Virus record (IMG/VR): IMGVR_UViG_3300050120_000012
Location: 1-64,000 of that record
Strand: one strand, 5' to 3'
Source: a virus
DNA length: 64,000 nucleotides
Shown here: piece after piece, positions 1 to 64,000 of the stretch
How positions within the stretch are numbered: the stretch's first letter is position 1
How the letters are laid out: each line of letters starts with the position of its first letter
Made by a program: the position numbers and the translations under genes
The notes under the pieces: generated by a model
The model's database searches: none
Seen by the model: only the letters and a program-made list of their open reading frames with translations
What the model was told of the DNA's origin: nothing

Positions 1-345
1 GTGATCGCTGCGCAGAAGAAGGCCATGTCCGACGTGGTGGCCGCCACCAGCCCGCCCGCACCCGCTGCGGCGGCTCTGGCCCTCGCCACGACCGAACTGG
101 ACGGCGCAGTCGTCGGACAGCCCTACACCGGCTCCCTGTCGATCTCCGGGGGCACAGCGCCCTATACGGTGAGCGCCAGCGCCGACGTGGACAACGGCGT
201 CGAGATCGACTCCACCGGCTCTGTGACCGGCACGCCCGAAAACGCGGTGGAGACCACCTTCACCGTGACCGTGACCGACTCCGCCACGCCGCCCGCCGAA
301 GTGTCCGGCGAAGTGACGATGACCACGGCTGCGGCGTCCGCCTAA
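1..345 (+). CDS. Ig-like domain protein, C-terminal part (5' end outside window)
   Basis: The reading frame is open from base 1 and ends at TAA 343-345, so the true start probably lies upstream; the GTG at base 1 may be internal. The visible 114 residues are an Ala/Pro-rich linker followed by one Ig-like domain of the 'putative Ig' (He_PIG) type, recognisable from GQPYTGSLSISGGTAPYTV and the later TGTPENAVETTFTVTVTD. Such domains decorate phage capsids and tails and are thought to give weak surface binding. It is the only rightward gene at the left edge and is followed at once by a strong terminator. I am sure of the fold type but not of the specific role. Confidence 0.7.
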   Translation: MIAAQKKAMSDVVAATSPPAPAAAALALATTELDGAVVGQPYTGSLSISGGTAPYTVSASADVDNGVEIDSTGSVTGTPENAVETTFTVTVTDSATPPAEVSGEVTMTTAAASA

Positions 346-371
346 ACCCCGGACTAGACCGTGAATCTAAG

Positions 372-402
372 AAGCCCCCGGAAGCGATTCCGGGGGCTTT
401 TT
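372..402 (+). terminator. Rho-independent terminator after the Ig-like gene
   Basis: A perfect 12-bp stem (372-383 with 388-399) with a GCGA loop is followed by a T run (398-402). It lies 26 bases after the stop of the rightward gene and closes that transcript. Confidence 0.92.
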
Positions 403-649
403 AATACCGTGAGGCTGGCTTTCGAGTTCGCCGGGGGTGATGCACCATCCCCTGATAGCGATCCAGCGCCGTAGCTGTGGACCTGACCTACCGCCTGCAC
501 GGCAAACTTGAGATGGATACCGGCCTATCCAACTCGCTCAGATCGCCCTTCCCGCATCGTGCCGGGCCGAACTCTCCATCACTAGATCACTTGCCCATCG
601 CAGGGTAGCGCATTGCCTTCGTGATCTGAGCATAGTCCCATATGAAAGA
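403..649. other. Non-coding convergence zone
   Basis: About 250 bases between two converging transcripts. I find no credible reading frame. Stretches on both strands look like tRNA D-arms (for example around 672-712 on the minus strand), but none completes a cloverleaf or has a GTTCRA T-loop, so no RNA gene is called. Confidence 0.5.
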
Positions 650-675
650 ACCCCCGTCAACTGAATGACGGGGGT
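650..675 (-). terminator. Hairpin terminator candidate of the leftward block
   Basis: A perfect 10-bp stem (650-659 with 666-675) has a 6-base loop. On the minus strand it is followed by TCTTTCAT, a weak T tract. It sits about 90 bases past the stop of the last leftward gene (763) and faces the terminator at 372-402, as expected for converging transcription units. Confidence 0.6.
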
Positions 676-762
676 CCTAATGCCCTAAAGCCGCTGAGCT
701 ACATCGGACGGAGGTCCGGGGAGGCGCAGAGACCCTAACAGAATGGGTCTGACGATCAAGCC

Positions 763-1356
763 TTACTCGGCGAAACCGTCATCCCCGGCTGATCCACCTT
801 CCTGACGACGGGCATCTTGTCGAGCTTGTGCTTCGGCCCCATCGGAGCCGGGAGCGACGGTCGAACCGGCGGTTCCCTTGCCGGGCGTCATGTCCCGGCT
901 GACGGCGCGGTTGACCTTGGGACCGTCGAGAGTTCCGGCCATGCCGGGGACTTCGTTGGCCTTCTGAAGGTCCTGATCCGTGAGGCTGGACGCCTTCAGG
1001 GTGTTCAGCGTCGGACCACCGGACGACTTGCCGGGTTCGACGATCCGAAGAATGTTGCCGCCGGGAACGGTCGCTTCGGGGCTGGACACCTGATTGCGGT
1101 TCCAATCCCAAATGTGGTGACGATTCTCCGGGGTGTTCCCGCCGAGAACTTCTTCGGCGATGTCGCCCACGGATTGACCGCCATCCTTGACGTAGAACTG
1201 GTGGATGGCATGGCCGACTTCGGACTTGTCGGCGGCGTCTTGTTCCTTGGCGTCGAGAGACTTCCCGGCGTCGGAATCGGGAGCCGGGGTGTCGGTGCGG
1301 CCCTTCGTCTTGTCGTCGGCGGCGGGCTTTTCGGCGGTGGTGGCGGCTGCGGCCAT
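763..1356 (-). CDS. LysM-like domain protein with acidic C-terminal tail
   Basis: 197 residues from ATG 1354-1356, preceded by a GAAGGAAA ribosome site; this start is preferred over upstream in-frame ones because of that site. The N-terminal third is a charged, low-complexity Ala/Asp/Lys region. The middle has a LysM-like core: FYVKDGGQSVGDIAEEVLGG, an IWDWNRNQ segment and PGGNILRI near its end, as in peptidoglycan-binding LysM repeats. The C-terminal third is Gly/Asp-rich and ends GDDGFAE, one of the recurring acidic-aromatic tails in this genome. No signal peptide is visible, so a virion or intracellular role is as likely as a wall-bound one. It is the last gene of the left leftward block. 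Confidence 0.72.
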   Translation of the reverse strand: MAAAATTAEKPAADDKTKGRTDTPAPDSDAGKSLDAKEQDAADKSEVGHAIHQFYVKDGGQSVGDIAEEVLGGNTPENRHHIWDWNRNQVSSPEATVPGGNILRIVEPGKSSGGPTLNTLKASSLTDQDLQKANEVPGMAGTLDGPKVNRAVSRDMTPGKGTAGSTVAPGSDGAEAQARQDARRQEGGSAGDDGFAE

Positions 1357-1450
1357 GGTCTGGATTTCCTTCGGTTGATGTAACCGCCCTGATCCTATAG
1401 GCGCAGGCGGTGAACGGGTAGGCGGCGCGATTGTTCCTCTATTCCAGCCG

Positions 1451-1735
1451 CTAATGCAAGTCTTGGCCGGTTCGGAGCATTTCCAGTTGCAGCTTGTAGC
1501 CCTCCGCCTCCAGTTGGGCGGCCTTGAGAAGACCATGAAGAGCTAGGATCGCGTGATAGTTCTCGAATAGAGTTTTCGCGATCAGGATCATGGTATCCCT
1601 CAAACCGGCCAAGCGCATCAATGGAGATTGCGCTTTGACCACGATAGCAAGGATCATGCGGCGGACGATTACATCATCCACCGTATTAAGGTCTTCTTCA
1701 GTCATCTTCAGGAACTCCGTACCATTGATAGACAT
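1451..1735 (-). CDS. Small helical protein, unknown
   Basis: 94 residues from ATG 1733-1735, overlapping the end of the TOPRIM gene by 38 bases. The sequence is predominantly alpha-helical (DVIVRRMILAIVVKAQ, LMRLAGLRDTMILIAKTLFE) with no membrane segment of convincing length and no motif I recognise. The order of genes suggests co-transcription and possibly a partner role for the TopoVI-A-like protein upstream. An in-frame start further upstream (to 1825) would lie almost wholly inside the neighbouring gene and is less likely. Confidence 0.6.
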   Translation of the reverse strand: MSINGTEFLKMTEEDLNTVDDVIVRRMILAIVVKAQSPLMRLAGLRDTMILIAKTLFENYHAILALHGLLKAAQLEAEGYKLQLEMLRTGQDLH

Positions 1736-2684
1736 CTCTCGGTTCAGGCGGTCCCTTCGGAGCAAGGGTGTCCACCAAAGCCTTGATCTCAGACCGTTGC
1801 TGATCTCGCTCTTCGACTCTGGCATCCCAAGCTTCCTGATCTCTGATCGCTAGGACGTTATCACGGATCAGGCTTTCGGTGATAGTCGGGTCCAGAGCGT
1901 CTAGCTCCCACACATCATTGCCGAAGCTTTCCTTGTATTTGCCGGTGCGGCTATCACCCTTCTTCGCTGGCATTGGTGGAGGGTTATGCTCTTCCACCTG
2001 ATCCATGTTGAGCGCCAGACGGTTAAACTCCACAGCAAAACCGCCAAACATCCATAGGCGGGTTTCATTGTCTCGGGTCATGTCCATGCCGGACGGATCA
2101 TGATCTCCCAAGTGGAAGATGATAGGTTCGTATCCATCCTTCTTCCATCCGCGTAACGTCATCCCTAGACGCCATTGCGCAGACTGCGACATATATCCAC
2201 GACAGGCGAAGTAGGGAACCTCCAGTTCGTTGCAGACGCCTTCGATGACGCCGATCAAGGCGTCCTTTTCGATCAGCACAAGCGGACGAACCTTTTGGTT
2301 CTTCCACATATCCACATTCCAACTATCCGCCGCGCCCTTGAGGAACGGAAGGTACTTGTCGGTCTCAGACCACTTCTGATCTGAAGCTGGAATCCACGGA
2401 TCGTCTTGGAAGCCCATCTCGCGCATGTACCGCGTGTTATCCCCGATGGAATACCAATCGACTAGACCGGCGATGCGAGCCTTGGACAGTGTATCGCCAA
2501 GCCGCTTGTATTCTTGGATGGTGTTTCGCTCGACAAGCTTGCGGGCGACGAACTGATAGTAGAGCGAGCGCAGCGTCAGAGCGAAACCCTTGGCCGCGTA
2601 TTCTGCGATGATGGCGTTCGCCTGATCGATTTGCTTTTGAACCGGCTTAGTGAACCGCTTCTTCTCATACATGATGTAGGGCAT
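1698..2684 (-). CDS. Topoisomerase VI-A / Spo11-like TOPRIM protein
   Basis: 328 residues. Residues 37-45 (TLRSLYYQF) resemble the 5Y-CAP winged-helix motif carrying the catalytic tyrosine of TopoVI-A/Spo11, where Arg-x-x-Tyr-Tyr is typical. Residues 134-200 form a TOPRIM domain: a hydrophobic strand ending IEK (Glu139), then CRGYMS at 161-166, then GDHDPSG (193-199) as the DxD metal site. In TopoVI and Spo11 these two domains cleave and re-join DNA with magnesium. The C-terminal 110 residues are charged and helical. No TopoVI-B-like GHKL ATPase partner is visible in the window. The start gives a TAATG junction with the upstream gene. Family assignment is by motif; topoisomerase or nuclease activity is inference. 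Confidence 0.72.
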   Translation of the reverse strand: MPYIMYEKKRFTKPVQKQIDQANAIIAEYAAKGFALTLRSLYYQFVARKLVERNTIQEYKRLGDTLSKARIAGLVDWYSIGDNTRYMREMGFQDDPWIPASDQKWSETDKYLPFLKGAADSWNVDMWKNQKVRPLVLIEKDALIGVIEGVCNELEVPYFACRGYMSQSAQWRLGMTLRGWKKDGYEPIIFHLGDHDPSGMDMTRDNETRLWMFGGFAVEFNRLALNMDQVEEHNPPPMPAKKGDSRTGKYKESFGNDVWELDALDPTITESLIRDNVLAIRDQEAWDARVEERDQQRSEIKALVDTLAPKGPPEPRDVYQWYGVPEDD

Positions 2685-3013
2685 TACTTCGCTTCCCCGG
2701 TAAGGACTAGACCGATCTCGCGGTGCATGTCCTTCGTCATCCGACTGATCTTGTTCTCCAGATCACGGATGGGAATGTGATGACGCTTACGGACTTCTTC
2801 AGCCTTGATGATCCGCGCCTTGGCTTCCTCCAGCGTCTTCGCTCGCCCGGCGAGGTTTTGCTTGGTGAAGGCCACACCGCCGAGATCGCCATCCCGGACG
2901 CCGCCGATCTGATTATCCGACTCAGATGTCACCCGGAGGATTTCATAGGGGCCTTTGGATTGGCGCATGAAGTCTGTCTTCATGATCCCATAAAACAGAG
3001 TGGGCTTTGCCAT
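2684..3013 (-). CDS. Hypothetical protein upstream of TopoVI-A-like gene
   Basis: 109 residues, ATG at 3011-3013; its stop shares a base with the TOPRIM gene start (TAATG), so translation is probably coupled. The N-terminal half has alternating strands (MAKPTLFYGIMKTDF; PYEILRVTSE) and the C-terminal half is a long charged helix (EEAKARIIKAEEVRKRHHIP...IRDLENKISRMTKDM) likely to form a coiled coil. I do not recognise the family. Tight coupling makes it a candidate partner of the TopoVI-A-like protein. Confidence 0.68.
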   Translation of the reverse strand: MAKPTLFYGIMKTDFMRQSKGPYEILRVTSESDNQIGGVRDGDLGGVAFTKQNLAGRAKTLEEAKARIIKAEEVRKRHHIPIRDLENKISRMTKDMHREIGLVLTGEAK

Positions 3014-3019
3014 TGTGAT

Positions 3020-3613
3020 CTAGTTCCTCTGAGGACGAACGAATGATTGATATGAAGTCTTCTTATCCCATTCCCACTCGCCAAGCGGGATATTGCCGTC
3101 CGCGTCCACCATATCGACAGTAACGCGACAGCCGGTGGCGAAGTCCGGTGCATTAGGTATTACAGTGTCCGACATGAGTTCAGCCGCGAAATCTTTTACG
3201 TCGTCAAACTCATCAAACATTTGAGCTTGATCCCCGGCGATTTGATGCTCATGATAGTCTTCAGATGTACCGTCGCAGAACTCGTCTGGAGCGTGATGAG
3301 CAAAGTACCCCCGAATGATATACAGCGTCGTCCCCAACTCTATGTGCTGACGGAAGATGCCAAGTATGTCACCGACTCCAATGTGATCCCCACTACCGAA
3401 GCCGCGTTGGCGAAGCGTGTGGACGAAGAGGCGCGCGATAGCATTCTGAAGACGCTTGTGAGGGACGGACTCTTGGATGATGTCTCCGACCATCTTAACG
3501 GCGTGTGGGACGGCACGGTACTCCATTGGCCCCCAATTATCACGAACCGTCTTCAAGATGATTTCGAGTTGGGGCCTCAACGCTTCGTCCTTTTTTGATA
3601 AGCCAGTTCGCAT
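3020..3613 (-). CDS. Hypothetical protein, unknown
   Basis: 197 residues from ATG 3611-3613, chosen because a longer frame would cover most of the neighbour that ends at 3577. It is a soluble-looking mixed protein with an acidic middle (EDYHEHQIAGDQAQMFDEFD) and a C-terminal strand-rich segment (FATGCRVTVDMVDADGNIP). There is no membrane segment or motif that I can name. Six bases separate it from the next gene in the leftward operon. Confidence 0.62.
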   Translation of the reverse strand: MRTGLSKKDEALRPQLEIILKTVRDNWGPMEYRAVPHAVKMVGDIIQESVPHKRLQNAIARLFVHTLRQRGFGSGDHIGVGDILGIFRQHIELGTTLYIIRGYFAHHAPDEFCDGTSEDYHEHQIAGDQAQMFDEFDDVKDFAAELMSDTVIPNAPDFATGCRVTVDMVDADGNIPLGEWEWDKKTSYQSFVRPQRN

Positions 3614-3750
3614 TCCTTGGCCGCGTCTTCCATCGTGGGCGCAGCACCTTCGTCCAAGTGGATCACTCGCACGCCATCGTGCCGGTCGATCCACCATTTG
3701 AATTTTATCGGCGCAGGATTATTCTCCCGCTCTAGCACTACCTGATACAT
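3577..3750 (-). CDS. Small hypothetical protein
   Basis: 57 residues from ATG 3748-3750. The start is supported by the leader motif TTCACAGG-TG-TTCACA immediately upstream, seen before several other genes here. The sequence (MYQVVLERENNPAPIKFKWW...EDAAKECELAYQKRTKR) suggests a short beta hairpin followed by a helix. It overlaps the next gene by 37 bases. No function recognised. Confidence 0.62.
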   Translation of the reverse strand: MYQVVLERENNPAPIKFKWWIDRHDGVRVIHLDEGAAPTMEDAAKECELAYQKRTKR

Positions 3751-3776
3751 TGTGAACACCTGTGAAGTCCACACAA

Positions 3777-3814
3777 TAAAACGGCCTAGACCGCGTTGTC
3801 AACGATCTAGGCCG
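3777..3814 (-). terminator. CTAG-type hairpin terminator with TTGACA in the loop
   Basis: A perfect 9-bp inverted repeat (3782-3790 with 3806-3814), CGGCCTAGA/TCTAGGCCG, is followed on the minus strand by TTTTATT. It terminates the transcript of the gene ending at 3838. The loop also contains TTGACA (3797-3802) with an AT-rich segment about 17 bases on, so it may double as a promoter for the gene starting at 3750. Confidence 0.7.
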
Positions 3815-3837
3815 AATTACTGCGTAGGTGGACGGTG

Positions 3838-4353
3838 TTAGGCTCCAGCGCCCTTGAACACGTTCTCCACGACTTCTTCGGCGTCGTGAATCTTCGCCAG
3901 AGCGATCTTCACGTCCGCCGCGATGTCCGCGCCGACATGCTTCACTAGCGCGTCGAAACGCGCCTTCAGCACCGACACGGCGTTGCCGTTGGCGACTTGC
4001 GCCCCGGTCTGCGCCGACAGAGATTGGGTCTCCGCCTTGGACACCTGATCGGCGGTGTTCGACGCCGACTTGATCGCCGTCGAGAGATCGACGATGGCGA
4101 CCGATTGTTCCGGCGTGGCGTTCAGCGTCGAGATGATGTCCTTCGCCGACGTGGCGTCAGTCAGCGCGAGCGCCCCGGAGGACGATTTCGCTGCATTCGA
4201 CAGGTCGCTCGCCGCTTGCTTGATCCCCTCCGCCGCGCTTGCCGTCGCCGCCGGGTCTTCCTTGTTCACTTCGGCTTCCGCCGCTCCCGCTTGCGCGGTT
4301 CCCGTTGTGTCGCTCATAGTAGTCTCGCCTTTCTTTCCAAAATTCCATGCCAT
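3838..4353 (-). CDS. Ala-rich helical protein, possible virion or coiled-coil protein
   Basis: 171 residues from ATG 4351-4353, preceded by AAGGATAGG; a second start at 4317 (MSDTTGTAQ) is also possible. Composition is dominated by Ala, Ser, Asp and Lys with small-residue helices (AASAAEGIKQAASDLSNAAK; ADVKIALAKIHDAEEVVENVF). There are no Cys or Trp residues beyond the first few positions and no signal peptide. The pattern resembles phasin-like or structural coiled-coil proteins, but I cannot assign a family. It is followed by a hairpin terminator, so it ends a transcription sub-unit. Confidence 0.65.
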   Translation of the reverse strand: MAWNFGKKGETTMSDTTGTAQAGAAEAEVNKEDPAATASAAEGIKQAASDLSNAAKSSSGALALTDATSAKDIISTLNATPEQSVAIVDLSTAIKSASNTADQVSKAETQSLSAQTGAQVANGNAVSVLKARFDALVKHVGADIAADVKIALAKIHDAEEVVENVFKGAGA

Positions 4354-4357
4354 GATC

Positions 4358-4729
4358 CTATCCTTCAGGCTCCGCGTCCACGCCCTCAGTCGGGGACTCA
4401 AAAGCCTTGTCGCTGTAGTTCATCGGCTTGCCGAGCTTGGCTTCGATACCCGCACGCATGGCCTCCGCCTGTGTGTCGGATAATCCGGTGATGATAAGCG
4501 TGTGAGGGTCACGCATCATCGGATTGCAGTTGACCATCGTTCCGCGTGTGCCGAGCGATTGTCCCACGATGTCTTTCCATGTGACGTGTACGCGGATCGG
4601 CGCATCGTCCCATTCGGCCATGCGACCGCCGACCTTGGCTTCCGCTTTACGGAACTCCCCGTAAGCTCGCCGGGCCATCTGAGTGATGGTGTCTTCCGGC
4701 GCTCGAATCTTCATCGCTGAAGATGCCAT
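4358..4729 (-). CDS. Hypothetical protein
   Basis: 123 residues from ATG 4727-4729 with GGAGACC upstream. An N-terminal helical part (DTITQMARRAYGEFRKAEAKV) is followed by a strand-rich core (APIRVHVTWKDIVGQ, HTLIITGLSDTQAEAMRAGIEAKLG) reminiscent of a small alpha/beta domain, then an acidic end (EGVDAEPEG). Four bases separate it from the next gene. No family recognised. Confidence 0.66.
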   Translation of the reverse strand: MASSAMKIRAPEDTITQMARRAYGEFRKAEAKVGGRMAEWDDAPIRVHVTWKDIVGQSLGTRGTMVNCNPMMRDPHTLIITGLSDTQAEAMRAGIEAKLGKPMNYSDKAFESPTEGVDAEPEG

Positions 4730-4778
4730 TCAAAGGTCTCCGATCCAAAAATGCCGCCAGAGCCAAGCCCAATAGGAC

Positions 4779-5429
4779 TCAGACGTATCGATAGTTTTGT
4801 GCCGCATGGTTTCCTCCGCGCGCGGAGGCTCTTTTGGCCGCCGTCGAGCCCTTGTACGTCTTCTTCTGACGCTTGGTAAGCTGGTAGGTTCCACGGCCCC
4901 GGCGGACGTTGCGCGAGACCTTCTTCCGAGCCCGCTGAAGGTGGTGGGGCTTCTGGACCGGCGTCACGTCGCGGAAGTCCCTCATGGGCCTCTCAGCCTC
5001 GATTCCGGGGCCAGCGAGGGCCATAGCGGCGACGGCGGCCCCGGCGATCATGGACAGGGGGCGGAAGCGGCGTTCATCTCTCATAGGGTCCTCCAGTAAA
5101 TGCGCCATGGCGCGGGCTTCCAGCGCGGAATAGTCCGCGTGAATCATGTCGTGGTACGACGGACCACCGTGTAGTGGATCAGAGAAGGCCAATGCAGCGC
5201 CGTAACCTTTGACCACCACGACGACTCGCTCATCGGAGATCATCGCCTTAAGTCTAGCGATGTCCTCTTCCGAAACAATTCCGCGTGCGGTCATTGGAAT
5301 CTCATTGCAGGGGTTCGCTATGCTTTGCTCGATAAGCTCTTCGGCGTGCTTGTGCATCACCGTCCCACGCTCGACGGGGGAGAGATTATCGAAGGCGATG
5401 CGGCCTGTAGGAGTGATCCGGTTGGTCAT
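4779..5429 (-). CDS. Chimeric-looking protein with a family A polymerase motif A segment
   Basis: 216 residues from ATG 5427-5429, which has the AAGG-ATTCAC leader. Around residues 97-112 the segment HADYSALEARAMAHLLED matches motif A of family A DNA polymerases (DYSxxEAR), yet no other polymerase motif is present. It is followed by a hydrophobic Ala/Met-rich stretch (LSMIAGAAVAAMALAG) and a strongly basic C-terminus (HHLQRARKKVSRNVRRGRG, RQKKTYKG). This looks like a polymerase fragment fused to a membrane- or nucleic-acid-binding tail, or a mimic. The window's real polymerase (55390-57567) is intact. Function unknown. Confidence 0.6.
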   Translation of the reverse strand: MTNRITPTGRIAFDNLSPVERGTVMHKHAEELIEQSIANPCNEIPMTARGIVSEEDIARLKAMISDERVVVVVKGYGAALAFSDPLHGGPSYHDMIHADYSALEARAMAHLLEDPMRDERRFRPLSMIAGAAVAAMALAGPGIEAERPMRDFRDVTPVQKPHHLQRARKKVSRNVRRGRGTYQLTKRQKKTYKGSTAAKRASARGGNHAAQNYRYV

Positions 5430-5461
5430 GTGAATCCTTGTGATGCTGGAGTATGGCGCGG

Positions 5462-6988
5462 TCAAGACCGCTTGTCCATCTCCATTCCGGTGACGTTGAT
5501 GAGGGTGTTCTTCGCGCGGGTGACGGCGACGTATTGCAGATTAACCTCTTGCTCATAGGCCCATCCCGACGTGACGAACGGCGACGGCATGATCTCATTG
5601 AGGCCGAGAACATAGACGGTATGCCATTCGAGACCCTTGGAACGGTGAACCGAACAGAGGGTAACTTTGTCGTCCGACGACACTTCATCGCCGAACATGG
5701 ACATGACTTGCGTCTGGAGTTCAGCCATCCCGGCGTCGGCGTTCGTCTTCACAACGTGATCGATGATGAACTGCATCGTATCGACGAGATCGTGAACGGC
5801 GTCCACACGAACCATGTTCTCGGCCAAGGTAGCCTTCTCGACTTCCTTAGAGCGATAGCCCTCCAGCTTGTCCTTCAGCGCCGTCAGCCTCTTCACGCCG
5901 GGCCAGCGTTGCGCCAGCGCGAGGATACCGTGACCGACCTTGCGGCCTTCGATCATCGCGGGAATGCCTTCGCGGATCAGTGCAAAGCATGTCTTCACAA
6001 GGAACTTGTTATAGCGCGACAGGATAGCTTGGCCGGGTTTAACGGTGGAGATCAAATCTTTATAGGCGACTTCGCCGTAGAAACCATCGGGAGCCTTGTC
6101 GGCGGACTCGATATGCGAGACGAACTTCTGCGCCTGCTCGACAACCGCCTTCGGGCAACGGTAGGACACGGACAGATAGAGCTTCTTCGCCATGAATTGC
6201 TTGGCGATCAACTCCAGAGAATCGTTGTCCGCGCCAGTGAAGCCGAAGATGGCTTGGTGGGGATCGCCAACCGCGACCAAGCGTCCACCCCGGCCAAGCA
6301 TCGCAGCGGCGAGCGCACGACGGGTAGGGTTCGTATCTTGGGCTTCGTCAACGATCACCCACTCATGCTTCAGCATAGGGAGCTTCAGCAAGAGCGGGAG
6401 ATAGACCATATCGTCGAAGTCAACGCAGGAGTGATCGGCGTTGGACTTCTTCAGCACGGCGCGAGCGAAGGGGATGATCTGATCGGTGCGCAGACCTTCC
6501 GGGAAGTTCTCCAGAAGGTCGAAGTGGTCGATCATCGCCTGCCACACAGCGTTGTCGTTCGCATCGCCAGCGGCGATCAGAGCGCCGATGCCGCGTTGCT
6601 TCGCCATGGACACGATCCCGGCGATGTAGGGCGCAACCGGCTCCAGATCGGCGCGGATGGTCTTCATGCCGTCCACGATGCGTTGGACTTTCTTGTCCGT
6701 CACGTCGAGCTTTTCAGCCTTCCATGAGAACATAAGTTGGCGGAAACCGGCGGAGTGGAAGGTGGAAGCGTACACGCCCTTGCGACCGGCGACACGTTGC
6801 TTCAGTTCAGCGGCCATCTTGGAATTGTATGCGCCGAGGAAAACCTTGCCGGACATGAAGTCCAGACCGTCGATCAGAGTGGAGGTTTTGCCAGCGCCCG
6901 CGACGGCTTCGACAACGATGTTTCCCGTACCGACTTTGACTTCTTCGAAGTAGGCGATCTGCGAAGTGGAGTGTGCGTAGGAGGTCAT
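5462..6988 (-). CDS. UvrD/PcrA-like superfamily 1A DNA helicase
   Basis: 508 residues, ATG 6986-6988, a short family member. Visible motifs in order: Walker A AGAGKTST (30-37), Walker B VDEAQD (213-218), motif III GDPHQAIFGF (241-250), motif IV SYRCP (275-279), motif V VHRSKGLEW (447-455) and motif VI VAVTRAK (487-493). These define an ATP-dependent 3'-5' single-strand DNA translocase or helicase, probably used in replication or recombination. A strong promoter (7021-7050) lies directly upstream, so it can be expressed apart from the preceding genes. The family assignment is secure; the precise phage role is inferred. Confidence 0.93.
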   Translation of the reverse strand: MTSYAHSTSQIAYFEEVKVGTGNIVVEAVAGAGKTSTLIDGLDFMSGKVFLGAYNSKMAAELKQRVAGRKGVYASTFHSAGFRQLMFSWKAEKLDVTDKKVQRIVDGMKTIRADLEPVAPYIAGIVSMAKQRGIGALIAAGDANDNAVWQAMIDHFDLLENFPEGLRTDQIIPFARAVLKKSNADHSCVDFDDMVYLPLLLKLPMLKHEWVIVDEAQDTNPTRRALAAAMLGRGGRLVAVGDPHQAIFGFTGADNDSLELIAKQFMAKKLYLSVSYRCPKAVVEQAQKFVSHIESADKAPDGFYGEVAYKDLISTVKPGQAILSRYNKFLVKTCFALIREGIPAMIEGRKVGHGILALAQRWPGVKRLTALKDKLEGYRSKEVEKATLAENMVRVDAVHDLVDTMQFIIDHVVKTNADAGMAELQTQVMSMFGDEVSSDDKVTLCSVHRSKGLEWHTVYVLGLNEIMPSPFVTSGWAYEQEVNLQYVAVTRAKNTLINVTGMEMDKRS

Positions 6989-7020
6989 TCCAAGGGTCCT
7001 ATATCGGATGAAGATGGCCC

Positions 7021-7050
7021 CTTATAGAATGTCCCAATCGTCCCTGTCAA
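7021..7050 (-). promoter_or_regulatory. Sigma70-type leftward promoter of the helicase gene
   Basis: On the minus strand TTGACA (7045-7050), an 18-base spacer and TATAAG (7021-7026), 33 bases before the helicase ATG. The -35 box overlaps the stop codon of the upstream gene. This is the best consensus promoter in the window. Confidence 0.75.
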
Positions 7051-8147
7051 TCGTCTTTCTTCGGTGGTTTCACTTCATAGACCTGTGTAACCATGCCAAC
7101 CTCAGGATCACCCCGACTATGGGATTTGATTTTTATAGCCCATGAGTATCGATGAAGTCGTTCAATGTATAACCATTCCCAATTTTCATTGATGCGACGA
7201 TCTGAAGTCCTGTAGTGCGCGCGAACCATATGCCAGCGGTATTTGACTTTGGTATCGAAGGCCATTTTCAGATGTTTTTCAATGTCCTTCATGCGAACGC
7301 GCTTACCGGGAATGTCGATAGATACTACGCTATTCGTTGAATAGTGTTTGATTCGTCCATCACCACGATATGAACCTTTAGGAGTATAAGGAACATATCG
7401 CACCGGCACATGACCTAGAACGGCTAGAGCGACAATCAGGAAGCGCAGATCGCCAGCTTGTTCCTTCAGAGACCGTACCATGGCGCTATAGGCAAATTGA
7501 TCGGGATTTTCCTTTTGCAGGATGGCATGAAGAGATGCCGGTTCAGGGATTATCCCAAACATTCCCCGAATATCTTTTATCTGTTTAGGATCAGAAGCAC
7601 CCCACGGAAGAGACTGAAGTTCATCGTCCTCCATAAGGACTTCCATCGTGTTCTTTATCTTGTCACCATATATACCACCGACTTTGCTTATGTCCCATTT
7701 ATCCCCATCAGTTCTGAACATAAAACTTGCAGGAAAGGCAACGAACAGATCATTGCGAGGGAGATCACCAAATGTCGTAACAGAATAGAAACCGCCGTCC
7801 ATCTTCTCTTCAATAAGAAACCCAAGCTTGATTGGAGTTCCATCGTCATTGTCAGAATGTGATCCAGTAGCCACAGCTTGGAGACGCTTGGCCGATTCTA
7901 TTCGAGCAGAGAAGTTGAACTCAACCCATGTCACAGGAAAAGGGGGATCACCTAAACGAAGATAGCTCAACAGACGTTTGCTCAACGTACTGGAGCATGA
8001 CACTTGCATAATGTAATCCACAATATCATCGTCCAAGGTGAACGGAATTGCCTTCTTCATTTGCTCGCGATAGAGCTTCATTCCCGCTTTGCCATGAGAC
8101 TCAACTATAGCTCGATTGTAGAGATCAAGATTGCGGGTGTTCTTCAT
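7047..8147 (-). CDS. Conserved phage protein of unknown function; possible +1 tail extension
   Basis: 366 residues from ATG 8145-8147, overlapping the upstream stop as ATGA. The C-terminal third (WHMVRAHYRTS...WLYIERLHRYSWAIKIKSHSRGDPEVGMVTQVYEV, given here in parts) resembles a widespread family of uncharacterised phage proteins with His-x-Val-Arg and His-x-Arg-Gly-Asp motifs; that link is from memory. The frame ends KKDD-stop at 7047. In the +1 frame the sequence continues as KTIDRDDWDIL-stop to 7022, nearly identical to the tail of the neighbouring 8144-8371 protein, so the true or ancestral end may be there. It lies in a slightly AT-richer stretch than its neighbours. Confidence 0.75.
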   Translation of the reverse strand: MKNTRNLDLYNRAIVESHGKAGMKLYREQMKKAIPFTLDDDIVDYIMQVSCSSTLSKRLLSYLRLGDPPFPVTWVEFNFSARIESAKRLQAVATGSHSDNDDGTPIKLGFLIEEKMDGGFYSVTTFGDLPRNDLFVAFPASFMFRTDGDKWDISKVGGIYGDKIKNTMEVLMEDDELQSLPWGASDPKQIKDIRGMFGIIPEPASLHAILQKENPDQFAYSAMVRSLKEQAGDLRFLIVALAVLGHVPVRYVPYTPKGSYRGDGRIKHYSTNSVVSIDIPGKRVRMKDIEKHLKMAFDTKVKYRWHMVRAHYRTSDRRINENWEWLYIERLHRYSWAIKIKSHSRGDPEVGMVTQVYEVKPPKKDD

Positions 8148-8371
8148 AGTATGTCCCAATCATCATCATCTATGGGTTTATCGCCGGGGCGTCCAAGTTC
8201 ACACCATAAAAGGTAGGCGGCTTTGCGATCCCATGACGCATCACTGATCTTGCCGCCGTTGGCGAACACGGCTTCATCACCGACGTTGTTCAGAGACGTA
8301 CCGAAGTGGCGTTCGAAGTAAATCTCGAATGGCGTCACAGCGCCGTCCTTCGGTCGATCCTTTACAGCCAT
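8144..8371 (-). CDS. Small acidic-tailed protein
   Basis: 75 residues. The body (TPFEIYFERHFGTSLNNVGDE) looks soluble and helical; the end is KPIDDDDWDIL, a clear copy of the acidic-aromatic tail found on ten proteins here. It overlaps the next gene as ATGA and the previous one by 10 bases, so it is firmly in the operon. No enzymatic motif is visible. A small adaptor that presents the tail to a partner is one possibility. Confidence 0.7.
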   Translation of the reverse strand: MAVKDRPKDGAVTPFEIYFERHFGTSLNNVGDEAVFANGGKISDASWDRKAAYLLWCELGRPGDKPIDDDDWDIL

Positions 8372-8634
8372 GCCAGCCCATTCCTTGTGATGCTGTACCG
8401 TCCGAACGGATGCTTGGCGATCCAGTAGCGTCCGTGGCAGACCATCATCCCGGACAGCGCACCTTGGACGGAGGATTCGGTGACGATGAAGTGTGTGCCG
8501 TCCGGCCTTAGCACATGGGACAACACCTTGGCGATGTCTTTGGCGTACAGCGGCCCTAGCTCCTGAATCCGCGCCGCGTGCAGCACCATGAGAACCTGAC
8601 GCTGGAGCGGCCCCGGCTTGCCTTGCTTCGCCAT
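8362..8634 (-). CDS. Winged-helix-like small protein
   Basis: 90 residues from ATG 8632-8634. The sequence KPGPLQRQVLMVLHAARIQE, YAKDIAKVLSHVLRPDGTH, ESSVQGALSGMMVCHGRYWI and the end FGRYSITRNGLAWL follow a winged helix-turn-helix plan with a wing ending in the common YxITxxG pattern. A DNA-binding or regulatory role is likely but the target is unknown. A longer upstream extension has atypical Arg/His-rich composition and was discarded. Confidence 0.68.
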   Translation of the reverse strand: MAKQGKPGPLQRQVLMVLHAARIQELGPLYAKDIAKVLSHVLRPDGTHFIVTESSVQGALSGMMVCHGRYWIAKHPFGRYSITRNGLAWL

Positions 8635-8684
8635 GGATTGCTTGCGGTGGCGCTCGCCGTTCTTCGCTGGATCGCGACGACGGC

Positions 8685-8834
8685 TCACGATCCTATCCAG
8701 CACGGCGACGAGATGATCTCGATCAGGCCGAAGAACAGGCACAGCATACGCGCCGAAGCGTCCATGCGGGGATTGCGGGTGAAGACGCCCCATATGAACA
8801 GGACCATGAAGAAGATCGCGATGAACCACTTCAT
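8685..8834 (-). CDS. One-helix membrane peptide
   Basis: 49 residues from ATG 8832-8834. Residues 1-17 (MKWFIAIFFMVLFIWGV) and a second hydrophobic stretch (ARMLCLFFGLIEIIS) make it an inner-membrane peptide with one or two helices. Its start overlaps the stop of the preceding micro-gene as ATGA. Candidate holin-like or superinfection-type peptide; no family recognised. Confidence 0.58.
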   Translation of the reverse strand: MKWFIAIFFMVLFIWGVFTRNPRMDASARMLCLFFGLIEIISSPCWIGS

Positions 8835-8914
8835 GACAGGTACAGCGCCAGTGCGCCACACAGGACTGCGCCAGCGATGCACAGTGCGATTGCGAGATTA
8901 GTACGAGAAGTCAT
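8831..8914 (-). CDS. 27-residue hydrophobic micro-protein
   Basis: ATG 8912-8914 to TGA 8831-8833. The product is Met-Thr-Ser-Arg-Thr-Asn followed by a single hydrophobic helix (LAIALCIAGAVLCGALALYL). It overlaps the upstream stop by 17 bases and the downstream start as ATGA, the same junction style as certain genes around it, which is the main support. The helix contains two cysteines but no good lipobox. Confidence 0.5.
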   Translation of the reverse strand: MTSRTNLAIALCIAGAVLCGALALYLS

Positions 8915-9956
8915 CATCGGATACCTCCTGAAGGGCTGTTTTGGCTTGTTCGATGCCGTGTTCGATCTGTTGACGTTGGACGCTTTGCAGACGGACACGT
9001 TCGGCATTCAAAGCCTCTACAGGATCGACCTTTTCAGTTGGTGGAGAAAGAAGGTCAATGCCGAGTAACTTTGCAGCCATGAAGATGCCTTGACGTTGGT
9101 AGTTTGACAGCAACGTCTCATCGTCAATCATCTGACGGAACGCATCTTCGACGTGGCCTTTGTCGGCCTGCATCTCGCGAAGTTTCTTCTCACGCTCGAC
9201 GCGCCGGGCTTCGTCTTCGACCACACGGCGAGCCTTGGCCGTCGTATGCAGTTCCATGTCCGCGCGGTCTTTGTTGATGATGTCCTGACGCAGCGGCACA
9301 AGTCCATCTGCGATCATGGATGGAATTTGCATGAGCGCGTATTCCTTCGACGCAAACCGCTTGGCGTCGGACTTCGTTTCGCGCTTCTCGCCGCTGATCT
9401 CATAGCGCCGAATGTAGTTCAGCGTGTCACCCATCCTCGGATCGGGCATGTCGCCCTTCTCATAGTCGCCGTAGCGAGCGGCGGACTCAAAGCCCCTGAT
9501 CTCCCACGACTTGCCCCATCCGCTTTCGATGCAGACGAAGGCGACAATCCGATTGGGATCATCGGCGTCGGCCAAGACGCCCGTATCGATGACGGGATAG
9601 ACGGACTTCCATGTGTATTTGGAAATGCCGAATGGCTTGGAATCGTTGAGCGCGAACCGTTCGCCGAGGACATAGCCGATGGGTTCAGCCTTCAGCTTCT
9701 TCGCCAGATACTTCGATTGGCAAGCGCCACACACGTCATGCGCCCATTCGAACTTTGTGAACTGCGAATAGGAGCCGGTGTCGCAATAGACGCGCTCAAT
9801 CCGGTCGCGGTTATCGGTTTGGGAGTAGGCGACGGCGTATTTGTCGCCACAGAGAGATTTGACAGACCACCGCGCTTCACCTTCGCGTCCGGGTGACGCC
9901 GGTTCGATAGCTCCGATCAGATGCTTTTGGTGAGAAGACCGTTGTGAACGCGCCAT
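8898..9956 (-). CDS. Hypothetical protein with CxxC and acidic-aromatic tail
   Basis: 352 residues from ATG 9954-9956. The N-terminal 200 residues are a mixed globular domain with one CxxC (DVCGACQSKY). The C-terminal 150 residues form long charged helices (KARRVVEDEARRVEREKKLREM; PVEALNAERVRLQSVQRQQI) likely to be coiled coil, ending EVSDDDFSY, one of the shared tails. It starts a transcript from the promoter at 9993-10021. I do not recognise the family. Confidence 0.72.
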   Translation of the reverse strand: MARSQRSSHQKHLIGAIEPASPGREGEARWSVKSLCGDKYAVAYSQTDNRDRIERVYCDTGSYSQFTKFEWAHDVCGACQSKYLAKKLKAEPIGYVLGERFALNDSKPFGISKYTWKSVYPVIDTGVLADADDPNRIVAFVCIESGWGKSWEIRGFESAARYGDYEKGDMPDPRMGDTLNYIRRYEISGEKRETKSDAKRFASKEYALMQIPSMIADGLVPLRQDIINKDRADMELHTTAKARRVVEDEARRVEREKKLREMQADKGHVEDAFRQMIDDETLLSNYQRQGIFMAAKLLGIDLLSPPTEKVDPVEALNAERVRLQSVQRQQIEHGIEQAKTALQEVSDDDFSY

Positions 9957-9992
9957 TATTGCAGGCTCCTATGTGAGACGATTGAGAAGTAC

Positions 9993-10021
9993 GTTCTAGT
10001 CGGTCTTTTCAGGATAGTCAA
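9993..10021 (-). promoter_or_regulatory. Leftward TTGACT/TAGAAC promoter
   Basis: Minus-strand TTGACT (10016-10021), a 17-base spacer, then TAGAAC (9993-9998) with CTAGAAC fitting the alphaproteobacterial CTANAWC -10 form. The -10 box overlaps the stop codon of the upstream gene. It lies 37 bases before the 9956 start. Confidence 0.65.
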
Positions 10022-10361
10022 CCGGCCTGTGAATGGAAACAATCTTCGGCCCTTCGATTGCTTCCACCGCCGACGTGTAAGACCGGAATACCCCATCTTC
10101 GCCCCAATTCCGGCACGGACGCCATCCCCGAACTGTCTTGCCGTCCTCTATGCGAGGGTCTTTCATGTCGCCGTACCACTCAACGCGAAAGCGATGTGGC
10201 TCATAGATCGGAAGTTCTATGATCCTCATGTCGCCAAGCTTAGGCTCAGTTCGATAGTCTGAGATAAGCTCATAGGAAAAGTTCTTATCCCGATCCAGCA
10301 TGTAGTCCGGCTTCTCAAAATGATTTGAGCCGATCTCTTTCATGGGGCGACGTGTGAACAT
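9996..10361 (-). CDS. Hypothetical protein
   Basis: 121 residues from ATG 10359-10361, one base after the upstream TAG. Strand-rich sequence (DMRIIELPIYEPHRFRVEWYG, GKTVRGWRPCRNWGEDGVFR) with many aromatic and charged residues and no membrane segment. Its last codons carry a leftward promoter, which constrains its C-terminus. Function unknown. Confidence 0.66.
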   Translation of the reverse strand: MFTRRPMKEIGSNHFEKPDYMLDRDKNFSYELISDYRTEPKLGDMRIIELPIYEPHRFRVEWYGDMKDPRIEDGKTVRGWRPCRNWGEDGVFRSYTSAVEAIEGPKIVSIHRPVDYPEKTD

Positions 10362-10362
10362 A

Positions 10363-10569
10363 CTAGAACTGGCCTTTGCTGTTGCGCGACAGGACGCGAT
10401 ATTGATTGTGGGGATTTGTCTGGCCGCAGGACTTCGCGTATTGCTCCGCGACCGGCTTGCTGTTGAAGGCGCAGATCGTCTCCCATCCGGCAAAGCCGGA
10501 CGGGGTTTTCACTTCGACGATATGCTCCAGCGTGTAATACCGGCTGGACCGCTTCACAGCTTCACCCAT
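10363..10569 (-). CDS. Small hypothetical protein
   Basis: 68 residues from ATG 10567-10569, overlapping the upstream gene by 16 bases. The core (SSRYYTLEHIVEVKTPSGFAG, WETICAFNSKPVAEQYAKSC) suggests a small beta-beta-alpha domain. One base separates its stop from the next start. No known family. Confidence 0.62.
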   Translation of the reverse strand: MGEAVKRSSRYYTLEHIVEVKTPSGFAGWETICAFNSKPVAEQYAKSCGQTNPHNQYRVLSRNSKGQF

Positions 10570-11168
10570 ACAGGTTCGTTGAAACCACCCTTGCGGAAGG
10601 ATGTCTCCCAATCCTTCATGCGATGTTCCTGATAGGTGATGTAGTCCGTGGTGCGCTTGATCTCGCCGTCACGCTGGCGCAGATCGGACGCCATAGCATC
10701 TTCGAACTGATACATCGAATAGGTGCGGAAATTGGCGGCGTGTTCAGCCTTGACGGCTTCAAAGTTCTCGCGAGTGAGTTCATGTCGCATAGGCTTGCGA
10801 CCACTCGGGCAGTCAGACGAACGGGCGACCCGGAGGGAGTAGCAGAACTGGACCGGCGCGGTTTCAGCCGCCACCGCAGCCCGCGCCGCCGTGATGCGCT
10901 CCAGACGGTCCTTCTGGCCTGCCACATGGTCCTCCAGCACGGTCTTCTCAACCTCAAAGGGGAGACGGCGAGCGCCGGGGCAGGAGGCCGTTTGCCAGCC
11001 CTCGCCGGGCCGCTCATAGCCGTGGTGGGCGATCACGCCGGACTCGGCGAAGATGCGCCGGGCGCATATCTGACAGGTCTTAGCCTGACGGTCCTTTTCG
11101 GCCTTCTCGGCGGCGATCTCAGCCGCAGGACGGGGAGGGGATTTGCGTTGACCGTAGCGACTAAACAT
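10554..11168 (-). CDS. Zinc-binding-type conserved phage protein
   Basis: 204 residues, ATG 11166-11168, with a TAGGAAAGC ribosome site. Residues 32-65 contain CQICARRIF, HHGYERPGEG and SCPGARR, a CxxC-HH-C arrangement that fits a zinc site and that I recall from uncharacterised phage proteins. The middle is a long charged helix with a second cysteine pair (FCYSL, SDCPSG), and the C-terminus is helical. Function unknown; nucleic-acid or protein binding is plausible. The promoter at 11205-11234 drives it. Confidence 0.72.
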   Translation of the reverse strand: MFSRYGQRKSPPRPAAEIAAEKAEKDRQAKTCQICARRIFAESGVIAHHGYERPGEGWQTASCPGARRLPFEVEKTVLEDHVAGQKDRLERITAARAAVAAETAPVQFCYSLRVARSSDCPSGRKPMRHELTRENFEAVKAEHAANFRTYSMYQFEDAMASDLRQRDGEIKRTTDYITYQEHRMKDWETSFRKGGFNEPVWVKL

Positions 11169-11204
11169 GAGCGAGCTTTCCTATAGCGGTTGCTGATAGG
11201 AGAA

Positions 11205-11234
11205 CTTCTAAATCGTCTTTTCGTTGCAGTCAAC
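11205..11234 (-). promoter_or_regulatory. Leftward TTGACT/TAGAAG promoter
   Basis: Minus-strand TTGACT (11229-11234), an 18-base spacer, TAGAAG (11205-11210), 37 bases before the start at 11168. Very similar to the promoter at 9993-10021. Confidence 0.6.
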
Positions 11235-11237
11235 AGG

Positions 11238-11723
11238 TTATTTTGGACCCGGACTAGACCGCTCTTTTTCGATCTCCGCGTGGTAGTCGTGCTTCTTCAA
11301 ACGCCCCTTGGCCGCGTTGGATAGAAGCTGTGTGAAGCCGTAGTCGTGCAGCACCGGCTTGCCGTCGATCAATCCCCAATTCTTCAAGTCCATGTCCACG
11401 ATCCACGACGGGACCTTCAGCGGCATATCCTTGATCTCCATCGGCTTTGTCTTGTGCTGGATCAGCACCATGCCGTTGTCAGAGATGTATTCGCACGGCG
11501 CGATCCACTTGGCCGCTTCCGGCTTATCTTTGATCGCCTGCCATAGCTCCCATTCCATCACGTTCTGGAATGTGTGGACGTTGGTCTCAAACTTGAACAC
11601 CCATCGCGGGTTTTGATTGCAGCTATAGACGTGACGCGAGATGCCATAGCCGATCTTGTCACCAATGATGAGATGACAGAAGTCCATCGATAGTCGGCCT
11701 GTGAAGTAGTCTTCGATTTCCAC
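11238..11723 (-). CDS. Small protein-kinase-like fold protein
   Basis: 161 residues from GTG 11721-11723, chosen because GGGGATAG lies 8 bases before it and the previous gene stops 4 bases upstream. The sequence carries kinase-like landmarks: a glycine-rich turn GDKIGYGISRHVY, a strand with lysine WVFKFE, a helix glutamate (NVMEWELW), then DMDLKNWGLID and VLHDYGF, equivalent to the catalytic-loop Asp/Asn and the DFG metal site. It is about half the size of a normal kinase domain and the catalytic loop is unusual, so it may be a minimal kinase or a pseudokinase. The fold reading is by eye. Confidence 0.6.
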   Translation of the reverse strand: MEIEDYFTGRLSMDFCHLIIGDKIGYGISRHVYSCNQNPRWVFKFETNVHTFQNVMEWELWQAIKDKPEAAKWIAPCEYISDNGMVLIQHKTKPMEIKDMPLKVPSWIVDMDLKNWGLIDGKPVLHDYGFTQLLSNAAKGRLKKHDYHAEIEKERSSPGPK

Positions 11724-11727
11724 GATT

Positions 11728-12009
11728 CTATCCCCGTTGGCTATCGATGTCCGAATCGCCGTCATCGTCTTCATCCTCTGGCGAACATTCGTCGCAATAG
11801 AGTTCGCCGTTCTTATCTTTGCCGAGATCGGATACGTCGGACCACCAGCTACAGCCGGTGCAGCAAAACACGCGATCATCCAACTCTTGACAAAATGTTA
11901 TGTCATTCTCTTCTCCGTCTTCACAGACTTCGTGGATCGACTTGCACGTTCCGACTAGATCGTTGGCGACGACTTCGGCTCGCGCCTTCATCAATTCAGA
12001 GCTTGGCAT
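11728..12009 (-). CDS. Zinc-ribbon protein with acidic end
   Basis: 93 residues from ATG 12007-12009. Cysteine pairs (VFCCTGCSWW and LYCDECSPED) form a CxxC-x(~20)-CxxC ribbon, a common small nucleic-acid- or protein-binding module. The end is strongly acidic (EDEDDDGDSDID) without the aromatic tip seen elsewhere. It overlaps the upstream gene by 14 bases. Confidence 0.7.
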   Translation of the reverse strand: MPSSELMKARAEVVANDLVGTCKSIHEVCEDGEENDITFCQELDDRVFCCTGCSWWSDVSDLGKDKNGELYCDECSPEDEDDDGDSDIDSQRG

Positions 12010-12226
12010 TCTCACACTCCAGACTCACAGGCGGATGGACTTCGCCCAAGATGCGCAGATGGACATAACCACCGGCCAAGAGACAGGCGATCTCATCGTC
12101 AGATGGACGCCAGCGCGTCACCATGCACGGAATGCCGCCAAGGTCTTCATCGCGAATGTGGAGTGGCTTATAGCCCTGATCCAGCCCGACGCAGCGCGTG
12201 TGATTGGGGATACGTTCTGAGTTCAT
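11996..12226 (-). CDS. Small conserved phage protein
   Basis: 76 residues from ATG 12224-12226 at an ATGA junction. The pattern KPLHIRDEDLGGIPCMVTRW followed by PSDDEIACLLAGGYVHLRI and HPPV is one I recall from many small uncharacterised phage proteins (the W-x-P-x-x-x-E-x-x-x-L-x-x-G-G-x-V...HPP pattern). Soluble, no catalytic motif evident. Confidence 0.72.
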   Translation of the reverse strand: MNSERIPNHTRCVGLDQGYKPLHIRDEDLGGIPCMVTRWRPSDDEIACLLAGGYVHLRILGEVHPPVSLECENAKL

Positions 12227-12687
12227 CTGGAGACTACCCATGTCCGCCGTGCGAGGCCACAGGGGCGTAGCTCATAGCGTTTGACGGCCTCCAGCTTATC
12301 ATCGTCGAGCTTCACTTGCCAGCTATCGTACACCGGGTTCCACGGCTCTTGCCCTTGGTGCGTCACGGCGCTGGAGATCACGCGCCCACGCACGTCTCTA
12401 TCGACGGTCATCCCCATGCCATCGATATAGAGGAAGATCACGACATCACCTTGGATCGGTGTGTGATTGGATTGACCATTCAGATCACCAATCATGTAGT
12501 CCATCGTGATCTGTTTGCCAGTCATGTCATCCACAGCCCACATAGGCTGATCTTCATATAGATGCTCTTCGTTCGACCCATCCCACATTTTCTCCCACTT
12601 GCGATGAGTGTACCACAGGAAGCATGTGATAAGCAGACCGACGAAGTAGAAGACGATGATCTGTAGCCAGTGTGGGGTGTGTATCAT
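12223..12687 (-). CDS. Membrane-anchored hypothetical protein
   Basis: 154 residues. Residues 7-25 (WLQIIVFYFVGLLITCFLW) form one N-terminal transmembrane helix followed by basic residues (HRKWEK), so the C-terminal 125 residues are probably cytoplasmic. That domain is strand-rich (GDVVIFLYIDGMGMTVDRDV, SWQVKLDDDKLEAVKRYELR). ATGA overlaps join it to the genes on both sides. Confidence 0.68.
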   Translation of the reverse strand: MIHTPHWLQIIVFYFVGLLITCFLWYTHRKWEKMWDGSNEEHLYEDQPMWAVDDMTGKQITMDYMIGDLNGQSNHTPIQGDVVIFLYIDGMGMTVDRDVRGRVISSAVTHQGQEPWNPVYDSWQVKLDDDKLEAVKRYELRPCGLARRTWVVSR

Positions 12688-13037
12688 CGTGATCCTCTTT
12701 GATTGACGCTAAGAAACATCGCGTGCATTGGACCACCGTCCTGTGATATGCTTAGCGGGTATGTGGACGCTCTTTCCATATCCACATATGACTTCTCCCC
12801 ATGACATCTTGTGCCAAATCCGACTTCGATGCACCGGAAGAATGGATTTTCTGTGCTATGGTCACAGATGATCGTTGGCTTGGTGTAATGCTGGTATTGG
12901 CTCCAGCGCCATTCCTTTAGATTGTTGAACTTCCAACGTGTCCATGTCGCACGTTGAAAGCATGTGCCGGGGCTCTTGTGGTTCAGCCTGCGTTGCTTGC
13001 GCTTGGCGTTGTTATTAGACTTGCGGATGCTACCCAT
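12684..13037 (-). CDS. Basic hypothetical protein
   Basis: 117 residues from ATG 13035-13037. Highly basic N-terminus (IRKSNNNAKRKQRRLNHK) suggests nucleic-acid contact; the rest has scattered Cys/His (CFQRA, ICDHS, FRCIEVGFGTRCHG) that could bind a metal. Joined by ATGA to the next gene and overlapping the previous one by 8 bases. No family recognised. Confidence 0.62.
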   Translation of the reverse strand: MGSIRKSNNNAKRKQRRLNHKSPGTCFQRATWTRWKFNNLKEWRWSQYQHYTKPTIICDHSTENPFFRCIEVGFGTRCHGEKSYVDMERASTYPLSISQDGGPMHAMFLSVNQRGSR

Positions 13038-13242
13038 CGTTCTTCAAGTCCTTTAGGTATTTGATGACATCGGACGCTTCACCGATGCCGAGATTGTCGA
13101 ACCACGCTTGGACGGTGGTGTATGCCATGTCGAAGTGTGGAAGGTCTTCATGGTCACGGTTTGTCGCGAACGTCGATATACCACAGTCGATCATAAGACC
13201 GCGAATGTAGGACAGTTGCTTGTCCGTTGCCATGATCGCCAT
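13030..13242 (-). CDS. Small helical protein
   Basis: 70 residues. The TAATG junction favours ATG 13240-13242, with 13233 as an alternative. The opening ATDKQLSYIRGLMIDCG matches the short helical 'TxKQxxYI' repeat often seen in small phage proteins and at the ends of some nucleic-acid-binding proteins. The remainder is helical (YTTVQAWFDNLGIGEASDVI). Function unknown. Confidence 0.63.
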   Translation of the reverse strand: MAIMATDKQLSYIRGLMIDCGISTFATNRDHEDLPHFDMAYTTVQAWFDNLGIGEASDVIKYLKDLKNDG

Positions 13243-13967
13243 TAGAAACTGAACCCATCATCGTCGGTTGCTGGAGCATCTTCTTCGAAGCCGAAGTCTG
13301 GCTCTAGCTCTTCGACATCATCTGGACCGAAGTCAGCATCGTCTTCAGCTTCTCCGCCGCCTCGCGCTTCCCGGTGTGTCTTGAGGTAGGCTGACAGATC
13401 ACCGACAGAAAGCTCGCGAACGTCGGCGGCGAAGTCTCCAGCGGCGTCGGACGCCACAGTGAAATCAACGGATCGTTCCGGCCAATCCACAAGTTGGGGC
13501 GGGAGCTTGCCTGTGTATGGGGATGCAGCCCACTTGCGCCCGTCCGCATTCGCCCGAATACGGTCTCGGACATAGCTTTTGACGGATTCATCAAGGGGGA
13601 ACTCCAACTGAAAGACGCTCATGAAGTTGATGACTGTATGCTCGGATGGAGCTTCGCGCAACTGGTGAGATCGTGCGGACGCAGCTTCGATCCATTCGAT
13701 GGGCCAGATGTCCATGACCTGCCATAGCGGAAAGAAGTTGAAGGACTGCGCAGCAAGTTTGTCCACAACGTACATGCCAAGCTCAGTGATCGTGACGGAC
13801 CCGTCATCGTCCACGCCTTCGATGATCCCGGCCCATATCAGTTTGTAGGCATGGTTCAGATAGATCGGCGCAACTTGGCCGACATCACCGATGGAGTTCT
13901 CCAGCCATGAACGCATAAACATGATCGACCGGCGATCCATGTACGCGGGATCATAAAGCATTGGCAT
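13242..13967 (-). CDS. Winged-helix-like protein with long acidic tail
   Basis: 241 residues from ATG 13965-13967 with GGAGAG upstream. Residues about 30-80 (NHAYKLIWAGIIEGVDDDGS, VTITELGMYVVDKL) look like a winged helix. The C-terminal 45 residues are an acidic linker with repeated short motifs DADFGP, EPDFGF and final TDDDGFSF. The 18258-18899 protein has the same plan, so the two are probably distant paralogues. A DNA-binding regulator with a docking tail is my inference. Confidence 0.68.
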   Translation of the reverse strand: MPMLYDPAYMDRRSIMFMRSWLENSIGDVGQVAPIYLNHAYKLIWAGIIEGVDDDGSVTITELGMYVVDKLAAQSFNFFPLWQVMDIWPIEWIEAASARSHQLREAPSEHTVINFMSVFQLEFPLDESVKSYVRDRIRANADGRKWAASPYTGKLPPQLVDWPERSVDFTVASDAAGDFAADVRELSVGDLSAYLKTHREARGGGEAEDDADFGPDDVEELEPDFGFEEDAPATDDDGFSF

Positions 13968-13987
13968 CCAATCTCTCCATTGTATTT

Positions 13988-14296
13988 TCACGACACACCG
14001 TTGTCGTATATCCACGTTGTGTTATCGCCGTCGATCCTGCCTAGCGCGAACGCAAACCAATCTTCGACGAAATCGTCACCGACTTCATATCGCTCGACGA
14101 CGCAGACCATATAGTTCGTCTTTTGCTCAGTCGAATCTTCGATCAGCATAGCAGTACCGATCTGTGTCACGACTGAGTTCAACTCATCTATGGTCATCTC
14201 TTCTGGAAATGACACATAGAGTTCCTGTAGCAGTTCACCGTAATTCTCAAGCGACGGCGGGCTATCGAACATTGTGCTGATCGATAGCCTATTCAT
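13988..14296 (-). CDS. Hypothetical protein
   Basis: 102 residues from ATG 14294-14296, overlapping the upstream gene by 8 bases. The sequence LENYGELLQELYVSFPEEMT, then DELNSVVTQIGTAMLIED, suggests an alpha-beta protein ending with strands (YMVCVVERYEVGDDFVEDWF). No membrane helix and no motif recognised. Confidence 0.62.
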   Translation of the reverse strand: MNRLSISTMFDSPPSLENYGELLQELYVSFPEEMTIDELNSVVTQIGTAMLIEDSTEQKTNYMVCVVERYEVGDDFVEDWFAFALGRIDGDNTTWIYDNGVS

Positions 14297-14555
14297 CGCG
14301 TATCCGAATGTCTGGATTGATACCGCGTACTTGAACTGCGCCACAGGTGTCGCATGTACGGGTTTGATGGAACGACTGCCACCGACTGATCCGCGTGTCT
14401 TCCATATCGTACATATCGATGATCTCGCGCTCGCGGTTCAACGCATAGGGCTTTGACCACTTGCCCCATTGGTGGTGATGCTTGAACTTCCACCACAAAG
14501 ACGCGATGGCTGCGATCACAAAACCGGCGATGAACATCATCTGATTGATGGTCAT
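14289..14555 (-). CDS. Membrane protein with CxxC motif
   Basis: 88 residues. Residues 5-22 (QMMFIAGFVIAAIASLWW) form one transmembrane helix, followed by a His/Lys-rich segment (KFKHHHQWGKWSK) and a soluble tail with HQTRTCDTCGAVQ, a possible half zinc site. ATGA junction with the upstream gene. Function unknown. Confidence 0.66.
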   Translation of the reverse strand: MTINQMMFIAGFVIAAIASLWWKFKHHHQWGKWSKPYALNREREIIDMYDMEDTRISRWQSFHQTRTCDTCGAVQVRGINPDIRIRDE

Positions 14556-15013
14556 AGCGTTACCCTTGGCTGAAACAGCTTTGGCATCTTCAGCCGGTCA
14601 AACCGGCCAAGTTCATCAAACATGATGGTCGGACGAACGTACAGCCGTGGATGGTGGGGCCAGATATGCACATACAGCGTCATATCCTCTTCCGTCTCTG
14701 TATGGAAGACGTTTGATGATAGACGCAGATAGATACCACCCTTCTTATGACGGAAGAGAAAGCCCTTTTGCGGACGGATGACCGGCGGTGGCATGTAGTC
14801 GGTGAAGCCTCCGAAGTCCCACTCCAGACACAGATACCGCACGGCGCGGTACTCTTCATCGGTTGCGTGCTTCTCCGGTGGATTGAACCACTCCCAACGA
14901 TTCGTCAGGACGTACCCGGCCTTCTGTAGAAACTGGATAGCGTTCTGATCCGCACAGTTGGTCGGACCTAGATTGGTGAAGAACTCATGCTCTTCTGGCG
15001 GACCACTAGGCAT
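14552..15013 (-). CDS. Hypothetical protein
   Basis: 153 residues from ATG 15011-15013. It opens EEHEFFTNLGPTNCADQNAI, then a helix and a strand-rich middle (KGFLFRHKKGGIYLRLSSNV, YVHIWPHHPRLYVRP). Rich in aromatic residues and His, soluble, no membrane segment. I do not recognise it. It overlaps the neighbours by 4 and 8 bases. Confidence 0.62.
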   Translation of the reverse strand: MPSGPPEEHEFFTNLGPTNCADQNAIQFLQKAGYVLTNRWEWFNPPEKHATDEEYRAVRYLCLEWDFGGFTDYMPPPVIRPQKGFLFRHKKGGIYLRLSSNVFHTETEEDMTLYVHIWPHHPRLYVRPTIMFDELGRFDRLKMPKLFQPRVTL

Positions 15014-15347
15014 CGATCAGTTCCTTGTCCACCTTGAGACGTCTTCGCTCCCGTGACTTCAACGCCTTCTTTATGATCTTGAACCCGGCCTTCATGACAG
15101 TGACGGCCTTGTCCAGACGTTTCAGGTCTTTCTCGGTCCATCGGTCATCGTTCTCAACGGACTCGATTAGGCATTCGAGTTCATGGACTTCATGGCGCAG
15201 ATTGCCATAGTTGATCCACGCCATCTGATCCTTGATCGGCGGAAACTTCGTCGGACCTGTGTCCGGGAAGATTTCGCCTTGCGGACGCTCTTTGGAGCCC
15301 GGCTTTGGCCGTGGTGGCTCATAGTATCCGCCGCCCCATCCACCCAT
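15006..15347 (-). CDS. Hypothetical protein with C-terminal helices
   Basis: 113 residues; the TAATG junction at 15347 fixes the start. The N-terminus is Gly/Pro/Tyr-rich (MGGWGGGYYEPPRPKPG) and contains GEIFPDTGPTKFPP; the C-terminus is long and helical (EVHELECLIESVENDDRW; DKAVTVMKAGFKIIKKALK). Function unknown. Confidence 0.62.
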   Translation of the reverse strand: MGGWGGGYYEPPRPKPGSKERPQGEIFPDTGPTKFPPIKDQMAWINYGNLRHEVHELECLIESVENDDRWTEKDLKRLDKAVTVMKAGFKIIKKALKSRERRRLKVDKELIDA

Positions 15348-15625
15348 TACGTTTGCCTCCAGAATGGACATGCGCCGCGTTTGCCGAAGCATTGCGCACA
15401 CGTCTTGCCGCCGTACACGCCACTATGGCGCTCGACATCAACTTTGCATAGCTCGCGACGGTGGACGCCGATGTCCACACCACGCTTCTGATCCAGCGTG
15501 TATTGATCGAACGCAGCGCGCTTATGCTTGTCTTTGTTCGCCGCCGCATGTTGACCGGGCAACGGCTGGAAATCCGGGATGCTATAGCTGAAACCGGCGT
15601 ACACATAGACTAGGTTATTCGCCAT
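15347..15625 (-). CDS. Small Cys-containing protein
   Basis: 92 residues from ATG 15623-15625 (a tandem ATG at 15628 is possible). The C-terminal part has CAQCFGKRGACPFW preceded by a basic, His-containing segment (HRRELCKVDVERH), a likely metal-binding knuckle. Overlaps both neighbours slightly. No family recognised. Confidence 0.6.
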   Translation of the reverse strand: MANNLVYVYAGFSYSIPDFQPLPGQHAAANKDKHKRAAFDQYTLDQKRGVDIGVHRRELCKVDVERHSGVYGGKTCAQCFGKRGACPFWRQT

Positions 15626-15770
15626 CACATGCCTCCATAAGCCATTGCTCGCACTTGTTCACGCGAGCTTCACGTTCCTCTTGGGATTGCTTGGGCGGCC
15701 ACTTGCGGCTTTCGTCGATCATCGCGACCATGAGTTGGCGGACTAGACGGGCTTGACGTTTGGTCATCAT
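15615..15770 (-). CDS. 51-residue basic micro-protein
   Basis: ATG 15768-15770 at an ATGA junction with the upstream stop; TAA at 15615-15617 overlaps the next start region. The product is basic and helical (TKRQARLVRQLMVAMIDESR, then EEREARVNKCEQWLMEAC). Support is the perfect fit between two genes with no gap and the same overlap style. Function unknown. Confidence 0.58.
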   Translation of the reverse strand: MMTKRQARLVRQLMVAMIDESRKWPPKQSQEEREARVNKCEQWLMEACDGE

Positions 15771-15985
15771 TGTTCTTTGAACCTGTCTTCTTCCGGGATT
15801 TGATCCAGAATGGATTGTAGCCGCTTCTCTGTCTTTCTGAGATCACGGACGCAGTTCTGCCAATCGCCTCTGACCCATATCCTACCTTCGCCGCGTTCAA
15901 TCATGTCCGCGATGGTTTTGATGGTGCGGACATCGCGCGATCCGAGGACGATGCAAACCGTTGCGTTGGTCTTCTCATTGCTCAT
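15767..15985 (-). CDS. Small hypothetical protein
   Basis: 72 residues from ATG 15983-15985. An alpha/beta sequence (TVCIVLGSRDVRTIKTIADM) is followed by a charged helix (VRDLRKTEKRLQSILDQIPE). The opening strand-loop-helix has Rossmann-like character but no glycine motif. Overlaps the upstream gene by 11 bases. Confidence 0.6.
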   Translation of the reverse strand: MSNEKTNATVCIVLGSRDVRTIKTIADMIERGEGRIWVRGDWQNCVRDLRKTEKRLQSILDQIPEEDRFKEQ

Positions 15986-16574
15986 CGTAATCCCTCGGAT
16001 TGTCATGCGGACAGATGGGCTTGTAATTGCCCTCTACATGCTGTGGACAGCGGACGAACTCGCAATCGCCGTCCTTCTGAGCTTTGCAATGGATTGGACC
16101 ATCGTCGAGCCCATTACGGACAGCTTTTGGACATTTGGCGAGGACTTGGCCGTCGCCTTCGTCACGCCAGAACGCGCCAGTGCAGATCGCCTCTTCACGA
16201 CTGCACTTGCCGTCTTTGTAGCTCCAGCCGCAAACGTCATAGAATGCAGGACGCGGGCCTGACATCGGATATGTCGTGACCGTTGCTTTCTCATCCTTGG
16301 CGTTGGGAATAGTGTGTCTATCAATGAACGGATCATTCTCGCCCCCGAAAATGGTGGTTTTGACTTCGAACGCACCAACGCGCTCGACGTGTTGTTGAAG
16401 GATTGGCTCCATGGACGCTTTCAACGCCTCCGAATGCCGATCCATGGCGTCGTTATGCCATGACATTGCTTCGATCAGACGTTGGTTCGACTCTTGGATC
16501 GTGTGAGCCGCACGTTGCATGTCTTCAGCGGCGGACTGCATCATGCGAGCCGCGCGAATTGCATCTTCGCTCAT
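15975..16574 (-). CDS. Cys-rich hypothetical protein with helical N-terminus
   Basis: 199 residues from ATG 16572-16574 at an ATGA junction. Residues 1-75 form long helices (MMQSAAEDMQRAAHTIQESN), probably coiled coil. The C-terminal 80 residues contain about seven cysteines (DVCGWSYKDGKCSREEAICT, LAKCPK, IHCKAQKDGDCEFVRCPQ) likely to hold zinc ions. Unknown family. Confidence 0.66.
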   Translation of the reverse strand: MSEDAIRAARMMQSAAEDMQRAAHTIQESNQRLIEAMSWHNDAMDRHSEALKASMEPILQQHVERVGAFEVKTTIFGGENDPFIDRHTIPNAKDEKATVTTYPMSGPRPAFYDVCGWSYKDGKCSREEAICTGAFWRDEGDGQVLAKCPKAVRNGLDDGPIHCKAQKDGDCEFVRCPQHVEGNYKPICPHDNPRDYDEQ

Positions 16575-17119
16575 TTGCGATACCGATCTGTATTGAGAAA
16601 ACCGGGAGTGGTTTCTTCGGTGAATTTGCACGGTTCATCGGTCATCGCGAACCTATTGGTTTCAATCATTTCATCAATGATCTTGGCCGCATCTTCCGCA
16701 TCATGCTCCATGCCCTTTGACGGGCGCGATTGCAGTTGCTTCATGATCTCGCTGGCTCGGTATATGTACCCCGATCCTTCAACTTTCTTGAATGCTAGGT
16801 CTTCTAGGATCGCGTTGGGTTCCATCGCTTGCTCATAGGTCATGCCCTGCGACTTGTGAGAGACCATGACGGTACTCCAGATCACTTCGTCGCCGTTGAG
16901 GATGGCTACACCGACCGGGCCATAGCTCATCATGCCGGTGCGGCTCTCCAGCGCGACCCGGTGGGCGTCAACGTCGCCAAAGATGGCCTGTGAGCCCGCG
17001 AGGTAAGCGACGGCGTGTGACCGGGCTGTGGCGTCGTCTGGCGCGGCGAGGAACACCGTGCCGATATGCCAAGAGATGGTCCCGTCCTTACCGTGGATGG
17101 AAGCGTGGTAAATGTTCAT
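16571..17119 (-). CDS. Hypothetical protein
   Basis: 182 residues from ATG 17117-17119 with the leader TTCACAGGG-TTTCACATG. The first 90 residues are strand-rich (NIYHASIHGKDGTISWHIGT, VGVAILNGDEVIWSTVMV), the rest charged helices. First gene after the promoter at 17141-17170. I do not recognise the family. Confidence 0.67.
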   Translation of the reverse strand: MNIYHASIHGKDGTISWHIGTVFLAAPDDATARSHAVAYLAGSQAIFGDVDAHRVALESRTGMMSYGPVGVAILNGDEVIWSTVMVSHKSQGMTYEQAMEPNAILEDLAFKKVEGSGYIYRASEIMKQLQSRPSKGMEHDAEDAAKIIDEMIETNRFAMTDEPCKFTEETTPGFLNTDRYRK

Positions 17120-17140
17120 GTGAAACCCTGTGAAGTCGTC

Positions 17141-17170
17141 AGATTAGGCGGACTAGACCGGCTTTGTCAA
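17141..17170 (-). promoter_or_regulatory. Leftward TTGACA/TAATCT promoter
   Basis: Minus-strand TTGACA (17165-17170), an 18-base spacer holding GGTCTAG, TAATCT (17141-17146), then the TTCAC leader of the 17119 gene. The -35 box overlaps the stop codon of the upstream small gene. Confidence 0.58.
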
Positions 17171-17316
17171 TCACCTTCAATGACGATTCCGCCACCCTTG
17201 CCTGCAACGAAGATGCGTTCGGGTTCGGAGAATTGCTTATCCGTCTTACTTGTCATGAACACGTCTTCGTCTTGATCGTGCTTTTCCAGTTCAGCAACTA
17301 GATCACGGACTTTCAC
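17167..17316 (-). CDS. 49-residue conserved-type phage protein
   Basis: GTG 17314-17316 in a GTGA junction with the upstream stop (a second GTG lies one codon earlier). The product VKVRDLVAELEKHDQDEDVF, later GKGGGIVIEGD, matches a pattern of very small phage proteins (MxVxDLIxxLxxxDxxAxV) that I recall but which has no assigned function. Its TGA lies inside a promoter -35 box. Confidence 0.62.
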   Translation of the reverse strand: MKVRDLVAELEKHDQDEDVFMTSKTDKQFSEPERIFVAGKGGGIVIEGD

Positions 17317-17600
17317 CACAAATCCTCCGAACAGAGTTCAGCATGATCTTTGCGTTCGTCGGTTATGATTTGACCGGCGGCGATTGCGACCTTCTTCGCC
17401 CAAGTTCGATTAATGAATGGAAAGCGATTCGTGCTGAAGCCTTGCATTCCACCGATGGTCTCACCATATCGTTCATGCAGGGCTTTGATGAGATCACCAT
17501 GCCGGGCAGGCTTTGGCATCACGACGGCGCGTCCACGGTGAATGATGCTGACGCCAGTGATCCGTTCAGTCGTGTGCGTGAGATCAATGACAACCGCCAT
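17313..17600 (-). CDS. Conserved phage protein of the 'RHxDxI...QGFxT' type
   Basis: 95 residues from ATG 17598-17600. The string MPKPARHGDLIKALHERYG followed by QGFSTNRFPFINRTWAKKVA and AAGQI is a pattern I recall from small uncharacterised phage proteins, in which a gatekeeper Pro-x-x-Arg-His and a Gln-Gly-Phe recur. Soluble; no known activity. Confidence 0.7.
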   Translation of the reverse strand: MAVVIDLTHTTERITGVSIIHRGRAVVMPKPARHGDLIKALHERYGETIGGMQGFSTNRFPFINRTWAKKVAIAAGQIITDERKDHAELCSEDLW

Positions 17601-17724
17601 TGGTCATCCTTCCTATGTAAAATGCGATGGCTTCACCGACACATAGCAGGACAGCCGTTGCGATGGTGGTGAGGATCGCCCTGATCTGGAGACCATTAGG
17701 GGAGTTCCAACGTGGGAGCTTCAT
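17584..17724 (-). CDS. 46-residue one-helix membrane peptide
   Basis: ATG 17722-17724 overlapping the upstream TGA as ATGA; TGA at 17584-17586. A basic N-terminus (MKLPRWNSPNGLQIR) leads into one transmembrane helix (ILTTIATAVLLCVGEAIAFY). It fills an otherwise empty 120-base gap and overlaps the next start by 17 bases, which supports it as a gene. Function unknown. Confidence 0.58.
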   Translation of the reverse strand: MKLPRWNSPNGLQIRAILTTIATAVLLCVGEAIAFYIGRMTNGGCH

Positions 17725-17999
17725 TCAGCGTGATCCTTATAGTACCACACCCATTTGGTGATCGGCTTGAACTTGGCGAATGTCACAAGTGACCATAGTC
17801 CGGTCTCCTGATCTTTCGCAACGATGTCGATCCTGATCTGATCCAATGAAATCGACTCCAGCCGGATCAATGAGAGGAAGTCGCGCAAGGCGTACACCTT
17901 CACTTCGTCGAGATCAGGATTGGTGGAGACCTGTGATTTGATGACCGTCCTGCCAACTTGGGCGCGGATCATGAACCATTCTATAGGTGTGTTAGACAT
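17721..17999 (-). CDS. Hypothetical protein
   Basis: 92 residues from ATG 17997-17999; an upstream extension would overlap the neighbour. Strand-rich (TPIEWFMIRAQVGRTVIKSQ, LDQIRIDIVAKDQETGLWSL), a possible small beta-barrel. Overlaps the upstream gene by 8 bases. No family recognised. Confidence 0.62.
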   Translation of the reverse strand: MSNTPIEWFMIRAQVGRTVIKSQVSTNPDLDEVKVYALRDFLSLIRLESISLDQIRIDIVAKDQETGLWSLVTFAKFKPITKWVWYYKDHAE

Positions 18000-18261
18000 C
18001 GGTGATCGGCTCCACTCGCGGCTCATCGGTTTGGGGCCAGCACGTTGTATGGGGAATCTCCGAAATGTCCATCTTGGTTTTCCAGTGTGAACCACAGACT
18101 CGGCACATGAGGTAGGACATTGCAGACCATCGTGGCTGATAACCATTGAACGCCGATCTGGATTCATGGTCGATCAGTACCACCCATTGCCTCGGGCGCT
18201 GATTTGATCCAGCCGGTACGATCTGTGGCCGGTTTCGTTCCGTGCAGCGACAGGCGCTCAT
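17992..18261 (-). CDS. Small zinc-knuckle-like protein
   Basis: 89 residues from ATG 18259-18261 at an ATGA junction. Cysteines at the N-terminus (SACRCTERN) and in the middle (YLMCRVCGSHW) plus HTTCW could form a zinc site. Basic overall. Function unknown. Confidence 0.62.
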   Translation of the reverse strand: MSACRCTERNRPQIVPAGSNQRPRQWVVLIDHESRSAFNGYQPRWSAMSYLMCRVCGSHWKTKMDISEIPHTTCWPQTDEPRVEPITDV

Positions 18262-18899
18262 ATGATGTCCCAATCCAAAGAAGGATCGTCGAAGTCCGGT
18301 TCGGGTTCTTCAGTCTTACGGATCGGATCGCCGAACCCGTCTGTCTCGCCGGTCCACATAGACTCGACGGTCTTACGGAAGAGTTCGATGCGGTCTTTGT
18401 CAGGCTGGCGTAGTTCCGCTCGCGCTTGGATTGATCCGGGGGGTGGTAAAGAGGGGGTGCGCTCTAACCACTCCACGACAGTTTCAGTGTCGAGCGCGAG
18501 ATCGACGATGCCGGTACGCGGACGTATGGTGAGGAAGTCTAAATCCTTCAGTGGCTTCATCCACCATCGCTCAGTCTTAGCGGGCATGGTCAAAAGACCG
18601 ACGATGATCTCTTCGCCTAAACCGTCCAAGAAACGATCTGGACTGAACTCGCCGGTCGATTTGATGAGTGAATGACGCAAGGCTGCACCGACGACAGTCA
18701 GGCTATACATGCCATCTAGCTCGCGCCGCATGAGGCCATTCTTGACGCATAATTGTAGGGCTCGGGAGCGATTGACTGTGACAGCCGACTCCGATTTGCG
18801 CCCGCCTGACTTGGGCCGGTACATGGGGGATGAACCCATCTCATCCACAAGCTCAGCAAAGCCGGGATAGATTCTATGGGGCAGAGATCGGGGTTCCAT
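18258..18899 (-). CDS. First gene of the left block: winged-helix-like protein with acidic tail
   Basis: 213 residues from ATG 18897-18899. Residues about 40-75 (NRSRALQLCVKNGLMRRELD, GMYSLTVVGAALRHSL) follow a winged-helix plan; the C-terminus is acidic with EPEPDFDD and ends PSLDWDII, one of the shared tails. It is the promoter-proximal gene next to a palindromic operator, the usual place for an early regulator. It resembles the 13242-13967 protein in layout. Regulator role is inferred from position and fold. Confidence 0.68.
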   Translation of the reverse strand: MEPRSLPHRIYPGFAELVDEMGSSPMYRPKSGGRKSESAVTVNRSRALQLCVKNGLMRRELDGMYSLTVVGAALRHSLIKSTGEFSPDRFLDGLGEEIIVGLLTMPAKTERWWMKPLKDLDFLTIRPRTGIVDLALDTETVVEWLERTPSLPPPGSIQARAELRQPDKDRIELFRKTVESMWTGETDGFGDPIRKTEEPEPDFDDPSLDWDII

Positions 18900-18925
18900 G
18901 AAGCGTGAATCCTGTGAAGAATGTA

Positions 18926-18954
18926 TGCTTAGAGGGTATTTTATCCTCTGTCAA
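18926..18954 (-). promoter_or_regulatory. Main leftward promoter with palindromic operator
   Basis: Minus-strand TTGACA (18949-18954), a 17-base spacer, TAAGCA (18926-18931). The spacer is a near-perfect inverted repeat, AGAGGGTA-TTT-TATCCTCT on the plus strand (18931-18949), placed for a repressor to block polymerase. It drives the roughly 40-gene left block. Confidence 0.68.
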
Positions 18955-19020
18955 ATGGGCTAAAACCTTGGGGACAAATCCGGCGGAGTTTCACACGGCA
19001 TACATATTCGGTTTATGTCA

Positions 19021-19045
19021 GCATATACAGTATGCGAGCATATGC
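19021..19045. promoter_or_regulatory. Cluster of GCATA/TATGC half-sites
   Basis: Four alternating half-sites: GCATA 19021-19025, TATGC 19031-19035, GCATA 19038-19042 overlapping TATGC 19041-19045. They form two nested inverted repeats 70-100 bases upstream of the leftward promoter, a probable regulator-binding cluster. Confidence 0.5.
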
Positions 19046-19194
19046 AATGTCCTACATATTTGGTATTATACTGTTTTGGGGTACATTTTCATCATTCATC
19101 TCAGCGCATCAAATCAACTCACTTACAATGTGTACCTTTTAAGTGTGCTAACGGCCTAATTGAACACTCTTATCTACTAGATAAATAGATAAAA

Positions 19195-19364
19195 GGATAA
19201 AAACAGCCCTCGATTTGATCGGAAATGGCCCTAATCGTCCATCTGCATGGGCTCTCCCTTGGCCGTTTCAGGAGCCAACCGTTGCAGATCGACTTTTCGG
19301 ATCGGGTTTCATTTTGAAGAGTGGAATCGCACTAAGGAATGGCTCAAAAGTGGATAAAAACAGC
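19195..19364 (+). repeat. Two exact copies of GGATAAAAACAGC
   Basis: The same 13-mer occurs at 19195-19207 and 19352-19364. Shortened copies (GGATAAA) follow iterons at 19491 and 19542, and related copies lie at 21849, 21875 (inverted) and 21921. The element is confined to the two AT-rich non-coding regions. Confidence 0.7.
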
Positions 19365-19387
19365 ACAGGATGGACTGCGCAGCCTCA

Positions 19388-19571
19388 TTAACCTTAACGG
19401 ACGATTAACCTTAATGCCATGTTAAGGTTGACGCTTCATTAGGGTTAAGGGTCGGTCGATAGACATGAACAACACGTTAAGGTTAATTCTGGATAAATCT
19501 TACGATGGTGTTAAGGTTGATGGATCATTAAGGTTAATTCTGGATAAAACCTAACGAGCGTTAACCTTGAT
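19388..19571. repeat. GTTAAGGTTRA iteron array, candidate replication origin
   Basis: About eight copies in both orientations start at 19388, 19405, 19421, 19438, 19476, 19510, 19527 and 19561. Most spacings are 16-17 or 34 bases. Two copies (19477 and 19528) extend into a shared 21-bp repeat that includes TTCTGGATAAA. The stretch is AT-rich, non-coding and lies between diverging transcription units. Iterons of this kind bind replication initiators; a multi-site operator is the alternative. Confidence 0.72.
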
Positions 19572-19664
19572 GAAAATACACCTTAAGAAAGTTCGATTGT
19601 TAGTGACTTGTTAGGAAAGACGCTATAGATTGACGCCATAGGGGAACGACGCCCGCCGCGATCT

Positions 19665-19697
19665 TTGACATTGTGAATCCCCGTCTCGCGCTATAAA
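19665..19697 (+). promoter_or_regulatory. Candidate rightward promoter of the small operon
   Basis: TTGACA at 19665-19670 and TATAAA at 19692-19697 are 21 bases apart, longer than ideal; TTGTGA at 19671-19676 gives a 15-base spacer. The start of the first gene is 45 bases downstream. Plausible but not consensus. Confidence 0.42.
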
Positions 19698-19741
19698 GGC
19701 GCGACTGATGAGCCTCAGTTAAGGCGAAACGGGAATATGTC

Positions 19742-19900
19742 ATGTTCGGCAAAACTAACATGCAAACGAAAATGGCGACCTTCAATCAAAGGTCGCTGAA
19801 TGTGTCGCCAGCGTGGAACGGCATTTATGAACTGCGCAACTATCGCCGCTCGCAATCGCTGGCGGGTCGCCTCGCGGCTCTTCTCGGAAAGGTCGCCTAA
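19742..19900 (+). CDS. 52-residue basic protein, first gene of rightward small operon
   Basis: ATG 19742-19744 to TAA 19898-19900, sharing its last base with the next start (TAATG). Basic sequence with an N-terminal Met/Thr/Lys part (FGKTNMQTKMATFNQRS) and a helix (RRSQSLAGRLAALLGKV). Immediately follows the control region. Function unknown. Confidence 0.6.
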   Translation: MFGKTNMQTKMATFNQRSLNVSPAWNGIYELRNYRRSQSLAGRLAALLGKVA

Positions 19901-20091
19901 TGGCTCGCACCTTTCATCACGACATGATGGCGGCGCTAGACGCCGAAACCTACAGCGGTCGGACGACTCCCGACAAAACGCATTACGCCATGCGCCGCGC
20001 TCTTCGTAAGGCAAACATGCGCGGTTCTGCGATCATGAATGACAAACAACTCGCAATGGCTACCTTGGCCGAATTGGCGGAGTGGAAATAA
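19900..20091 (+). CDS. 63-residue helical protein
   Basis: Starts and ends at TAATG junctions, so it is translationally coupled on both sides. Helical (HHDMMAALDAETYSG; HYAMRRALRKANMRG; KQLAMATLAELAEW). Rich in Met and Ala with no Cys. No family recognised. Confidence 0.63.
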   Translation: MARTFHHDMMAALDAETYSGRTTPDKTHYAMRRALRKANMRGSAIMNDKQLAMATLAELAEWK

Positions 20092-20555
20092 TGGGCTATT
20101 TCGGACGCGCTGGCGACGCTGGACGCCTTACCAAAGACGATATGACTCCGGTGAACGCGGTTAGCTCGCGCAAGGCTGGACATAATCGCATCACTTGGAC
20201 AAATGATCGCGGCTTCAAGCATTTTCGCTTGATACAAACCGACGTTGTTTCGACTACGCCGGACGGTCAAGAAATCATGATCGATACGAACGGCTTTGAT
20301 AGTCGCACGACTTCCACCGCGATCATGCAAGCCGTCGATTTGTTCTACTTCGGACGCATGAGCGTGGCTAATGGTTCGTGGTATATCGGCAATGTGTGGA
20401 TGCGGTCTAAGACGCGCGAAACAAACACGCTCTTATTGATCCGCTACAATGCCGGAACTGCGACCTATGAACGTGAGGAAATCGCGTTCGATGAAAAGAT
20501 CGAAGTGAAGCGCGACCCGAAAACGGGCGATCTCACTTGGAAATCTGATCTCTAA
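20091..20555 (+). CDS. Hypothetical protein
   Basis: 154 residues from ATG 20091-20093 at a TAATG junction. Strand-rich middle (NRITWTNDRGFKHFRLIQTD, SWYIGNVWMRSKTRETNTLL) ends with lysine-rich strands. A beta-barrel-like nucleic-acid or protein-binding fold is possible. I do not recognise it. Confidence 0.63.
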   Translation: MGYFGRAGDAGRLTKDDMTPVNAVSSRKAGHNRITWTNDRGFKHFRLIQTDVVSTTPDGQEIMIDTNGFDSRTTSTAIMQAVDLFYFGRMSVANGSWYIGNVWMRSKTRETNTLLLIRYNAGTATYEREEIAFDEKIEVKRDPKTGDLTWKSDL

Positions 20556-20598
20556 ACTTAAACCGCGCGAGATAGCGCAAACCTGAAAGACTAAACAA

Positions 20599-21057
20599 AT
20601 GACCTATTACGTTTTCGACAATGGCGAAGCGATGGAAGCCAGCCATGAAATCAAAGACGCGAAAGCCGTTTCTAAAGCGGTCTATCTCAAGGCTCGCGCT
20701 GAATATGCCAAAAAGCGGCTTCTGACGATGATCTCGCCCAAAGACACGATTTATTGCGTCCTGAAGCATCGCGCGCCGTCCGGCATGTCGCGGAGTATCG
20801 AGTTCCTGATAACGTGGTCTAAGGACGGCAAAACCGGCATACAGTCGATCACTCATTATATGGCTGATCTTGGCTGGAAATTCGATCAAACACACGGCGG
20901 TTTGAGGATCGGCGGTTGTGGGATGGATGCGGGTTTCGGCGCGGTCTATAGCTTGGGTCGCATCTTGTGGACGAACGGTACAGACAAGCCGCACGGCGTG
21001 CGCAATGGCGAACCTGATAGCGATGGCGGTTACGCTATCGGTCATAGCTGGCTTTAA
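20599..21057 (+). CDS. Conserved phage protein with SGMSR / GCGMDAGF motifs
   Basis: 152 residues from ATG 20599-20601. The combination CVLKHRAPSGMSRSIEFLI, later LRIGGCGMDAGFGAVYSLGR, matches an uncharacterised family I recall from diverse phages and plasmids (SGMSR ... GCGMDxGF). The fixed Cys, Asp and Ser suggest an active or metal site but no activity is established to my knowledge. Encoded next to the iteron region, so an early or replication-linked role is possible. Confidence 0.7.
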   Translation: MTYYVFDNGEAMEASHEIKDAKAVSKAVYLKARAEYAKKRLLTMISPKDTIYCVLKHRAPSGMSRSIEFLITWSKDGKTGIQSITHYMADLGWKFDQTHGGLRIGGCGMDAGFGAVYSLGRILWTNGTDKPHGVRNGEPDSDGGYAIGHSWL

Positions 21058-21071
21058 TCGGAGTTCATGCA

Positions 21072-21482
21072 ATGACAATCAAAGACGAACTAATCAGCGC
21101 CGAAACCGCAACGCAAATCCGCGCCAATGTTGACACGTTCAACGCTTGGCTTGGTGATCGCCGCTCATGGCGACCTGAAGAAGTTCCTTCGCATATCGTC
21201 CAAGTGACGAACGATCAAAAAGGCGAACTAGAACGTTTTGAGACGTTCCGCGATATGCCGTCCAAGTTGTTCGTATATGTGAAGATATATGGTGCGAACG
21301 ATGTAACTGCGACCGTCTGGACTGGTCAACCGCTTGGACATGGCAAAGCGTCAACTGCATATCGCAGCAACTTCGGAGATCGTCGCCGCTCGATAACCAT
21401 TACGATCAACGGCCAAAAGTACCACGGAACGGCATACGTTGACGCTGGCGACTATGCGCGATTAACGAAGTCCAAGCGATGA
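21072..21482 (+). CDS. Hypothetical protein
   Basis: 136 residues from ATG 21072-21074. Helical first third (ELISAETATQIRANVDTFNA), then strands (KLFVYVKIYGANDVTATVWT, RRSITITINGQKYHGTAYVD). No known motif. Last well-supported gene of the small rightward operon. Confidence 0.62.
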   Translation: MTIKDELISAETATQIRANVDTFNAWLGDRRSWRPEEVPSHIVQVTNDQKGELERFETFRDMPSKLFVYVKIYGANDVTATVWTGQPLGHGKASTAYRSNFGDRRRSITITINGQKYHGTAYVDAGDYARLTKSKR

Positions 21483-21661
21483 GCGAACGCTTTAACAGGT
21501 GCGCAGCACGAACAAGCGTCATCATCCATCATAATCAATCAACGGTTAAGCATCTTCGATGGCATGTGCTGATGCACAGACTAGACCATATGATCGTTAA
21601 CGCATTTATACTGTCGTTAGTCTTTCATCATCACAGACACCATCAACACAACGGCCATTAG
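21479..21661 (+). CDS. Possible small His-rich protein
   Basis: 60 residues, ATG 21479-21481 overlapping the previous stop as ATGA. The sequence is Arg/His-rich and ends LVFHHHRHHQHNGH, unlike normal protein composition, and could be chance reading through an AT-richer spacer. The overlap style is the only positive support. Confidence 0.3.
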   Translation: MSERFNRCAARTSVIIHHNQSTVKHLRWHVLMHRLDHMIVNAFILSLVFHHHRHHQHNGH

Positions 21662-21682
21662 ACAAGTAAAACGAAGTCAGTA

Positions 21683-21722
21683 CCTCGCCCCTATGCTTTG
21701 AAGTTTGTGTATAGGGGCGAGG
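21683..21722. other. 12-bp hairpin with 16-base loop
   Basis: CCTCGCCCCTAT (21683-21694) pairs perfectly with 21711-21722. No T tract follows on either strand, so it is not a standard terminator. It could be the end of the small-operon transcript, a processed RNA or a protein-binding site. Confidence 0.5.
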
Positions 21723-21848
21723 ATGACTGATTTATTACTGTCTCTTTCCCCCAGACCCCCGTTAACCATTTTGCTACGGCGGGTATCTCAACGGTCGCGC
21801 CGATCCAATTTCCCAAATAGTGCATCTCAACGTAGTCCATCGAAAAAT

Positions 21849-22005
21849 GGATAAAAAAGTAGCCCAATACAGCGTTTTTATCCAGAAATCCTCAAATCAG
21901 AGCCCGATCAGAGGAAAACTCGATAAAAACGTCATCGGAGGCCACTTCCCCACTCAGCACACCATAAAATGCGACAAATCGGAAAATTCCAGAAAAATTC
22001 TGGAA
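21849..22005. repeat. GGATAAAAA inverted pair and TTCCAGAA palindrome before the terminase genes
   Basis: GGATAAAAA at 21849-21857 pairs with TTTTTATCC at 21875-21883; CGATAAAAACG occurs at 21921-21931; TTCCAGAA-AAA-TTCTGGAA is a perfect palindrome at 21987-22005. GTGCATCTCAACG and GTGCATCCCAACC flank the set. The position just before the small terminase gene fits a packaging site or late-gene operator. Confidence 0.55.
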
Positions 22006-22036
22006 AAGTGCATCCCAACCGGCTATCTCATTAACC

Positions 22037-22822
22037 ATGGCGCTTGGACCCGCACAAAAAGCCGAACTGATCGACGCGATTTACGTCAAGCTAGGCGTTC
22101 CTGCGGCTGCGGAACACTGTCATCTGAAGCTCCGCGACGTTCTGACGGAGATGGATGACGATGAGGACTTCGGAGCCGCCGTAGAGCAAGCTATGGCTCA
22201 CCTGACACCCTTGGCCGAACAAGAGCTATTCCGCCGGGCAGTCCATGGGACGGAGAATTACGTCGTCAATCAGGGCCGCGTGGTCTTCCTCACCAATTCA
22301 GACGGCATATCGAAGCCTCTGATAGAGAAGAAGTATAGCGATGGCCTCCTGACGAAGTTCCTAGAGGCACGCAAGAAAGACGTTTTTGGAGCCAAAGTCG
22401 AAGTTGCTCACAAGCATAGCGGCTTTATTGCCGTCCCGGTCATGTCCATGGAGGAAATCCAGAACATGCTCGACTCTCCGGGAGATGAAGTGACCTTTAT
22501 CGACGCCAGCTATCAAGAGATCGTCGGTCAACGCCCCTTGGCCGTTGCAGATGCCGATGTTGAGGCCGATTGGCCGCCTCAGAGCGCGGATAGCGAGCCT
22601 CGGGCCTCACAAGCTGTTATCCAAGAGCGTGTCCGCGCTCTGACGACGCCCCGGCAAGAGCCCGAACTGATCGACTTCGACCCTCGGGACGACGCCATGG
22701 AGTTCGTCATGGATCGGCTGGAGGATGAGCCGGACTTTGAGTTCGTCACGGCTGAGATCGAAGACACCGCCGAAGAGCTTAAGACGTTCGACGATGACGA
22801 TGAACCGGACTTCGGCGTCTAA
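22037..22822 (+). CDS. terS: Terminase small subunit
   Basis: 261 residues from ATG 22037-22039; no clear ribosome site precedes it (TTAACC only). The N-terminus (AELIDAIYVKLGVPAAAEHC) fits a helix-turn-helix DNA-recognition part, and GTENYVVNQGRVVF, then LLTKFLEARKKDVFG, are typical of alphaproteobacterial phage small terminases. It recognises viral DNA for packaging. The last 70 residues are acidic with repeated EPDFEF and EPDFGV, one of the shared tails. The stop shares a base with the large-subunit start region (TAATG). Assignment rests on motif and position. Confidence 0.8.
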   Translation: MALGPAQKAELIDAIYVKLGVPAAAEHCHLKLRDVLTEMDDDEDFGAAVEQAMAHLTPLAEQELFRRAVHGTENYVVNQGRVVFLTNSDGISKPLIEKKYSDGLLTKFLEARKKDVFGAKVEVAHKHSGFIAVPVMSMEEIQNMLDSPGDEVTFIDASYQEIVGQRPLAVADADVEADWPPQSADSEPRASQAVIQERVRALTTPRQEPELIDFDPRDDAMEFVMDRLEDEPDFEFVTAEIEDTAEELKTFDDDDEPDFGV

Positions 22823-24420
22823 TGGCTCAAGTTGCAACCGCACTCAAGCCCGTAGGCTCCCAATCTTATGTCAATCATAAGAAGCGCCTGACGAAGGACG
22901 CCACTTGGAAGCCCCAAGGTAAGGCCCAAGCCATCGCGCTCGCCTGTACGATGGTCAACGAAGTCCTCATGGAGGGCAATCGCGGCGGCGGTAAGACTAT
23001 CACCCTCATCATGACCTACGTCTCCCAAGTCGGACGCGGATGGGGTGCGAACTGGCGCGGCGTGATCTTCCGTCAGACCCATCCCGCGCTGAAGGACATC
23101 ATCAAACAATCCAAGCAATGGATTCCGCTGATCTATCCCGGCGCGAAGTTCACTCACAATGATAGCACATGGACTTTCCCTGAAGGCGAACAACTGACAT
23201 TCAGCCACTTCGCCAATCCCGACGACTATAAAGCATGGCACGGCCAAGAGCTTCCATTCATTGGATGGGAAGAACTCACCAACTGGTCTAACGATGAATG
23301 CTATTCCGTTATGCTGTCCTGCAATCGTTCCTCGGCTGCGCCAAATCCTCTCACAGGCGAAGAGATGCCCCGGATCGTTCGCTCGACCACAAACCCATAC
23401 GGCCCCGGACGGCTATGGGTGAAAGAACGGTGGGAACTCCCCGACATGCGCGGGAAGATCAGGACCGGGCTTGTGAACGACAAAGGCGAATCTCTTGGGG
23501 ATCGCCTCGCTATCCAGTTCTCGCTCGAATCTAACAAGATCATGCTCGACAATGACCCGAACTATCGGGCCAAGGTGCGCGCCGCGACCCAAGGCAATGA
23601 GGCCATGGAGAAGGCGTGGCTCGACGGGGATTGGGAGATCAGTGTCGGGGGCATGTTTGACGACCTGTGGGACCGTAAGGTACACGTCGTGGAACCCTTT
23701 GACCTACCCGGCGGTTCTACTCGTGGCGGCGGTGGCTGGAAGCTCTATAGGGCCTTCGATTACGGTTTCAGTAAGCCTTACTCCATAGGTCTTTACGCGG
23801 TATCCGATGGGACACCATATCATGATCGTCAAGGCAATCTTCACACTTCTATTAACGGTGACGTATATCGCGTTGCCGAAATCTATGGTTGGGACGGGAA
23901 ACCTAATCATGGATGCAGGGAAGAGCCCGGCGAGATCGCCCAACGCCTGCTAGACTTTGAGATTGCTTGGGGAATACATGGGCTAGTCCAGCCCGGCCCC
24001 GCCGACTTGAACATCTTCTCTCGCGAACAAGGCAAGGCGATGCACGATGAGTTCGTGTCTCGCAAGGTCAACTTCCGCAAGGCGGCCAAGGAACCCGGCT
24101 CGCGCGTCCGGGGATGGATGCTGATCCGTCAGAAGCTCCTGAACGCCCTCCCGCGCTACCTCAATCCCGATGGGACGATTGTGTCGTCCAAGGATCGGAA
24201 GAAGGTCCACCCGGACGCCAAGCCTCTGCGTCGGGAAGAGCCTGCATTGTTCTTCTTCGGTGAAGACCGTAACAAGCATTTGCTGCGGACGATGATTGGT
24301 GCGCCGCGAGATGAGAAGAACCCGGACGACATTGACACAGACTATGAAGATCACGCTCTGGACGAACTTCGATACTATATGACAACGAAGAAGATAGAGA
24401 TCAAGCAAAGCAACTATTGA
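22822..24420 (+). CDS. terL: Terminase large subunit (packaging ATPase/nuclease)
   Basis: 532 residues. Walker A GNRGGGKT at 52-59, Walker B LPFIGWEE at 144-151, coupling region STTNPYGPG near 188-196, and an RNase H-like nuclease domain beginning AFDYGFSKP at 311-319 with Asp313 as the first acidic residue. It is the motor that pumps and cuts DNA at the portal. The start overlaps the small-subunit stop, as usual for the pair. Assignment secure. Confidence 0.95.
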   Translation: MAQVATALKPVGSQSYVNHKKRLTKDATWKPQGKAQAIALACTMVNEVLMEGNRGGGKTITLIMTYVSQVGRGWGANWRGVIFRQTHPALKDIIKQSKQWIPLIYPGAKFTHNDSTWTFPEGEQLTFSHFANPDDYKAWHGQELPFIGWEELTNWSNDECYSVMLSCNRSSAAPNPLTGEEMPRIVRSTTNPYGPGRLWVKERWELPDMRGKIRTGLVNDKGESLGDRLAIQFSLESNKIMLDNDPNYRAKVRAATQGNEAMEKAWLDGDWEISVGGMFDDLWDRKVHVVEPFDLPGGSTRGGGGWKLYRAFDYGFSKPYSIGLYAVSDGTPYHDRQGNLHTSINGDVYRVAEIYGWDGKPNHGCREEPGEIAQRLLDFEIAWGIHGLVQPGPADLNIFSREQGKAMHDEFVSRKVNFRKAAKEPGSRVRGWMLIRQKLLNALPRYLNPDGTIVSSKDRKKVHPDAKPLRREEPALFFFGEDRNKHLLRTMIGAPRDEKNPDDIDTDYEDHALDELRYYMTTKKIEIKQSNY

Positions 24421-24460
24421 CACCTTGCTTTCAACCCCTGTCCCGAAGTAGCTTGACCCT

Positions 24461-26032
24461 ATGGCCCGCGCACCCCGACCCACAAAAGCCAATGCCGCTT
24501 CGGTGAATCCGAACACCAAGTCGCTCGAATGGCAGTCTATGAGCTACAAGTGGTGGCTCATGGCGACATGCTGGAGCGGAACGGCTTCGATGCGTGACGC
24601 CGGGCAAATCCTACTCCCGAAACACCAAGGGGAATCGATCCTCCGCTATAATGATCGTCTCCAGAGCGCCGTCTTCACGAACTACGTCCGACTGACGGTT
24701 GAGTTCCTAGTCGGCAAGCCATTCTCTGAGAAGGTGGTCTTCCGCGATGGAACTCCACAGTCTTTGCTCGATCTCGAATCGGACGTGGATGGGACCGGAA
24801 ACGATCTCACCACCGTTTGCATGGACTTCTTCCAACGTGGCTACAAAGGCGGTCACTCATGGCTCATGATCGACTATCCGTCTGTCATGAACCCCGACAA
24901 CGTGACGCTGGCGGACAAGGATAAGCTGAACCTCCGTCCGTACTGGATCGTCATGAATGGCGATGAAGTGCTGGACGCCGATGGGGCGCTGATCGAAGGC
25001 AAGTTCTGTTATACCCATATGCGGGTGTCGAAGTCCATCATCGTCAAGGATGGCTATTCGCAATCCATCGTCCGTCAGATTTGGGAATACAATCTCAAGG
25101 ATCAGAACGTCGATCCCGATCCGAACCATGAGCCTGACTATCGCGTCGTGGTGACGATCCACCAAGAGGAAAAGCCCAATAACGACAAGTGGACTATCGT
25201 ATCGAACACTGTCACCACAGGTACGCGGATCACCGCCGTCCGTTTCAATAGTGCGCCCGATGGCGACATGACGTTGGAAGACCTTCTCTATCAGAATGTG
25301 GCGCACTGGCAATCCACCGCCGATCAAAAAGCGTGTCTCGTTATGGCCCGCTTCCCGATCTTGGCCGCCGCCGGGGTTGACGATGACAAGACGTATGTCA
25401 TCGGCTCCTATGAACTACTCCGCTCCAGCGATCCGTTGAGCAAGTTCTATTACGTTGAGAACAACGGTACAGCCATCGGCGTCGGATCGAAGGATATTGA
25501 GTCCATCGAAACCCATATCGCCATGTATGGCGCGACCATGCTGAAGAAGAAGCCGGATCGTCAGTCCGCCACGTCGGCAACGCTCGACGAAGCGCAGAAC
25601 ATGGCTCCGCTCCAGATCATGGTCCTACAGTTCATGTCCGCCATGGAGCAAGTGTGTGACTACACGCTACTGTGGCTGAACGATCCGGCGGCGACTGACG
25701 ACAAGACCTATGGCGTCAACGTCAATCTGGACTTTGCTCTGTCCGAAGAGCAACAGAAGCAAATGTCGTTTATCGAGAATGCGCGTCTTCAAGGCGACAT
25801 CTCACGCATCCAATACTTCACCATGGCGATTGAGCTTGGATATATCCCGTCCAGCTTCCCCATCGCCCTCAATCAGACGCAGATCGAAGCTGAACAAGCC
25901 GCCGATCAAGCGAACCAACTTGCCATCGCCTCTGCAAAGGGTGCGCAAGGAAACAACGGATCGGGAACCGGCGACCCGCTCAACAATCCGAATGATCCCA
26001 AGATCACGAAGAAGAACGTCCCCGCCGTTTAA
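24461..26032 (+). CDS. Portal protein, DUF4055 type
   Basis: 523 residues. The N-terminus (WLMATCWSGTASMRDAGQIL, LPKHQGESILRYNDRLQSAV, TVEFLVGKPFS) and the segment WQSTADQKACLVMARFPILA are characteristic of DUF4055 portal proteins. It forms the dodecameric ring at the capsid vertex through which DNA passes. The C-terminal 60 residues are Gln/Asn-rich and flexible. The gene follows the terminase directly, as expected. Confidence 0.87.
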   Translation: MARAPRPTKANAASVNPNTKSLEWQSMSYKWWLMATCWSGTASMRDAGQILLPKHQGESILRYNDRLQSAVFTNYVRLTVEFLVGKPFSEKVVFRDGTPQSLLDLESDVDGTGNDLTTVCMDFFQRGYKGGHSWLMIDYPSVMNPDNVTLADKDKLNLRPYWIVMNGDEVLDADGALIEGKFCYTHMRVSKSIIVKDGYSQSIVRQIWEYNLKDQNVDPDPNHEPDYRVVVTIHQEEKPNNDKWTIVSNTVTTGTRITAVRFNSAPDGDMTLEDLLYQNVAHWQSTADQKACLVMARFPILAAAGVDDDKTYVIGSYELLRSSDPLSKFYYVENNGTAIGVGSKDIESIETHIAMYGATMLKKKPDRQSATSATLDEAQNMAPLQIMVLQFMSAMEQVCDYTLLWLNDPAATDDKTYGVNVNLDFALSEEQQKQMSFIENARLQGDISRIQYFTMAIELGYIPSSFPIALNQTQIEAEQAADQANQLAIASAKGAQGNNGSGTGDPLNNPNDPKITKKNVPAV

Positions 26033-26041
26033 GGATTTCAC

Positions 26042-26230
26042 ATGAACATGACCGCTGCAATCTGCATTCTGATCTTTGCGAACATCGTCCTCGCAAAGGT
26101 GCGCCTGTCGCGCTATGTCGCAAGAGAACAACTCCGGTGGGATTCGATGAACCGCCAAGAGCAAGCGGCTGAACAATACATCATCGATAACCACGGAATC
26201 GACGAAGATTGCGCTTCCGACTATTACTGA
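26042..26230 (+). CDS. Small membrane protein
   Basis: 62 residues from ATG 26042-26044 with AAGGATTTCACATG upstream. One N-terminal hydrophobic helix (TAAICILIFANIVLAKV) followed by a charged helix (RLRWDSMNRQEQAAEQYI-like composition). It could be a signal-anchor lysis helper given the lysozyme two genes later, but no holin family is recognised. Confidence 0.62.
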   Translation: MNMTAAICILIFANIVLAKVRLSRYVAREQLRWDSMNRQEQAAEQYIIDNHGIDEDCASDYY

Positions 26231-26241
26231 AGGACTACACC

Positions 26242-26376
26242 ATGTTCCTACTCTGGATTTTGCTCGGGTTCATCCTCGGAACGATCTTCGGTGGCGGCGT
26301 CGTCACTTGGACCAAGTCCAAGGAAGCTGTCGTGAAGTCGGACGTTCAGTCCGCCGAAGAGAAGTTGATCCCGTAA
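26242..26376 (+). CDS. 44-residue one-helix membrane peptide coupled to lysozyme
   Basis: ATG 26242-26244 to TAA 26374-26376, the last base shared with the lysozyme ATG (TAATG). The product has a strong N-terminal helix with a Gly-rich exit (FLLWILLGFILGTIFGGGVV) and a short charged tail. Its coupling to the lysozyme suggests a holin, pinholin or lysis-timing role, which is inference only. Confidence 0.6.
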   Translation: MFLLWILLGFILGTIFGGGVVTWTKSKEAVVKSDVQSAEEKLIP

Positions 26377-27182
26377 TGTGGGGCCTGCCATCGCTGTCCA
26401 CGGTACTTGAGACCCTGCGCCTCAAGCCCTTACCCGCGCCAGCGATGGCGGAGCCGCGCCCTACCGTGACGGAGCCGCCCCCTGCGGCCCCTGTCACCCC
26501 TGCGGTGGTGCTGGAGACGGCCCCTGCGCTGGTTGTGGCGGGCCTGACGCTATCGAGCGACTATGTGGGGCTCCTGAACAAGCTGGAGGGCCTGTCCGGC
26601 GCGGTGAAGGGCAAGCCGGGCATCTTCACATGGTTCTTCGACAACGTGGGAGTGGCGACCCTCGGATACGGGCATGTCCTGCATCATCCGGTCAACGGAG
26701 GCCAGATCACAAAGAAGCTTTATGGTGATGCCTGTACGTCTCTCGCCAATCAGGCGATGATGAAGTATTACGGCGAGACTGAAATCACCCTCCAGCAAGT
26801 CCTAGACCTTAAAAAGCAGGACATGCAGAACTACGCGAACAACGCCATCCCCCACATTCGAGCGGACACCATCCAATGTCAGTTTGATATGCTGGTGGAC
26901 TTCGCGTACAACGTCGGCGAACACAGTCTGGAGACTTCCACGTTACTGCGGCTTCATGACGCGGGGGATTGCCCCATCGGCGTACTGGACCCGGCAACCC
27001 TCTGTGCTAATTCGAAGTCCAAGGCTCCGATCACCACGATTGGCGGCGCATTCTGCGCATGGTCAAATTCCGGCGGTGCATGGACCTTGGGCGTTTTTCA
27101 CCGTAGGCTTTGCGAAGTGCTGGTGTATTCCGGCATGGACTATAGTAAGGCATACACCACAGCGTGGCTCTTCCGCGATTAA
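26376..27182 (+). CDS. Phage lysozyme / GH24 muramidase (endolysin)
   Basis: 268 residues. Residues 20-55 are a Pro/Ala-rich linker. The catalytic domain starts near residue 60: LLNKLEGLSG supplies the catalytic Glu (71), and FFDNVGVATLGYGHV carries the Asp (89) and Thr (95) in the T4-lysozyme Asp-x5-Thr spacing before GYGH; the Glu-Asp gap is about ten residues longer than in T4. FDMLVDFAYNVGE near 175 is a GH24 hallmark. It cleaves peptidoglycan. There is no signal peptide, so it needs a holin. Unusually it lies between portal and scaffold genes, 23 kb from the holin/spanin cluster. Confidence 0.88.
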   Translation: MWGLPSLSTVLETLRLKPLPAPAMAEPRPTVTEPPPAAPVTPAVVLETAPALVVAGLTLSSDYVGLLNKLEGLSGAVKGKPGIFTWFFDNVGVATLGYGHVLHHPVNGGQITKKLYGDACTSLANQAMMKYYGETEITLQQVLDLKKQDMQNYANNAIPHIRADTIQCQFDMLVDFAYNVGEHSLETSTLLRLHDAGDCPIGVLDPATLCANSKSKAPITTIGGAFCAWSNSGGAWTLGVFHRRLCEVLVYSGMDYSKAYTTAWLFRD

Positions 27183-27209
27183 CCCCCTCAAAGGATCAAG
27201 GGATCAAAA

Positions 27210-28031
27210 ATGTTCTACTTCAAAGACAATGCCGAACTGGACAACCTCGACGGGGTTCCGGCGGAGTATAAGAGCTTCTACGTCCAAGCTCAGAACGGCG
27301 GCAAGTGGACCCTTGTCGAAGGCATGAAGCCGCTGGCGACGAACATTGACGGCCTGCGCACCAATCTGACGCAAGCTCAGTCCGCCACCACCCGCGCCAA
27401 TACTGAGTCCGCCGAACGCCGCGTCCAGTTGGAAGCCTACCAAGCCTTGAATCTCGGCACGACGCCGGAAGAAGTCAAGGCGAAGGTCGATCAGATGACC
27501 AAAGACCTGACGGACGGGAAGAAGATCAACCCGGAGACGATCCGTCAGGAGATCACCGCCCAATTCCAAGCCCGTCTCGACGAATCGACGAAGGTCTCGA
27601 CCGATCTGGAGGGCGAACTGAATAGCGTCTTGGTGGACGACGCCATCACACGCGGCATCGTCGAGAACAAGGGCAATCTGGCGCTCTTGTCTCCCATCGT
27701 GAAGTCCAAGGTCGCCGTCATCAAAGACCCGATCTCCGGGAAGCGCGTGGCGGTCGGCGTCAATGAGAAGGGCGAAGCTCTTCCCGGCGTGGATGGCGGC
27801 TTCCTGCCCGTCGCCAAGGTCATCGAAAGTCTGAAGACTAATAAGGACTTCGCCGCCGCCTTCGAAGGTCCCAAGCAATCCGGCGGCGGAACGCCTCCCG
27901 GTGGTGGCAATCGTCCGTTCGTGAAGACGCCCGCTCAACAGCAAGAGGGCGGCGGCCAGCAACAGAAGACGCCCATGAACAAGATCACCGCCGGTCTCAA
28001 TGCGCGAGCCCAAGGCGGCGTGCGTCAATAA
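27210..28031 (+). CDS. Capsid scaffolding protein
   Basis: 273 residues from ATG 27210-27212. The middle is a long charged helix (LRTNLTQAQSATTRANTESA and on) followed by a beta-containing segment and a Gly/Gln-rich C-terminus (GGGTPPGGGNRPF, QQQEGGGQQQ). Coiled-coil composition and its place immediately before the major capsid gene fit a scaffold that shapes the procapsid and is then released. It is followed by a terminator, giving the capsid gene some independence. Confidence 0.8.
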   Translation: MFYFKDNAELDNLDGVPAEYKSFYVQAQNGGKWTLVEGMKPLATNIDGLRTNLTQAQSATTRANTESAERRVQLEAYQALNLGTTPEEVKAKVDQMTKDLTDGKKINPETIRQEITAQFQARLDESTKVSTDLEGELNSVLVDDAITRGIVENKGNLALLSPIVKSKVAVIKDPISGKRVAVGVNEKGEALPGVDGGFLPVAKVIESLKTNKDFAAAFEGPKQSGGGTPPGGGNRPFVKTPAQQQEGGGQQQKTPMNKITAGLNARAQGGVRQ

Positions 28032-28075
28032 ATCGTCTGATAGGGCTTGCAAACGCCCTAGAGGTTATAGTTAAT

Positions 28076-28104
28076 GGGGGCGCGCTCAAAACGCGCCCCT
28101 TCCT
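28076..28104 (+). terminator. Terminator after the scaffold gene
   Basis: An 8-bp GC stem GGGGCGCG/CGCGCCCC (28076-28083 with 28091-28098) is followed by TTCCTTTT. It probably acts as a partial terminator between scaffold and capsid. Confidence 0.75.
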
Positions 28105-28214
28105 TTTGTGTGGATTCCAAAGGGGAGTGGGTTTCAGGACCGCGCCGGACAGGATTGTCGGCGGTACTAGAGCGATCTTGAACACCCATTCCTCCATTAA
28201 GGGACACCATTCAA

Positions 28215-29195
28215 ATGGCCTCCGTTACTCTCGACGAATCCGCCAAGCTGGCGCAGGACGAACTCATCTCGGGCCTGATCGAAACCATCGTCACGGTCAA
28301 TCCGTGGTTCGAACTCCTGCCCTTCGAAGGGATCGACGGCAACTCCCTCGCCTACAACCGCGAAGCCCTGCTCGGCGGCGTGATCGTGGCCGGTGTCGGC
28401 ACCGATCTCTCCAGCGCCCAAGGCGGCGAGGCCAAGCGTCCGGCCACCTTCACCCGCGTCAACTCCAACCTCACCAAGATTCTCGGTGACGCGGAAGTGG
28501 ACAACCTGATCCAAGCGACCCGCTCTTCGGAGAACGATCAGAAGGGCATCCAGATCGCGTCCAAGGCCAAGGCGTCGGCCCGGCAATATCAGGACATGCT
28601 CATCAACGGCACCGGCCAAGGTGACGAGTTCATGGGCCTCTTGGGCCTCTGCGCCGATTCGCAGATCGTGCAGTCCACCGTGGACGGCACGGACTCCGGT
28701 GCGGCCACCAACGGCGGTCGCATGTCCTTCGGCCTTCTGGACGCCTTGCTCGACAAGGTGACGGACAAGGACTCCGCCCCGGACTATATCATGATGAACG
28801 CCCGCGATCTGCGGTCCTATCGTGGTCTTCTCCGCTCGCTCGGCGGCACGCGCCCCGACGACGTTTACACCATGCCTTCCGGTCGCGAAGTCATGGCCTA
28901 CAACGGCGTCCCCATCTTCCGTAACGACTACATTCCGATCAACCTGACCACCGGCTCGGCGAACAATACGTCCGTCATCTTCGCCGGGACGCTGGACGAC
29001 GGTTCGCTGTCGCACGGCATCGGCGGTCTGACCGCTCGGGATGCGGCTGGCATCTCCGTCGTCGAAGTCGGTCAATCCGAGTTCCGCGACGAAGAGATCA
29101 CCCGCGTCCGCTGGTACTGCGGTCTGGCGAACTACAGCCAACTCGGTCTGGCGATGATGACCGGCGTCCTGCCGGGTTACATCACCGGCACCTAA
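28215..29195 (+). CDS. Major capsid protein (HK97-like)
   Basis: 326 residues from ATG 28215-28217 with AAGGGACACC upstream. The N-terminus (SVTLDESAKLAQDELISGLI, ETIVTVNPWFELLPF) and mid-region DADNLIQ-like helix, GTGQGDEFMGLLGL, later YNGVPIFRNDYIP match small HK97-fold major capsid proteins. It has no long N-terminal delta domain, consistent with a separate scaffold. High-GC, optimised codons and strong flanking terminators fit a highly expressed gene. Confidence 0.9.
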   Translation: MASVTLDESAKLAQDELISGLIETIVTVNPWFELLPFEGIDGNSLAYNREALLGGVIVAGVGTDLSSAQGGEAKRPATFTRVNSNLTKILGDAEVDNLIQATRSSENDQKGIQIASKAKASARQYQDMLINGTGQGDEFMGLLGLCADSQIVQSTVDGTDSGAATNGGRMSFGLLDALLDKVTDKDSAPDYIMMNARDLRSYRGLLRSLGGTRPDDVYTMPSGREVMAYNGVPIFRNDYIPINLTTGSANNTSVIFAGTLDDGSLSHGIGGLTARDAAGISVVEVGQSEFRDEEITRVRWYCGLANYSQLGLAMMTGVLPGYITGT

Positions 29196-29235
29196 GTCCT
29201 CTGTAGGGCGATCTGATCCACCGTCTGAAAGAGAG

Positions 29236-29270
29236 GGGGTTTCCCGGTCTAGGCCGGGGAACCCCTTTTT
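29236..29270 (+). terminator. Strong terminator after the capsid gene
   Basis: A 12-bp stem (29236-29247 with 29254-29265, one G-T pair) closed by the loop TCTAGG, then TTTTT (29266-29270). The loop is one of the recurring CTAG-centred hairpins. Confidence 0.9.
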
Positions 29271-29271
29271 C

Positions 29272-29295
29272 TTGACGGGTCCATTCCTCTAGTCC
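29272..29295 (+). promoter_or_regulatory. Possible promoter just after the capsid terminator
   Basis: TTGACG (29272-29277) is followed 11 bases later by CTAGTCC (29289-29295), a loose fit to the alphaproteobacterial TTGACG/GCTANAWC form. It would restart transcription for the neck genes. Confidence 0.38.
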
Positions 29296-29327
29296 AAGGT
29301 CCAATCCTTCACTGAGGATCATTCACC

Positions 29328-29840
29328 ATGTTCGAACAGACCAAAGCATTTCGCATTCGTTTTCAGCTTCCCGAAGAGCAACGTGGCAAGATTCGTGAGA
29401 TCAGGACCATCGCCTTCGATGCCGCTGGAATACACACCTTCGAAGGGACTTTTGAAGAGTTCCAAACTAGAGCGCGCTATCTGAAGAACTTCGGCGCATT
29501 GCCTCTTGAACTTCCTGATATGACTATTGCGCCGACGCGGCCTTTGCCTACCGGCGTGGGGACTCACAAGGTTGCAAACCCGACCCGGACAAGCGATGAT
29601 CTTGACGATCTCTCTGAGTTCAAGGTGAAGCCCAATGTCGCTCCCGTCAGTCCCGCCCCTCAAGGGGACAGGCAACCCGCACCGGATAACGGTTCGGGGG
29701 CCAAAGCCGCAACCGATCTTCTCGAACGGAGCGCAGCAAATGGTCCTGACGGTCCAGCCTCGCGGCCTAGTTCCACAGGGCCAAGCCTACGGACCCAAGA
29801 TCAAGTAAAGCCGGAAGACGACGCCGACTTTAACTTCTAA
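29328..29840 (+). CDS. Post-capsid protein with acidic-aromatic tail
   Basis: 170 residues from ATG 29328-29330 with GAGGATCATTCACC upstream. The first 65 residues form a compact alpha/beta domain (KAFRIRFQLPEEQRGKIREI, TFEGTFEEFQTRARYLKNFG). The remainder is a long Pro/Ser/Gly/Asp linker ending KPEDDADFNF. Position after the capsid suggests a head-associated protein, but tail type and linker resemble the SSB-like proteins, so the virion role is uncertain. Confidence 0.68.
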   Translation: MFEQTKAFRIRFQLPEEQRGKIREIRTIAFDAAGIHTFEGTFEEFQTRARYLKNFGALPLELPDMTIAPTRPLPTGVGTHKVANPTRTSDDLDDLSEFKVKPNVAPVSPAPQGDRQPAPDNGSGAKAATDLLERSAANGPDGPASRPSSTGPSLRTQDQVKPEDDADFNF

Positions 29841-29877
29841 ACAGTCGTACATCGCAGTCCAGCTTAGGAGAAGTACC

Positions 29878-30018
29878 ATGAAGGGCATGAACAAGGGAAC
29901 CCGTTCCATCCCGCAAGGGAAGAAGAGCGGTTCGACGGTCCAGCCTAAGCCGCACACCGGCAAGGGATCGGGCTCCAGTCAATGGGGTGGGTCCAAACCA
30001 ACCGGCGGACGTGTTTAA
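29878..30018 (+). CDS. 46-residue basic Gly/Lys-rich protein
   Basis: ATG 29878-29880 with TAGGAGAAGTACC upstream, a very good ribosome site; TAA at 30016-30018. The product is disordered and basic (MKGMNKGTRSIPQGKKSGST, then GKGSGSSQWGGSKPTGGR). The size and composition fit a DNA-binding or capsid-lining peptide. Often missed because of its size. Confidence 0.68.
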   Translation: MKGMNKGTRSIPQGKKSGSTVQPKPHTGKGSGSSQWGGSKPTGGRV

Positions 30019-30067
30019 TCACGGACGACGTTAACCTCGGAACAAGCAACGCTTAGAAGGCATCCCA

Positions 30068-30484
30068 ATGGCGTCCCTCAACTATGACAACTATTTCTAT
30101 CATCTGGCGCGGGGCGAGATCAATCCTCTGACGGATACCTTCAATGCGTTGCTTGTAACGTCGTCCTACACTCCGAACAAGGGAACGCACAATTCGCTGT
30201 CCGACATCACCAATGAGGTTGTCGGGGCAGGCTACACGGCGGGCGGCGAGGCGGTGGCGGCCTCAGTCAGTCTCGACGCCACGAACCACCGTGTGGACGT
30301 TTCCTTCGCTGGCGCGAGTTGGTCATCTGCGACCATCACGGCGAGAGCCGCCGTCATCTATAAGGTGGGTTCCGATGCTGCGCATAGCTGGCTTGTCGGT
30401 TATGCGGACTTTGGATCAAATGAAGTCGACTCGGGCGGCACTTTTGCGGTGTCCTTCACGACGCCGCTCCGCATTCAAAACTAA
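30068..30484 (+). CDS. Head or decoration-type structural protein
   Basis: 138 residues. Strand-rich, soluble sequence (NYDNYFYHLARGEINPLTDT, AVAASVSLDATNHRVDVSFA, SGGTFAVSFTTPLRI) of the type found in small phage head-decoration or 'DUF2190/DUF4054-neighbour' proteins. The family is uncertain; the place between capsid and connector genes supports a virion role. Confidence 0.66.
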   Translation: MASLNYDNYFYHLARGEINPLTDTFNALLVTSSYTPNKGTHNSLSDITNEVVGAGYTAGGEAVAASVSLDATNHRVDVSFAGASWSSATITARAAVIYKVGSDAAHSWLVGYADFGSNEVDSGGTFAVSFTTPLRIQN

Positions 30485-30535
30485 TCAGGAGCCGGTCTAG
30501 GCCGGGTTATACATCATGGTGGCTCCTGATTTTTT
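30483..30535 (+). promoter_or_regulatory. Terminator-like hairpin that encloses a start codon
   Basis: AATCAGGAGCC (30483-30493) pairs perfectly over 11 bp with GGCTCCTGATT (30521-30531), followed by TTTT. The 5' arm contains the upstream stop codon region and the AGGAG ribosome site; the loop holds GGTCTAGGCC and the ATG (30516) of the next gene. It could attenuate transcription and also mask the ribosome site. Confidence 0.65.
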
Positions 30536-31067
30536 CATCCTTCAAGACGATGGCGGTATCACACCCGATGCGAATAGCTATGCAGATATTGACTTCTTTG
30601 TTGACTACTGTGCATCTCGCGGACGGATCATCGTTGATCCGCTCACGACGGCGCAATACACCGACGCGCAAATTGCTGTGGCGCTCATCCTTGGCCGTGA
30701 CTATATGGATGGCCGGTGGGGCTGGATCGGCTTTCGCCAACAAATCGATCAAACAACTGAGTGGCCTCGACTCGACGCTTTCGATTCATCGAACAGCTAC
30801 GTCAATGGGATCACTGATACTCTCCGCCGGGCTCAATGTGAGTATGCCTTTATTGCCCTGACTTCTGGCGTTGACTTGAACCCGGCTCCAGATCGCGATA
30901 CCACAGGTGTCGCCGTTCAATCGAAGACGACGCAAGTTGGACCGATCCTCGAATCGATCCACTACGTTGCCGGTGCTGTATTCGTCAATCCCTCCTATCC
31001 GGCTGCGGACAATATCCTCAAGAGCCGTGGGTACACGATCAACCGCTCAACCCTCATGAGGGGGTAA
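30516..31067 (+). CDS. DnaT-like/head-tail connector protein
   Basis: 183 residues from ATG 30516-30518. The opening SYADIDFFVDYCASRGRIIV and WGWIGFRQQIDQTTEWPRLD match phage 'putative DnaT-like' connector proteins, where SYxxxxxADxYxxxRG and WPR are recurrent. In such phages the gene sits right after the capsid genes and forms a neck ring. The start codon lies within a stable hairpin (30483-30531), which may lower its expression. Confidence 0.72.
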   Translation: MVAPDFFILQDDGGITPDANSYADIDFFVDYCASRGRIIVDPLTTAQYTDAQIAVALILGRDYMDGRWGWIGFRQQIDQTTEWPRLDAFDSSNSYVNGITDTLRRAQCEYAFIALTSGVDLNPAPDRDTTGVAVQSKTTQVGPILESIHYVAGAVFVNPSYPAADNILKSRGYTINRSTLMRG

Positions 31068-31068
31068 G

Positions 31069-31458
31069 ATGGCGGATGCGTTCTACGATTCTCTAATCAA
31101 AACCGCCGATGCTTTGATTACGAAGCGCGGACGCCAAGTATCCATCATCCATCCTACGGACGCAACTGCGCCTGATCCGACCAAGCCGTGGGACGGCGCA
31201 GTCGGCCAAGGTGCGCCACTCACCAATACCACGTTCGCTGTGTTCACTCAGTTCGACCGCAAGTCGGTGGATGGTACTCAGATCAAGGCGACTGATCTGA
31301 AGATGATCTTCACCGCCTTAAAGATCGTTGACTTTGACATCTCCAGCCGTGACGTGGTTCAAGATACCATTTATGGAAAGCTGGCGATCATTGACGTTGG
31401 TTTGATCCAACCCGGTTCGACGAAGGTGCTATACACCCTTCAAGTGCGGAGGGCGTAA
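31069..31458 (+). CDS. Head-closure/neck protein
   Basis: 129 residues starting one base after the previous stop. A short helix (FYDSLIKTADALITKRGRQV) then strands (NTTFAVFTQFDRKSVDGTQI, DTIYGKLAIIDVGLIQPGST, KVLYTLQVRRA) is the usual plan of small stopper or neck proteins. The position between connector and tail terminator agrees. No strict family motif seen. Confidence 0.66.
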   Translation: MADAFYDSLIKTADALITKRGRQVSIIHPTDATAPDPTKPWDGAVGQGAPLTNTTFAVFTQFDRKSVDGTQIKATDLKMIFTALKIVDFDISSRDVVQDTIYGKLAIIDVGLIQPGSTKVLYTLQVRRA

Positions 31459-31991
31459 TGGCGAACCCGAATGCCAAGGGGAATTACTCCTATACCCCCG
31501 GCGATGCGCGTGAAGCGATGTACGCCACCTTCTGGAATACTTGGGACGATAGCCTGCTAGGCTGGCGCGCTGTTCTGCCCGGCGTGATGCCCGATGATCC
31601 TTTGCTCGCCCCCACGGTGGCATGGGACGCTGAAGAGCCCGAAGACGATGCTGCGATCACCGCTCCTGTGGTCTATGCCTACGTCCGCCACACCACCGGC
31701 AAGCAAGCCAGCCTGTCGGCCCGTCAGGACCCGACTACAGAGCAATGGATAGGCCGCCGCTGGCAAAGGACCGGGTTCATCTTGCTACGGCTTGACGTGC
31801 CTCAGTCTATGCAGTTGAAAACCGGGGATGCCCTCGCTAAGGTGATCGTTAACGCTTTCCAAGGGAAGCGCGGCGTCGGTTCGGGCGCGGGTATCATCTT
31901 CCCCTCTGTTCGTCCTATCGAGCAAGGCAATTTGAAGTCCCGCTATCGGATCGACATCAACGTCAGCTTCCAATACGACGAACTCGTTTAA
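31458..31991 (+). CDS. Tail terminator-type protein
   Basis: 177 residues, start at an AATG overlap with the previous stop. The pattern TPGDAREAMYATFWNTW, IGRRWQRTGFILLRLDVPQS, TGDALAKVIVNAFQGKRG and a late FPSVRPIEQG resembles tail-terminator proteins that cap the tail tube under the head. It is followed by the tail-tube gene as expected. Confidence 0.7.
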   Translation: MANPNAKGNYSYTPGDAREAMYATFWNTWDDSLLGWRAVLPGVMPDDPLLAPTVAWDAEEPEDDAAITAPVVYAYVRHTTGKQASLSARQDPTTEQWIGRRWQRTGFILLRLDVPQSMQLKTGDALAKVIVNAFQGKRGVGSGAGIIFPSVRPIEQGNLKSRYRIDINVSFQYDELV

Positions 31992-32018
31992 CGTCCCTCC
32001 AGTTTAGGAAACCGGAAA

Positions 32019-33539
32019 ATGGTTAACAAGATTGACTCCAATTTTACCGGCCTCCGGTACACGCTGGAGGTCCGTGGATCGCCGAAGACTCTTCCCGGTG
32101 ATCCGGCGTGGCTGGAGCTTGAACCGAACTCCTATGCGGACTTCGGTGCGACCACCACTCTGAAGGCCCGCAACCCCATCGTCGCCAATCGTCAGCAACG
32201 CAAAGGCCGCGTTGTGGACATCGAAGCGAAGGCCGGGTTCAGCATTGACTTCACGTCGGATAATATGCTGGAGTTGATGCCGTGTTTCTTCTTCGCCGAT
32301 TGGCGCAAGGCGTCCGTCGCGGAGATCGATGCTCCTACGTCCGTCGTCGCCTACAATGCGACGGGTCCTGTCGCCGGGGCCTTCGACAAGGTGGCGAGCT
32401 TCGGCGGCAAGGCCGTCGCCGGATCGTTGATCTCCACCAGCGGCTTCACCAACGCCGCGAACAACGGCATCTTCCAAGTGAGCGCCGTCGCTGCGGATAG
32501 CCTGTCCGTCACGTCCCATGCCATCGTCGCCGAAGCCGGTCCCCCGGCAACGTCGGTTATCAAGGTGGTGGGCTTCGTCGGCGCGGCTGGCGATCTCACC
32601 ATTGACGCCAGCAACGCCGCCGCCCCGGCTCTTCTGTCCACGGTCTTCGACTTCACCACTCTGGAGTTGATCCCCGGTCAATGGGTCTATATCGGCGGCG
32701 ATGCCGGTACGTCCGCGTTCGCCGACGAAGGGAACAACGGCTTCGCCCGTATTCAGGCGATCTCCGCCCATCGGATGACGTTCGACAAGACGCAGAATAC
32801 GATGGTCACGGACAACGGTGCGGGCCAGAGCATCGAAGTCTTTATGGGCGACTTCCTGAAGAATGAGAACGACCCGACTCTGATCGTCACTCAGACGATC
32901 CAGTTGGAACGGTCTCTGTCGTCCGCCGGGTTCCAATACCTTCCCGGCACGTTCTGCAACGAACTGACGATTGACATGAAGTCCGCCGACAAGATCGAAC
33001 TGGCGATGACCTTCATCTCGCTCACCGAAGAAGACTTGGACTACGGTGATCGGAAGACCGGGACGTTCCCCGACATCGCCACGGACCCGGAAGCCTACAA
33101 TACCTCTTCCGACCTGATCCGCATCCGTTCGGCGCTTCAAGGGACGGCCTCTCCGCTGTTCGCCTTCATGCAAACGATGTCGCTGAAGATCGCGAACAAC
33201 GTGTCGCCGCTGAAGGCCCTCGGCGTCCTCGGCGCGTTTGATACCACCATCGGGGACTTCATCGTCTCCGGTGACATCACCGCGTACTTCTCCGATCTCG
33301 CCGCCGTCGAAGCCGTCCGCTTGGCCGATTCGGTGTCGGTGGACTTCGTTCTGGCGCTCGACAATCGCGGATGGCTGTTCGACATTCCCGAACTCACCTT
33401 CGACAAGGGTACGTTGACCGTGACCAAGGATCAGCCGATCACTATCCCGGTCGGCATCAATGCCGCCGAAGACGATACGCTGAAGACGACGCTCATGGCG
33501 ACCTACTTCAGCTATCTCCCCGACGCCGCGACCGCTTAA
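32019..33539 (+). CDS. Major tail tube protein with large insertion
   Basis: 506 residues, about twice a typical tail-tube protein. The N-terminus (NKIDSNFTGLRYTLEVRGSP, EPNSYADFGATTTLKARNPI) and C-terminus (LDNRGWLFDIPELTFDKGTL, AEDDTLKTTLMATYFSYLPD) carry the strand pattern of tail-tube families. The middle (about residues 105-290) holds repeated GxxLISTSGFTNAANNGIFQ-like and EGNNGFARIQAISAHRMTF blocks, probably two surface domains. It forms the stacked rings of the tail. GC-rich, strongly coded. Confidence 0.82.
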   Translation: MVNKIDSNFTGLRYTLEVRGSPKTLPGDPAWLELEPNSYADFGATTTLKARNPIVANRQQRKGRVVDIEAKAGFSIDFTSDNMLELMPCFFFADWRKASVAEIDAPTSVVAYNATGPVAGAFDKVASFGGKAVAGSLISTSGFTNAANNGIFQVSAVAADSLSVTSHAIVAEAGPPATSVIKVVGFVGAAGDLTIDASNAAAPALLSTVFDFTTLELIPGQWVYIGGDAGTSAFADEGNNGFARIQAISAHRMTFDKTQNTMVTDNGAGQSIEVFMGDFLKNENDPTLIVTQTIQLERSLSSAGFQYLPGTFCNELTIDMKSADKIELAMTFISLTEEDLDYGDRKTGTFPDIATDPEAYNTSSDLIRIRSALQGTASPLFAFMQTMSLKIANNVSPLKALGVLGAFDTTIGDFIVSGDITAYFSDLAAVEAVRLADSVSVDFVLALDNRGWLFDIPELTFDKGTLTVTKDQPITIPVGINAAEDDTLKTTLMATYFSYLPDAATA

Positions 33540-33576
33540 CACCTTGCCTCTGTGGAGGCATTCGAGCTAGTGTCTA

Positions 33577-33603
33577 GGGCCGTCCCATCGGGGCGGCCCT
33601 TTT
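33577..33603 (+). terminator. Terminator after the tail-tube gene
   Basis: GGGCCGTCCC (33577-33586) pairs with 33590-33599 around an ATC loop (one mismatch), followed by TTTT (33600-33603). Almost the same sequence occurs on the minus strand at 63517-63545. Confidence 0.85.
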
Positions 33604-33622
33604 CATTGGAGTTACCCGGATC

Positions 33623-34084
33623 ATGAGCCCCTACGCCTCTTACAAGATGGACCGCGACAAAGAGAAGTCCGGCGTCGTCATCGTCGAAAACGAGTTCTTC
33701 CGCATCACAGGTGCGCGGGCTGGCGGTAAGAACGTCGCCTATGAAGACCTTCGTGAAGCCCTCACCAAGCCCCATCGCCGGGCGATCCAGACGGGGACTC
33801 TCCCCAAGGAATTGCAGGATCGGCTCAACGCCGAACTCGCCGCCGGGGCGCTGGTGAAGTTGTGGGAGACCAATGAGAATGCCGGTACTCCCGGCGCGGC
33901 TCCGAAGTGGAAGCCGAACACCATCCACGATCCGGTGAGCGGCAAGGTGGAGAAGATCACGCCCGAACTGATCGTGGCGACCTTCCTCCAGTTCGACGAA
34001 CTGTACGATCAGTTCTCGCGCGGCTGCGTTGATGTCGAGAACTTCCTTGATAAGGAGGCAATCGAGGCCGACGTAAAAAACTAG
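33623..34084 (+). CDS. Tail assembly chaperone, short form
   Basis: 153 residues from ATG 33623-33625. A helical protein (YEDLREALTKPHRRAIQTGT; ITPELIVATFLQFDELYDQF; RGCVDVENFLDKEAIEADVK) following the tail-tube gene and preceding the tape measure, the canonical place of the lambda G-type chaperone. Its last codons are GTA AAA AAC TAG, containing the heptamer A-AAA-AAC. Ribosomes that slip -1 there make a longer fusion. The protein chaperones the tape measure during tail assembly and is not in the virion. Confidence 0.85.
   Translation: MSPYASYKMDRDKEKSGVVIVENEFFRITGARAGGKNVAYEDLREALTKPHRRAIQTGTLPKELQDRLNAELAAGALVKLWETNENAGTPGAAPKWKPNTIHDPVSGKVEKITPELIVATFLQFDELYDQFSRGCVDVENFLDKEAIEADVKN
34053..34081 (+). 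promoter_or_regulatory. Programmed -1 frameshift signal
   Basis: The slippery heptamer A AAA AAC is at 34075-34081, in phase with the chaperone codons and directly before its TAG. An internal Shine-Dalgarno-like AGGAGG lies at 34053-34058, 16 bases upstream, the type of element known to stimulate -1 slippage (as in dnaX). Confidence 0.85.
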
Positions 34085-34503
34085 AGGCCCATCTGGAATA
34101 CAGGTTTTTACATGGAGAGGGTGAAGAGACAGTTCTCAAATCCGCGTACTCCAGTATAAAGACCATCCGGGGAAAGGTAGTCGGAGAAGTCCGGCTACCT
34201 GATTTCCTTAAGAATGCCCCGGAACTGTATTTCTGGCTTGCCCCATACTATGAGGCATTCCAGACCCTATCCTCTACTCGCCGTGTGGATGGGATGACCG
34301 GATCAATCGGGCGGATTCCTTGGACGGCGGTGGACCAATATGCGAAGAGGTATCCAGTATTTGAAGAGGACTTCGAAGTCTTTGAACTCTACATCAAAGT
34401 CCTAGACGAAAAGCTTCTCCAGCTAGTCAAAGACAATAAGCCAAAAGGCAATCGTCCAGAGCGGCCACCGCTCACACCGAAGTCGAAGATAGGAAGAAGC
34501 TAA
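34081..34503 (+). CDS. Tail assembly chaperone, frameshift extension (T-like)
   Basis: This reading frame is entered by -1 slippage at 34075-34081; no good independent start exists until 34285. It adds about 140 residues (KLEAHLEYRFLHGEGEETVL onward, through LPDFLKNAPELYFWLAPYYE to a basic Pro/Lys-rich end) to the short form, like lambda GT. The long form binds the tape measure. The stop shares a base with the next start (TAATG). Confidence 0.8.
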   Translation, partial: LEAHLEYRFLHGEGEETVLKSAYSSIKTIRGKVVGEVRLPDFLKNAPELYFWLAPYYEAFQTLSSTRRVDGMTGSIGRIPWTAVDQYAKRYPVFEEDFEVFELYIKVLDEKLLQLVKDNKPKGNRPERPPLTPKSKIGRS

Positions 34504-34949
34504 TGGTTGACCGCCGGGGTTCGAATCAGTTCACACGGCGACTCAAGCTCAACGCAGATAAGTTCGAACGCGGCGCTCAGAAGATGATACAAAACGCGGC
34601 CAAGGCCGCGCTTGAGGTAGTCGTCTTAGGTTCTCGCGTTGATACTGCAACCTCTCGCTCTAACTGGATCGTCACAAGAGATGCCCCCAATAGTGGGACG
34701 ATCTCGGCGTACTCTCCATATCCTAAAGGATCGAAAGGCGGCGGTGAGGGATCGGCTGAGACGGCCAACGCAGCTACGGCTCTAGCCAACGGATTCGCCA
34801 TCATCGAAGAATATCAGCTAGGCGTCGATCCCGATCTATTTATCACGAACAACGTCAGATACCTTCGCTATATCCCGGAGATGGGGGCCTTGACTACAGA
34901 GGCCGCCGACGCAGCCCGGCTAGTTCTTAGAGCGGTGAAATTGCTGTGA
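34503..34949 (+). CDS. Tail or neck component, HK97 gp10-like
   Basis: 148 residues from ATG 34503-34505. NADKFERGAQKMIQNAAKAA, then DTATSRSNWIVTRDAPNSGT, and later ITNNVRYLRYIPEMG, match the gp10-like family (helix, then a T/S-R-S-NW segment, then NxxxY). These proteins are tail-completion components. Its TGA overlaps the tape-measure GTG start. Confidence 0.7.
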   Translation: MVDRRGSNQFTRRLKLNADKFERGAQKMIQNAAKAALEVVVLGSRVDTATSRSNWIVTRDAPNSGTISAYSPYPKGSKGGGEGSAETANAATALANGFAIIEEYQLGVDPDLFITNNVRYLRYIPEMGALTTEAADAARLVLRAVKLL

Positions 34950-37900
34950 GCGACGAACAGTTTAATATCCGCTTTAATGAGCAAGGCGCTTCCGATGTAA
35001 TCAAGCGGATGCGCGAAGTCGTGTCCTCCGCTGGAGACGCGGCTGAAGCCACTGAGAACTTGAACGATCAGCTTGGGAAGGTCCAAGCTAAAGCCAACCC
35101 GGCTCAAGCCGCCTATGAAAAGCTGGCGTCCGGGATCGATGTATTGGGCCGGGCTCAGAAGGCCGGTCTCATTACTATGGATCAGGAGGCCCGTTCGCGG
35201 ACTAACCTGATCGGTCGGATGGAAGCACAGGTCCGTCCGTTTTCCACTCTCGTCTCCAATATCCAGAATGAGACGCGAGCCCTCAGTCTAAATCGGACTG
35301 AACGGGATGCGACACTTCGCACCATGCAACAGATGCAATCGTTGCAGTCACGCGGCGTAGCTCTGTCTGCGCAAGAGCGTGAACAACTTGCGGCGACGAA
35401 CCTTGCGTATGTCCGTCAACGCGAAAGCATCGCTGCAACTGCGGCTGCGGAACGTGAGCGCGTCGTCGCTGCGCAGACCGCCGCTCGGGAAGTAGCCGCC
35501 GCTGCACGTCAGGAAGAACAAGCCAAGATCGCCGCCGCCCGCCAAGCTGCGGCTGAGAAGGCGCGTATCCATCGCGAGTCTCAAACGCAGCAAGCCCAAG
35601 GCGCTCGCCGGGATAGCATCGTCGGTTCCGTGGTTCCGAAGATCGAAGCGGAGACCGCCGCGTATCGTCTGAACACCGTCGAGCGGAATGCCAATCTGCG
35701 GACGATCCAGCAATCCGAAGCTCTGCGCACGTCTGGCATCACGCTCACGGAAGAAGAGACGGCGGCGATCCTGTCCGCCAACGTCGCGCTTGCTCAGCAA
35801 CGTGAAGCGAACCAACTTCTGGCGTCCACCGAACGGGAGCTTAATAGCGTCCGCTCGCGCACGTCCACCAATCCCGCTCAAGCGGCGCAGAGCCGCCTTA
35901 ATGCCGACCGCGCGACCGTGGGGAGAGCGGGAGCCGTTGGTCTTATTTCGGGTTCGGAACAAGCTGCGCTGGAGCGCCAGTTGGGTCTAGCCTATGAGGC
36001 TCAGATCAATCCGCTGATCCGCACGAACGAACTCCTGCAACAGCGCGCGTCCTATCAGTCAGGTCTCTTCGAATCGGGCCGGGCTCTGGCGCTTGTGGAG
36101 CGTGATGTCGCCGCCGCTGAAGAAGCCGGGATCGCCGTCAGCCGTGAACAGATCGCCAGCCTTCGGGCGCAGGCTCAACAGATCGACCGCGTTGAAGGGG
36201 CTTACCGTTCGCTGAAGACCGCCAGCGGTTTGCTTGGCAATGTCATCGGTGGCTTTGCTCTGGCGGGTGGTGCGGGTGAACTCGGCAAGTCTATCGATGA
36301 GACCACGAACGTCCGCAACTTGGTCGGGGTTACTTCGACGGGTCCGCAAAATCAGCAAGACGCTACACAAGGCGTTTACAAGGTCGCTGAAGATACTCGC
36401 TCCAGCGTCGAAGATACCGCGAAGCTCTACTCCCGTCTGGAGCTTGCGGCTCAACGCTTCGGCATTGGTCAAACGCAAGTCTTGGGTCTCACCAAGGAAG
36501 TCAACGAACAAATCCGTTTGTCGGGTACTTCTGAAGGTGAAGCCACTCGGGCGGTGATCGACTTCGCCCACTCCATCGGTTCGGGCAATGTCCAGTTCCG
36601 CGAACTCCGTGCGCTCACTCAGCAAGCGCCGTTTGTCGCGGTGGAGATCGCCAAGGGTTTGACCGCGCTCGCCAAAGAAGGAACCGCCCAAGGTGAGGCG
36701 TTCAAGCAACGTGCGTCGAAGGCTGGCATCAATGTCGATCAACGTGACATCGGCATTGGCGATCTGAAGGAACTGACTTCGAAGAAGGCGCTTGGATCGA
36801 ATGACATCATCGCCGCCCAAGCTCTTGAGGCGGACGATACCCAAAAGCGATTTGAGAAGCTGACGCCGACCATCGCCCAAGCCGGTGTGCAACTGAAGGA
36901 CTTCTTCCTCCAGTATGTCGATAGCGCAAACCAATCGACCGGCGCAGGCCGTAACATCGCTGAAGGTATCGAGTTCATCGGGAAGAACCTCTCAACGATC
37001 ATCCCCATTGTCCTGATCGCCGGTTCGGCGCTCGCCGGTCTATTCATTGCTGAGAAGCTGATCCAAGGTGCGACCTTGATTGGCGTCCTCTTTGAAAAGG
37101 TCGGAATTGGCATCGGCGTAACGAAGACCGCTACTGGCGCGACCGCCGGGAATACAACTGCGATGGATAAGAACACCATCGCCCAAGGCGTCAATGCCAA
37201 AGAGGTTGACGCTGTGACGGCGGCGCTCGCCCGGCAAACCATCGCCCGGCGCGAAGCCTCTGGCGCGGCTGCACCTAAGCCCGGCGTCGGTGCGGCTGGC
37301 GCTGGAGCGGCGGCTGAAGAGGTAGGCGTAGGGGTTGCCGCCGTCGAAGGCGAGGGAGCCGCTGTGGCGGGCTCTGCGGCGCTCGGCATCGGTGCTGTGG
37401 CGACCGGGTTCACGGTGGTCATCCCACTCATCCTCGCGGCGGCTGCGGCCTATGCGTTGCTGAAGGACAATGTGAACCTCGCCACCGATCAAACCATTGC
37501 GTACTCCGATGATGGGGTGACGAAGGCGATCCAAGGCAACATCACGCTTGGCGACGTTGCCGGTGCGATCTTCAGCAATATCCAGACGGGTGCGACGGAA
37601 ACCGCTGGCGTCCAGAAGAAGGCGTCCGACGATACGGCGGCGACTGATAAGAAGAACTTGGATGATCGTCTAAACCACGCCAAGGCGAACTTCGATAAGA
37701 CGCACACCTACTATAACCAAATGGCGTCCGGCATCGTCAAAACGAGTATCGATGTCGCGACCTTCCTTGAGACGACTCAAGATCGTATCTTGCTTGGGTT
37801 CGATCTCTTGGCTGGTGGTATCGAAGTCGCCTTCGCAAATGCTTTCGATTATGTGGCTAATAAGTTCGGCGATCTTCTGAACGCGACTGTCATCCCCGGT

Positions 37901-40210
37901 CTGAATCTGATCGCTAAGGCGGACGGTGCTAAGGGCGTTGGGAATGTTCCGAAGGTTAACCTGACGGGTGCTGCGGACGCGGACAATGCTCAACGCAAGC
38001 TTCGCGATCAGAAGAAGTTGGATGACGATCAGAAGAACTACGCTGAAGGTCTAGCGAAGGCCGTCACTGATCGCTTTGTCAAGCGTAACACTCCAGCCGT
38101 CTCCACTTTGTCGAATAGCGCAGGCAATGGTGATGATGGTCTTCCGCCTGACAAGGCGAAGAAGGAAAAGAAGGACCCGCTGATCGCGGAGTTCGACGAA
38201 CTTCTGAAGAAGACGTTCCCGGCTGTAGAGGCGATCCGTAGCCTCAACAAAGAACTCGACGTGCTGGCTAAGGCGTCTGTTGCTGACAAGGAAGGGGTTG
38301 TGCTTCTCGCTCAAGCGGCGAAGCAAATCTCTGACTATGATAAGCAATACGGCGTCAACATTGCCGGGACGAAAGACGGTGCGATCACCGCCGGTCAACT
38401 GAAGGGCCAGATCACCGACCGTCTGAAGGATCAAACGCTCGACGCCATTGACCCGGATCGTTCATTCCAACGGGATCAAACGGCCAAGCAACAGTCGTTC
38501 AACTTCGACGCCAATAGTACGGCGACGAACCCGTTCCAACGCACCATCGATAACAAGGTCTTCGAACAAGAGCAAAAGGAAGCTCAGCAACGCAAGGTCA
38601 ACATCTCCGTCATCCAAGAGGAAGAGGGTGCGAAGATCAGGCTGGCGGTTACGAATACCTCGCTTGCCGAACAAGCTGCGAAGGTTCGTGAAGCCATTGT
38701 AACGGAGAGCGCGGATCGCACTCGCCAGATCAGTCAGCTTGGTCAATCGACGGCGTTCATCAAAGCCCAAGATGATGCCTACAAGGTGTACGGCGTGAGC
38801 ATCTTGGCCGGGGTGGCTGGATCGAAGGAAGCCTATGACGCGCTTGTGGCGCAGAACGTCGCTTTCGAGCAACTGAAGACGCGGGTTGATTCGGCCAAGG
38901 CTTCCTATGAGACGATCATTGGCCCGGCGAAAGAGTTCAACTCTGGCGTCCAAGCTCTGAACGATCTCATGAGCCAAGGGCTCATCACTATCGATCAGTA
39001 TGATAAGAAGGTCCGCGATCTGAACTCTTCGTTCCTCGCAACGAAGACTGACGCCGGTTCGGGCATTCAGCGTGCATTCCTAGACATCTCCAAAGAGGCG
39101 GACGATTCAGCCGCCGATATGGAACGTACTTTTAAGGATGCCTATAACAATATCGAGTCGGGTTTTTCCAGCCTGTTTACCGGGGGCGATCCCAAGGCGG
39201 CCCTCCATAAGGTCTTGGAAGGCGTCACGAATGATCTGTCGAAGACTCTCTTTCATAATATCACGGATGGACCTGTAAAGAACATTGCCAATAGTCTTGG
39301 TATCAAAGGCTTTGGCGATAAGGCGATCCAAACCCAACGCACTGATATTACGGCGACCAACGTCTATGTGAATGGTCAACAAACGGGCCAGCTTGGTAAC
39401 GGCGGAGCGGGCGGTGGGTTGCTTGGTGGATCGACGCCGGGCGCAAATCCCTTGGGTCTCGGCTCGACGGGCGTCAATCCTTTGACGGGTGCGGCGAACG
39501 ATAACAGCGTGGCCTCGATCCTGTCCGGCGGCGGTGGTCAAGGCGGCGCGGCTGGCCTGCTAGGTGGGAGTAACCCGCTGGCGGGTCTCGGCCTGCCTAC
39601 CGACCCTCTAGCCTCGATTCTCAGCCCTTCCCCGTCGTCGGCGCTGTCCTCGCTCTTGAACCCCGGCTCAGCCTCCAGCCTGCTAGGTGGCGGCGGAGGG
39701 CTTGGTGGCCTGCCATCCCTGCTAGGCGGTGGTGGAGCGGCGGCTGGAGGCGGTGGTGGCCTGCTAGGCGGCCTCTCGGGCATTCTAGGCGGTGGTGGCG
39801 CGGCTGGCGGCGGTGGGTTGCTTGGGGGCCTGTCCAGCCTGATCGGCGGCGGTGCGTCGGCGGCTGGTGGTGGGATCACGTCGCTGATCTCCAGCATCCT
39901 TCCCTTCTTCGGCTTTGCGACCGGCGGGTCCTTCAATGTCGGCGGCGCTGGCGGTACGGACTCGCAAGTGGTGAGCTTCAAGGCTACACCGGGTGAGAAC
40001 GTCTCTGTCGGAACGCCTACACAGCTTCAAGCCGCACATGATGCTGCGGCCAACGCTGGACAGGCCGCTCCGCAAGTCAATCAGAAGATCGTCAATGTCA
40101 TGGACCCTCAAGCGGCCCTAGACGCGATGGGTACACAAGCGGGCTTCAAGGTAGTGCTTAATCACATTGCCTCTAACCCGGAAGCAATCAAAAGGGCTCT
40201 TGGCGGATGA
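34946..40210 (+). CDS. Tail tape measure protein
   Basis: 1,754 residues from GTG 34946-34948 (GTGA overlap). Residues 100-400 are long Gln/Ala/Glu/Arg helices; around 440-560 is the tape-measure N-terminal domain (GVTSTGPQNQQDATQGVYKV, GSGNVQFRELRALTQQAPFV). Two hydrophobic regions follow near 680-710 (TIIPIVLIAGSALAGLFIAE) and 810-835, which may insert in the host membrane during ejection. The C-terminal 250 residues are Gly/Leu/Ala-rich repeats. At about 1.5 angstrom per residue the tail would be about 260 nm. Longest gene here. Confidence 0.93.
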   Translation: MSDEQFNIRFNEQGASDVIKRMREVVSSAGDAAEATENLNDQLGKVQAKANPAQAAYEKLASGIDVLGRAQKAGLITMDQEARSRTNLIGRMEAQVRPFSTLVSNIQNETRALSLNRTERDATLRTMQQMQSLQSRGVALSAQEREQLAATNLAYVRQRESIAATAAAERERVVAAQTAAREVAAAARQEEQAKIAAARQAAAEKARIHRESQTQQAQGARRDSIVGSVVPKIEAETAAYRLNTVERNANLRTIQQSEALRTSGITLTEEETAAILSANVALAQQREANQLLASTERELNSVRSRTSTNPAQAAQSRLNADRATVGRAGAVGLISGSEQAALERQLGLAYEAQINPLIRTNELLQQRASYQSGLFESGRALALVERDVAAAEEAGIAVSREQIASLRAQAQQIDRVEGAYRSLKTASGLLGNVIGGFALAGGAGELGKSIDETTNVRNLVGVTSTGPQNQQDATQGVYKVAEDTRSSVEDTAKLYSRLELAAQRFGIGQTQVLGLTKEVNEQIRLSGTSEGEATRAVIDFAHSIGSGNVQFRELRALTQQAPFVAVEIAKGLTALAKEGTAQGEAFKQRASKAGINVDQRDIGIGDLKELTSKKALGSNDIIAAQALEADDTQKRFEKLTPTIAQAGVQLKDFFLQYVDSANQSTGAGRNIAEGIEFIGKNLSTIIPIVLIAGSALAGLFIAEKLIQGATLIGVLFEKVGIGIGVTKTATGATAGNTTAMDKNTIAQGVNAKEVDAVTAALARQTIARREASGAAAPKPGVGAAGAGAAAEEVGVGVAAVEGEGAAVAGSAALGIGAVATGFTVVIPLILAAAAAYALLKDNVNLATDQTIAYSDDGVTKAIQGNITLGDVAGAIFSNIQTGATETAGVQKKASDDTAATDKKNLDDRLNHAKANFDKTHTYYNQMASGIVKTSIDVATFLETTQDRILLGFDLLAGGIEVAFANAFDYVANKFGDLLNATVIPGLNLIAKADGAKGVGNVPKVNLTGAADADNAQRKLRDQKKLDDDQKNYAEGLAKAVTDRFVKRNTPAVSTLSNSAGNGDDGLPPDKAKKEKKDPLIAEFDELLKKTFPAVEAIRSLNKELDVLAKASVADKEGVVLLAQAAKQISDYDKQYGVNIAGTKDGAITAGQLKGQITDRLKDQTLDAIDPDRSFQRDQTAKQQSFNFDANSTATNPFQRTIDNKVFEQEQKEAQQRKVNISVIQEEEGAKIRLAVTNTSLAEQAAKVREAIVTESADRTRQISQLGQSTAFIKAQDDAYKVYGVSILAGVAGSKEAYDALVAQNVAFEQLKTRVDSAKASYETIIGPAKEFNSGVQALNDLMSQGLITIDQYDKKVRDLNSSFLATKTDAGSGIQRAFLDISKEADDSAADMERTFKDAYNNIESGFSSLFTGGDPKAALHKVLEGVTNDLSKTLFHNITDGPVKNIANSLGIKGFGDKAIQTQRTDITATNVYVNGQQTGQLGNGGAGGGLLGGSTPGANPLGLGSTGVNPLTGAANDNSVASILSGGGGQGGAAGLLGGSNPLAGLGLPTDPLASILSPSPSSALSSLLNPGSASSLLGGGGGLGGLPSLLGGGGAAAGGGGGLLGGLSGILGGGGAAGGGGLLGGLSSLIGGGASAAGGGITSLISSILPFFGFATGGSFNVGGAGGTDSQVVSFKATPGENVSVGTPTQLQAAHDAAANAGQAAPQVNQKIVNVMDPQAALDAMGTQAGFKVVLNHIASNPEAIKRALGG

Positions 40211-41148
40211 CGTGGATCAACGGAACTGCAACTGACTATCTGGACATGCTTTCACAGATTGAAAGTGAAGCGGTTGCTCATGGGTGGACGAATAAGAGGT
40301 ACACCACGTCCGGCGAGACTGCGCCGTACACGGCTGAACTGATCCTTGAAGGTCCGGGGTTTGGCGCGGGCTATGAAGTCTATATTGGCGTCCGCGCTCG
40401 GCAAGACGCACCGAACAATATCTTCAGCTTGGAAGGCCGTGGGTTCACGTTCTACAATGCCGCCCAAGTGTTCGACAATCAGCCGAACATCTCGCCTCCG
40501 GTCTATTGCAATCTATGGGACTCGGCGATCACATATTGGATGAGCATTTCAGATCGGCGTATCTTGCTGGTGGCGAAGTGTTCGAACACCTATCACTCGC
40601 TCTATCTCGGGTACTTCGCGCCGTTCACCGATCCGACCGAATACCCGGCTCCAATGTATATCGCCGCTGATGGTCCGAACATCGATACATTCGGTAACAC
40701 CGATGCGTTCCAACGGAGCATAGCAAACCCCGGTCTAGGCGGCGCTTATATTCGCGATCCGGCTGGCAACTGGATTACGGTTGCCGTCTATACCAATCAG
40801 ACCTTTGGCTTCAATGGTTATGGTCTGAACAACTATACTATCTATCCATACCACCAAGGACAACCGACGAACGATAATCCTCCGGGGAACTACACAGTTC
40901 CTCTTGGGGCTCGCTTCGAACCTAACCCTGCGGTGGCGGCTTCCCTTCCATTCTTTCCAACGTACATTCAAGCCATGTTCAACAAAGGTGGCTTCCTTGG
41001 CGTTCTGGAGGGTGTGTTCTGGAGCCCCGGCAATACCCTCTCCGCTGAACAAGAGATCACCTACGGCGGCGACACTTATCAACTGTTCATCGCGATCTCC
41101 CGTTCGCTTGAACAGCCCTCCCAATTCTATGCCGTGAAGGAAGCGTAA
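40207..41148 (+). CDS. Tail-tip/fibre protein, first of a tandem pair
   Basis: 313 residues, start overlapping the tape-measure stop (ATGA). Strand-rich with AVAHGWTNKRYTTSG, GAGYEVYIGVRA, ISDRRILLVAKCSNTYHSLY and LGYF. The next protein has the same order of segments, so the two are tandem paralogues. Located between tape measure and distal tail genes, they are probably baseplate or tip structural proteins. Family not recognised beyond that. Confidence 0.72.
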   Translation: MTWINGTATDYLDMLSQIESEAVAHGWTNKRYTTSGETAPYTAELILEGPGFGAGYEVYIGVRARQDAPNNIFSLEGRGFTFYNAAQVFDNQPNISPPVYCNLWDSAITYWMSISDRRILLVAKCSNTYHSLYLGYFAPFTDPTEYPAPMYIAADGPNIDTFGNTDAFQRSIANPGLGGAYIRDPAGNWITVAVYTNQTFGFNGYGLNNYTIYPYHQGQPTNDNPPGNYTVPLGARFEPNPAVAASLPFFPTYIQAMFNKGGFLGVLEGVFWSPGNTLSAEQEITYGGDTYQLFIAISRSLEQPSQFYAVKEA

Positions 41149-42203
41149 TGGCCTATCTTAATGGAGCCTTCTCTGGCGGTGATACCTTCGCTACTGTGAT
41201 GTCCAAGCTGCACGACTTCTGTGTGACGGCGGGCTGGACTATCAATCTGAACTCATTCCCTTCCTTGGCCGTTTCCAAAGGGACGACGTTCGTCAATATC
41301 GCATTCAATGAGACTGTTACGGTGGATGACACCTTGGGCTCGGGCAACGCTCATGCGCCGGATTTCGGTATCTCATCCTATCTGTCAAATGCCTATCCCC
41401 CGTCCTCTGACTCAAATCGCATCACCGATCTGTCATTTGATCCGGTGTTTCACAATGACTTAAACGGACCCTATAGCCAGTATTGGTTCTTCTCCGGTGG
41501 GGACGATGATCCGCCATACATCTATATGGTGATCCAGAAGGCCAACGGTAGCTACTCCTGCTATATGTTTGGCAGGATCGATAAGAAGGGTGTGGACTAT
41601 GATGGTGGGGACTTCATTACTGGTGTGAACTGGCATTGGAATTTCCAGAACAATACTGGCGTTCCCACGAATGGTTTCCAAGGGTCCGGTCAAGGCTCTG
41701 ATCCAATGTCAGGCGCTCATGGGTGGCCCGGCGACGGCGCTGCGCAATACCAGTTGCGTCTTGGTGATGTCCTGACTTCACACCCCTATACGTCGAACTT
41801 TGGTGGTGCTGGCGGACGGCCCTATGCCAACGCTCTTGTCGGGATGATGTTTCGAGGCGATCAAGTTGCAACTCAACTTGAAAATTGGAGCCAAGAGAAT
41901 CTTGGCTGGATTGGACAGGTGGCTTGGCTTGGCCCATCTCCGATCAACGGTGCAACGCCTTTGTTTGAAGTTCCGGTCTTCTACAATGACGCTGCGCAGT
42001 CGCGGATGATCTCCATGGGCTCTTACCCGAACTACCGTCATTGTTCGATGCTGGGGCGAGTAGAGGCTGAAGAGATCACCTTTGGTTCGGACAACTGGAT
42101 TGTGTTTCCGATGAAACGCGCTCTTCCTTGGAACCCCGAACCCTTCACCGCGAAGACTCTTACGTCTGCGCAATATGGACATGCTTTTAAGGTTGTCACC
42201 TAA
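41148..42203 (+). CDS. Tail-tip/fibre protein, second of the pair
   Basis: 351 residues, start overlapping the previous stop (TAATG). Counterparts of the first paralogue are FCVTAGWTINL, GTTFVNIAFNET, PPYIYMVIQKANGSYSCYMF, then GRI, and near the end NWIVFPMKRALPW. The strand-turn pattern YxYMVIQ...CYMFGRI is common in phage tail structural proteins. Rich in Gly and aromatic residues, no membrane segment. Confidence 0.72.
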   Translation: MAYLNGAFSGGDTFATVMSKLHDFCVTAGWTINLNSFPSLAVSKGTTFVNIAFNETVTVDDTLGSGNAHAPDFGISSYLSNAYPPSSDSNRITDLSFDPVFHNDLNGPYSQYWFFSGGDDDPPYIYMVIQKANGSYSCYMFGRIDKKGVDYDGGDFITGVNWHWNFQNNTGVPTNGFQGSGQGSDPMSGAHGWPGDGAAQYQLRLGDVLTSHPYTSNFGGAGGRPYANALVGMMFRGDQVATQLENWSQENLGWIGQVAWLGPSPINGATPLFEVPVFYNDAAQSRMISMGSYPNYRHCSMLGRVEAEEITFGSDNWIVFPMKRALPWNPEPFTAKTLTSAQYGHAFKVVT

Positions 42204-43939
42204 TGTTCCTCCAGAACGATGTCGTTTACGGTCGCGGCACAGTCACGTCGCCGCACGGTACGCCCGTTCTGGACGCGCCGTCCGTTGGCGTGGATATGGA
42301 TGGCCTTGGAATCTATACCAAAGGCACACAAGCTGGCGGATCGCATTCAGCTAAAGCCTCACAAGCTGGCGCTCTATATGCTGGCTTCTTTGGTGACTAC
42401 TTCAATAAGGTCTATATCGTTCCCGGTGTTCTGTCGCTGATCGATCCTATATTGGGTACGCCTGTCCCATTCAATTTCTGGAATACAAACTTCAATGATG
42501 GGACTGTAACGGGCGTTACTGGAGAAAACTCTGTCGGTTTGACCATCAATGCAAACTACCCTCTTACCATTGGTGGTCTGAAGCTCACGCCTGCGGCAAT
42601 CACCGTGGACGATTCGGCTCCCGATTCTGAGGAAGCGATCTTCACCTTTGGGCTCGGCGGCGGTCTTACCACAAAGTGGACTGTTGAACTTCTCCGCACG
42701 AACCTACTGAACATCGCTGTTGAAGCGCCGCTAATCGAGACGCTGAAGTGGAAGACCGATGTTCTCGGCTCAAAGGAAGGGCAGGAACAACGGATCGGAC
42801 TTGCTCAGTTCGTCCGCGTTGAACAGACGCTCAAGTATGTCATCACGGATGATGCCGATCAGAAAAACATCTTCGAACAATTCTTCGCCCTATCCAATGG
42901 GAGCTTCAGCTTGCCGTTGTGGATGGAACAAACCCGGCTGGAGGGTAACGTCACCGCCGGGACTGCAACGGTCCTGATCGACGTGACAAAGTTCGATCTT
43001 CAAGTGGGAGATCAAATCCTCTTGAGCAAGTCCGACGAAAGCGTCCAAGAATCGGTGAAGGTTGACTTCATCAATCCTGACAATGTGACTGTCACACTTC
43101 TGTCCGTACTGGCGAACGATTGGACCACCGACGATCTGATCTTCCGTGTCACCACCGCTCTGTTGCCTGCCAAGCCTGAGATTGACCGTGGCAACTATGG
43201 CTATCTGGAGATCAGCGCCGTCGCTCGCATCCAAGAGTTCCGTACACTGTTCAGCGCCAACGCTGCGCCGGTCGAACTCGTTAAGGCCACGGTGGTTCAA
43301 GATCGTGTCCTATCGACGACGGTCTATACCCTGTCTGGCATTCCGATACTTCATGCTCGACCGATTGTGGATGAGAAGGTGAAAGAGACCTTTGATTGGG
43401 ACATCGAAGTGATTGACTTCGACATTGGTGCTTTTGAGTATTTCACCGACCGCCAACTGTCATCTCCTTCCTATGATCGCAAGTTCTACATTAAGAACCT
43501 AACGCAGAAGTTCTATTGGAATTGGGTACTCGAATGGATGCACGGCCAACGTCGTCCTGTGTGGCTTCCTACATGGGTAAATGACCTTGGACCCGACGTT
43601 GTGACTATCGGTGGTGCGACGATCACCACCAATTCGGAGAAGTTCTTCACCTACTATGGAGCGCAAGGTCTCCAATCCGTACAGGGCATGTGGTTCACTC
43701 ATCCGAACGGATGGTTCGCCCGGCGGATCACCGCTATCTCTCGGGACGGCTTAGGCCATACCCTGATCCAACTAGATGAGGCCGTTCCCGACGATTTTCC
43801 GGTTTCTGGCCCCTATGAGCTTGGATTACTGATCTTGGCAAGGCAAGCTGTTGATGAGGTTACGCGGGAGTGGCATCCGCTCTATTCGTTCCTTTCAACA
43901 TCGTTCATCGGAACGAAGTCAACGCCAGAGATCACATGA
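42203..43939 (+). CDS. Distal tail/baseplate hub-type protein
   Basis: 578 residues, TAATG junction. Strands dominate; WLPTWVNDLGPDVV and FYWNWVLEWMHGQRRPVWLP in the C-terminal half fit baseplate proteins of the GTA/DUF2460-neighbour type in which WxPT recurs. It probably links tail tube and host-recognition protein. The stop overlaps the DUF2163-like gene as ATGA. Confidence 0.7.
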   Translation: MFLQNDVVYGRGTVTSPHGTPVLDAPSVGVDMDGLGIYTKGTQAGGSHSAKASQAGALYAGFFGDYFNKVYIVPGVLSLIDPILGTPVPFNFWNTNFNDGTVTGVTGENSVGLTINANYPLTIGGLKLTPAAITVDDSAPDSEEAIFTFGLGGGLTTKWTVELLRTNLLNIAVEAPLIETLKWKTDVLGSKEGQEQRIGLAQFVRVEQTLKYVITDDADQKNIFEQFFALSNGSFSLPLWMEQTRLEGNVTAGTATVLIDVTKFDLQVGDQILLSKSDESVQESVKVDFINPDNVTVTLLSVLANDWTTDDLIFRVTTALLPAKPEIDRGNYGYLEISAVARIQEFRTLFSANAAPVELVKATVVQDRVLSTTVYTLSGIPILHARPIVDEKVKETFDWDIEVIDFDIGAFEYFTDRQLSSPSYDRKFYIKNLTQKFYWNWVLEWMHGQRRPVWLPTWVNDLGPDVVTIGGATITTNSEKFFTYYGAQGLQSVQGMWFTHPNGWFARRITAISRDGLGHTLIQLDEAVPDDFPVSGPYELGLLILARQAVDEVTREWHPLYSFLSTSFIGTKSTPEIT

Positions 43940-45021
43940 CTACCTTTGAGCAAGATGACACCGGCTTAGACTCCAGCAATCCCATCGAACTCTACAGGTT
44001 CTATGGGATTGATGGTTCGTACACATACACGTCCGGCAATCGCCAGATGAGTTATGCTGCGCCGTCCTCGGAAAGCACTGAGGTCTATAAGCCGATCCCC
44101 ATGTCCAGATCGGAAGTCGTCTTGGGCGATGTCACTGAGAAGAATCAACTGACGATCACCATCCCGAAGAACCTGTCATTGGTGAACGACTATGTGTTTG
44201 ACATCTCACCGTGCGACGATCTGCTATTGGAGATTTACCGTCTTAATGGTTCGACCGGCGCAATCCAACTGATCTTCTATGGTATCGTCGCCAGCTTCAA
44301 CGTCCAAGATAACAAGGTCACTGTCGTCTGTCCGTCCACCTTCACGAACTATCTACAAACGGACTTCCCGAACATCTATTATCAGTCGGCGTGTAACCAC
44401 GTCCTCTATGACAATGGCTGCACCGTAAATCGAGCGGACTTCCTTGTGCTGGCGAACATCATGACGGTGAGCGCCGATGGCTTGACGATCACCTTTGAAG
44501 AGACTTCTGGACCGATCTCCGGTTACGGTTCTCTGAGTAACACCGTCAAGACGTTGACTTACGGTGGGATCACATATGACTACTCGGATACTGAAGAGTG
44601 GGATACCTATCTTGCCAACTATCCCGATGTCGTCGAAGCCGCCATCAAAGCCATTGCCGCTGATACTGTTCACTTCCCTACACAGGAAGCCTATGCCGCT
44701 TGGCATTGGCTGAAGTTCGGTCGCTATGAAGGTCGGATCGCGCCTGTCCCGACTCTGTTCAACTCCGAATTGCCGGATGCTTGGCTGACGCCGGGTGAGA
44801 TCGTGATCGGAAGTGAGCGCCGGTTGATCCTCCAGCAAGTGGGGACTTCTATCATGCTCAACTATCCTTTCCGCGCCATCAATGTAGGTGACGCTGTGGA
44901 GATGGCGGCGGGTTGCCTTCACACGTCGGACGCTTGTCGTGAGAAGTTCAACAATGGTGATAACTTCCTTGGATTTGAGTTCATCCCCTATATCAACCCG
45001 TTCCTTGTAGGGGTGCAATAG
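43936..45021 (+). CDS. DUF2163 / phage BR0599-like baseplate protein
   Basis: 361 residues from ATG 43936-43938. The middle CPSTFTNYLQTDFPNIYYQS, then ACNHVLYDNGC, and the end AAGCLHTSDACREKFNNGDN, FLGFEFIPYINPF are hallmarks of the DUF2163/BR0599 family found in gene-transfer agents and alphaproteobacterial siphophages, where the cysteines coordinate an iron-sulphur cluster. An inserted segment near 215-265 (YDYSDTEEWDTYLANYPDVV) is unusual. It sits just before the host-recognition protein, as in GTAs. Confidence 0.82.
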   Translation: MTTFEQDDTGLDSSNPIELYRFYGIDGSYTYTSGNRQMSYAAPSSESTEVYKPIPMSRSEVVLGDVTEKNQLTITIPKNLSLVNDYVFDISPCDDLLLEIYRLNGSTGAIQLIFYGIVASFNVQDNKVTVVCPSTFTNYLQTDFPNIYYQSACNHVLYDNGCTVNRADFLVLANIMTVSADGLTITFEETSGPISGYGSLSNTVKTLTYGGITYDYSDTEEWDTYLANYPDVVEAAIKAIAADTVHFPTQEAYAAWHWLKFGRYEGRIAPVPTLFNSELPDAWLTPGEIVIGSERRLILQQVGTSIMLNYPFRAINVGDAVEMAAGCLHTSDACREKFNNGDNFLGFEFIPYINPFLVGVQ

Positions 45022-48000
45022 ATGTTCGCGCTATTCCTTATCACCATATTCTTCTCTGTCTTGACGAGTTTGCTTGCGCCGACGCAAAAGGCTCAACGTG
45101 GCAATCTGAAGGACTTCAGCTTTCCTCAAGTGCAGGACGGTGATCCTATTGCCTATGCAGTCGGTCGCGTAAAGATCGCCGGTACTGGCCTGACGTGGTA
45201 TGGTGATTTCCAAACTAAGGCGATTAAGAAGTCCACCGGCCTCTTCACGACTTCGACCGTGGGCTATAAGTATTATCTCGGATGGCAGTTGGTTATCGCC
45301 ATTGGTCCGAACGTCATGCTTCGGAACCTGTGGTTCGGAACGCCGCAAGGCCAGACGAATACCGCTAACGGTTTCGAAGATGACACCTACATCGAAGAGA
45401 ACAACCCGAACTTCACCAATGCCAATGATACGAAGATTCCTGTCCCTGTATGGGGTGTGGGGATTGCTTCTTATCCCGGCGGCCCGATCATCACTGAACC
45501 GACCGGGACTGCGATCTTGGACGTTTCCAATGTCAAGGCGTTCGGCGGTGATAACGGCGGCGGTGGTTTTGATCTGTCTGTAGAGTTCTATGGTGGTGAG
45601 AACTCACAAACCTCCAGCGTCTATCTCCAAAGCCAAGTCAATCAAGCTTTCGTTCCACCTTATCGCGGCGTCTCCCATCTGATCTGTCATGGCTACATCG
45701 GCAACAGCGCCAGCCTCCAAAACATGACGGTTGAGATCGACCGTATCTATGATCCGCTAGAGCTTGGCTCCCAAGCTATCATTGGTCAAGAGGGTGACGC
45801 CAATCCGGCCAACGTGATCTATGAGCTTCTGACGAACAACTTTGGTGCGGCCTCTATTCCGCTCCCTCGGATGAACTCGGCGTCATTTGTCACCGCTGGC
45901 GGCATCCTGTGGACTGAAGACGAAGGTATTTCCATCGCTTTTGGATCGTCTCCCACGGCGGTCTCCAATGTGCTGAAGGACATTCTGCGCCAGATCGACG
46001 CCACGTTGTACGAAGACCCGACCGATGGTCAAATCTATCTGAAGCTGATCCGTGCCGACTACGTTCTCGCTGATCTTCCTGTTATCGATCAGACGAACAT
46101 CTTGTCCGTCCAGAGCTTCACCACGAATATGTGGTCCGATACGAAGAACCGCATTCGGGTGTCCTATGAGGACCGCTCGAAATACTATGATGATCGTGTC
46201 GCCGTTGGTGAAGACATGGCGAACGTGGCCTTCCAAGGTGGACAGGTCAAAGCGATCACTGTTCAGCATCCTTATATCAAGCGGGCTGAACATGCGAACC
46301 GCAAGGTCGCTCAAGAGATGGCGATCTATACCACGCCGCTGTCAAAGCTTACCGTCACAACGCAGCGGTTCACGACTTCGCTTCGCCCCGGCTCCGTCAT
46401 TAACATGGTCTATCCGGCGTACAAGATCGCCTCGATTGCCTATCGTGTGACGAAGGTCTCCATGGGTGATCTGACGAACAACCGTCTGTCACTGGAGCTT
46501 GTCCAAGATAAGTTCGCCACAGTGCAGTTCGTGTTCGCTGCGCCTGTGAACTTCTGGCAAAAGCCCAATACCTCTGCGGTTAACATCGTGACCTATAATG
46601 CTGAAGAAGCTCCCCGGTTCTTCAACGCACTTCAGCCTACTATTGTGAATGTTGATAACTCGCGCCTTTTCGTTCAGCCGATCCAGCCGAACATTGCGCA
46701 GAGCGGCTATAACATTTGGGCTAAGATCACAACTGAGACGGACTATGCTCAGATTGACTATGAACAGAGCTACGCCACACTTGGGACGCTCCAGAACAAC
46801 CTTGCTATGGAGCTTCTGTCCACCGTCACGCTCGCGTCGATCAGCGACATCGATTCTTTGGCCGTCGCCAATCAGGCGCAGATCAGTTCCGGCCTGAATC
46901 TGATCCAGATCGACGATGAGATCATGGCCTATGAGAGCTATGTCCTCGCCGCCGGGCTCTACACCCTAGAGAACGTCCACAGGGGCTTGCTGGACACCGT
47001 ACCGGCCACTCACGCCGCCAGCGCCAACGTGGTCTTCCTGACGCCCGACACGGTGGGTACGCGCGAGTTCGCCGGGACTGAGGCCGTGGACGTTCTCATG
47101 GGCTCCTACAGCTTCAGTGACGAACAGACTCAGGACGAAGCGACTCACGTTGGCGTCCAACTCATGCAGCGCCCACAACGGCCATATCCTCCAGCGGACG
47201 TGATGATCGACGGGGTTCTATATAACCCGAACGTGGATAACACGTCCGGCTGCACAGTCACGTTCAAACGCCGGTCTAGGTTGAACCTTGGCGTGCTTTA
47301 TCAGACGGACGCCGATGAAGCCCCCGAAGCCGGGACGACGTACATTGCTCGCGTCGGCATCCCCGGTCATACGGTTGACCATGCACTCGGAACGGCGGAC
47401 ACCGGCACGTTCACCTTCGACTTGGCCGGTTCCAATGTGGTTCAGATCATCGCGGTTCTGGACGGGCTCGAATCTCAGCCGGTTCAATGGGACACGACTG
47501 TCGCTCATGCGGCGGGTGTCTCCGTTGGTGTGGCGCTTGCCGCTGCGGCGACGACGGTTGCGATCACACCGGAAGAACTCCTATCCCATGACGCCGGGCT
47601 GGCGACCGCGACGACTTCGCCCATAGTTGCCATCGCCACCATCGCGGGTGCTGTTGCGACCGGCGACCTTGGAACGCCTGCCACGACTGTTGCGATCACC
47701 CCGACGACTACCGGCGGTGGGGGTGTCATTGAAACGACGCCTCATAGGTATTGGGGTATCCGTTTGAACACTCCGCAAACGAGTGGGACGAACTTCGCCT
47801 TTGGTGAACTGGAGATGTACGAACACGATCTCTCTAGTGGAAATGCTGCACTCGGTATCACCGCATTCGCTGATGGCTCTTCCTTCACTGGAGCCGATCA
47901 AGGCTTGACGCATGTGTTTGACGGTAAAGTTGGTGCAAACGTCGGCAATGTCGGGATAGGGTCTTCGGCGGCTGGTTACAAAGTATGGGGCGACTTTGTT

Positions 48001-49644
48001 ACTCCCATTGCTATTGACTGTATTCGACTTGCATGTGTCGAAAGCCAGTACGCAATATCTATGCCTTCAGACTTCGATGTCATCTCTTCAGATGATGCCA
48101 TGACGTGGAATACTGAATGGTCTGCAACCCCGGCAACTTGGGGTGAGCCTGCGTTCGAATATCGGGCCTTCATGCGTCCCGGCAAATCACTTGCCTACAG
48201 CGGCTCGCCGTGGGGCGCACATGCCTATTGGCGGATGGTTATGGTGGATAGCCAAGACACGTCAGGGTGGGGTGCTGCGGAGATTTCCATGCGCGCAACG
48301 GCGGGTGGATCAAACCAATGCACCGGGGGAACGGCGACCACGAACAACGCCTATGCCACGCCAACGTATGATGCGCCCATGGCCTTTGACGGAAACCCTG
48401 CAACGCTATGGGGCTCAAATGGTCATGGAGAAGTTGGGGATGAGGGCTTTGGTGGCGGCGGGGGCCAAGTGTGGATTCAATATGAGTTCGCTGCACCTGT
48501 CTCTGTCGGGGAGATTGCGATCACCGCCCGCAATGATAGCTTCTTCGGTCAATCCCCTTATACCTTCCTTGTGGAATACTCGGACGATGGGACACTGTTC
48601 AAAGAGGCTTGGACTGCATACGCCGGTTCCCTGACGCCGTATAGCTCGGGAAGCACTGTCGTCTTTACCGATCCAAACTTGATCTCTGACTCGCTCACGG
48701 CGCTTTCCGATGGTGAAGGTGGTCTCTTGGACGATGGTACGGGTCAAAGCCTTGAGAGCCTTTTGGATGAATCAACGGTACTTGTTCCGCTTGGTCCGCG
48801 TGTCTTGACTTCGGCTATTGTCCCGGAAGTGACGATCTCCGGTGAACCGACGTTTGAAGGTGTTCTCGACGGACGTACAGATGTTGCAGCGGCGTATGGC
48901 TTCCGTCGTATGGCGACAAGTTATACTGGCCCTCTGATTAAGATCAGAAACCAAGACACACTTTCTAGTATGGACATCGGTTATATCGACAATGGCGAAC
49001 TCGATCAGGCTACTATGCTTGCATTCCTTGGCTCGGCAAATGGTACGATCTCCACTTGGTACGATCAATCCGGCAACGGACGGGATATAGGCGGCGGTCT
49101 TCCTTCTCTCGTAAGTAGCGGCACGGTTGATAGTGTGAATGGCTACCCTGCGGCGGCCTTCAACGCTACACCGCAATCGAACTCGGGGTGGCAACTTACA
49201 GACTCCGCCTTCTCAGCTATCATTGCGGGTCAAAGGACTAGCGGTGGATATAATGCGTTTGTATCTCAGTCGATCTCCAGCCATTCGTTGTCTTTAGGTA
49301 TCGATCCTTCAGGCAAATTGGATATGATGCGTAATGGCGTTTCAGACGTTAATGGACAATCGACTTCGGATGACTTCTGTATTGTGTCTTGGGTTGGATC
49401 GGCTGGAATGTCGGCCTTCGTTCCGTTCAATGTCACAGGGTACTTGAATAGTGATGGTGGAACTTCCTTCACCTTGACTTATGGTGAAAGCCTCCTGAAT
49501 GGCGTCTCTATTGGTGGTGCGTATGCCGGTGGTGATACAGTCACAGGGATCATCGCTGAAGTCGTTCTACTGAATGACGCGATTGCTGACGTGTATCGCG
49601 AAAACATTGAAAGCAACATGAAGACCCGGTTTGGTGTCTCTTAA
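45022..49644 (+). CDS. Host-specificity tail protein with discoidin-like and arabinofuranosidase-like domains
   Basis: 1,540 residues, start directly after the previous stop. The first 30 residues include a hydrophobic helix. Residues 35-700 resemble GTA/lambda J-type host-specificity proteins (AYAVGRVKIAGTGLTWYGDF; HPYIKRAEHANRKVAQEMAI). From about 907 to 1055 and 1064 to 1215 there are two F5/8-type (discoidin) carbohydrate-binding-like domains (HRYWGIRLN, MAFDGNPATLWGSNG, VSVGEIAITARN). From about 1288 a sandwich resembling the arabinofuranosidase-B catalytic family begins (AAYGFRRMATSYTGPLIKIR, ISTWYDQSGNGRDI). This end probably binds or cuts surface glycan. Confidence 0.83.
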   Translation: MFALFLITIFFSVLTSLLAPTQKAQRGNLKDFSFPQVQDGDPIAYAVGRVKIAGTGLTWYGDFQTKAIKKSTGLFTTSTVGYKYYLGWQLVIAIGPNVMLRNLWFGTPQGQTNTANGFEDDTYIEENNPNFTNANDTKIPVPVWGVGIASYPGGPIITEPTGTAILDVSNVKAFGGDNGGGGFDLSVEFYGGENSQTSSVYLQSQVNQAFVPPYRGVSHLICHGYIGNSASLQNMTVEIDRIYDPLELGSQAIIGQEGDANPANVIYELLTNNFGAASIPLPRMNSASFVTAGGILWTEDEGISIAFGSSPTAVSNVLKDILRQIDATLYEDPTDGQIYLKLIRADYVLADLPVIDQTNILSVQSFTTNMWSDTKNRIRVSYEDRSKYYDDRVAVGEDMANVAFQGGQVKAITVQHPYIKRAEHANRKVAQEMAIYTTPLSKLTVTTQRFTTSLRPGSVINMVYPAYKIASIAYRVTKVSMGDLTNNRLSLELVQDKFATVQFVFAAPVNFWQKPNTSAVNIVTYNAEEAPRFFNALQPTIVNVDNSRLFVQPIQPNIAQSGYNIWAKITTETDYAQIDYEQSYATLGTLQNNLAMELLSTVTLASISDIDSLAVANQAQISSGLNLIQIDDEIMAYESYVLAAGLYTLENVHRGLLDTVPATHAASANVVFLTPDTVGTREFAGTEAVDVLMGSYSFSDEQTQDEATHVGVQLMQRPQRPYPPADVMIDGVLYNPNVDNTSGCTVTFKRRSRLNLGVLYQTDADEAPEAGTTYIARVGIPGHTVDHALGTADTGTFTFDLAGSNVVQIIAVLDGLESQPVQWDTTVAHAAGVSVGVALAAAATTVAITPEELLSHDAGLATATTSPIVAIATIAGAVATGDLGTPATTVAITPTTTGGGGVIETTPHRYWGIRLNTPQTSGTNFAFGELEMYEHDLSSGNAALGITAFADGSSFTGADQGLTHVFDGKVGANVGNVGIGSSAAGYKVWGDFVTPIAIDCIRLACVESQYAISMPSDFDVISSDDAMTWNTEWSATPATWGEPAFEYRAFMRPGKSLAYSGSPWGAHAYWRMVMVDSQDTSGWGAAEISMRATAGGSNQCTGGTATTNNAYATPTYDAPMAFDGNPATLWGSNGHGEVGDEGFGGGGGQVWIQYEFAAPVSVGEIAITARNDSFFGQSPYTFLVEYSDDGTLFKEAWTAYAGSLTPYSSGSTVVFTDPNLISDSLTALSDGEGGLLDDGTGQSLESLLDESTVLVPLGPRVLTSAIVPEVTISGEPTFEGVLDGRTDVAAAYGFRRMATSYTGPLIKIRNQDTLSSMDIGYIDNGELDQATMLAFLGSANGTISTWYDQSGNGRDIGGGLPSLVSSGTVDSVNGYPAAAFNATPQSNSGWQLTDSAFSAIIAGQRTSGGYNAFVSQSISSHSLSLGIDPSGKLDMMRNGVSDVNGQSTSDDFCIVSWVGSAGMSAFVPFNVTGYLNSDGGTSFTLTYGESLLNGVSIGGAYAGGDTVTGIIAEVVLLNDAIADVYRENIESNMKTRFGVS

Positions 49645-49658
49645 AAGGATAGACTGCT

Positions 49659-50375
49659 ATGTCCACGAAGATGAGCGATATTGTTACGGCGGGACACTTG
49701 GCCGCTCCCATTGCGAAGGACGATAAGATTTATGTGGTTCAAGCCGGAACGGGTGACATCGTTCTCGCCGGAACGGCTCTTCAGCTTCGCGCCTTTACAT
49801 CTCGTTTTCAGCCTCCCAAGGCGGCTGACTTCGGGACGCTTGTAGGGACGGTGCATCCCACTCTGACGGATGACGATGACGTTGGATTGATGGTGAACTG
49901 TGGCGCTGTAGCGACGGGAGATGCCAATAGATTCGCTTACAAGGCTCTTCCGGGTGGAGACTTTGATGTAAGCATTCACATGAATGCTACGCTGACTTTA
50001 ACATCATTCAATGCCATGGGTTTGATGTTGCTGGAATCGGCTACAAATAAGTTGATGATAGTTGGTTCTGAATGGGGCTCCGCCGCTGCAAACTATCGTG
50101 TCGGACGATTGACTTCACCAACTGGCTTCGTCAGCAATCCCGCTGATCCGGGTCAAGGTGGAACGGGATTTGAATGGTTCCGTATCCAGCAAACGGGATC
50201 GACGTTGAACTTCTATATGTCGAAGGACGGCAAAAGCTGGCTTCTGATATACACTGAAGCTCTGACGGCCTTCTTCACGACTGCGCCGGATAGCATTGGT
50301 CTCGGGTTCTCCATCAATATGTCGAGTGGTGCTAATCCTCAGTTTTCGGTGGATTACTGGAATCAAGACTTCTAA
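49659..50375 (+). CDS. Concanavalin-like tail fibre or adhesin
   Basis: 238 residues from ATG 49659-49661. A short N-terminal part (DIVTAGHLAAPIAKDDKIYV) is followed by a LamG/DUF1349-like beta-sandwich (NAMGLMLLESATNKLMIVGS; FEWFRIQQTGSTLNFYMSKD; GKSWLLIYTEAL). Such domains bind sugars. Placed directly after the host-specificity gene, it is probably an accessory receptor-binding protein. Confidence 0.74.
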   Translation: MSTKMSDIVTAGHLAAPIAKDDKIYVVQAGTGDIVLAGTALQLRAFTSRFQPPKAADFGTLVGTVHPTLTDDDDVGLMVNCGAVATGDANRFAYKALPGGDFDVSIHMNATLTLTSFNAMGLMLLESATNKLMIVGSEWGSAAANYRVGRLTSPTGFVSNPADPGQGGTGFEWFRIQQTGSTLNFYMSKDGKSWLLIYTEALTAFFTTAPDSIGLGFSINMSSGANPQFSVDYWNQDF

Positions 50376-50457
50376 ATGGTGCGGCGGGGAGTCGCGCTAT
50401 AGACGCACGCCGCCCCGCCCTCTAGCATTCAATCGCTTCACAGGGGATAACCGCATC

Positions 50458-50805
50458 ATGGACTCACAGACCATAGTACGCGATACGCCGCCGGTCTCCA
50501 GCGTCACCACGACAACGGGGAGTAACACGGACGGGTGGAAGTATCGTCGCCGTTTTATGTTCGCGATCACCGTCTTCGATATGGCGGTTGTCATCGTCGG
50601 ACTTCTCTTCGCGAAGCAAGAGAGCGTTGCGCAGATCGGCGTCATAATGGCCTTTGGGTCATTGACCGCGATCTTCGGGTTCTACGTTGCCGGTGCGGTA
50701 TGGGATGACCATTCGATTCGAACGACGCAGATGCAGGGGTTGTCCATGCTTCGCGGCGGCCCGCCCCCCGGAGATGGCAAAGATGACGGACACGATGGCC
50801 CCTAG
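50458..50805 (+). CDS. Holin-like two-helix membrane protein
   Basis: 115 residues from ATG 50458-50460 with AGGGGATAACCGC upstream; longer in-frame starts lie in the preceding gene's end region. Two transmembrane helices (FAITVFDMAVVIVGLLF and VIMAFGSLTAIFGFYVAGAV) are preceded by a charged Thr-rich N-terminus and followed by a Gly/Pro/Asp-rich C-terminus. Size and topology match class II-type holins at the end of a late region. Confidence 0.7.
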   Translation: MDSQTIVRDTPPVSSVTTTTGSNTDGWKYRRRFMFAITVFDMAVVIVGLLFAKQESVAQIGVIMAFGSLTAIFGFYVAGAVWDDHSIRTTQMQGLSMLRGGPPPGDGKDDGHDGP

Positions 50806-51079
50806 AAAGGCCCCATTCCTCTTCCGCATGGAAGTCCTGATCGTTTTGCTGGCGTTCATGTTCCTTGGCGGCACAGTGATCTATGCGGTGTACGTCATCA
50901 CGACGCACCAAACGGAACATCTGGATCGCGAGCGAGCGGAACGACTGAAGAAGCACGACGCCGAACAGAACGTACACAATAAGCTTGTGGAGAAAGACCT
51001 ACAGGCTATCCTCAAACATGAAGGCATCACCGATGTTGAAGTTCCTATCGTGGTTCACGCCGGGCGGCGCGGCTCTTAA
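50783..51079 (+). CDS. Single-helix membrane protein
   Basis: 98 residues from ATG 50783-50785 with GGAG upstream, overlapping the previous gene by 23 bases. One helix near the N-terminus (FRMEVLIVLLAFMFLGGTVI) then a charged coil (LDRERAERLKKHDAEQNVHN). Holin or antiholin partner or an early spanin subunit. It overlaps the next gene by 47 bases. Confidence 0.64.
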   Translation: MTDTMAPRKAPFLFRMEVLIVLLAFMFLGGTVIYAVYVITTHQTEHLDRERAERLKKHDAEQNVHNKLVEKDLQAILKHEGITDVEVPIVVHAGRRGS

Positions 51080-51611
51080 CGTCCTCGGCGTCATCTTCAA
51101 GCCAGCGAACGTCATCATCTGGCTTCCATTGGTCTTCTTGGCCGGTTCGCTTGGGTTCGCCGGTTGGAAGGTGGATCAGTTCATCGTTGCAGACAAGGCC
51201 GCTAAGGCGCAAGTTGTGGCGCTCGGCGGACAGGTCAAGCAACTGACTACCAGCGTCCAGACCGAACGCGATTCGGAGGTTCTTATCACAAAGAACCTTC
51301 AGAGCTATGTGAAGGAAGTCCAACTCTATTCGTCACAGCAATCGCAATTCCAGCAACAGATCAAAGGTCTTCGGGTGAAGCTCGCCCCGGCCAAGATCAT
51401 CAAAGAGGCTCAGACCAATGCTCCACAAGCTTCCGCCGATGCTACTAGCAACTATGCTGATCTGCTCGGCATGTTCGACTCTACAACCGGCTCCGGTTCA
51501 AGTCCTGCAAACGCAGTACCTACCGGCAAAACAACCGTTACCACTACCACAACCCATAAGGACACAACCCGTACAGTGGCAAGTCCTCAAAAAGGGAACA
51601 CCGGCCCCTGA
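51033..51611 (+). CDS. i-spanin (Rz-like)
   Basis: 192 residues from ATG 51033-51035 with AAGG 9 bases upstream. One N-terminal transmembrane helix (VIIWLPLVFLAGSLGFAGW) and a periplasmic coiled coil (VALGGQVKQLTTSVQTERDS; VQLYSSQQSQFQQQIKGLRV) then a Thr-rich end. With the lipoprotein gene nested inside its 3' half in another frame, this is the classic Rz/Rz1 arrangement for fusing inner and outer membranes at lysis. Confidence 0.8.
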   Translation: MLKFLSWFTPGGAALNVLGVIFKPANVIIWLPLVFLAGSLGFAGWKVDQFIVADKAAKAQVVALGGQVKQLTTSVQTERDSEVLITKNLQSYVKEVQLYSSQQSQFQQQIKGLRVKLAPAKIIKEAQTNAPQASADATSNYADLLGMFDSTTGSGSSPANAVPTGKTTVTTTTTHKDTTRTVASPQKGNTGP

Positions 51612-51765
51612 CGACATTTACACGTTGTCCGCCAGCGCCTATACAGCGTTGACGAACAACGAAACGGACTTTCTACGGTGGATCAAAGAAGCAGTCGTGC
51701 AGTTAGCGTATTATACGGAGCCACCGAAACCCGATGCCACCGCCGGAACTACACCAAAGCGATGA
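51418..51765 (+). CDS. o-spanin (Rz1-like lipoprotein) nested in Rz
   Basis: 115 residues from ATG 51418-51420 with AAGAGG upstream, in a different frame from the Rz-like gene. The signal (LPPMLLATMLICSACSTLQP) has a lipobox-like site before Cys18 or Cys15, and the mature part is Pro/Gln-rich (APVQVLQTQYLPAKQPLPLP) like other Rz1 proteins. It would be anchored in the outer membrane and bind the i-spanin. Confidence 0.78.
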   Translation: MLHKLPPMLLATMLICSACSTLQPAPVQVLQTQYLPAKQPLPLPQPIRTQPVQWQVLKKGTPAPDDIYTLSASAYTALTNNETDFLRWIKEAVVQLAYYTEPPKPDATAGTTPKR

Positions 51766-52024
51766 CATTGACGCGATTGTAGCGGCGTCTGTTCGTCAGA
51801 CGTTGCTACAGATCGGCCTTGTCACTACGTCCGACGCCGACATGCGCGAGACACAGAAGGACTTTGCCTATTTGCGTGATCTGCGGATCGGCTCTTCGGC
51901 GATGAAGTCCAAAGGCGTCCTCGCGGTGATTGGGATCATCGTCACAGCGTTAGCAACCTTGATCTGGCTTGGATTGAATGCTCTATTCCATGCAGGCGGA
52001 ACGCCGCCTGTCTTGCCTCATTAA
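51734..52024 (+). CDS. DUF6127-like membrane protein
   Basis: 96 residues from ATG 51734-51736, overlapping the lipoprotein stop by 32 bases. A helical N-terminal part (DIDAIVAASVRQTLLQIGLV; QKDFAYLRDLRIGSSAM) and one C-terminal transmembrane helix (VIGIIVTALATLIWLGLNAL). The plan is that of DUF6127, a lysis-cassette neighbour in alphaproteobacterial phages; the match is from memory. Confidence 0.65.
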   Translation: MPPPELHQSDDIDAIVAASVRQTLLQIGLVTTSDADMRETQKDFAYLRDLRIGSSAMKSKGVLAVIGIIVTALATLIWLGLNALFHAGGTPPVLPH

Positions 52025-52036
52025 GGATTGAAGACC

Positions 52037-52279
52037 ATGCCCCTGTCCCTCGCCGTCGCCTACGCCCCCGGTATCGTGAAAGCGGTCATAGGGGCGCACG
52101 ACTCCGAAGAGACGGAGGGCATGTTCCTCAAGCAAGAATCGAATCTAACGCCAGATCAAGCGCGGAAGTGGGCCGGGCTTTTGCTAGAAGCTGCGGATCA
52201 AGCCGAAGGGTCTCAGCAACCCAAGCTCGCGCTCCATGGGGGTTCCGAAGAACTGCATAGAGTTCGGAGCGACCCATAG
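52037..52279 (+). CDS. Small protein at the end of the late region
   Basis: 80 residues from ATG 52037-52039 with AAGGA upstream. Helical N-terminus with apolar residues (LSLAVAYAPGIVKAVIGA), then a charged helix (LTPDQARKWAGLLLEAADQA). Its last 150 bases overlap the 3' end of the leftward nuclease-like gene on the opposite strand. I do not recognise it. Confidence 0.58.
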   Translation: MPLSLAVAYAPGIVKAVIGAHDSEETEGMFLKQESNLTPDQARKWAGLLLEAADQAEGSQQPKLALHGGSEELHRVRSDP

Positions 52280-52670
52280 GGGTTATCGGCACAGTCTTAT
52301 ATGAGAGTTCTCTGAGAAACGCGGTCTTGGCCGTGCCGATCCTCTCCATCGCCATCGCGAGCGCACCGGGGATCATATAGATTTCCGTGAACCCTTGGAT
52401 CATGATCCAAGACGTTCCACCTACTTCCCAACGCTTAGCCGCCCACTCGCGTTGCCCGACTTGGAACTTGAGCCTACCACCTTCGTTCGGTTTGCCGATG
52501 TAGGTCCGGTCCCGTAGAACTTTGAGTTCGATATGGAAGTGATGCTCAAATAGTTGGCCTTCAACGTCCGGCGTGCTAAGCGCGACGACATTCTCGACTC
52601 TCTCCATGTGAAGGCCAGCCATCGGGAGCTTGCCTTTGAACCACTTCCACAGCGCCGATTCATTTGCCAT
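52128..52670 (-). CDS. PD-(D/E)XK nuclease-like protein
   Basis: 180 residues from ATG 52668-52670. ESALWKWFKGKL at the N-terminus, then STPDVEGQLFEHHFHIELKV and later FQVGQREWAAKRWEVGGTSW, place an Asp (in PDVEG), a Glu-x-Lys (IELK) and a Gln-x-x-Trp in the order of Holliday-junction or VRR-NUC-type PD-(D/E)XK nucleases. It would cleave branched or viral DNA. The 3' end overlaps a rightward gene by 152 bases. Family call by motif. Confidence 0.66.
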   Translation of the reverse strand: MANESALWKWFKGKLPMAGLHMERVENVVALSTPDVEGQLFEHHFHIELKVLRDRTYIGKPNEGGRLKFQVGQREWAAKRWEVGGTSWIMIQGFTEIYMIPGALAMAMERIGTAKTAFLRELSYKTVPITPMGRSELYAVLRNPHGARAWVAETLRLDPQLLAKARPTSALDLALDSILA

Positions 52671-52869
52671 TGGGTGCGACCTTCGCTCCTAGTTTGATGG
52701 TCTCTTTCGATGAAGAGACCGGCGCTCTGTCGTCCGTACCCATAGGCCCGTCGTATGGCGCGAGATAGACCCCATGGCCGGGTTTGGCGGAGGTCTCTTT
52801 GACGATCACCGTGTGGCCGCGCACAGGCTGGCGCATGGCCTCCCTGATCTCTGCGACCGTCCGGCCCAT
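52660..52869 (-). CDS. Small hypothetical protein
   Basis: 69 residues from ATG 52867-52869, next to the upstream TAG. A helix (TVAEIREAMRQPVRGHTVIV) then a Gly/Pro-rich disordered part. It overlaps the nuclease-like gene by 11 bases. No family recognised. Confidence 0.6.
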   Translation of the reverse strand: MGRTVAEIREAMRQPVRGHTVIVKETSAKPGHGVYLAPYDGPMGTDDRAPVSSSKETIKLGAKVAPNGK

Positions 52870-53514
52870 CTAGGCGATCTCCGGGGCTCTGGCGAGGGCT
52901 GCGATGGCCTCCGCCTTGGCTTGGGGCGTGCAGCCGGTCCACGGCTCCAGAGGACGCCCCGGAGCGGGTCTGGCGCGATCTGGCGGCACTTGGAAGGCCA
53001 CGTCATAGATGAAGCCGTACAGCGCCTTGGTGGTGACGCCGCCACGCTCGAAATCGTTGTCCAGCGCGAAGTCCGGCACGACGGTTTCAACGGCGTGATC
53101 GGAGGCGACTCGCGGCTCCCGACCCGGCACGATCAGCTTGAACACCTTGCCGCCGAGTTCGTGGATCGCTTCGACTTCGTTGGGATAGCGGACATCATCC
53201 ACGATCACGAACTTCATCTTCAGCGCCTTCAGCCCGAAGTGTCCGACCCAAAACTGAGGGTGCATGGTCTCGCGGCCCCAAAGCCCTCCCAAGGTCTCCA
53301 TCGCAAAGCGTGGTGAGCGACCCATGAGAAGGTCATGCGGTTGTTCCTTCTTCACTGGATCGCGAAGGGTTTCCTCCGGGATGCCAAGCGCCATGACCAT
53401 AGCTCTGATTGGGTCTGCGAAGCTCGCCCGCTTGAAGCCGTGGTTCTGGAGAAACCAATCTGAGACCGTTGTCTTACCCGATCCGACGAAGCCGCTGATT
53501 CCGATGATGACCAT
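52870..53514 (-). CDS. Deoxynucleoside monophosphate kinase-like protein
   Basis: 214 residues, ATG 53512-53514 after the leader CTCACAGGGAATCAC. The N-terminus IIGISGFVGSGKTTVSDWFL is a P-loop (GFVGSGKTT at 7-15) followed by FADPIRAMVMALGI and RETMHPQFWV, typical of phage dNMP kinases (T4 gp1 and relatives). IVDDVRYPNEVEAIHELGG is the Walker B/acceptor part. It supplies dNDPs for viral DNA synthesis. The last 40 residues are Pro/Ala-rich. Confidence 0.83.
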   Translation of the reverse strand: MVIIGISGFVGSGKTTVSDWFLQNHGFKRASFADPIRAMVMALGIPEETLRDPVKKEQPHDLLMGRSPRFAMETLGGLWGRETMHPQFWVGHFGLKALKMKFVIVDDVRYPNEVEAIHELGGKVFKLIVPGREPRVASDHAVETVVPDFALDNDFERGGVTTKALYGFIYDVAFQVPPDRARPAPGRPLEPWTGCTPQAKAEAIAALARAPEIA

Positions 53515-53529
53515 GTGATTCCCTGTGAG

Positions 53530-53880
53530 TTAGAATGGTAGCGCGATCTCAACCTCTGAGTAGGTGTTCGCCCGGCGATCCCACTTGAGCATCTTGAGCT
53601 TGTCGTCGGGCGATAGCCGATTGGCCGCCGCCAGAACAGCTTGCGCGCACAGGATAGCATCACCGGACGGCAATATGAAGTCGTCCTTTGTGAAGTCCGC
53701 CAGCTTCTTCTCCAAAAGCTTTTCGACGTTCCCACCCCAATCCTGTTCGACGATGTTCCACGTCGGGATCAGAACAAAGATGGGTCCGAACACCACAGCG
53801 GAATCGTAGTTATGGACGGTCATCGCCCCACTATCACGATCCTTACGCATGTGCTGTTGAACGATGAATACTCTGGACAT
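53530..53880 (-). CDS. Hypothetical protein
   Basis: 116 residues from ATG 53878-53880, one base past the helicase stop. The first half is strand-rich (VHNYDSAVVFGPIFVLIPTW), then helices (EKLLEKKLADFTKDDFILPS; ILCAQAVLAAANRLSPDDKL) and a final strand ending ALPF. No motif recognised; its position suggests a role with the helicase. Confidence 0.62.
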   Translation of the reverse strand: MSRVFIVQQHMRKDRDSGAMTVHNYDSAVVFGPIFVLIPTWNIVEQDWGGNVEKLLEKKLADFTKDDFILPSGDAILCAQAVLAAANRLSPDDKLKMLKWDRRANTYSEVEIALPF

Positions 53881-53881
53881 A

Positions 53882-55390
53882 CTAACCGTCGCCAATCTCT
53901 CGTAAAAGCTCTTGAAGACCTGTTCTGCTAATGCGTTCGGAAACGTCTTCTTTGTTGCCTAACAGGTTTAGAATGTAGTCGTCATTCGCATTGTTAGCTA
54001 TGATGTCGATCAGGTCAACGGCCTTCTTTCCTAAAGCTGTGGCCCGGTCGCTCGCCTGATTGCGCTGGATCAGCGAAGGCGTATGCGAACTCCAGATCAG
54101 CGTCCCGGCAACGGACATATCAACGCCAGCGCCGCCGGACTGCGGTTGGCCGATTATACCGGCGACTTCTGGATCATCCCTCAGATCGCGGAGGTTTTGG
54201 AATTTGATCTTCTGAGAAACGCCGCCGTACATCTGGAGCATACGACGGCCAAAGCCTTCTTCGACCAAGAGTTCTTCCAACATCTCAGTCATCTTCACGA
54301 TGTCATACTTGAACCGACACCATATGATGAACTTGCTATCGGAGTTCATCGCCTCATGGATCGTCAGGAGGAATCGTGGGTTATCCTTGGGCTTGACTAG
54401 CTCATGCAGAACCTTGTTCTCATCCACTAGGAAGCCGGAACTGATCTGTTGAAACTTCAGCATGAGAGTACCGCCGTCCAAGGCTCGCCCTCCCATCACA
54501 GGTTCCTTCTTCAGCGCACGCCAGACCTTGATCTGATTATCGGTCATCTCGAAACGACGCTGCGTATCGATGGGCTTCAGAAGTCCAGCGTCCTCGCGCG
54601 TCACTACAGAGGCGTACTTCGCAATCGCCGTCTTGAGTTCTTCTTCGTTCTTCGGTCCAAGGAACTTCTGATATTTCCGATTGTTCTTTGTGGTCTTCGT
54701 CTCCCATATGCCGAAGTGATTCTTGAACGTCTCAGACGTGTCAAACCCTAGCGCGCCTTCCTCCAGTATTTCGAACTGTGAGTAAGCCTGCATCGGCGAC
54801 TCATCAATCGCCGTCCCTGATAGGATGCGTCTGAAGTTCGACGCATTACGAATGGCCTTTGTTGCGCCGGTTCTAGCAGAACCCGGTGCGCCGTATTGAT
54901 GGCTTTCATCCGCGACTAAGAAGACCTTCCCCTTGTGATACTTGAGAAAAGTCTTCAGAAAGGCGCGACACACCTTAGACGCCAACGACTCACTGTTGAC
55001 GGACAGGATCATGAGCTTATCGCGACCGCGACACACCCGCTCAAACTGCGCCATGTACGCCTTTTGCTTGGTGCGAGCGCGGTTGGCATTCCAAATCATC
55101 CCTTCCCATGGGACTTGATCTGGCATGTGCCGGGGGATTTCCTCCAGTATCCAGTTTTGGTGTGCGATGTTCGGCGCGAGGATGACGACGGCGGTGATCC
55201 GTCCGACGTGATAGTTGAAGGCGAAGGTATCGATGACCGCCTTGGACTTACCCGAACGCATTGACCACAGTAGAGCGCGAGCCGCGACGGACCTGTATTT
55301 GAAGAACTCCGTCCGCTGTGTGCTACGCGGCGGCGTCTTGAAGGTGAGTGGCCCAATAGGTTTGCGGGGCTTCGCGGCTGGCCTTTGCAC
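53882..55390 (-). CDS. SNF2-type superfamily 2 helicase
   Basis: 502 residues from GTG 55388-55390 (TAGTG junction with the polymerase stop). Motif I SMRSGKSK at 43-50, motif II DESH at 161-164, motif III SGTA at 191-194; the C-terminal helicase half has FIIWCRFKYDIVKM, GGAGVDMSVAGTLIWSS and QRNQASDRATALGKK. A double-strand DNA translocase or helicase of the kind encoded beside phage polymerases. Family call secure. Confidence 0.9.
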   Translation of the reverse strand: MQRPAAKPRKPIGPLTFKTPPRSTQRTEFFKYRSVAARALLWSMRSGKSKAVIDTFAFNYHVGRITAVVILAPNIAHQNWILEEIPRHMPDQVPWEGMIWNANRARTKQKAYMAQFERVCRGRDKLMILSVNSESLASKVCRAFLKTFLKYHKGKVFLVADESHQYGAPGSARTGATKAIRNASNFRRILSGTAIDESPMQAYSQFEILEEGALGFDTSETFKNHFGIWETKTTKNNRKYQKFLGPKNEEELKTAIAKYASVVTREDAGLLKPIDTQRRFEMTDNQIKVWRALKKEPVMGGRALDGGTLMLKFQQISSGFLVDENKVLHELVKPKDNPRFLLTIHEAMNSDSKFIIWCRFKYDIVKMTEMLEELLVEEGFGRRMLQMYGGVSQKIKFQNLRDLRDDPEVAGIIGQPQSGGAGVDMSVAGTLIWSSHTPSLIQRNQASDRATALGKKAVDLIDIIANNANDDYILNLLGNKEDVSERISRTGLQELLREIGDG

Positions 55391-57567
55391 TACTTACGAT
55401 ACCGGAGCATGGCTGCGCCTTCGGCGGCGATGGGGAAGCCTCTGCCCCAATTCGGAAGGTGACACATGAGATCGCATAGAAGCTGCGCAGCGGCTTTGCT
55501 TCCACCTAATGCTTCGACGCGGACGATCTCCAGCGCCGTGACTAGCTCATCGTGGACGGTAAGTAGAAGCTCGAATTGACCATGACGCTTTACGACCCGC
55601 ATAGCGTGCGCCATAAGATCGCGACACAAAGCCTGTACGATGTTCTCGACTAGCTTTCCCCCGTAGGTGTAGCTCCGATCCCACTTCTTCGTGAAGCTGT
55701 TGATCTCCATGTACGAGATCGCCAGCTTCCTCGACTTCGTGTATGTGACCTTGCCTGTCACTTCGTCCACGTCTTCCCATACGCGCTCCGTCCATTCCAG
55801 CTTGGGATAGGGATAGGGGATCAGCCTGCCCGAAGGCAACTGGCAAAACAGGAAGCGCCCGGCGCGCTTATAGGCAATGTGCGAATTGACGCGGACTACC
55901 GATCCGGGGTTCTGCATCGCCTCGATAGCTGCGCCCTCACAGGCGTACCAAAAGGCTTTGACCGGCGCATGACGCTCACGATAGCCAAGGATGCCTTTCT
56001 TGGCCGTGTCTAGGTCAATGATGATCTTCGATTGAGCGCAGTAGTCAATGAACTTCGGAGGGCCTAGCTGATACCCTGCGCCCAAGATGATTTGCTTGCC
56101 GAACTGGCGTTCATCGGCCCAACGGATAGACGGGGCTTTGTTCTTCTTATCTTCATCGAACTCGCGTTTGATCGTCGCGTAGTCGAGATTGTTTACGAAG
56201 GCCGCCATCTCCAGATAGGAGTCGATGCCCTGATTGAATAGCTCTACGCCGTCGTGGTGATCGCAGACCCAAAACAGACCGCGTGCTTCCACGGATGAAT
56301 AGTCGGCGGTGACAAGCATCTTATCTTTGCCGGGCAGGATCGCACCACGCAACGCGCCAGAGAAGACGCTGTAGAGATCGTCATACTCTTCTTCTAGTTC
56401 CTCTGCGTCCAAGTTCATAAGAGCAAAGACGGTATCGTCCATGTTCTTAATCTTGCCACGCGGAAGGTTCTGCGGCTGGATGCCTACTCCCGCCCACCGG
56501 GACGTGCGAGATGCACCGGCATACATGAGAACGTCTCTACACCGCCCGTCGTCAGACGCACGGTATCGAATGGTCTTATATTTTGCTGTTGATGCGCGAC
56601 CAGCCATACGCACACGACTAACAACGCCGTGTATATGGTCTGGAAGGAAATCATCTTCCAAGAGCGCGTCGAGAGTAGCAGCCTGCGTATTGGGAAGTTC
56701 AAAGCCATTTTCTAGCATCCATTCTTTGAGTTGATTTCGCGCTGTGACTTTCGGGACTTTCCCGTCAGTTAGACGCTGTATCTCTTCTTCATACTTCCCC
56801 CGAAGGTATGCCAAGGTCTCCATTGCCTTATCGACAAGTTCAAGGTCGATAGGGATGCCGCGTTCGTTGATCTCCTGATCGATCAGCCAAATCTCTTGCT
56901 CGACCGGCGATAGATCAGGGAGGGATTGACTGAACCGCTCTTCAGCGAGAACGTCCTTCCGGCAATAGACGATCAGACGCTTGATAGATGTCGCGTCTTG
57001 AACCCATCGCTCGGGTTGCTTCTTCGTCGCCTTCTTCGGACGACACATGGTCATCATGAGCTTGTGACCTTCCTTGTCCTTCTGGACAGGGAGGTTCATG
57101 ATCTCACAGCACTTCTCCAGACCACGCGGGAGACTGTACGATGCAGCCTTGGCCGCCGAACATCTCCATTGCACGTCTGGAATGTCGGGCCAGAACTCAG
57201 GGACTAGCTTGCTGCGCCAGACGGCGCGTTCGAACATGGCATTGTGGGCTTCAACGACTCCGCCATCTTCGATCCACTTGCATAGATCGGCTGGCGGCGG
57301 CATCCGTGGGACGCCACAGATGTCCGCGATCCAATCGGGAACCCACACCGCTGTCTTGCCCTCGGGCCAGAAGGGCAGGCGGTAGCAGAGGCACATGACC
57401 TGTGTGGAGTCGTCCGACGCATAGCGCCAAGCGCCGGACTTCTTTAGATCGATCCGCGACCTTGTTTCGAAGTCGATAGTGGCGCGTTGAAGACGTGTTT
57501 TTGCTGGAGGCTTCGGCTTGCGAACCTCTACTCCGGGACCGCCAATGGTTCCGAGATCAAAAGCCAT
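55390..57567 (-). CDS. Family A DNA polymerase with 3'-5' exonuclease domain
   Basis: 725 residues from ATG 57565-57567. The N-terminal exonuclease starts with DFE (32-34) in TIDFETRSRIDLKKSGAW and continues to a KDVLAEE near 204-210. The polymerase has motif A ADYSSVEARG (421-430), motif B RQFGKQIILGAGYQ (487-500) and motif C VHDEL (671-675). The exonuclease lacks the 5'-3' domain of cellular Pol I, as normal in phages. This is the replicative enzyme; TAATG joins it to the GapR-like gene. Confidence 0.95.
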   Translation of the reverse strand: MAFDLGTIGGPGVEVRKPKPPAKTRLQRATIDFETRSRIDLKKSGAWRYASDDSTQVMCLCYRLPFWPEGKTAVWVPDWIADICGVPRMPPPADLCKWIEDGGVVEAHNAMFERAVWRSKLVPEFWPDIPDVQWRCSAAKAASYSLPRGLEKCCEIMNLPVQKDKEGHKLMMTMCRPKKATKKQPERWVQDATSIKRLIVYCRKDVLAEERFSQSLPDLSPVEQEIWLIDQEINERGIPIDLELVDKAMETLAYLRGKYEEEIQRLTDGKVPKVTARNQLKEWMLENGFELPNTQAATLDALLEDDFLPDHIHGVVSRVRMAGRASTAKYKTIRYRASDDGRCRDVLMYAGASRTSRWAGVGIQPQNLPRGKIKNMDDTVFALMNLDAEELEEEYDDLYSVFSGALRGAILPGKDKMLVTADYSSVEARGLFWVCDHHDGVELFNQGIDSYLEMAAFVNNLDYATIKREFDEDKKNKAPSIRWADERQFGKQIILGAGYQLGPPKFIDYCAQSKIIIDLDTAKKGILGYRERHAPVKAFWYACEGAAIEAMQNPGSVVRVNSHIAYKRAGRFLFCQLPSGRLIPYPYPKLEWTERVWEDVDEVTGKVTYTKSRKLAISYMEINSFTKKWDRSYTYGGKLVENIVQALCRDLMAHAMRVVKRHGQFELLLTVHDELVTALEIVRVEALGGSKAAAQLLCDLMCHLPNWGRGFPIAAEGAAMLRYRK

Positions 57568-57920
57568 TACTTATCAGACGGAGCGATCATCTCAAGCGCG
57601 GCTTCATAGAGTTCGATCAGCGCCTCTTCTTCCTGACGCTTGGCCTTGTCTTGCTTCCGGCGCGCGATGACCTTGCGCATGATCTTCACGTCAAAGCCTT
57701 CACCCTTGGCTTCAAGGAAGACTTCCTTCTTATCGGTCTTCACCGCATCTTCGTCTTCCTGAAGACGCTCGATACGCTCGACGAAGGACTTCATCCGCGT
57801 CTGCGCCGTGGTGGACATCATATCCAGCGCCACGCCTACTTCATCGCCGTTGAATGACTCTAGGCCATTGCCGAAGTCAATGTCGCCGTCTTCGGCTTCC
57901 AAATCGAAATCACCGGCCAT
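57567..57920 (-). CDS. GapR-like (DUF2312) chromatin protein
   Basis: 117 residues from ATG 57918-57920, with GTGAGG acting as ribosome site. From about residue 35 on the sequence (QTRMKSFVERIERLQEDEDA; VFLEAKGEGFDVKIMRKVIA; RRKQDKAKRQEEEALIELYE) is the DUF2312 signature; its best-known member, Caulobacter GapR, forms a coiled-coil clamp on overtwisted DNA and stimulates topoisomerases. The N-terminal 30 residues are an added acidic/aromatic segment (AGDFDLEAEDGDIDFGNG) close to the shared tail motif. It is directly upstream of the polymerase gene. Confidence 0.88.
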   Translation of the reverse strand: MAGDFDLEAEDGDIDFGNGLESFNGDEVGVALDMMSTTAQTRMKSFVERIERLQEDEDAVKTDKKEVFLEAKGEGFDVKIMRKVIARRKQDKAKRQEEEALIELYEAALEMIAPSDK

Positions 57921-57921
57921 G

Positions 57922-58491
57922 TTAGTACGCCTCACCTTGATTGGGATCGGTGATGTCGAGATAATCTCTCCAATACACCCACTTCCATTGCATCGTCGGA
58001 TTGTTGACCCGGCTTACGATGACTTCGCCGGTATCGTCTTGATAGTTCGCGGGTGGACACCAAAAGCCCCAATCCCGCTCGCGCTCGCCACGGAAGATCA
58101 GGGTGAGGACCGTCCGGGTATGCAGCCGCGTGATCCTGTGAGCGTGCTGTGGCCGCCTCGCACGGTAGCTGAGCCACCGGAGGGTGTCAGGGATCAGGAG
58201 GCCGCTAGGCGGGTTCTCCAGCCCATTGTTCGTCTGCGCCACAAGCGACTCCTGCGGCTCATGGGACACTTCATCGTACCCACCGTAAAGGATCAGCGTG
58301 CGAAAGCTCCACGGATGATCGTGGAAGACGCGATCAGCGTCCGGTCGATAGAATTTGTGGAGATAGATGCGGAGCTTGAAAGGCCACCACTTCCACGGCG
58401 TCAGGTGCGTCCGTACAAGATAGGGTTGGCCGTTTGTGTCGATCCATTCGACGTACATGCCAAGCGGTAATTGCTTAGTACGGATACCCAT
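57922..58491 (-). CDS. Cupin-like protein
   Basis: 189 residues from ATG 58489-58491 with the leader TTCACAGAGGTTCACATG. RVFHDHPWSFRTLILYGGYD provides His-x-His and the strand-turn typical of cupins, and HAHRITRLH later supplies more His residues. The centre could bind a metal and an organic ligand. Known small phage cupins are poorly characterised. A cytoplasmic enzyme acting on nucleotides or sugars is possible. Confidence 0.6.
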   Translation of the reverse strand: MGIRTKQLPLGMYVEWIDTNGQPYLVRTHLTPWKWWPFKLRIYLHKFYRPDADRVFHDHPWSFRTLILYGGYDEVSHEPQESLVAQTNNGLENPPSGLLIPDTLRWLSYRARRPQHAHRITRLHTRTVLTLIFRGERERDWGFWCPPANYQDDTGEVIVSRVNNPTMQWKWVYWRDYLDITDPNQGEAY

Positions 58492-58514
58492 GTGAACCTC
58501 TGTGAAGGGAAGGT

Positions 58515-58538
58515 GGAACCCGGCCTAGACCGGGTTCC
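58515..58538. other. 24-bp CTAG-centred palindrome
   Basis: GGAACCCGG-CCTAGA-CCGGGTTCC, perfect apart from the one central G-T type pair. It lies between the SSB-like gene and the cupin-like gene and may act as attenuator or protein site. It has no T run in the minus direction. Confidence 0.65.
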
Positions 58539-58550
58539 TTTAGCCTCAGA

Positions 58551-59192
58551 CTAGAACTGAACGTCGTCATCTCCGAAGGCGTCACCGCCCGCGTCGTCGC
58601 CGAAGCTGATCTCGTCTTCGCCCAAGTCGGTGAAGTCGTTCTCCGCGTCCGGCCCTTGATTGCCGAACTTCTCGCCGTCACCGATGAAGATGAGGTTGTG
58701 CAGATTGACCGCAACGCCCTTGGACTTATTGTCGAAGCTCCAGAACGACACGGAAGCTCGGGCGTAGCAGCCCGCGTAGAACTTGCTCCAGTCGATCTTG
58801 GTCTTCGCGCCGCCGATCATCTGGATCATGCCGGGCGGGGTTTTGTTCCCCATCCGAATGAACGTGACGCCTGCGCCGTAGCCGTCTTTGTCCGGCTTCT
58901 CCATGCCGTCGCGGAACGGCATCTTGTACGCCGGAAGAATCTTCCGGTCGGCCCCGAACGCTTTGTCGCCGAACTTCTCCCGGAGGGAGGCCACGGCGGC
59001 TTGACGCATCTTCTTCCACCGCTCCGCATCTTGCGGTGTGAAAGACGTAGCCGTGAAGAGGCCGGTCACGCCATACTTGGGATCGCTGGCGGAACCTTCC
59101 ATCTTGGACGGCTTATCGAGGTTGGGATAGGACGTTCGGAAGATCGGAGTGGTGATCGTGACCTGAACGGCTTTCTCGGCTGCATCAGCCAT
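58551..59192 (-). CDS. ssb: Single-stranded DNA-binding protein, DUF2815 (Enc34-like)
   Basis: 213 residues from ATG 59190-59192 with AAAGGAC upstream; the longer frame is discarded. The order FRTSYPNLDKPSKME, KFGDKAFGADRKILPAYKMP, then KFYAGCYARASVSFWSFDNK and GVAVNLHNLIFIGDGEKFG fits DUF2815, an OB-fold SSB family in phages. The C-terminal 30 residues are acidic (DFTDLGEDEISFGDDAGGDA) and end GDDDVQF, like the SSB docking tip. It coats single strands at the fork. Next to DUF2800 and helicase genes, as in other phages. Confidence 0.87.
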   Translation of the reverse strand: MADAAEKAVQVTITTPIFRTSYPNLDKPSKMEGSASDPKYGVTGLFTATSFTPQDAERWKKMRQAAVASLREKFGDKAFGADRKILPAYKMPFRDGMEKPDKDGYGAGVTFIRMGNKTPPGMIQMIGGAKTKIDWSKFYAGCYARASVSFWSFDNKSKGVAVNLHNLIFIGDGEKFGNQGPDAENDFTDLGEDEISFGDDAGGDAFGDDDVQF

Positions 59193-59262
59193 GAGGGTAG
59201 TCCTTTCTAACGTGTTAGCGTTTGAGCGTTTTAATGGCCCCATGAGGGAGCCGGGATCGACG

Positions 59263-59613
59263 CTACCGGACTCTGCGCACGTTGGCAATAGCGCGTTCGA
59301 TATTGGTGAGATTCGGAATGCGCTTGCGTTGGAAGACTTCACGCCAGAACGGAGGGACTTTTGTGTGGTCTCCAGAAGAACGGGCATAGATCAGTTGGGT
59401 AGCGGTCTGGCGCACGATTACTGCATCCATTCCAGCGATGTCGCAGATGTCCCTATACTCGTCTTGGGCTTCTATGAACCAAGCGCGAGCTTCATTTACA
59501 CAACGGCGATGTTCTTCTTTGTCGTGCGGTAAGTTGGTGAAGCCGAGGGCATCGCAGAGCGCCCGGTATATGACTTGCTGACAAACCGGACGCCACTCTT
59601 CAACGATGTCCAT
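59263..59613 (-). CDS. Hypothetical protein
   Basis: 116 residues from ATG 59611-59613; the context TTAACCATGG, without a clear ribosome site, is shared with the small terminase start. An alternative ATG is at 59658, overlapping the upstream gene by 16 bases. Helical, Cys-containing (WRPVCQQVIYRALCDALGFT; VNEARAWFIEAQDEYRDICD). No family recognised. Confidence 0.6.
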   Translation of the reverse strand: MDIVEEWRPVCQQVIYRALCDALGFTNLPHDKEEHRRCVNEARAWFIEAQDEYRDICDIAGMDAVIVRQTATQLIYARSSGDHTKVPPFWREVFQRKRIPNLTNIERAIANVRRVR

Positions 59614-59642
59614 GGTTAACGGACATAGCAGGGAGTTCGGGG

Positions 59643-61226
59643 TTAGAGAATATCCCATTCGTCGGCGTCGGGTGCGGCGAGTAGCAGCGGTTCCCCGTCG
59701 TCCACGACACTGAAGTCCGCGTCGATAATGCCAAGCTCTTCGTCGCCCAAGTCACTGAACGGATTGATCTCGATTGCAGGACGCGCGTCGGTGATCGGAA
59801 CTAGGGTGAGCTTACCTTCCGGGTGGAAGGACAGTTGGGCCACAAGGTCTTTACCGATCTCGGGTATCTTCTCCAGTTGAGCCGGTGTCTTGCACTTCGG
59901 CTCTTTGAAGATGTCCTTATCTGGAATACCCATGTTGCGCAGACGCTTGATCGTGTCCGCTTCATTCTTCAGCTTTCGATTAGACCGCTTGCGGACGATC
60001 TTCTGGCCTTCGATGGCATAGCCGTTTTCAGCCTCATGCTGAGCGTAGGCTTGAACGTCGCGGATCATGGCGTCCAGCACAGGTGCGAGACGGAGGATGG
60101 TGAGCATCCGCTGGCGATCTCCGATGACGCTGGCGACCATCTTCTTCGATAGGTTCTCACCGGCTTCTGATAGCACTTGCTTGACACCTTTCTGAATGAC
60201 GAACTCTTCGTCGCCTAAGTCTGTGAAGTCCTGCAAAGCAAGCGACTGAGCTTGGTCGAATAAGGCGGGACAAGGCTTCGCCTTACCATTGCAGAAGAAG
60301 CATTGGACTTCGCCGGGGACTAGCGGCGCATCCGGGTCTTCGGTCGCTATTGCAGCTTCAATGAGAGTCTTCGTGAAATCCATGACTTCATCGATAGTGT
60401 AGTCCCACGTTCTAATAGGACCGTCTCTGTGAGCCGCGCGAGGTTGAACGATAACGGTACGGACGATCTTCGGTAAGTCCCCTCGATCTCTACATATTTC
60501 GAGGATAGCCCCAAGAGCATAATACAGAAGTTGAGGATTGAATTTAGCTTCGACGACTTTACCTCTTCCGTGCTTGTAATCAAGAACGATAAGGATTTCG
60601 CCTCTGACGAAGAAGCAATAGTCATTTGTTCCGAACATGCCGGGATAGAGGCGACTGAGATCAAATCCCTTTTCAAGGAAAATATGAACGTCGTCTTTGT
60701 CATAAGTAGCATACAGTTCCTCCGTAATGCGGGCGATCTCTAGTGTGTATTTCGCCACGGCATCGGCCATGTCTTCATCGATCTCAAAGACGATCACGTC
60801 GTCTTCTTCCTCATCCGGGTAGTCGTCGGTGAGGTTGCCTTTGATGTCGATAAACTGTCCGATGAACCAATGCGGATGAACGTCGGACGACAGTGCAAGC
60901 TCCGCTAGATGGTGAGCACACGTTCCCTCTTGAGCAAACCGGCTGGATCGGTTCGGCATCCCCTTGGACATGCGGACGGAGCCGGGACACTTCATCCATC
61001 GATCTGAGGACGACGCACCTAATACGGCGTGGACCTTGCCATCCTCTGACGTGTGGCCTTCCTTCTTCCCATGGGCTTGAGGCCCTAGCACGGATAGCAG
61101 CGTCGGAACCCGATTTTCCAGCCCCATCTCCGCAACGATGTCGTCGAAGTTTATATGGGGATTGGCGATCAGAGTTGTGACCTTGGCGATCACCTTCTCT
61201 TTGTTCTTCGCTGCGAAGTCGATCAT
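59643..61226 (-). CDS. DUF2800 (Cas4/RecB-like) nuclease
   Basis: 527 residues, ATGA junction with the helicase gene. HAVLGASSSDRWMKCPGSVR near 65-85 is the DUF2800 opening signature; LIVLDYKHGRGKVVEAKFNP near 210-230 has the Asp-x-Lys of the PD-(D/E)XK core, and QCFFCNGKAKPCPALFDQ near 305 the Fe-S/zinc-type cysteines. Family members work with DUF2815 SSBs in phage DNA processing. Repeats of 'FTDLGDEEF' and 'FSDLGDEEL' precede the end PDADEWDIL, one of the shared tails. Confidence 0.85.
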   Translation of the reverse strand: MIDFAAKNKEKVIAKVTTLIANPHINFDDIVAEMGLENRVPTLLSVLGPQAHGKKEGHTSEDGKVHAVLGASSSDRWMKCPGSVRMSKGMPNRSSRFAQEGTCAHHLAELALSSDVHPHWFIGQFIDIKGNLTDDYPDEEEDDVIVFEIDEDMADAVAKYTLEIARITEELYATYDKDDVHIFLEKGFDLSRLYPGMFGTNDYCFFVRGEILIVLDYKHGRGKVVEAKFNPQLLYYALGAILEICRDRGDLPKIVRTVIVQPRAAHRDGPIRTWDYTIDEVMDFTKTLIEAAIATEDPDAPLVPGEVQCFFCNGKAKPCPALFDQAQSLALQDFTDLGDEEFVIQKGVKQVLSEAGENLSKKMVASVIGDRQRMLTILRLAPVLDAMIRDVQAYAQHEAENGYAIEGQKIVRKRSNRKLKNEADTIKRLRNMGIPDKDIFKEPKCKTPAQLEKIPEIGKDLVAQLSFHPEGKLTLVPITDARPAIEINPFSDLGDEELGIIDADFSVVDDGEPLLLAAPDADEWDIL

Positions 61227-62485
61227 CCAGCTTGCTCTTTACGAACTATGGTGATGCGCTCCGCAAAGCGGGTGACGCCGGTATAGAGCCAATTCGGGTA
61301 TTGGTGATCGGAACGGCTCCATTCATCAATTAGCACGCCGTTCTTCCATTGGGAACCTTGACTCTTGTGGACGGTGATAGCGGAGCCGTAGGTCATCACA
61401 AGGCCCTCCGGGTTTCCGGTGAGCATCGGTGTCCAGAACTTCATATGATGCGTCGTCCCTTCAAGGAACGGCATGACGTGAACCATGACTCCAGTGAGCC
61501 GTTCTCCACGCATATCCAAGCTCTGGAGATCGCACCTGTAATACTTATGTGGACCGCGCTCGACGAACTCGGCGCGAAGGACTTTCCACATGCCGCCGTT
61601 CATGACGCCGACTTCATAGTTGTTCTGGAGACAGATGAGCTTTTCACCTTCCTCCAGAACCTTCGTCCGCTTGAGCATCTTGCGAAACGCATGATTGACG
61701 GCGATCCGCGTTGCATTCTTCCCGCAAAGGATTTGCTCATACTCGGCGTACTCCGCCGGGCGCAGCGACTTCACGATCCGGCTGTCACCAAGCGAGCCGT
61801 AGGGCAGGGTGAGCGCCCGGCCTCCGCCATCCATGTCCTTCGGGCGGATGGCTGTGGCGAGGCGCAGGACCGGGTTTCCGGCGGCCTGACGGTGGATATG
61901 GCGCAGGAGGACATCGGGCTTGGCGTTGGTGAAGAAGCCCTCCCCGGCGATGGGCTTAAGCTGCGCCGGATCACCTAGCACGATCACCGGGAAGCCGTAG
62001 CGCAGCATCGATTCGCCGATGAACTTGTCCACCATCGAAACTTCGTCACAGGCGAAAGCCATGTCACGTGGGAACTCAGACAAGTCCTTCGGGATGAAGA
62101 TTGGGGAGTTGAGCGATTGCTTCGAAGTCTCTAACTTGCGGCCAAGGGTGTCCTTCTCAGGACCGGCTTCCATCGCTTCCCATGTGTCGAGTTGATCCTT
62201 GTATTCCTTCACGGCTGTACCGCGCGGAACGAAGATCGTCTTGTGGATCGTGGCGGCGTTCACGCAACCCTTGGACGCCAGCACTAGGGCGGCTTTCCCG
62301 GTATATGCCATGAACTGGATACGAAGCTTGGATCGCTTGGCGATCTCTTGAGCTAAGGTTGTCTTACCCGTCCCGGCGTAGCCGAAGATACGGAAGACTT
62401 CTTTGCGGTTGAACTCAAAGTTGTCGAGATAGTTGACGCCCTGTTCGATGGCGTTGACTTGCTCGGGTGTGAAACCACCGTCCAT
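61223..62485 (-). CDS. RecD/Dda-like superfamily 1B helicase
   Basis: 420 residues from ATG 62483-62485. Walker A GYAGTGKTT at 35-43, Walker B CDEVSM at 146-151, motif III GDPAQLKPI at 171-179, motif V TVHKSQGSQW at 371-380 and motif VI YTGVTRFAE at 401-409. This is a 5'-3' helicase of the RecD2/Dda type, used in replication start or recombination. Upstream is the promoter at 62528-62556. Confidence 0.92.
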   Translation of the reverse strand: MDGGFTPEQVNAIEQGVNYLDNFEFNRKEVFRIFGYAGTGKTTLAQEIAKRSKLRIQFMAYTGKAALVLASKGCVNAATIHKTIFVPRGTAVKEYKDQLDTWEAMEAGPEKDTLGRKLETSKQSLNSPIFIPKDLSEFPRDMAFACDEVSMVDKFIGESMLRYGFPVIVLGDPAQLKPIAGEGFFTNAKPDVLLRHIHRQAAGNPVLRLATAIRPKDMDGGGRALTLPYGSLGDSRIVKSLRPAEYAEYEQILCGKNATRIAVNHAFRKMLKRTKVLEEGEKLICLQNNYEVGVMNGGMWKVLRAEFVERGPHKYYRCDLQSLDMRGERLTGVMVHVMPFLEGTTHHMKFWTPMLTGNPEGLVMTYGSAITVHKSQGSQWKNGVLIDEWSRSDHQYPNWLYTGVTRFAERITIVRKEQAG

Positions 62486-62527
62486 GTGATGCCGATCATA
62501 TTAGCGTTTTATCATGTTAGGGTAGCA

Positions 62528-62556
62528 GGCTTAGACCATCTGGAGAGCCCGGTCAA
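62528..62556 (-). promoter_or_regulatory. Leftward promoter of the replication block
   Basis: Minus-strand TTGACC (62551-62556), 17-base spacer, TAAGCC (62528-62533), 43 bases before the RecD-like start. Box spacing and TAAGC match the main leftward promoter at 18926-18954. Confidence 0.58.
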
Positions 62557-62578
62557 GACACGGCCTAGACCGGGCTCT
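62544..62578. other. CTAG-containing hairpin overlapping the promoter
   Basis: AGAGCCCGGTC (62544-62554) pairs perfectly over 11 bp with GACCGGGCTCT (62568-62578), and the loop side carries GGCCTAGACC. It overlaps the -35 box of the promoter at 62528-62556 and follows the upstream gene's stop by about 8 bases, so it may terminate and/or regulate. Confidence 0.6.
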
Positions 62579-62585
62579 GGATAGA

Positions 62586-63503
62586 TCAGTCAGCCGTTTT
62601 GTAGTCCGGCGCGTCGTGGCCCAATTCCTTGCGGACGGCAAGCTCGCGCTCCAGTTCGGCGTTCGTCGCCAAGCCGAGTAGCGGCCCGCGAAGCTTGTCA
62701 TCGGTATAGGTCCGCATCACCCGCGAACCATCGGCTCCGATGAATGCAAGTTGGACTTGACCGAACAGACCGTGTTCGTGTGCGCCGCCTGCATAGCTTT
62801 CCAGCCATACTTGCGAGTCATCGTCGAAATGCTCCAGCATGGAGATGCCGGGGGTTTCGGGTTGTCTGTCAGGTATGGTAGAAAAGATGCTGTTGACCGC
62901 AACTGCGTTGTCGCGGTTTTGCCTGCCACCGCCGAAGACGGACACCTTGGCGATAGCCTGATCCGCCGCGATCTGTTCGGCGAGACGATCCCGGCCTTCT
63001 TCGCTGTAGGCGTCGGCGTTGAAGTTATGCGCCGTGGCGTCCGTCACCTTGTGCCGGGCGAAGAGCTTGGCGATGTTCGCCGCCATCGCCACGTCGATCC
63101 GGGAATCGACGCCGGATAGATAGCGATTGAGATACCACAGCACGTCGCCAGCTTCTTCGACCGCGTTCTTCTGATCGAAGTGCTTGCCGTAGAACCATGC
63201 GTCGATCAACGCTTCAGCGATCTCCCCACATTCGGTCGCCATCCCGATTGTGCCGTGAATGACGGCATCCGGGATCGGCATAGGGGAGTTGAAGTCAACG
63301 TCGGTCGCTGAATGCAGCGGCGACTCAGCCGGTAGCTGGCGGCCATAGACGTAGGACTTCTTCACCGCGTCGAGAGTCTGACACGCCTTTACGACGGCGA
63401 TCAGGGCGGCGAACACTTGGCCGGGTTTGACCATCTCCAGATGAAGACGCCCTTCGGGTGGTAGCGTGCGCAGGGCTTCGCGCGAGTACGTTTCGATGTC
63501 CAT
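62586..63503 (-). CDS. MazG-like nucleotide pyrophosphohydrolase-type protein
   Basis: 305 residues from ATG 63501-63503. Residues 60-140 (HGTIGMATECGEIAEALIDA, AVEEAGDVLWYLNRYLSGVD) match the MazG-type Glu-x2-E...EExxD metal motif. Such enzymes hydrolyse (d)NTPs or (p)ppGpp-related nucleotides and are common in phages of starving hosts. The C-terminal 120 residues are a separate strand-rich part (QVWLESYAGGAHEHGLFGQV). Assignment to the superfamily is firm; substrate unknown. Confidence 0.76.
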   Translation of the reverse strand: MDIETYSREALRTLPPEGRLHLEMVKPGQVFAALIAVVKACQTLDAVKKSYVYGRQLPAESPLHSATDVDFNSPMPIPDAVIHGTIGMATECGEIAEALIDAWFYGKHFDQKNAVEEAGDVLWYLNRYLSGVDSRIDVAMAANIAKLFARHKVTDATAHNFNADAYSEEGRDRLAEQIAADQAIAKVSVFGGGRQNRDNAVAVNSIFSTIPDRQPETPGISMLEHFDDDSQVWLESYAGGAHEHGLFGQVQLAFIGADGSRVMRTYTDDKLRGPLLGLATNAELERELAVRKELGHDAPDYKTAD

Positions 63504-63516
63504 GATTGATCCATGT

Positions 63517-63545
63517 GAAAAGGGCCGCCCCGGATGGGACGGCCC
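63517..63545 (-). terminator. Terminator after the right-edge gene
   Basis: Minus-strand stem GGGCCGTCCC/GGGCGGCCC-type (63536-63545 with 63522-63530) followed by TTTTC. Near copy of the rightward terminator at 33577-33603. Confidence 0.8.
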
Positions 63546-63573
63546 TCCACTATCGCTGATTCGACGCCGATGT

Positions 63574-64000
63574 CTAGGCGCTGAAGTCGGCGTCACCTTC
63601 CTTGGCGGCGGCAGGCGCGGCGGCCTTGTCGCCAGTGGCGGCTTCGCCTTCCTTGGCCGGGGCGTCGTTCTCGGTCGGGATCATGATGACCAGCGCCTTG
63701 TCCTCGGGATAGACCTTGAACTTGGCCTTGGCCGACACGTCGAAGGGCAGGGACGCCGACATGACGTGCGCCGCCGTCTTCTTGCCCTTGCTGACGTAGC
63801 GCAGGGTGAGCGGGCCGTCGTCCGCCGGTTGGATCATGAGCTTGCCGCCCCACACCGCGCCGGTCCCCTTGACCGCCTTGACCTTGATGCCGTCGCCGAG
63901 ATCGGTGAGGCCCATGGTTTCCAGCACGTCGGAACCGATGGTGATGACCTTCTGGCCCTTCTTCAGGCTGGAGACGCGGACGCCGGTGGTCTTGCGGCCC
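63574..64000 (-). CDS. Partial gene with acidic-aromatic tail (5' end outside window)
   Basis: The frame is open to the right edge without a start, so the gene begins beyond base 64000. About 141 residues are visible. The readable part (KVITIGSDVLETMGLTDLGD; KLMIQPADDGPLTLRYVSKG; KFKVYPEDKALVIMIPTEND) is strand-rich, followed by an Ala/Glu/Lys linker and the end EGDADFSA, one of the shared tails. Family unknown; position at the head of the replication block suggests DNA metabolism. Confidence 0.66.
   Translation of the reverse strand, partial: GRKTTGVRVSSLKKGQKVITIGSDVLETMGLTDLGDGIKVKAVKGTGAVWGGKLMIQPADDGPLTLRYVSKGKKTAAHVMSASLPFDVSAKAKFKVYPEDKALVIMIPTENDAPAKEGEAATGDKAAAPAAAKEGDADFSA

Follow-up and report, generated by a model that had tools for sequence, protein, structure and literature searches.

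Why do so many unrelated proteins of one phage end in nearly the same few amino acids? The question is raised by a stretch of 64,000 nucleotides (the window) of IMG/VR virus record IMGVR_UViG_3300050120_000012, which itself runs to 71.8 kb. A preliminary description, made from the sequence alone, listed ten proteins with an acidic C-terminal tail closed by an aromatic or hydrophobic tip, four internal copies of the motif and a GapR-like protein with a similar stretch at its N-terminus. It distinguished two sub-types, W-D-I-[LI] and D-x-F-[SNG]-x, and inferred that a common hub binds the motif across replication, packaging and regulatory proteins. We examined the tips in this phage, in its relatives and in phages sharing its replication module.

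Shared C-terminal tips and their carriers

The observation proved to be real: all ten C-termini read exactly as described, at the described ends, as do the internal copies EPDFEF, EPDFGF, DADFGP and EPDFDD. The set is, however, larger than ten, as two clear carriers lie just outside the window, namely a primase-helicase (L002:4757-7270, the locus containing them being denoted L002; DEWDII) and a DNA methyltransferase (L002:8121-8759; DEDWDIL). Together with three proteins within the window, these make five non-homologous proteins ending in W-D-I-[LI]. The first of the three is a 75-aa protein of unknown function (8144..8371, minus strand), which ends in DDDDWDIL and is about 52% identical to an 82-aa protein ending in EDDPFAIL in G001, a related IMG/VR record. 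The second is a protein of unknown function (18258..18899, minus strand) without Pfam or PHROG match, the C-terminus of which, EPDFDDPSLDWDII, combines a DxF motif with a following WDII tip. The third is a DUF2800 (Cas4/RecB-like nuclease) protein (59643..61226, minus strand; PF10926, E=2.5e-71) ending in DADEWDIL, which ends in DAFDIL in Brevundimonas phage Poludnitsa and G001, and which also contains the motifs DFTDLGDEEF and PFSDLGDEEL, resembling the tail of the ssDNA-binding protein (SSB).

The SSB (58551..59192, minus strand) is of the T7 gp2.5/Enc34 type (PF10991, E=8.9e-30; phrog_112), and its predicted gp2.5-like OB fold is supported by an AlphaFold model matching 4klk, 4jg2, 5odl and 1je5. 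Our gene calls start it at 59192, not at 59387. It has a proximal motif, NDFTDLGEDEISF, and ends in GDDDVQF (ADEFQL in Poludnitsa). Its acidic tail, GDDAGGDAFGDDDVQF, has a hydrophobic last residue and is predicted to be disordered, with a pLDDT of about 55 over the last 13 residues.

The small terminase subunit (22037..22822, plus strand; phrog_4044) has an internal EPDFEF and ends in DDDDEPDFGV, while its orthologues end in DDGFDIL (Poludnitsa), EDGFDIL (G001) and DDLAGLT (G002, a relative of another tip lineage); the annotated small terminase of RDJL3 ends in SDIDPLA. A head-region protein downstream of the major capsid protein (29328..29840, plus strand) ends in EDDADFNF, and the protein at the same place in Poludnitsa and G001 ends in DPFADL. 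A 160-aa protein of unknown function (63574..64000, minus strand, starting at 64056 beyond the window) ends in EGDADFSA, and its orthologues in SGDLSA and GGDLSV. A 352-aa protein of unknown function (8898..9956, minus strand) ends in SDDDFSY, with a partial homologue in G001 ending in DEWGQIIG. A further protein of unknown function (13242..14015, minus strand), for which no homologue was found, has the acidic tail DADFGP...EPDFGF...TDDDGFSF. The protein ending in GDDGFAE (763..1356, minus strand) has no orthologue in the relatives and the weakest match to either tip, and we would not count it. The GapR-like protein (57567..57920, minus strand) contains the GapR DNA-binding domain (PF10073, E=1.8e-27) and has acidic DF motifs at its N-terminus (MAGDFDLEAEDGDIDF) but no C-terminal tail, whereas relatives carry the lineage tip at its C-terminus (FDIL, DGLV, EDLLS, DDFLD).

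The tips are more frequent than expected by chance. Five of 88 proteins of the record end in [FW]D[IL][ILV], against 0 of 3,787 background phage proteins and 0.02 predicted by permuting the last 10 residues of each protein. A motif-free statistic, counting pairs of non-homologous proteins with similar last five residues, gave 7 pairs against 0.40 expected (maximum 3 in 200 shuffles), although only four of the five WDIL proteins were in that gene set. A looser class, with at least 4 acidic residues in the last 10 and an aromatic residue in the last 5, comprised 11 of 88 proteins against 127 of 3,787 (p=2.4e-4), but was defined after seeing the data. W-D-I-[LI] is strictly C-terminal, while the DxF motif is also internal.

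These results bear on the possibility that there is no common hub, and that acidic tails are general disordered, DNA-mimicking or solubility tails with tips made similar by shared composition or short duplications. Acidic tails are indeed common (386 of 3,787 background proteins), and four of the five WDI[IL] genes end in xTA-TGA, overlapping an ATG. However, none of the background proteins shares the tip, the upstream codons differ, and the gene at 59643 uses other synonymous codons. Recent DNA duplication is therefore an unlikely source of the tips, although a very short portable cassette cannot be excluded. With the conservation and lineage differences described below, we consider this explanation very unlikely.

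Conservation and covariation of tips within lineages

Single-protein scans of viral contigs with DUF2800 and the primase found no relative, so that profile scans were needed; the primase profile found no relative in bacterial genomes. A scan of the viral contigs for [DE][DE]WDI[LF] followed by a stop gave 20 stretches, mostly chance, of which one, G001, was a true relative. Poludnitsa and G001 have 7 of 111 and 6 of 109 proteins ending in [FW]D[IL][ILV], where about 0.02 is expected per genome. Whether related phages keep the tip residues, and whether the tips exceed the frequency expected of acidic C-termini in general, had been named beforehand as tests, and both came out in favour of the motif. 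The primase tip DEWDI[IL] is invariant at 48% identity while the linker changes by indels, and nearly all tips are kept between Poludnitsa and G001 at about 85% identity. Both relatives also carry the tip on further, non-orthologous proteins. Tails come and go as units, as the GapR orthologue has FDIL in Poludnitsa and none here.

Phages with the same replication module (gp2.5-type SSB, DUF2800 nuclease, Prim-Pol primase, family A polymerase and SNF2 helicase) each have their own shared tip. In G002, GapR, primase and three more proteins end in [DE]GL[VI], against 1 of 4,212 background proteins. In RDJL3, primase, SSB, small terminase and three more end in DP[LT]A, and in locus L070, SSB, DUF2800 and SNF2 end in DLDI. 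Over 106 dereplicated loci, tips matched within genomes beyond shuffles for SSB-DUF2800 (z 4.7), primase-DUF2800 (3.6), SSB-SNF2 (3.2), SSB-primase (3.1, over 78 loci) and GapR-SSB (3.0), while the polymerase control gave values between -1.6 and 0.7. The covariation was mostly absent at positions -10 to -6 and -15 to -11. Some of it weakened at 40% dereplication without this phage and Poludnitsa (primase-DUF2800 p=0.09; SSB-primase p=0.01), and SSB tips resembled random proteins of the same locus slightly more than those of other loci (z 1.2-1.5), indicating a mild composition effect. Other proteins of a locus matched its SSB, primase or DUF2800 tip in 23 cases against 3.2 expected (maximum 5). 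Tip similarity between genomes hardly followed core identity (|r| up to 0.16), so inheritance does not explain the agreement.

A putative docking code and its reader

From these analyses, we conclude that the interpretation in the preliminary description is supported in part, and its core only indirectly: a short C-terminal motif is used by many unrelated proteins and is probably read by one partner. An acidic tail with an aromatic or Phe end is not the general rule, as the exact tip is lineage-specific and need not be aromatic. Of the two sub-types, W-D-I-[LI] is firmly established and D-x-F-[SNG]-x is weaker, although the orthologous small terminase subunits carry DFGV in one phage and FDIL in others, so the two types may be interchangeable.

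In our preferred reading, to which we assign a probability of about two in three, the tips are docking peptides: short, disordered, acidic tails whose last 4-5 residues (W-D-I-L/I here) plug into one partner, probably encoded by the phage and located at its replication fork. Any protein acquiring the tail would be brought to replicating phage DNA, including primase-helicase, SSB, nuclease, DNA methylase, GapR-like protein, small terminase subunit and several unknown proteins. As the partner's pocket drifts, all tails of a lineage would change together, giving each lineage its own code. Our analysis demonstrates the shared tips, their C-terminal position, their conservation and their within-genome covariation in independent lineages, whereas it is an inference that the tips bind anything, that there is one hub and that this hub is phage-encoded. 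In this phage the SSB tip (DVQF) matches the primase tip (WDII) only loosely and differs from WDIL, so two pockets or hubs are possible. It is about as likely as not that such tails form a genome-wide address tag for the replication and packaging site, portable between unrelated proteins, read by a phage-encoded receptor and rewritten in every lineage as tag and receptor coevolve.

The family A DNA polymerase (55390..57567, minus strand; PF00476) is the first hub candidate, by analogy with T7, but this identity is tentative and rather less likely than not. It carries no tip (it ends in RYRK), nor does the polymerase in the other genomes examined. Its profile matches T7 gp5 only weakly, over the palm region (hhalign 37%), so the basic patches of gp5 cannot be assumed. 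A search for the protein that the tips follow, using core-protein identity, did not single out the polymerase or any other core protein (all |r| at most 0.16). A small protein between SSB and DUF2800 (59263-59613) was considered because it occurs in the [FW]DIL and DGL[VI] lineages, but it was not found in the RDJL3 and L070 loci.

The hub might instead be the SSB itself, with carriers mimicking its tail and docking in its OB groove, which would concentrate them on ssDNA. In Enc34 SSB crystals the acidic C-terminus inserts in the groove of a neighbouring molecule (PMC5686142), the proximal motif shared by SSB and DUF2800 covaries (z 5.7), and the AlphaFold model gives this motif in the SSB a pLDDT of about 84 and then 72. 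However, the same model leaves the extreme tip disordered, and primase and terminase lack the proximal motif. This explanation is unlikely for the tips and may hold for the proximal motif only; this second, family-wide motif (xDFxxL, just after the SSB OB fold and in the DUF2800 tail) probably docks in the SSB groove.

It also appears unlikely that the hub is a conserved host protein, such as the sliding clamp DnaN, the partners of host SSB or another replisome factor, with the phage tails mimicking host docking peptides. Host hubs of this kind exist (beta-clamp motif QL[SD]LF, SSB-Ct DDDIPF), some gp2.5-type phage SSBs in our set end in host-like DDIPF (loci L125, L143, L178, L220 and L237), and tips such as DDLF or SDLFS resemble the end of the clamp motif. 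Nevertheless, phages of alphaproteobacteria use quite different tips (FDIL against DPLA), although such host pockets are conserved, and two unrelated Caulobacter phages, read over 50 kb each, have no WDIL-type ends.

If our reading holds, the T7 principle of helicase and SSB docking on the polymerase through similar acidic tails is used much more widely. A phage could plug new proteins into its replisome by adding about five residues, and the code could be read directly from genomes, giving a sequence-only way to find which unknown phage proteins work at the fork. It would link packaging, through the small terminase subunit, to replication, and would offer a natural set of orthogonal peptide-receptor pairs. 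The reading predicts that one protein per phage binds all tips of that phage, and only those.

Comparison with known docking systems

The phage has the Enc34/DUF2815 SSB and DUF2800 replication module, in which the SSB tail is acidic; the papers we read describe this SSB tail only, and did not report sharing of tips among module proteins. About 1,400 records hold a DUF2800 match. Sliding-clamp binding peptides (bacterial QL[SD]LF, the PCNA PIP box and T4 gp45 binders) are likewise short, often terminal, and found on many replication, repair and packaging proteins that dock on one hub. The WDIL/FDIL tips, however, lack the Q of the bacterial consensus Q-x-[DS]-[LM]-[FL] and are lineage-specific, and no clamp gene appeared among the subset of proteins searched. 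The bacterial SSB C-terminal peptide (DDDIPF) is also acidic, disordered and C-terminal with hydrophobic last residues, providing one code for many partners, but there one protein carries the tip and many read it, whereas here many proteins carry it, and no tail of this phage ends in I-P-F. The closest precedent is T7, in which an SSB of the same fold family and a primase-helicase end in an acidic tail with a common tip (gp2.5 DEDGDF, gp4 SNDTDF) that docks on gp5/thioredoxin, gp4 tails bind gp5 (PMC12593628) at basic patches, and the polymerase is of family A and has no tail. The polymerase of the present phage is only distantly related to gp5, and docking on it is proposed by analogy alone. 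In T7 two proteins share the tip, while here about a dozen do, including nuclease, methyltransferase, small terminase subunit, GapR and unknown proteins, with lineage-specific, often non-Phe tips.

C-terminal tips of the carriers and their frequency

The virus record is 71,812 bases long. All ten C-termini that the preliminary description had listed as acidic tails closed by an aromatic or hydrophobic tip are present exactly as written in the window (bases 1-64000), and its observation therefore holds. The remaining 7.8 kb adds two more carriers, namely a Prim-Pol primase-helicase ending DDEPDFGTEDEWDII and a DNA methyltransferase (phrog_799) ending ALTDEDWDIL. Among the carriers inside the window, a gp2.5/Enc34-type SSB (58551), a DUF2800 protein (59643) and a small terminase subunit (22037) were assigned to families, while the others have no known family. 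The GapR-like protein (57567, PF10073) has acidic DF motifs at its N-terminus instead.

Five of 88 proteins end in [FW]D[IL][ILV], whereas permutation of the last ten residues of each protein predicts 0.02, and none of 3,787 background phage proteins ends in this way. Every D/E-prefixed [FW]D[IL][IL] match in this phage and its two relatives is located at the extreme C-terminus, except one inside a helicase, so the free carboxyl end seems to matter. A motif-free test, in which pairs of non-homologous proteins with similar last five residues were counted against shuffling of the last twelve, gave 7 pairs against 0.40, with a maximum of 3 in 200 shuffles. The wider class of acidic tails with an aromatic residue is also enriched (11/88 against 127/3,787, p=2.4e-4), although this class was defined after seeing the data. 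Four of the five WDI[IL] genes, those ending at 8144 and 18258 of the window and at L002:7270 and L002:8759 (L002 being the locus with the primase-helicase and methyltransferase), end in xTA-TGA, i.e. an ATGA stop/start overlap, which fixes the last codon to an A-ending one.

Tips in related phages and covariation within genomes

The nearest named relatives are Brevundimonas phages of the Delta/Poludnitsa group. Poludnitsa has seven C-terminal [FW]DIL-type ends, on primase, DUF2800, small terminase, GapR-like and unknown proteins, and the IMG/VR record G001 (87.6 kb) has six and keeps nearly all tips. In the primase, the linker before the tip is full of substitutions and indels while DEWDI[IL] is unchanged at 48% overall identity. 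Tails are gained or lost as units: the GapR-like protein of Poludnitsa ends in an added acidic stretch plus FDIL, and the orthologue in the present phage does not. The small terminase subunit ends DFGV here, FDIL in Poludnitsa and G001, AGLT in the related genome G002 and DPLA in Roseobacter phage RDJL3. The two sub-types distinguished in the preliminary description, W-D-I-[LI] and D-x-F-[SNG]-x, may thus be interchangeable, although most DxF carriers have no orthologue that would allow this comparison. Two tandem full CtrA boxes (TTAA-N7-TTAA) were found at window positions 19394-19425, in the divergent intergenic region, where 0.08 are expected. Brevundimonas phage Delta has such sites in its gap region (PMC9437464), so an alphaproteobacterial, Caulobacterales-like host is likely.

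Phages with the same replication module have other shared tips. G002 (78.9 kb, with many orthologues in common with this phage) has five [DE]GL[VI] ends, including primase and GapR, plus near matches on SNF2 (RGLI), SSB (GGLF) and small terminase (AGLT), while 1 of 4,212 other proteins ends in [DE]G[LF][VIF]. RDJL3 has DP[LT]A on primase, SSB, small terminase and three more proteins, and locus L070 has DLDI on SSB, DUF2800 and SNF2. The motif-free test is far above its null in each of G001, Poludnitsa, RDJL3 and the loci L045, L049 and L070, but not in most other loci tried. GapR-like genes lie in many phage replication modules, and some, in L214, L231 and L237, end in LDPFS or LDPFA. A small conserved protein between SSB and DUF2800 (window 59263-59613), which belongs to no known family and is 51% identical in Poludnitsa, is also found in G002 and L045.

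For 106 loci dereplicated at 60% SSB identity, tips of different proteins of one genome are more alike than those of different genomes, with z 4.7 for SSB-DUF2800, 3.6 for PRIM-DUF2800, 3.2 for SSB-SNF2 and 3.1 for SSB-PRIM (PRIM, primase), and z 3.0 for GapR-SSB over 14 loci. The polymerase, which ends RYRK or close to it, shows none of this covariation. When this phage and Poludnitsa were left out and the loci were dereplicated at 40%, SSB-DUF2800 remained at z 3.8 and SSB-PRIM at z 2.4, but PRIM-DUF2800 fell to p=0.09. Positions -10 to -6 and -15 to -11 are mostly not significant. Other proteins of a locus match its SSB, primase or DUF2800 tip 23 times against 3.2 expected. The shuffles treat loci as independent, and there is a mild composition effect (z 1.2-1.5 for random proteins). 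Genes were called with an in-house script, except in Poludnitsa, where the deposited annotation was used. Tip similarity between genomes is almost unrelated to core identity (|r| at most 0.16), so agreement inside a genome is not simple inheritance.

A proximal motif shared by SSB and DUF2800

Just after the SSB OB fold and in the DUF2800 tail lies a similar xDFxxL segment, here NDFTDLGEDEISF in the SSB against DFTDLGDEEF and NPFSDLGDEEL in DUF2800. This segment covaries between the two proteins (z 5.7), against z 1.5 for the primase control. The AlphaFold model of the SSB (pLDDT 89.9), which matches Enc34 SSB and T7 gp2.5, gives this segment a pLDDT of about 84 then 72, while the extreme tip is near 55. 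In Enc34 crystals, the C-terminus inserts in the groove of a neighbouring molecule (PMC5686142). We infer that the proximal motif docks in the SSB groove and that the extreme tip is for another partner.

Inferred docking and comparison with known systems

Most likely, the carriers are brought to one partner through the tip, as T7 gp4 tails are brought to gp5 (PMC12593628). T7 gp2.5 ends DEDGDF and gp4 ends SNDTDF. The common hub proposed in the preliminary description is partly supported, and only indirectly: the shared tips, their conservation and their covariation were observed directly, whereas binding, the existence of a single hub and its identity are inferred. The partner is more likely phage-encoded than host-encoded, because tips differ between phages of related hosts and because two unrelated Caulobacter phages lack them over the 50 kb examined of each. 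The gp2.5-type SSBs of loci L125, L143, L178, L220 and L237, however, end in the bacterial SSB signature (DDIPF, EDIPF, DEIPF), as if they had taken over the host SSB docking peptide. The family A polymerase is the leading candidate for the hub, albeit a tentative one, because it is the one core replication protein that never carries a tip, but its likeness to gp5 is weak and the coevolution test did not point to it.

Our searches of the open-access literature, which do not cover most subscription journals, showed no report of a lineage-specific tip shared by a dozen proteins, including packaging and nucleoid-type proteins. It is this sharing that appears to be new, while tail docking in T7, the bacterial SSB peptide and clamp-binding peptides are already known.

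What the first reader, a model, noticed from the sequence alone, without database searches (positions are those of the whole stretch)
1698..2684. Stand-alone TopoVI-A/Spo11-like TOPRIM protein in a phage
The gene combines an LRSLYYQF motif, like the catalytic-tyrosine winged helix, with a TOPRIM domain (IEK...GDHDPSG). Known TopoVI needs a GHKL ATPase B subunit, which is not seen in 64 kb. It is tightly coupled to a coiled-coil protein (2684-3013) and a helical protein (1451-1735), which could be new partners. This could be a minimal topoisomerase, a packaging nick-maker or an anti-host nuclease, and it recalls the TOPRIM subunits of plasmid-defence systems.
Basis: partly seen in the sequence, partly recalled or inferred. 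Interest (0 to 1): 0.74.

Follow-up and report, generated by a model that had tools for sequence, protein, structure and literature searches.

The report
Stand-alone phage Mini-A topoisomerase-like protein
A phage carries a small, self-standing relative of the DNA-cutting half of topoisomerase VI and of the meiotic break-maker Spo11; the family is already named (Mini-A) and common in phages, but what it does is still unknown.

Summary
The gene lies on the minus strand at 1698-2684 (328 aa). It has a Topo VI-A/Spo11 fold (AlphaFold pLDDT 89; six best PDB matches all Topo VI-A) and the Topo VI-A active-site residues: R39, Y43, E139, D194, D196, E260. No GHKL ATPase was found in the whole 71.8-kb record or in 36 other Mini-A records searched.

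It is not a new kind. It matches PHROG 6247 'DNA topoisomerase' (E 3.6e-88) and is homologous to the protein of Pseudomonas phage NP1, a published Mini-A example. Relatives occur in 70 of 50,697 phage records.

The proposed partners are not supported: neither neighbour has a detectable relative, and across 179 loci no neighbour family recurs in more than 13. In near-identical Salmonella Chi-like phages, Mini-A alone replaces a 250-bp stretch. It is the only SPN19 gene found in three carriers and absent from two non-carriers. This argues against dedicated phage-encoded partners and an essential packaging role.

Most likely it is a homodimeric, tyrosine-based double-strand breaker/rejoiner working without its own ATPase. 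Cleavage and role are untested. Verdict: new member of a known kind.

The parts
1698..2684 (-). Mini-A gene, 328 aa
   Evidence: open frame; PHROG 6247 E 3.6e-88; AlphaFold model pLDDT 89.2
2415..2657 (-). winged-helix-like N-terminal domain, residues about 10-90
   Evidence: helices 13-31, 38-47, 56-71 in the model; domain alone: best VIA match Topo VI-A 1d3y Z 7.6, tied within 1 with a winged-helix Fur protein at 6.6
2556..2558 (-). codon of Y43, candidate catalytic tyrosine (equivalent of M. mazei Y106)
   Evidence: 166 of 166 aligned members; lies in R-x-x-Y-Y as in Topo VI-A
2568..2570 (-). codon of R39, candidate clasp arginine (equivalent of M. mazei R102)
   Evidence: 165 of 166, one gap; same spacing of 4 to the tyrosine as in Topo VI-A
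1839..2303 (-). TOPRIM domain, residues about 128-282
   Evidence: model and VIA matches to Topo VI-A, Spo11, JetD and MksG TOPRIM domains
2268..2270 (-). codon of E139, TOPRIM glutamate (equivalent of E202)
   Evidence: 166 of 166
2097..2105 (-). codons D194-H195-D196, TOPRIM DxD (equivalent of D254/D256)
   Evidence: D194 and D196 166 of 166; most loci were fetched partly by a GDHDP pattern, but 17 of 17 in A1, which was not
1905..1907 (-). codon of E260, candidate clasp glutamate (equivalent of E342)
   Evidence: 166 of 166, 17 of 17 in A1; Q in two of three distant Streptomyces plasmid relatives
2684..3013 (-). upstream frame, 109 aa, one-base overlap (TAATG); orphan, not a conserved partner
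1451..1735 (-). downstream frame, 94 aa; orphan, not a conserved partner

Best explanation
The gene encodes a Mini-A protein: a stand-alone version of the Topo VI-A/Spo11 cleavage subunit. Inferred mechanism: two copies form a dimer across a bent duplex; in each, Y43 attacks one strand with metal held by E139/D194/D196 of the partner's TOPRIM, giving a protein-bridged double-strand break with 5'-phosphotyrosine ends that can be resealed. R39-E260 is the likely equivalent of the Topo VI R102-E342 clasp that holds the tyrosine away from DNA until needed. With no GHKL subunit the opening signal is probably DNA shape (bend, crossing, supercoil) rather than ATP. It is a self-contained accessory gene that most likely acts on phage DNA during replication or recombination. 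Shown here: family, fold model, conserved active-site residues, absence of a B subunit, lack of conserved or co-varying phage partners. Inferred: dimer, covalent cleavage, rejoining, trigger, role.
For: PHROG 6247 'DNA topoisomerase' E 3.6e-88. Homologous to NP1 (39.6% over 90%), the phage whose Mini-A is drawn in a review figure (passages). AlphaFold pLDDT 89.2, pTM 0.84; Foldseek ranks 1-6 all Topo VI-A (E 2.3e-6 to 4.5e-5), rank 7 Spo11 (E 0.02); VIA Z 11.1 to 1d3y over 232 residues at 5.2 A. M. mazei active-site residues from PMC13040014 (passages) have the same spacings in 20 of 20 archaeal Topo VI-A and matching residues in Mini-A. No GHKL in own record or 36 of 36 others. Chi-like cassette swap: same junctions in 6 of 6 carrier/non-carrier comparisons; only SPN19 gene of 72 that tracks carriage.
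Against: No activity was measured. Sequence profiles do not join Mini-A to archaeal Topo VI-A significantly (hhalign E 0.043 and 0.046, only 28-29 columns around the YY motif). Pfam, NCBIfam, PADLOC and phmmer on PDB give nothing for P0001. Full-length structural fits are loose (Topo VI-A rmsd 4.0-5.3 A, 10-13% identity). The N-terminal domain alone has no significant Foldseek match (1d3y E 8.8) and its VIA Z of 7.6 is middling. The E260 = E342 equivalence rests on motif and order, not on coordinates, and the DxD-to-E spacing differs (66 against 88). Host-encoded partners are not excluded.
Confidence: 0.6

Rival explanations
1. Mini-A is a cleavage subunit that borrows a host ATPase or other host partner, so it works as a hybrid topoisomerase or nuclease.
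For: Topo VI-A needs B to pivot the winged helices (PMC13040014, passages); a clasp-like pair is conserved, which suggests that some trigger exists; a host partner would leave no mark in phage gene order.
Against: Copies occur in phages of Proteobacteria, Actinobacteria, Bacteroidetes, Firmicutes and cyanobacteria and in MAG contigs labelled archaeal, so one shared host partner would have to be very widespread. No partner was identified.
Confidence: 0.2
2. It is a nuclease aimed at host or competing phage/plasmid DNA, like the TOPRIM subunits JetD/MksG, without rejoining.
For: TOPRIM matches JetD 7til and MksG 8b7f (Z 10.0 each); it is an accessory gene in Chi-like phages.
Against: JetD and MksG align over 134-137 residues only, while Topo VI-A aligns over 223-237 including the N-terminal domain. 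PADLOC models do not match it. It often lies among replication and nucleotide genes. No target evidence.
Confidence: 0.17
3. It is a packaging nick-maker.
Against: Among Chi-like phages no SPN19 protein but Mini-A separates the three carriers from both non-carriers, terminase included. Siskin, a non-carrier, has an annotated cos end. Copies also occur on plasmids.
Confidence: 0.03

Closest known systems
Mini-A (for example Pseudomonas phage NP1; PHROG 6247 'DNA topoisomerase')
   Same: Direct homology over 83-95% of the protein in the listed phage records, stand-alone, virus-borne, truncated Topo VI-A-like
   Different: Nothing found that sets it apart; 33-51% identity to 165 other members, with a C-terminal tail of its own
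DNA topoisomerase VI subunit A
   Same: Winged helix plus TOPRIM; R-x-x-Y-Y, E, DxD and E residues in the same order
   Different: No B subunit, shorter, no significant sequence-profile match
Spo11
   Same: Same fold class (8urq Foldseek E 0.02, VIA Z 9.1)
   Different: No Spo11-type partner found; viral
Topo VIII
   Same: Mobile-element type IIB family related to Mini-A (reviews)
   Different: Topo VIII carries B-type sequence; none here
JetD / MksG (Wadjet, MksBEFG nuclease)
   Same: TOPRIM domain (VIA Z 10.0)
   Different: Alignment limited to the TOPRIM part; no PADLOC match

Membership tests
Mini-A | Homology to a protein named Mini-A in print (Pseudomonas phage NP1) | tested here: met
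   NP1 records 39.6% identity over 90% of P0001, E 5e-61; NP1 named in a figure legend of PMC7614492 (passages)
Mini-A | Topo VI-A-like winged helix plus TOPRIM | tested here: met
   N-terminal domain alone is weaker
Mini-A | No B (GHKL) subunit, fused or separate | tested here: met
   0 of 1 own record; 0 of 36 other Mini-A records, chosen by me from the 98 loci then held
Mini-A | Carried by viruses and mobile elements | tested here: met
   70 of 50,697 phage records; 44 of 72,556 plasmid records
Mini-A | Place inside the Mini-A clade of the original tree (Takahashi et al. 2020) | not tested
   Paper not held; no tree built
Topo VI | B subunit with GHKL ATPase and transducer | tested here: not met
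Topo VI | Pfam TP6A_N (PF04406) match | tested here: not met
   P0001 no Pfam family at E<=1; 1 of 17 members of A1 at best E 0.064
Topo VIII | B-type ATPase part, usually fused | tested here: not met
   328-aa protein without it
JetD/MksG (Wadjet) | Match to the defence-library models | tested here: not met
   0 PADLOC families for P0001 at E<=1
JetD/MksG (Wadjet) | SMC-type JetABC genes in the same locus | not tested
   No SMC family search was run on this record
Type IIB enzymes in general | 5'-phosphotyrosine double-strand cleavage | not testable with these tools
   Needs a biochemical assay

The most novel reading that the evidence does not exclude
Mini-A is a complete, ATP-free type IIB break-and-rejoin enzyme that moves between phages as a single gene. 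It keeps the Topo VI clasp pair (R39/E260) although it has no ATPase to open it, so DNA shape alone would release the tyrosine. Distant Streptomyces plasmid relatives with Q in place of E260 would be natural versions of the cleavage-prone E342Q mutant.
Probability: 0.3. Interest if true: 0.6.

Novelty: new member of a known kind. Interest (0 to 1): 0.33.

Why it matters
Mini-A proteins are named and common, but a review states that their function is unknown (PMC8084294, passage). If they cut and rejoin DNA without an ATPase or partner, they would be the simplest type IIB enzymes and a model for how the Spo11/Topo VI module is controlled. The Chi-like pairs with and without the gene, and the clasp residues, make this directly testable.

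Tried and rejected
Partner genes: rejected. The two neighbours have no relatives by tblastn in phages, by pattern scan in IMG/VR (51 and 15 pattern matches, none confirmed), or in the other 98 loci then held (best E 1.6). Clustering of all frames in 179 loci found no neighbour family in more than 13, and none adjacent more than 6 times (single linkage, loci of unequal length).

Sequence-profile link to Topo VI-A: tried with 79 and 166 Mini-A rows against 20 archaeal Topo VI-A; local E 0.043 and 0.046, global alignment meaningless. It aligns the YY motif only; I rest the relation on structure.

PDB by sequence: phmmer 0 matches; profile search 3 matches at E 0.2-0.63, all unrelated. Viral structure library: only one match under E 0.001, an unnamed 152-residue protein. 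Topo VI-A profile in six Mini-A-bearing genomes: 0 of 6.

The 84-aa gp26 that sits in place of Mini-A in iEPS5 is not a Mini-A remnant (no convincing similarity).

Papers: no functional study of Mini-A seen in the search listings for Mini-A, Spo11/phage, Pam3, Chi-like and Nipunavirus terms; the library holds open-licence papers only, and the founding paper is not held.

Full report
What is there. The 1698-2684 frame is on the minus strand and encodes 328 aa. It matches one PHROG family, 6247 'DNA topoisomerase', E 3.6e-88 over residues 5-306. Pfam, NCBIfam, PADLOC and phmmer on PDB sequences find nothing for it. tblastn finds relatives in 70 of 50,697 phage records, each covering at least 80% at under 60% identity; many are annotated 'DNA topoisomerase' and one 'DNA topoisomerase VI'. 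Plasmids: 44 of 72,556 records, 35 of them Streptomyces. GTDB genomes: 224 of 263 stretches.

Fold. An AlphaFold model from 79 sequences has pLDDT 89.2 and pTM 0.84. Foldseek against PDB gives six matches under E 0.001, all Topo VI-A chains; Spo11 is seventh at E 0.02. VIA-align gives 1d3y Z 11.1 (232 residues, 5.2 A), other Topo VI-A chains Z 9.2-10.4 (223-237 residues, 4.0-5.3 A), Spo11 Z 9.1 (212 residues, 4.8 A); JetD and MksG reach Z 10.0 but over 134-137 residues, that is the TOPRIM part. The N-terminal domain predicted alone (pLDDT 85.1) has no significant Foldseek match; by VIA its best row is again Topo VI-A 1d3y (Z 7.6, 82 residues, 4.6 A), with winged-helix proteins such as Fur close behind at 6.6. 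These Z values are middling, so the domain alone is weak evidence and the full-length match carries the claim.

Active site. PMC13040014 (passages read) gives the M. mazei Topo VI-A residues: Y106 catalytic, E202/D254/D256 metal site, and R102-E342, a clasp that restrains the tyrosine; E342Q makes the enzyme cleavage-prone. In 20 of 20 archaeal Topo VI-A genes the spacings R-Y 4, Y-E 96, Y-D 148 and D-E 88 agree with those numbers, so E342 is the E of the AEQQAF motif. Mini-A has R39, Y43, E139, D194, D196 and E260 (in WELDAL) in the same order, with R-Y 4 and Y-E 96, but Y-D 151 and D-E 66. In 166 distinct sequences Y43, E139, D194, D196 and E260 are 166 of 166; R39 is 165 with one gap; Y42 is Y in 160 (13 of 178 other loci dropped: 11 duplicates, 2 short frames). 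Caution: most of these loci were fetched with patterns that include GDHDP or WELDA, so those positions are partly fixed by the search. The 17 sequences of A1 were not fetched with those motifs, and all six residues are invariant there. In three Streptomyces plasmid relatives (23-30% identity) R39, Y43, E139, D194 and D196 are kept; E260 is E in one and Q in two. Sequence profiles do not link Mini-A to Topo VI-A significantly (E 0.043, YY region only). The clasp equivalence is therefore an inference from motif and order, not from coordinates.

No B subunit. HATPase_c, HATPase_c_3, Topo-VIb transducer and type IIA cleavage-subunit profiles give 0 matches at E<=10 in the whole 71,812-bp record. 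Its first and last 187 bases are 98.9% identical, so it is probably complete. In 36 other Mini-A records, chosen by me as the longer or annotated ones among 98 loci, 0 of 36 have either HATPase profile at E<=0.1, while all 14 control genomes ring.

Partners. The 109-aa upstream frame overlaps the Mini-A start by one base (TAATG) and the 94-aa downstream frame overlaps its end. Neither has a relative in phages, IMG/VR or beside the other copies. Over 179 loci the commonest neighbour family occurs in 13, and no family is adjacent more than 6 times. Annotated neighbours often include helicases, polymerases, exonucleases, thymidylate synthase and nucleotide genes.

A natural experiment. The region downstream of Mini-A in Salmonella phage SPN19 matches 115 phage records (92 of them over at least 80%), but the Mini-A DNA matches only 6 records, which are three phages deposited twice. 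A protein search adds at most one clear candidate, Serratia phage Smarc5 at 77% identity, whose place among the 115 I did not check. In all 6 comparisons of three carriers with two non-carriers (iEPS5, Siskin) similarity stops 7 bases before the Mini-A ATG and resumes at the last base of its stop codon; the non-carriers have 250 other bases there, holding most of an 84-aa unrelated frame found in 76 records. Of 72 SPN19 proteins, Mini-A is the only one found in the other two carriers and in neither non-carrier. So the unit that comes and goes is Mini-A alone. This makes a dedicated phage-encoded partner and an essential packaging role unlikely; a host partner remains possible. Five genomes are few, and a partner shared by all five would be missed.

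What is known. Reviews (passages only) describe Mini-A as a type IIB member close to Topo VIII, mainly on mobile elements (PMC8185306), as a Topo VI-A/Spo11 homologue in viruses (PMC11302465), of unknown function (PMC8084294), and as truncated Top6A homologues in archaeoviruses and bacteriophages, with Pseudomonas phage NP1 as the figure example (PMC7614492). NP1 is among the tblastn matches (39.6% over 90%). PMC7472734 (passage) lists a DNA topoisomerase as a feature of Nipunavirus, the genus of carrier JG054. The founding paper was not available.

Verdict. Observation confirmed; a new member of a known kind. The most likely mechanism is tyrosine-mediated, protein-bridged double-strand breakage by a dimer without its own ATPase, acting on phage DNA. 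The family and fold are well supported; cleavage, rejoining, trigger and role are inferred.

Noticed in passing
window 1-187 and record end (L008): The first 187 bases of the 71,812-bp record match its last 187 with 2 mismatches, so the phage genome is probably complete.
   Followed up: partly
L216, L217 (Streptomyces plasmids): Distant Mini-A relatives have Q at the position of E260, the same change that makes M. mazei Topo VI-A cleavage-prone.
   Followed up: partly
L201 8473-8727: An 84-aa frame of unknown function takes the place of Mini-A in many Chi-like phages (76 records); not related to Mini-A.
   Followed up: partly
L015 6001-6911; L078 3703-3795: Mini-A frame is broken in two pieces in Roseobacter phage RDJL Phi 1 and after 31 aa in L078: decay or sequencing error.
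   Followed up: no
window 52128-63596 and L008 2757-8723: Replication set resembling that of Chi-like phages: Gp2.5-like ssDNA-binding protein, DUF2800 protein, family A polymerase, helicases, primase, thymidylate synthase, ribonucleotide reductase.
   Followed up: partly
L019 2056-3501: Bacteroides phage BKO1-3 has a gene annotated SMC-like a few kb upstream of its Mini-A; whether it is more than a recombination ATPase was not tested.
   Followed up: no

What the first reader, a model, noticed from the sequence alone, without database searches (positions are those of the whole stretch)
7022..7060. A hidden eleventh tail in the +1 frame just after the 7047-8147 gene
Seen directly: the gene ends ...PKKDD-stop, but skipping one base at the AAGAAAG run gives KTIDRDDWDIL-stop (7022-7057), almost the same as KPIDDDDWDIL at the end of the adjacent 8144-8371 protein. 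Chance is very unlikely for seven matching residues. Either a programmed +1 frameshift, a recent single-base deletion, or an assembly error. The same bases also form the TTGACA/TATAAG promoter of the helicase gene, so the tail code may have been recycled as a promoter.
Basis: seen in the sequence. Interest (0 to 1): 0.78.

Follow-up and report, generated by a model that had tools for sequence, protein, structure and literature searches.

The report
Leftover tail code beside inserted gene
Just behind a foreign-looking gene, this bacterial virus carries a second, out-of-frame copy of the short protein ending that several of its DNA-handling proteins share; it is best read as an untranslated scar of a gene insertion that now overlaps the next gene's likely promoter, rather than as a hidden frameshifted protein end.

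Summary
On the minus strand, 7057-7022 reads KTIDRDDWDIL-stop in the +1 frame of the 366-aa gene (8147-7047), which ends KPPKKDD-TGA. It matches the neighbouring protein's ending KPIDDDDWDIL at 9 of 11 residues; about 1e-5 copies of DDWDIL-stop are expected by chance in the 71.8-kb record. The ending belongs to a genuine tail system: 5 in-frame copies here and 33 of 33 loosely matching tails on long ORFs in four related phage genomes.

The frameshift reading is not supported. No homologue of the 366-aa protein has a tail (16 of 17 loci plus two Caulobacter phages). There is no recognised slip site or stimulatory RNA fold.

The 366-aa gene is the lowest-GC stretch of the record (0.451 against 0.554; 0 of 708 windows as low). 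Its low-GC block begins and ends at the two tail copies. In 7 of 7 relatives the slot holds a different, 147-161-aa gene. I read the hidden tail as a scar left when a foreign gene landed between two tail copies, now overlapping a TTGACA-18-TATAAG promoter-like site before the helicase. A recently broken tail or a sequence error cannot be excluded.

The parts
7022..7057 (-). Hidden tail code, KTIDRDDWDIL-stop, +1 relative to the 366-aa gene; best read as an untranslated scar
7047..8147 (-). 366-aa gene of unknown function, no tail in its own frame; foreign base composition (GC 0.451, GC3 0.433)
   Evidence: no Pfam or PHROGs match
8144..8371 (-). Gene X, 75 aa, with in-frame tail DDDDWDIL; homologue of the X genes of Brevundimonas-type phages
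8144..8179 (-). In-frame tail code of X, KPIDDDDWDIL-stop; nearest relative of the hidden tail
7021..7050 (-). Promoter-like site TTGACA-18-TATAAG inside the hidden tail, upstream of the helicase gene
   Evidence: function inferred from position
5462..6988 (-). UvrD-like helicase gene downstream of the hidden tail
7001..8200 (.). Low-GC block whose two borders fall at the two tail copies
18258..18899 (-). Other in-frame tailed protein, ends LDWDII
59643..61226 (-). Other in-frame tailed protein (DUF2800, exonuclease-like), ends DEWDIL

Best explanation
The hidden tail is an untranslated scar. The phage, a relative of the 86-87-kb Brevundimonas phages, tags several DNA-handling proteins with a short acidic-aromatic C-terminal tip, DDxWDIL here (shown). 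The slot between the tagged protein X and the helicase is occupied by a foreign-looking, low-GC, untagged 366-aa gene where relatives have another gene (shown by composition and synteny; direction of change inferred). The join left one tail copy in frame on X and a second one directly behind the newcomer, out of frame; that second copy is either a duplicate of X's tail or the last codons of the displaced resident gene (inferred, not resolved). It is no longer translated, and part of it now forms the -35 and -10 elements of the helicase promoter (inferred). Because the spacer between those elements still encodes the tip perfectly, the event should be recent.
For: Tail code beyond chance and closest to X's tail. 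The 366-aa gene is the lowest-GC 1.1-kb stretch of the record, 0 of 708 windows as low; the low-GC block starts and ends at the two tail copies; of 10 homologues measured in other phages none is more than 0.04 below its own flanks. Tail copies stand in direct repeat on either side of the gene. No homologue carries a tail. In 7 of 7 relatives the X-helicase slot holds another gene, ending DPDDLF or DPDELF, which has no match in this record; in G001 and G002 the 366-type gene lies behind the helicase instead, so it changes place. A promoter-like site sits at the same position in all 7 relatives.
Against: No close relative with the site before the insertion was found, so the order of events is inferred. 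The tip is intact in the unconstrained promoter spacer, which fits a recent event but would also fit translation or a sequence error. DNA identity of the two tail copies is only 25 of 36, which implies some age if they arose by duplication at the insertion. The promoter-like site is not more frequent than chance (1 found, 0.5 expected).
Confidence: 0.6

Rival explanations
1. The 366-aa gene had an in-frame tail of its own, taken from X's tail, and lost it recently through a small frame-changing mutation near its end.
For: The tail starts within the last codons of the gene, is intact, and is nearest to X's tail; differences from X's tail are mostly synonymous (5 of 7 differing codons), so the frame was once translated.
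Against: No homologue has a tail; the zero-frame stop lies where the family normally ends; the gene's foreign composition suggests that it came from phages without this tag.
Confidence: 0.2
2. Sequencing or assembly error: the tail is in frame in the real phage.
For: The record is a metagenomic virus contig; no reads could be seen; the tip is intact.
Against: Relatives' ORFs aligned over 43,687 bases of the record show no neighbouring hits in different frames, so indel errors are rare; the local base runs are short. The test is blind to breaks near gene ends.
Confidence: 0.09
3. Programmed +1 ribosomal frameshifting adds the tail to a fraction of the protein, as Listeria phage PSA does for its tail protein at a stop codon.
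For: The stop is TGA followed by C, recalled as a weak termination context; an AAA-G stretch two codons before the stop allows tRNA-Lys re-pairing (recalled); a +1 shift just before a stop codon is known in phages (PMC5009743 passages).
Against: The codon before the stop, GAT, cannot re-pair at +1; the codon after AAA, GAC, is common in the record; RNA fold z-score -0.78; no homologue conserves the arrangement; 33 of 33 tails in four relatives stand at the ends of long ORFs, none hidden.
Confidence: 0.06
4. Chance, or a DNA element (the promoter) that merely happens to spell the tail.
For: The promoter-like site accounts for the TTGACA and TATAAG bases.
Against: D-D-W-D-I is spelt mainly by the promoter spacer, which such a promoter does not constrain; chance expectation is about 1e-5 per record.
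Confidence: 0.03

Closest known systems
Gene-acquisition scars and morons in phage genomes (recalled concept)
   Same: Foreign-composition gene between conserved neighbours, short repeats at its borders, a fragment of coding sequence left behind
   Different: The repeat is the code of a shared C-terminal peptide tag, and part of the leftover overlaps a promoter
+1 programmed frameshifting in Listeria phage PSA (PMC5009743, passages seen)
   Same: A +1 shift just before a stop would add a short C-terminal extension
   Different: No CCC_UGA-like site, no stimulatory fold, no conservation here
SSB and T7 gp2.5-type acidic C-terminal tips
   Same: Acidic run ending in hydrophobic or aromatic residues on DNA-metabolism proteins; this phage's own gp2.5/Enc34-like SSB ends DDDVQF
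   Different: Here several non-SSB proteins carry the tip, and it is WDIL rather than a terminal phenylalanine

Membership tests
Programmed +1 ribosomal frameshift | Shift site with good +1 re-pairing and a slow (stop or rare) A-site codon | tested here: not met
   GAT before TGA does not re-pair at +1; AAA could, but its A-site codon GAC is common (sequence; codon counts; pairing rules recalled)
Programmed +1 ribosomal frameshift | Stimulatory RNA structure or Shine-Dalgarno-like element | tested here: not met
   fold z-score -0.78, 45 of 200 shuffles fold at least as well; no strong Shine-Dalgarno-like run seen upstream. Pseudoknots not tested
Programmed +1 ribosomal frameshift | Overlapping frame conserved in homologues | tested here: not met
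   0 of 16 loci read and 0 of 2 Caulobacter phages; all are distant (about 22-33% identity)
Programmed +1 ribosomal frameshift | Frameshift product detected | not testable with these tools
   needs a reporter or mass spectrometry
Shared acidic-aromatic C-terminal tail of this phage group | DDxWDIL-type tip directly before a stop codon | tested here: met
   DDWDIL-TAA at 7022
Shared acidic-aromatic C-terminal tail of this phage group | Tip at the end of a long open frame | tested here: not met
   only 15 codons are open and there is no usual start
Gene-insertion or replacement scar | Foreign base composition of the intervening gene | tested here: met
   GC 0.451 against 0.554 mean, 0 of 708 windows as low
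Gene-insertion or replacement scar | Repeats at both borders | tested here: met
   7024-7042 and 8146-8164, 89% alike; 25 of 36 over the whole tail
Gene-insertion or replacement scar | Slot lacks this gene in relatives | tested here: met
   7 of 7 relatives hold another gene in the slot
Gene-insertion or replacement scar | Pre-insertion site in a close relative | tested here: inconclusive
   no close relative found; Pan1 was not syntenic

The most novel reading that the evidence does not exclude
Tail-coding DNA, repeated at the 3' ends of several genes, acts as a joint for gene exchange: incoming genes are swapped in between two tail repeats, so that newcomers land next to, and can be fused in frame to, the phage's peptide tag. 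The hidden tail would be such an exchange caught out of frame.
Probability: 0.14. Interest if true: 0.65.

Novelty: new member of a known kind. Interest (0 to 1): 0.4.

Why it matters
The scar itself is a modest piece of phage genome archaeology. It suggests that the tag behaves on the DNA as a separable module: it can stay behind when the gene before it changes, and its bases can be reused as a promoter. It also draws attention to lineage-specific C-terminal tags on several different proteins (WDIL here; FDIL, FAIL and WDIL in Brevundimonas phages; DLLG in two other virus contigs), whose receptor is unknown.

Tried and rejected
Close homologues by single-protein scans of viral contigs gave nothing. 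A DNA pattern scan for DDWDIL-stop gave 3 unrelated contigs; in two the motif ends an unrelated ORF, in the third it does not. Pseudanabaena phage Pan1 has a 75-aa gene just upstream of its helicase that looked like an empty site, but its sequence is unrelated to X. Structure prediction of the 366-aa protein was weak (mean pLDDT 58) and gave no convincing PDB match (best E 0.42). A genome-contig scan gave one weak MAG hit, not followed. Stop readthrough was considered: the zero frame beyond TGA does not give the tail (sequence). The promoter scan does not list the site because it demands T as the last base. Paper searches on shared phage C-terminal tails (gp2.5 tails) showed no description of this tag in their listings; the library holds open-licence papers only. 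Papers seen: PMC9437464 and PMC5009743 (passages only); all others as search listings.

Full report
What is there. The window is part of a 71,812-base virus record. On the minus strand, gene X (8371-8144, 75 aa) ends KPIDDDDWDIL and its stop overlaps the start of the next gene (8147-7047, 366 aa), which ends KPPKKDD-TGA. Immediately behind, in the +1 frame, 7057-7022 reads KTIDRDDWDIL-stop; 33 bases later the UvrD-like helicase gene begins at 6988. The tail frame is open for 15 codons only and has no usual start codon.

Not chance. Under a first-order Markov model of the record, DDWDIL-stop is expected 1.1e-5 times on both strands, and [DE][DE]WDI[LI]-stop 5.9e-5 times. In 60 simulated genomes the strict form never occurred; a much looser form occurs 0.5 times per genome. 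The hidden copy agrees with X's tail at 9 of 11 residues plus the stop and at 25 of 36 bases; the other four in-frame tails of the record reach 16-22 of 36; 1 of 200,000 random 36-mers reaches 25. Of the seven differing codons five are synonymous, and seven of ten base differences fall at third positions. So this frame was probably translated under selection somewhere in its past.

The tail is a real shared feature. The record has five in-frame WDI[LI] endings: 8144, 18258 and 59643 in the window, 67269 and 68758 beyond it. The relatives are five Brevundimonas phages and virus records G001 and G002. Three of the five Brevundimonas genomes and G001 were scanned whole: 9, 9, 9 and 6 loosely matching endings (FDIL, WDIL, FAIL, FDL, FDI), all on ORFs of at least 72 codons, none hidden. 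Orthologous tips include the primase-like protein (DEWDII here, DEWDIL in all four) and the DUF2800 exonuclease-like protein (DEWDIL here, AFDIL in all four).

Homologues of the 366-aa protein. tblastn finds 10 Caulobacter phage records at about 27% identity, and a scan with an alignment finds 17 viral-contig loci, some of them duplicates. I read the gene ends in 16 of the 17 (L011 left out as a near copy of L010) and in two Caulobacter phages. All stop shortly after the conserved V-Y-x-V region, except L016, which runs on for about 30 residues. None has a tail in its own frame, and none shows one in the other frames over about 30 codons downstream. The zero-frame stop of the window gene is where this family normally stops. 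Function is unknown: no Pfam or PHROGs match, weak structural model, no PDB match.

Foreign gene. The 366-aa gene has GC 0.451 and GC3 0.433; 1,100-base windows of the record average 0.554 (sd 0.033) and none of 708 is as low. In 60-base bins the drop starts at the X tail and ends at the hidden tail. Of ten homologues measured in other phages, none is more than 0.04 below its own flanks in GC, so low GC is not a family trait. The gene lies between two tail copies in direct repeat.

Synteny. In 7 of 7 relatives (BabaJaga, Delta, Poludnitsa, Leszy, Fanboy, G001, G002) the order is an X homologue ending DDPFAIL (AEYDIL in G002), then a 147-161-aa gene ending DPDDLF or DPDELF, then the helicase (the lengths of 154 and 161 for G002 and G001 are counted from upstream of the likely start). 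That resident gene has no convincing tblastn match in this record. In G001 and G002 the 366-type gene lies directly behind the helicase; in BabaJaga that place is empty. So the 366-type gene changes place, and here it occupies the slot of a gene that itself ended in an acidic tip.

Promoter. In all 7 relatives TTGACT-17-TAGAAG (TAGAGA in G001) begins a few bases behind the resident gene's stop. Here TTGACA-18-TATAAG lies at the same position and overlaps the hidden tail. It is the only site with 11 or more of 12 matches in the record, but 0.5 are expected by chance, so position and synteny, not score, make the case. The tip is spelt mostly by the 18-base spacer, which such a promoter does not constrain; its perfect state therefore argues for a recent event, or for translation.

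Frameshifting. The known phage case, PSA, shifts at CCC_UGA (PMC5009743, passages seen). Here the codon before TGA is GAT, which cannot re-pair at +1 (pairing rules recalled); AAA two codons earlier could, but its A-site codon GAC is common. RNA folding of the junction is unremarkable (z -0.78). I give programmed frameshifting 6%.

Error. Aligning relatives' ORFs of at least 100 codons to the record (43,687 bases covered) gave no pair of neighbouring hits in different frames. The test is blind to breaks near gene ends, so an error remains possible at 9%.

Conclusion. The hidden tail is real code, most likely without a reader. The best account is a scar of gene replacement or insertion between two tail copies, later overlapping a promoter. 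I could not tell whether the second copy is a duplicate of X's tail (nearest in sequence) or the last codons of the displaced resident gene (same place, acidic D-x-D-D ending). A tail that belonged to this gene and was lost recently is the main rival (20%).

Noticed in passing
L055 (3098-5261) and L054 (2983-3953): In two other virus contigs the X homologue and its neighbours share a different tip, DLLG-stop: 6 forward and 1 reverse pattern matches in the 43.7-kb record (0 in the reversed-pattern control) and 3 in the 68.6-kb record (1 in the control). The shared tag appears lineage-specific.
   Followed up: partly
L027 16530-16608 and the same place in six other relatives: Behind the -10-like element lies a conserved imperfect inverted repeat (TCAACAT..TTGTTGTCAAC), possibly an operator for the helicase promoter; not seen at the same place in the window.
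   Followed up: no
window 8144, 18258; record 67269, 68758: Most in-frame tails end in ATGA, so that the tail's stop can overlap a start codon; at 8144 it is the start of the 366-aa gene.
   Followed up: no
window 58551-59387: The gp2.5/Enc34-like SSB ends DDDVQF, while the relative BabaJaga's SSB ends DEFQL: the SSB tip differs from the WDIL tag.
   Followed up: no
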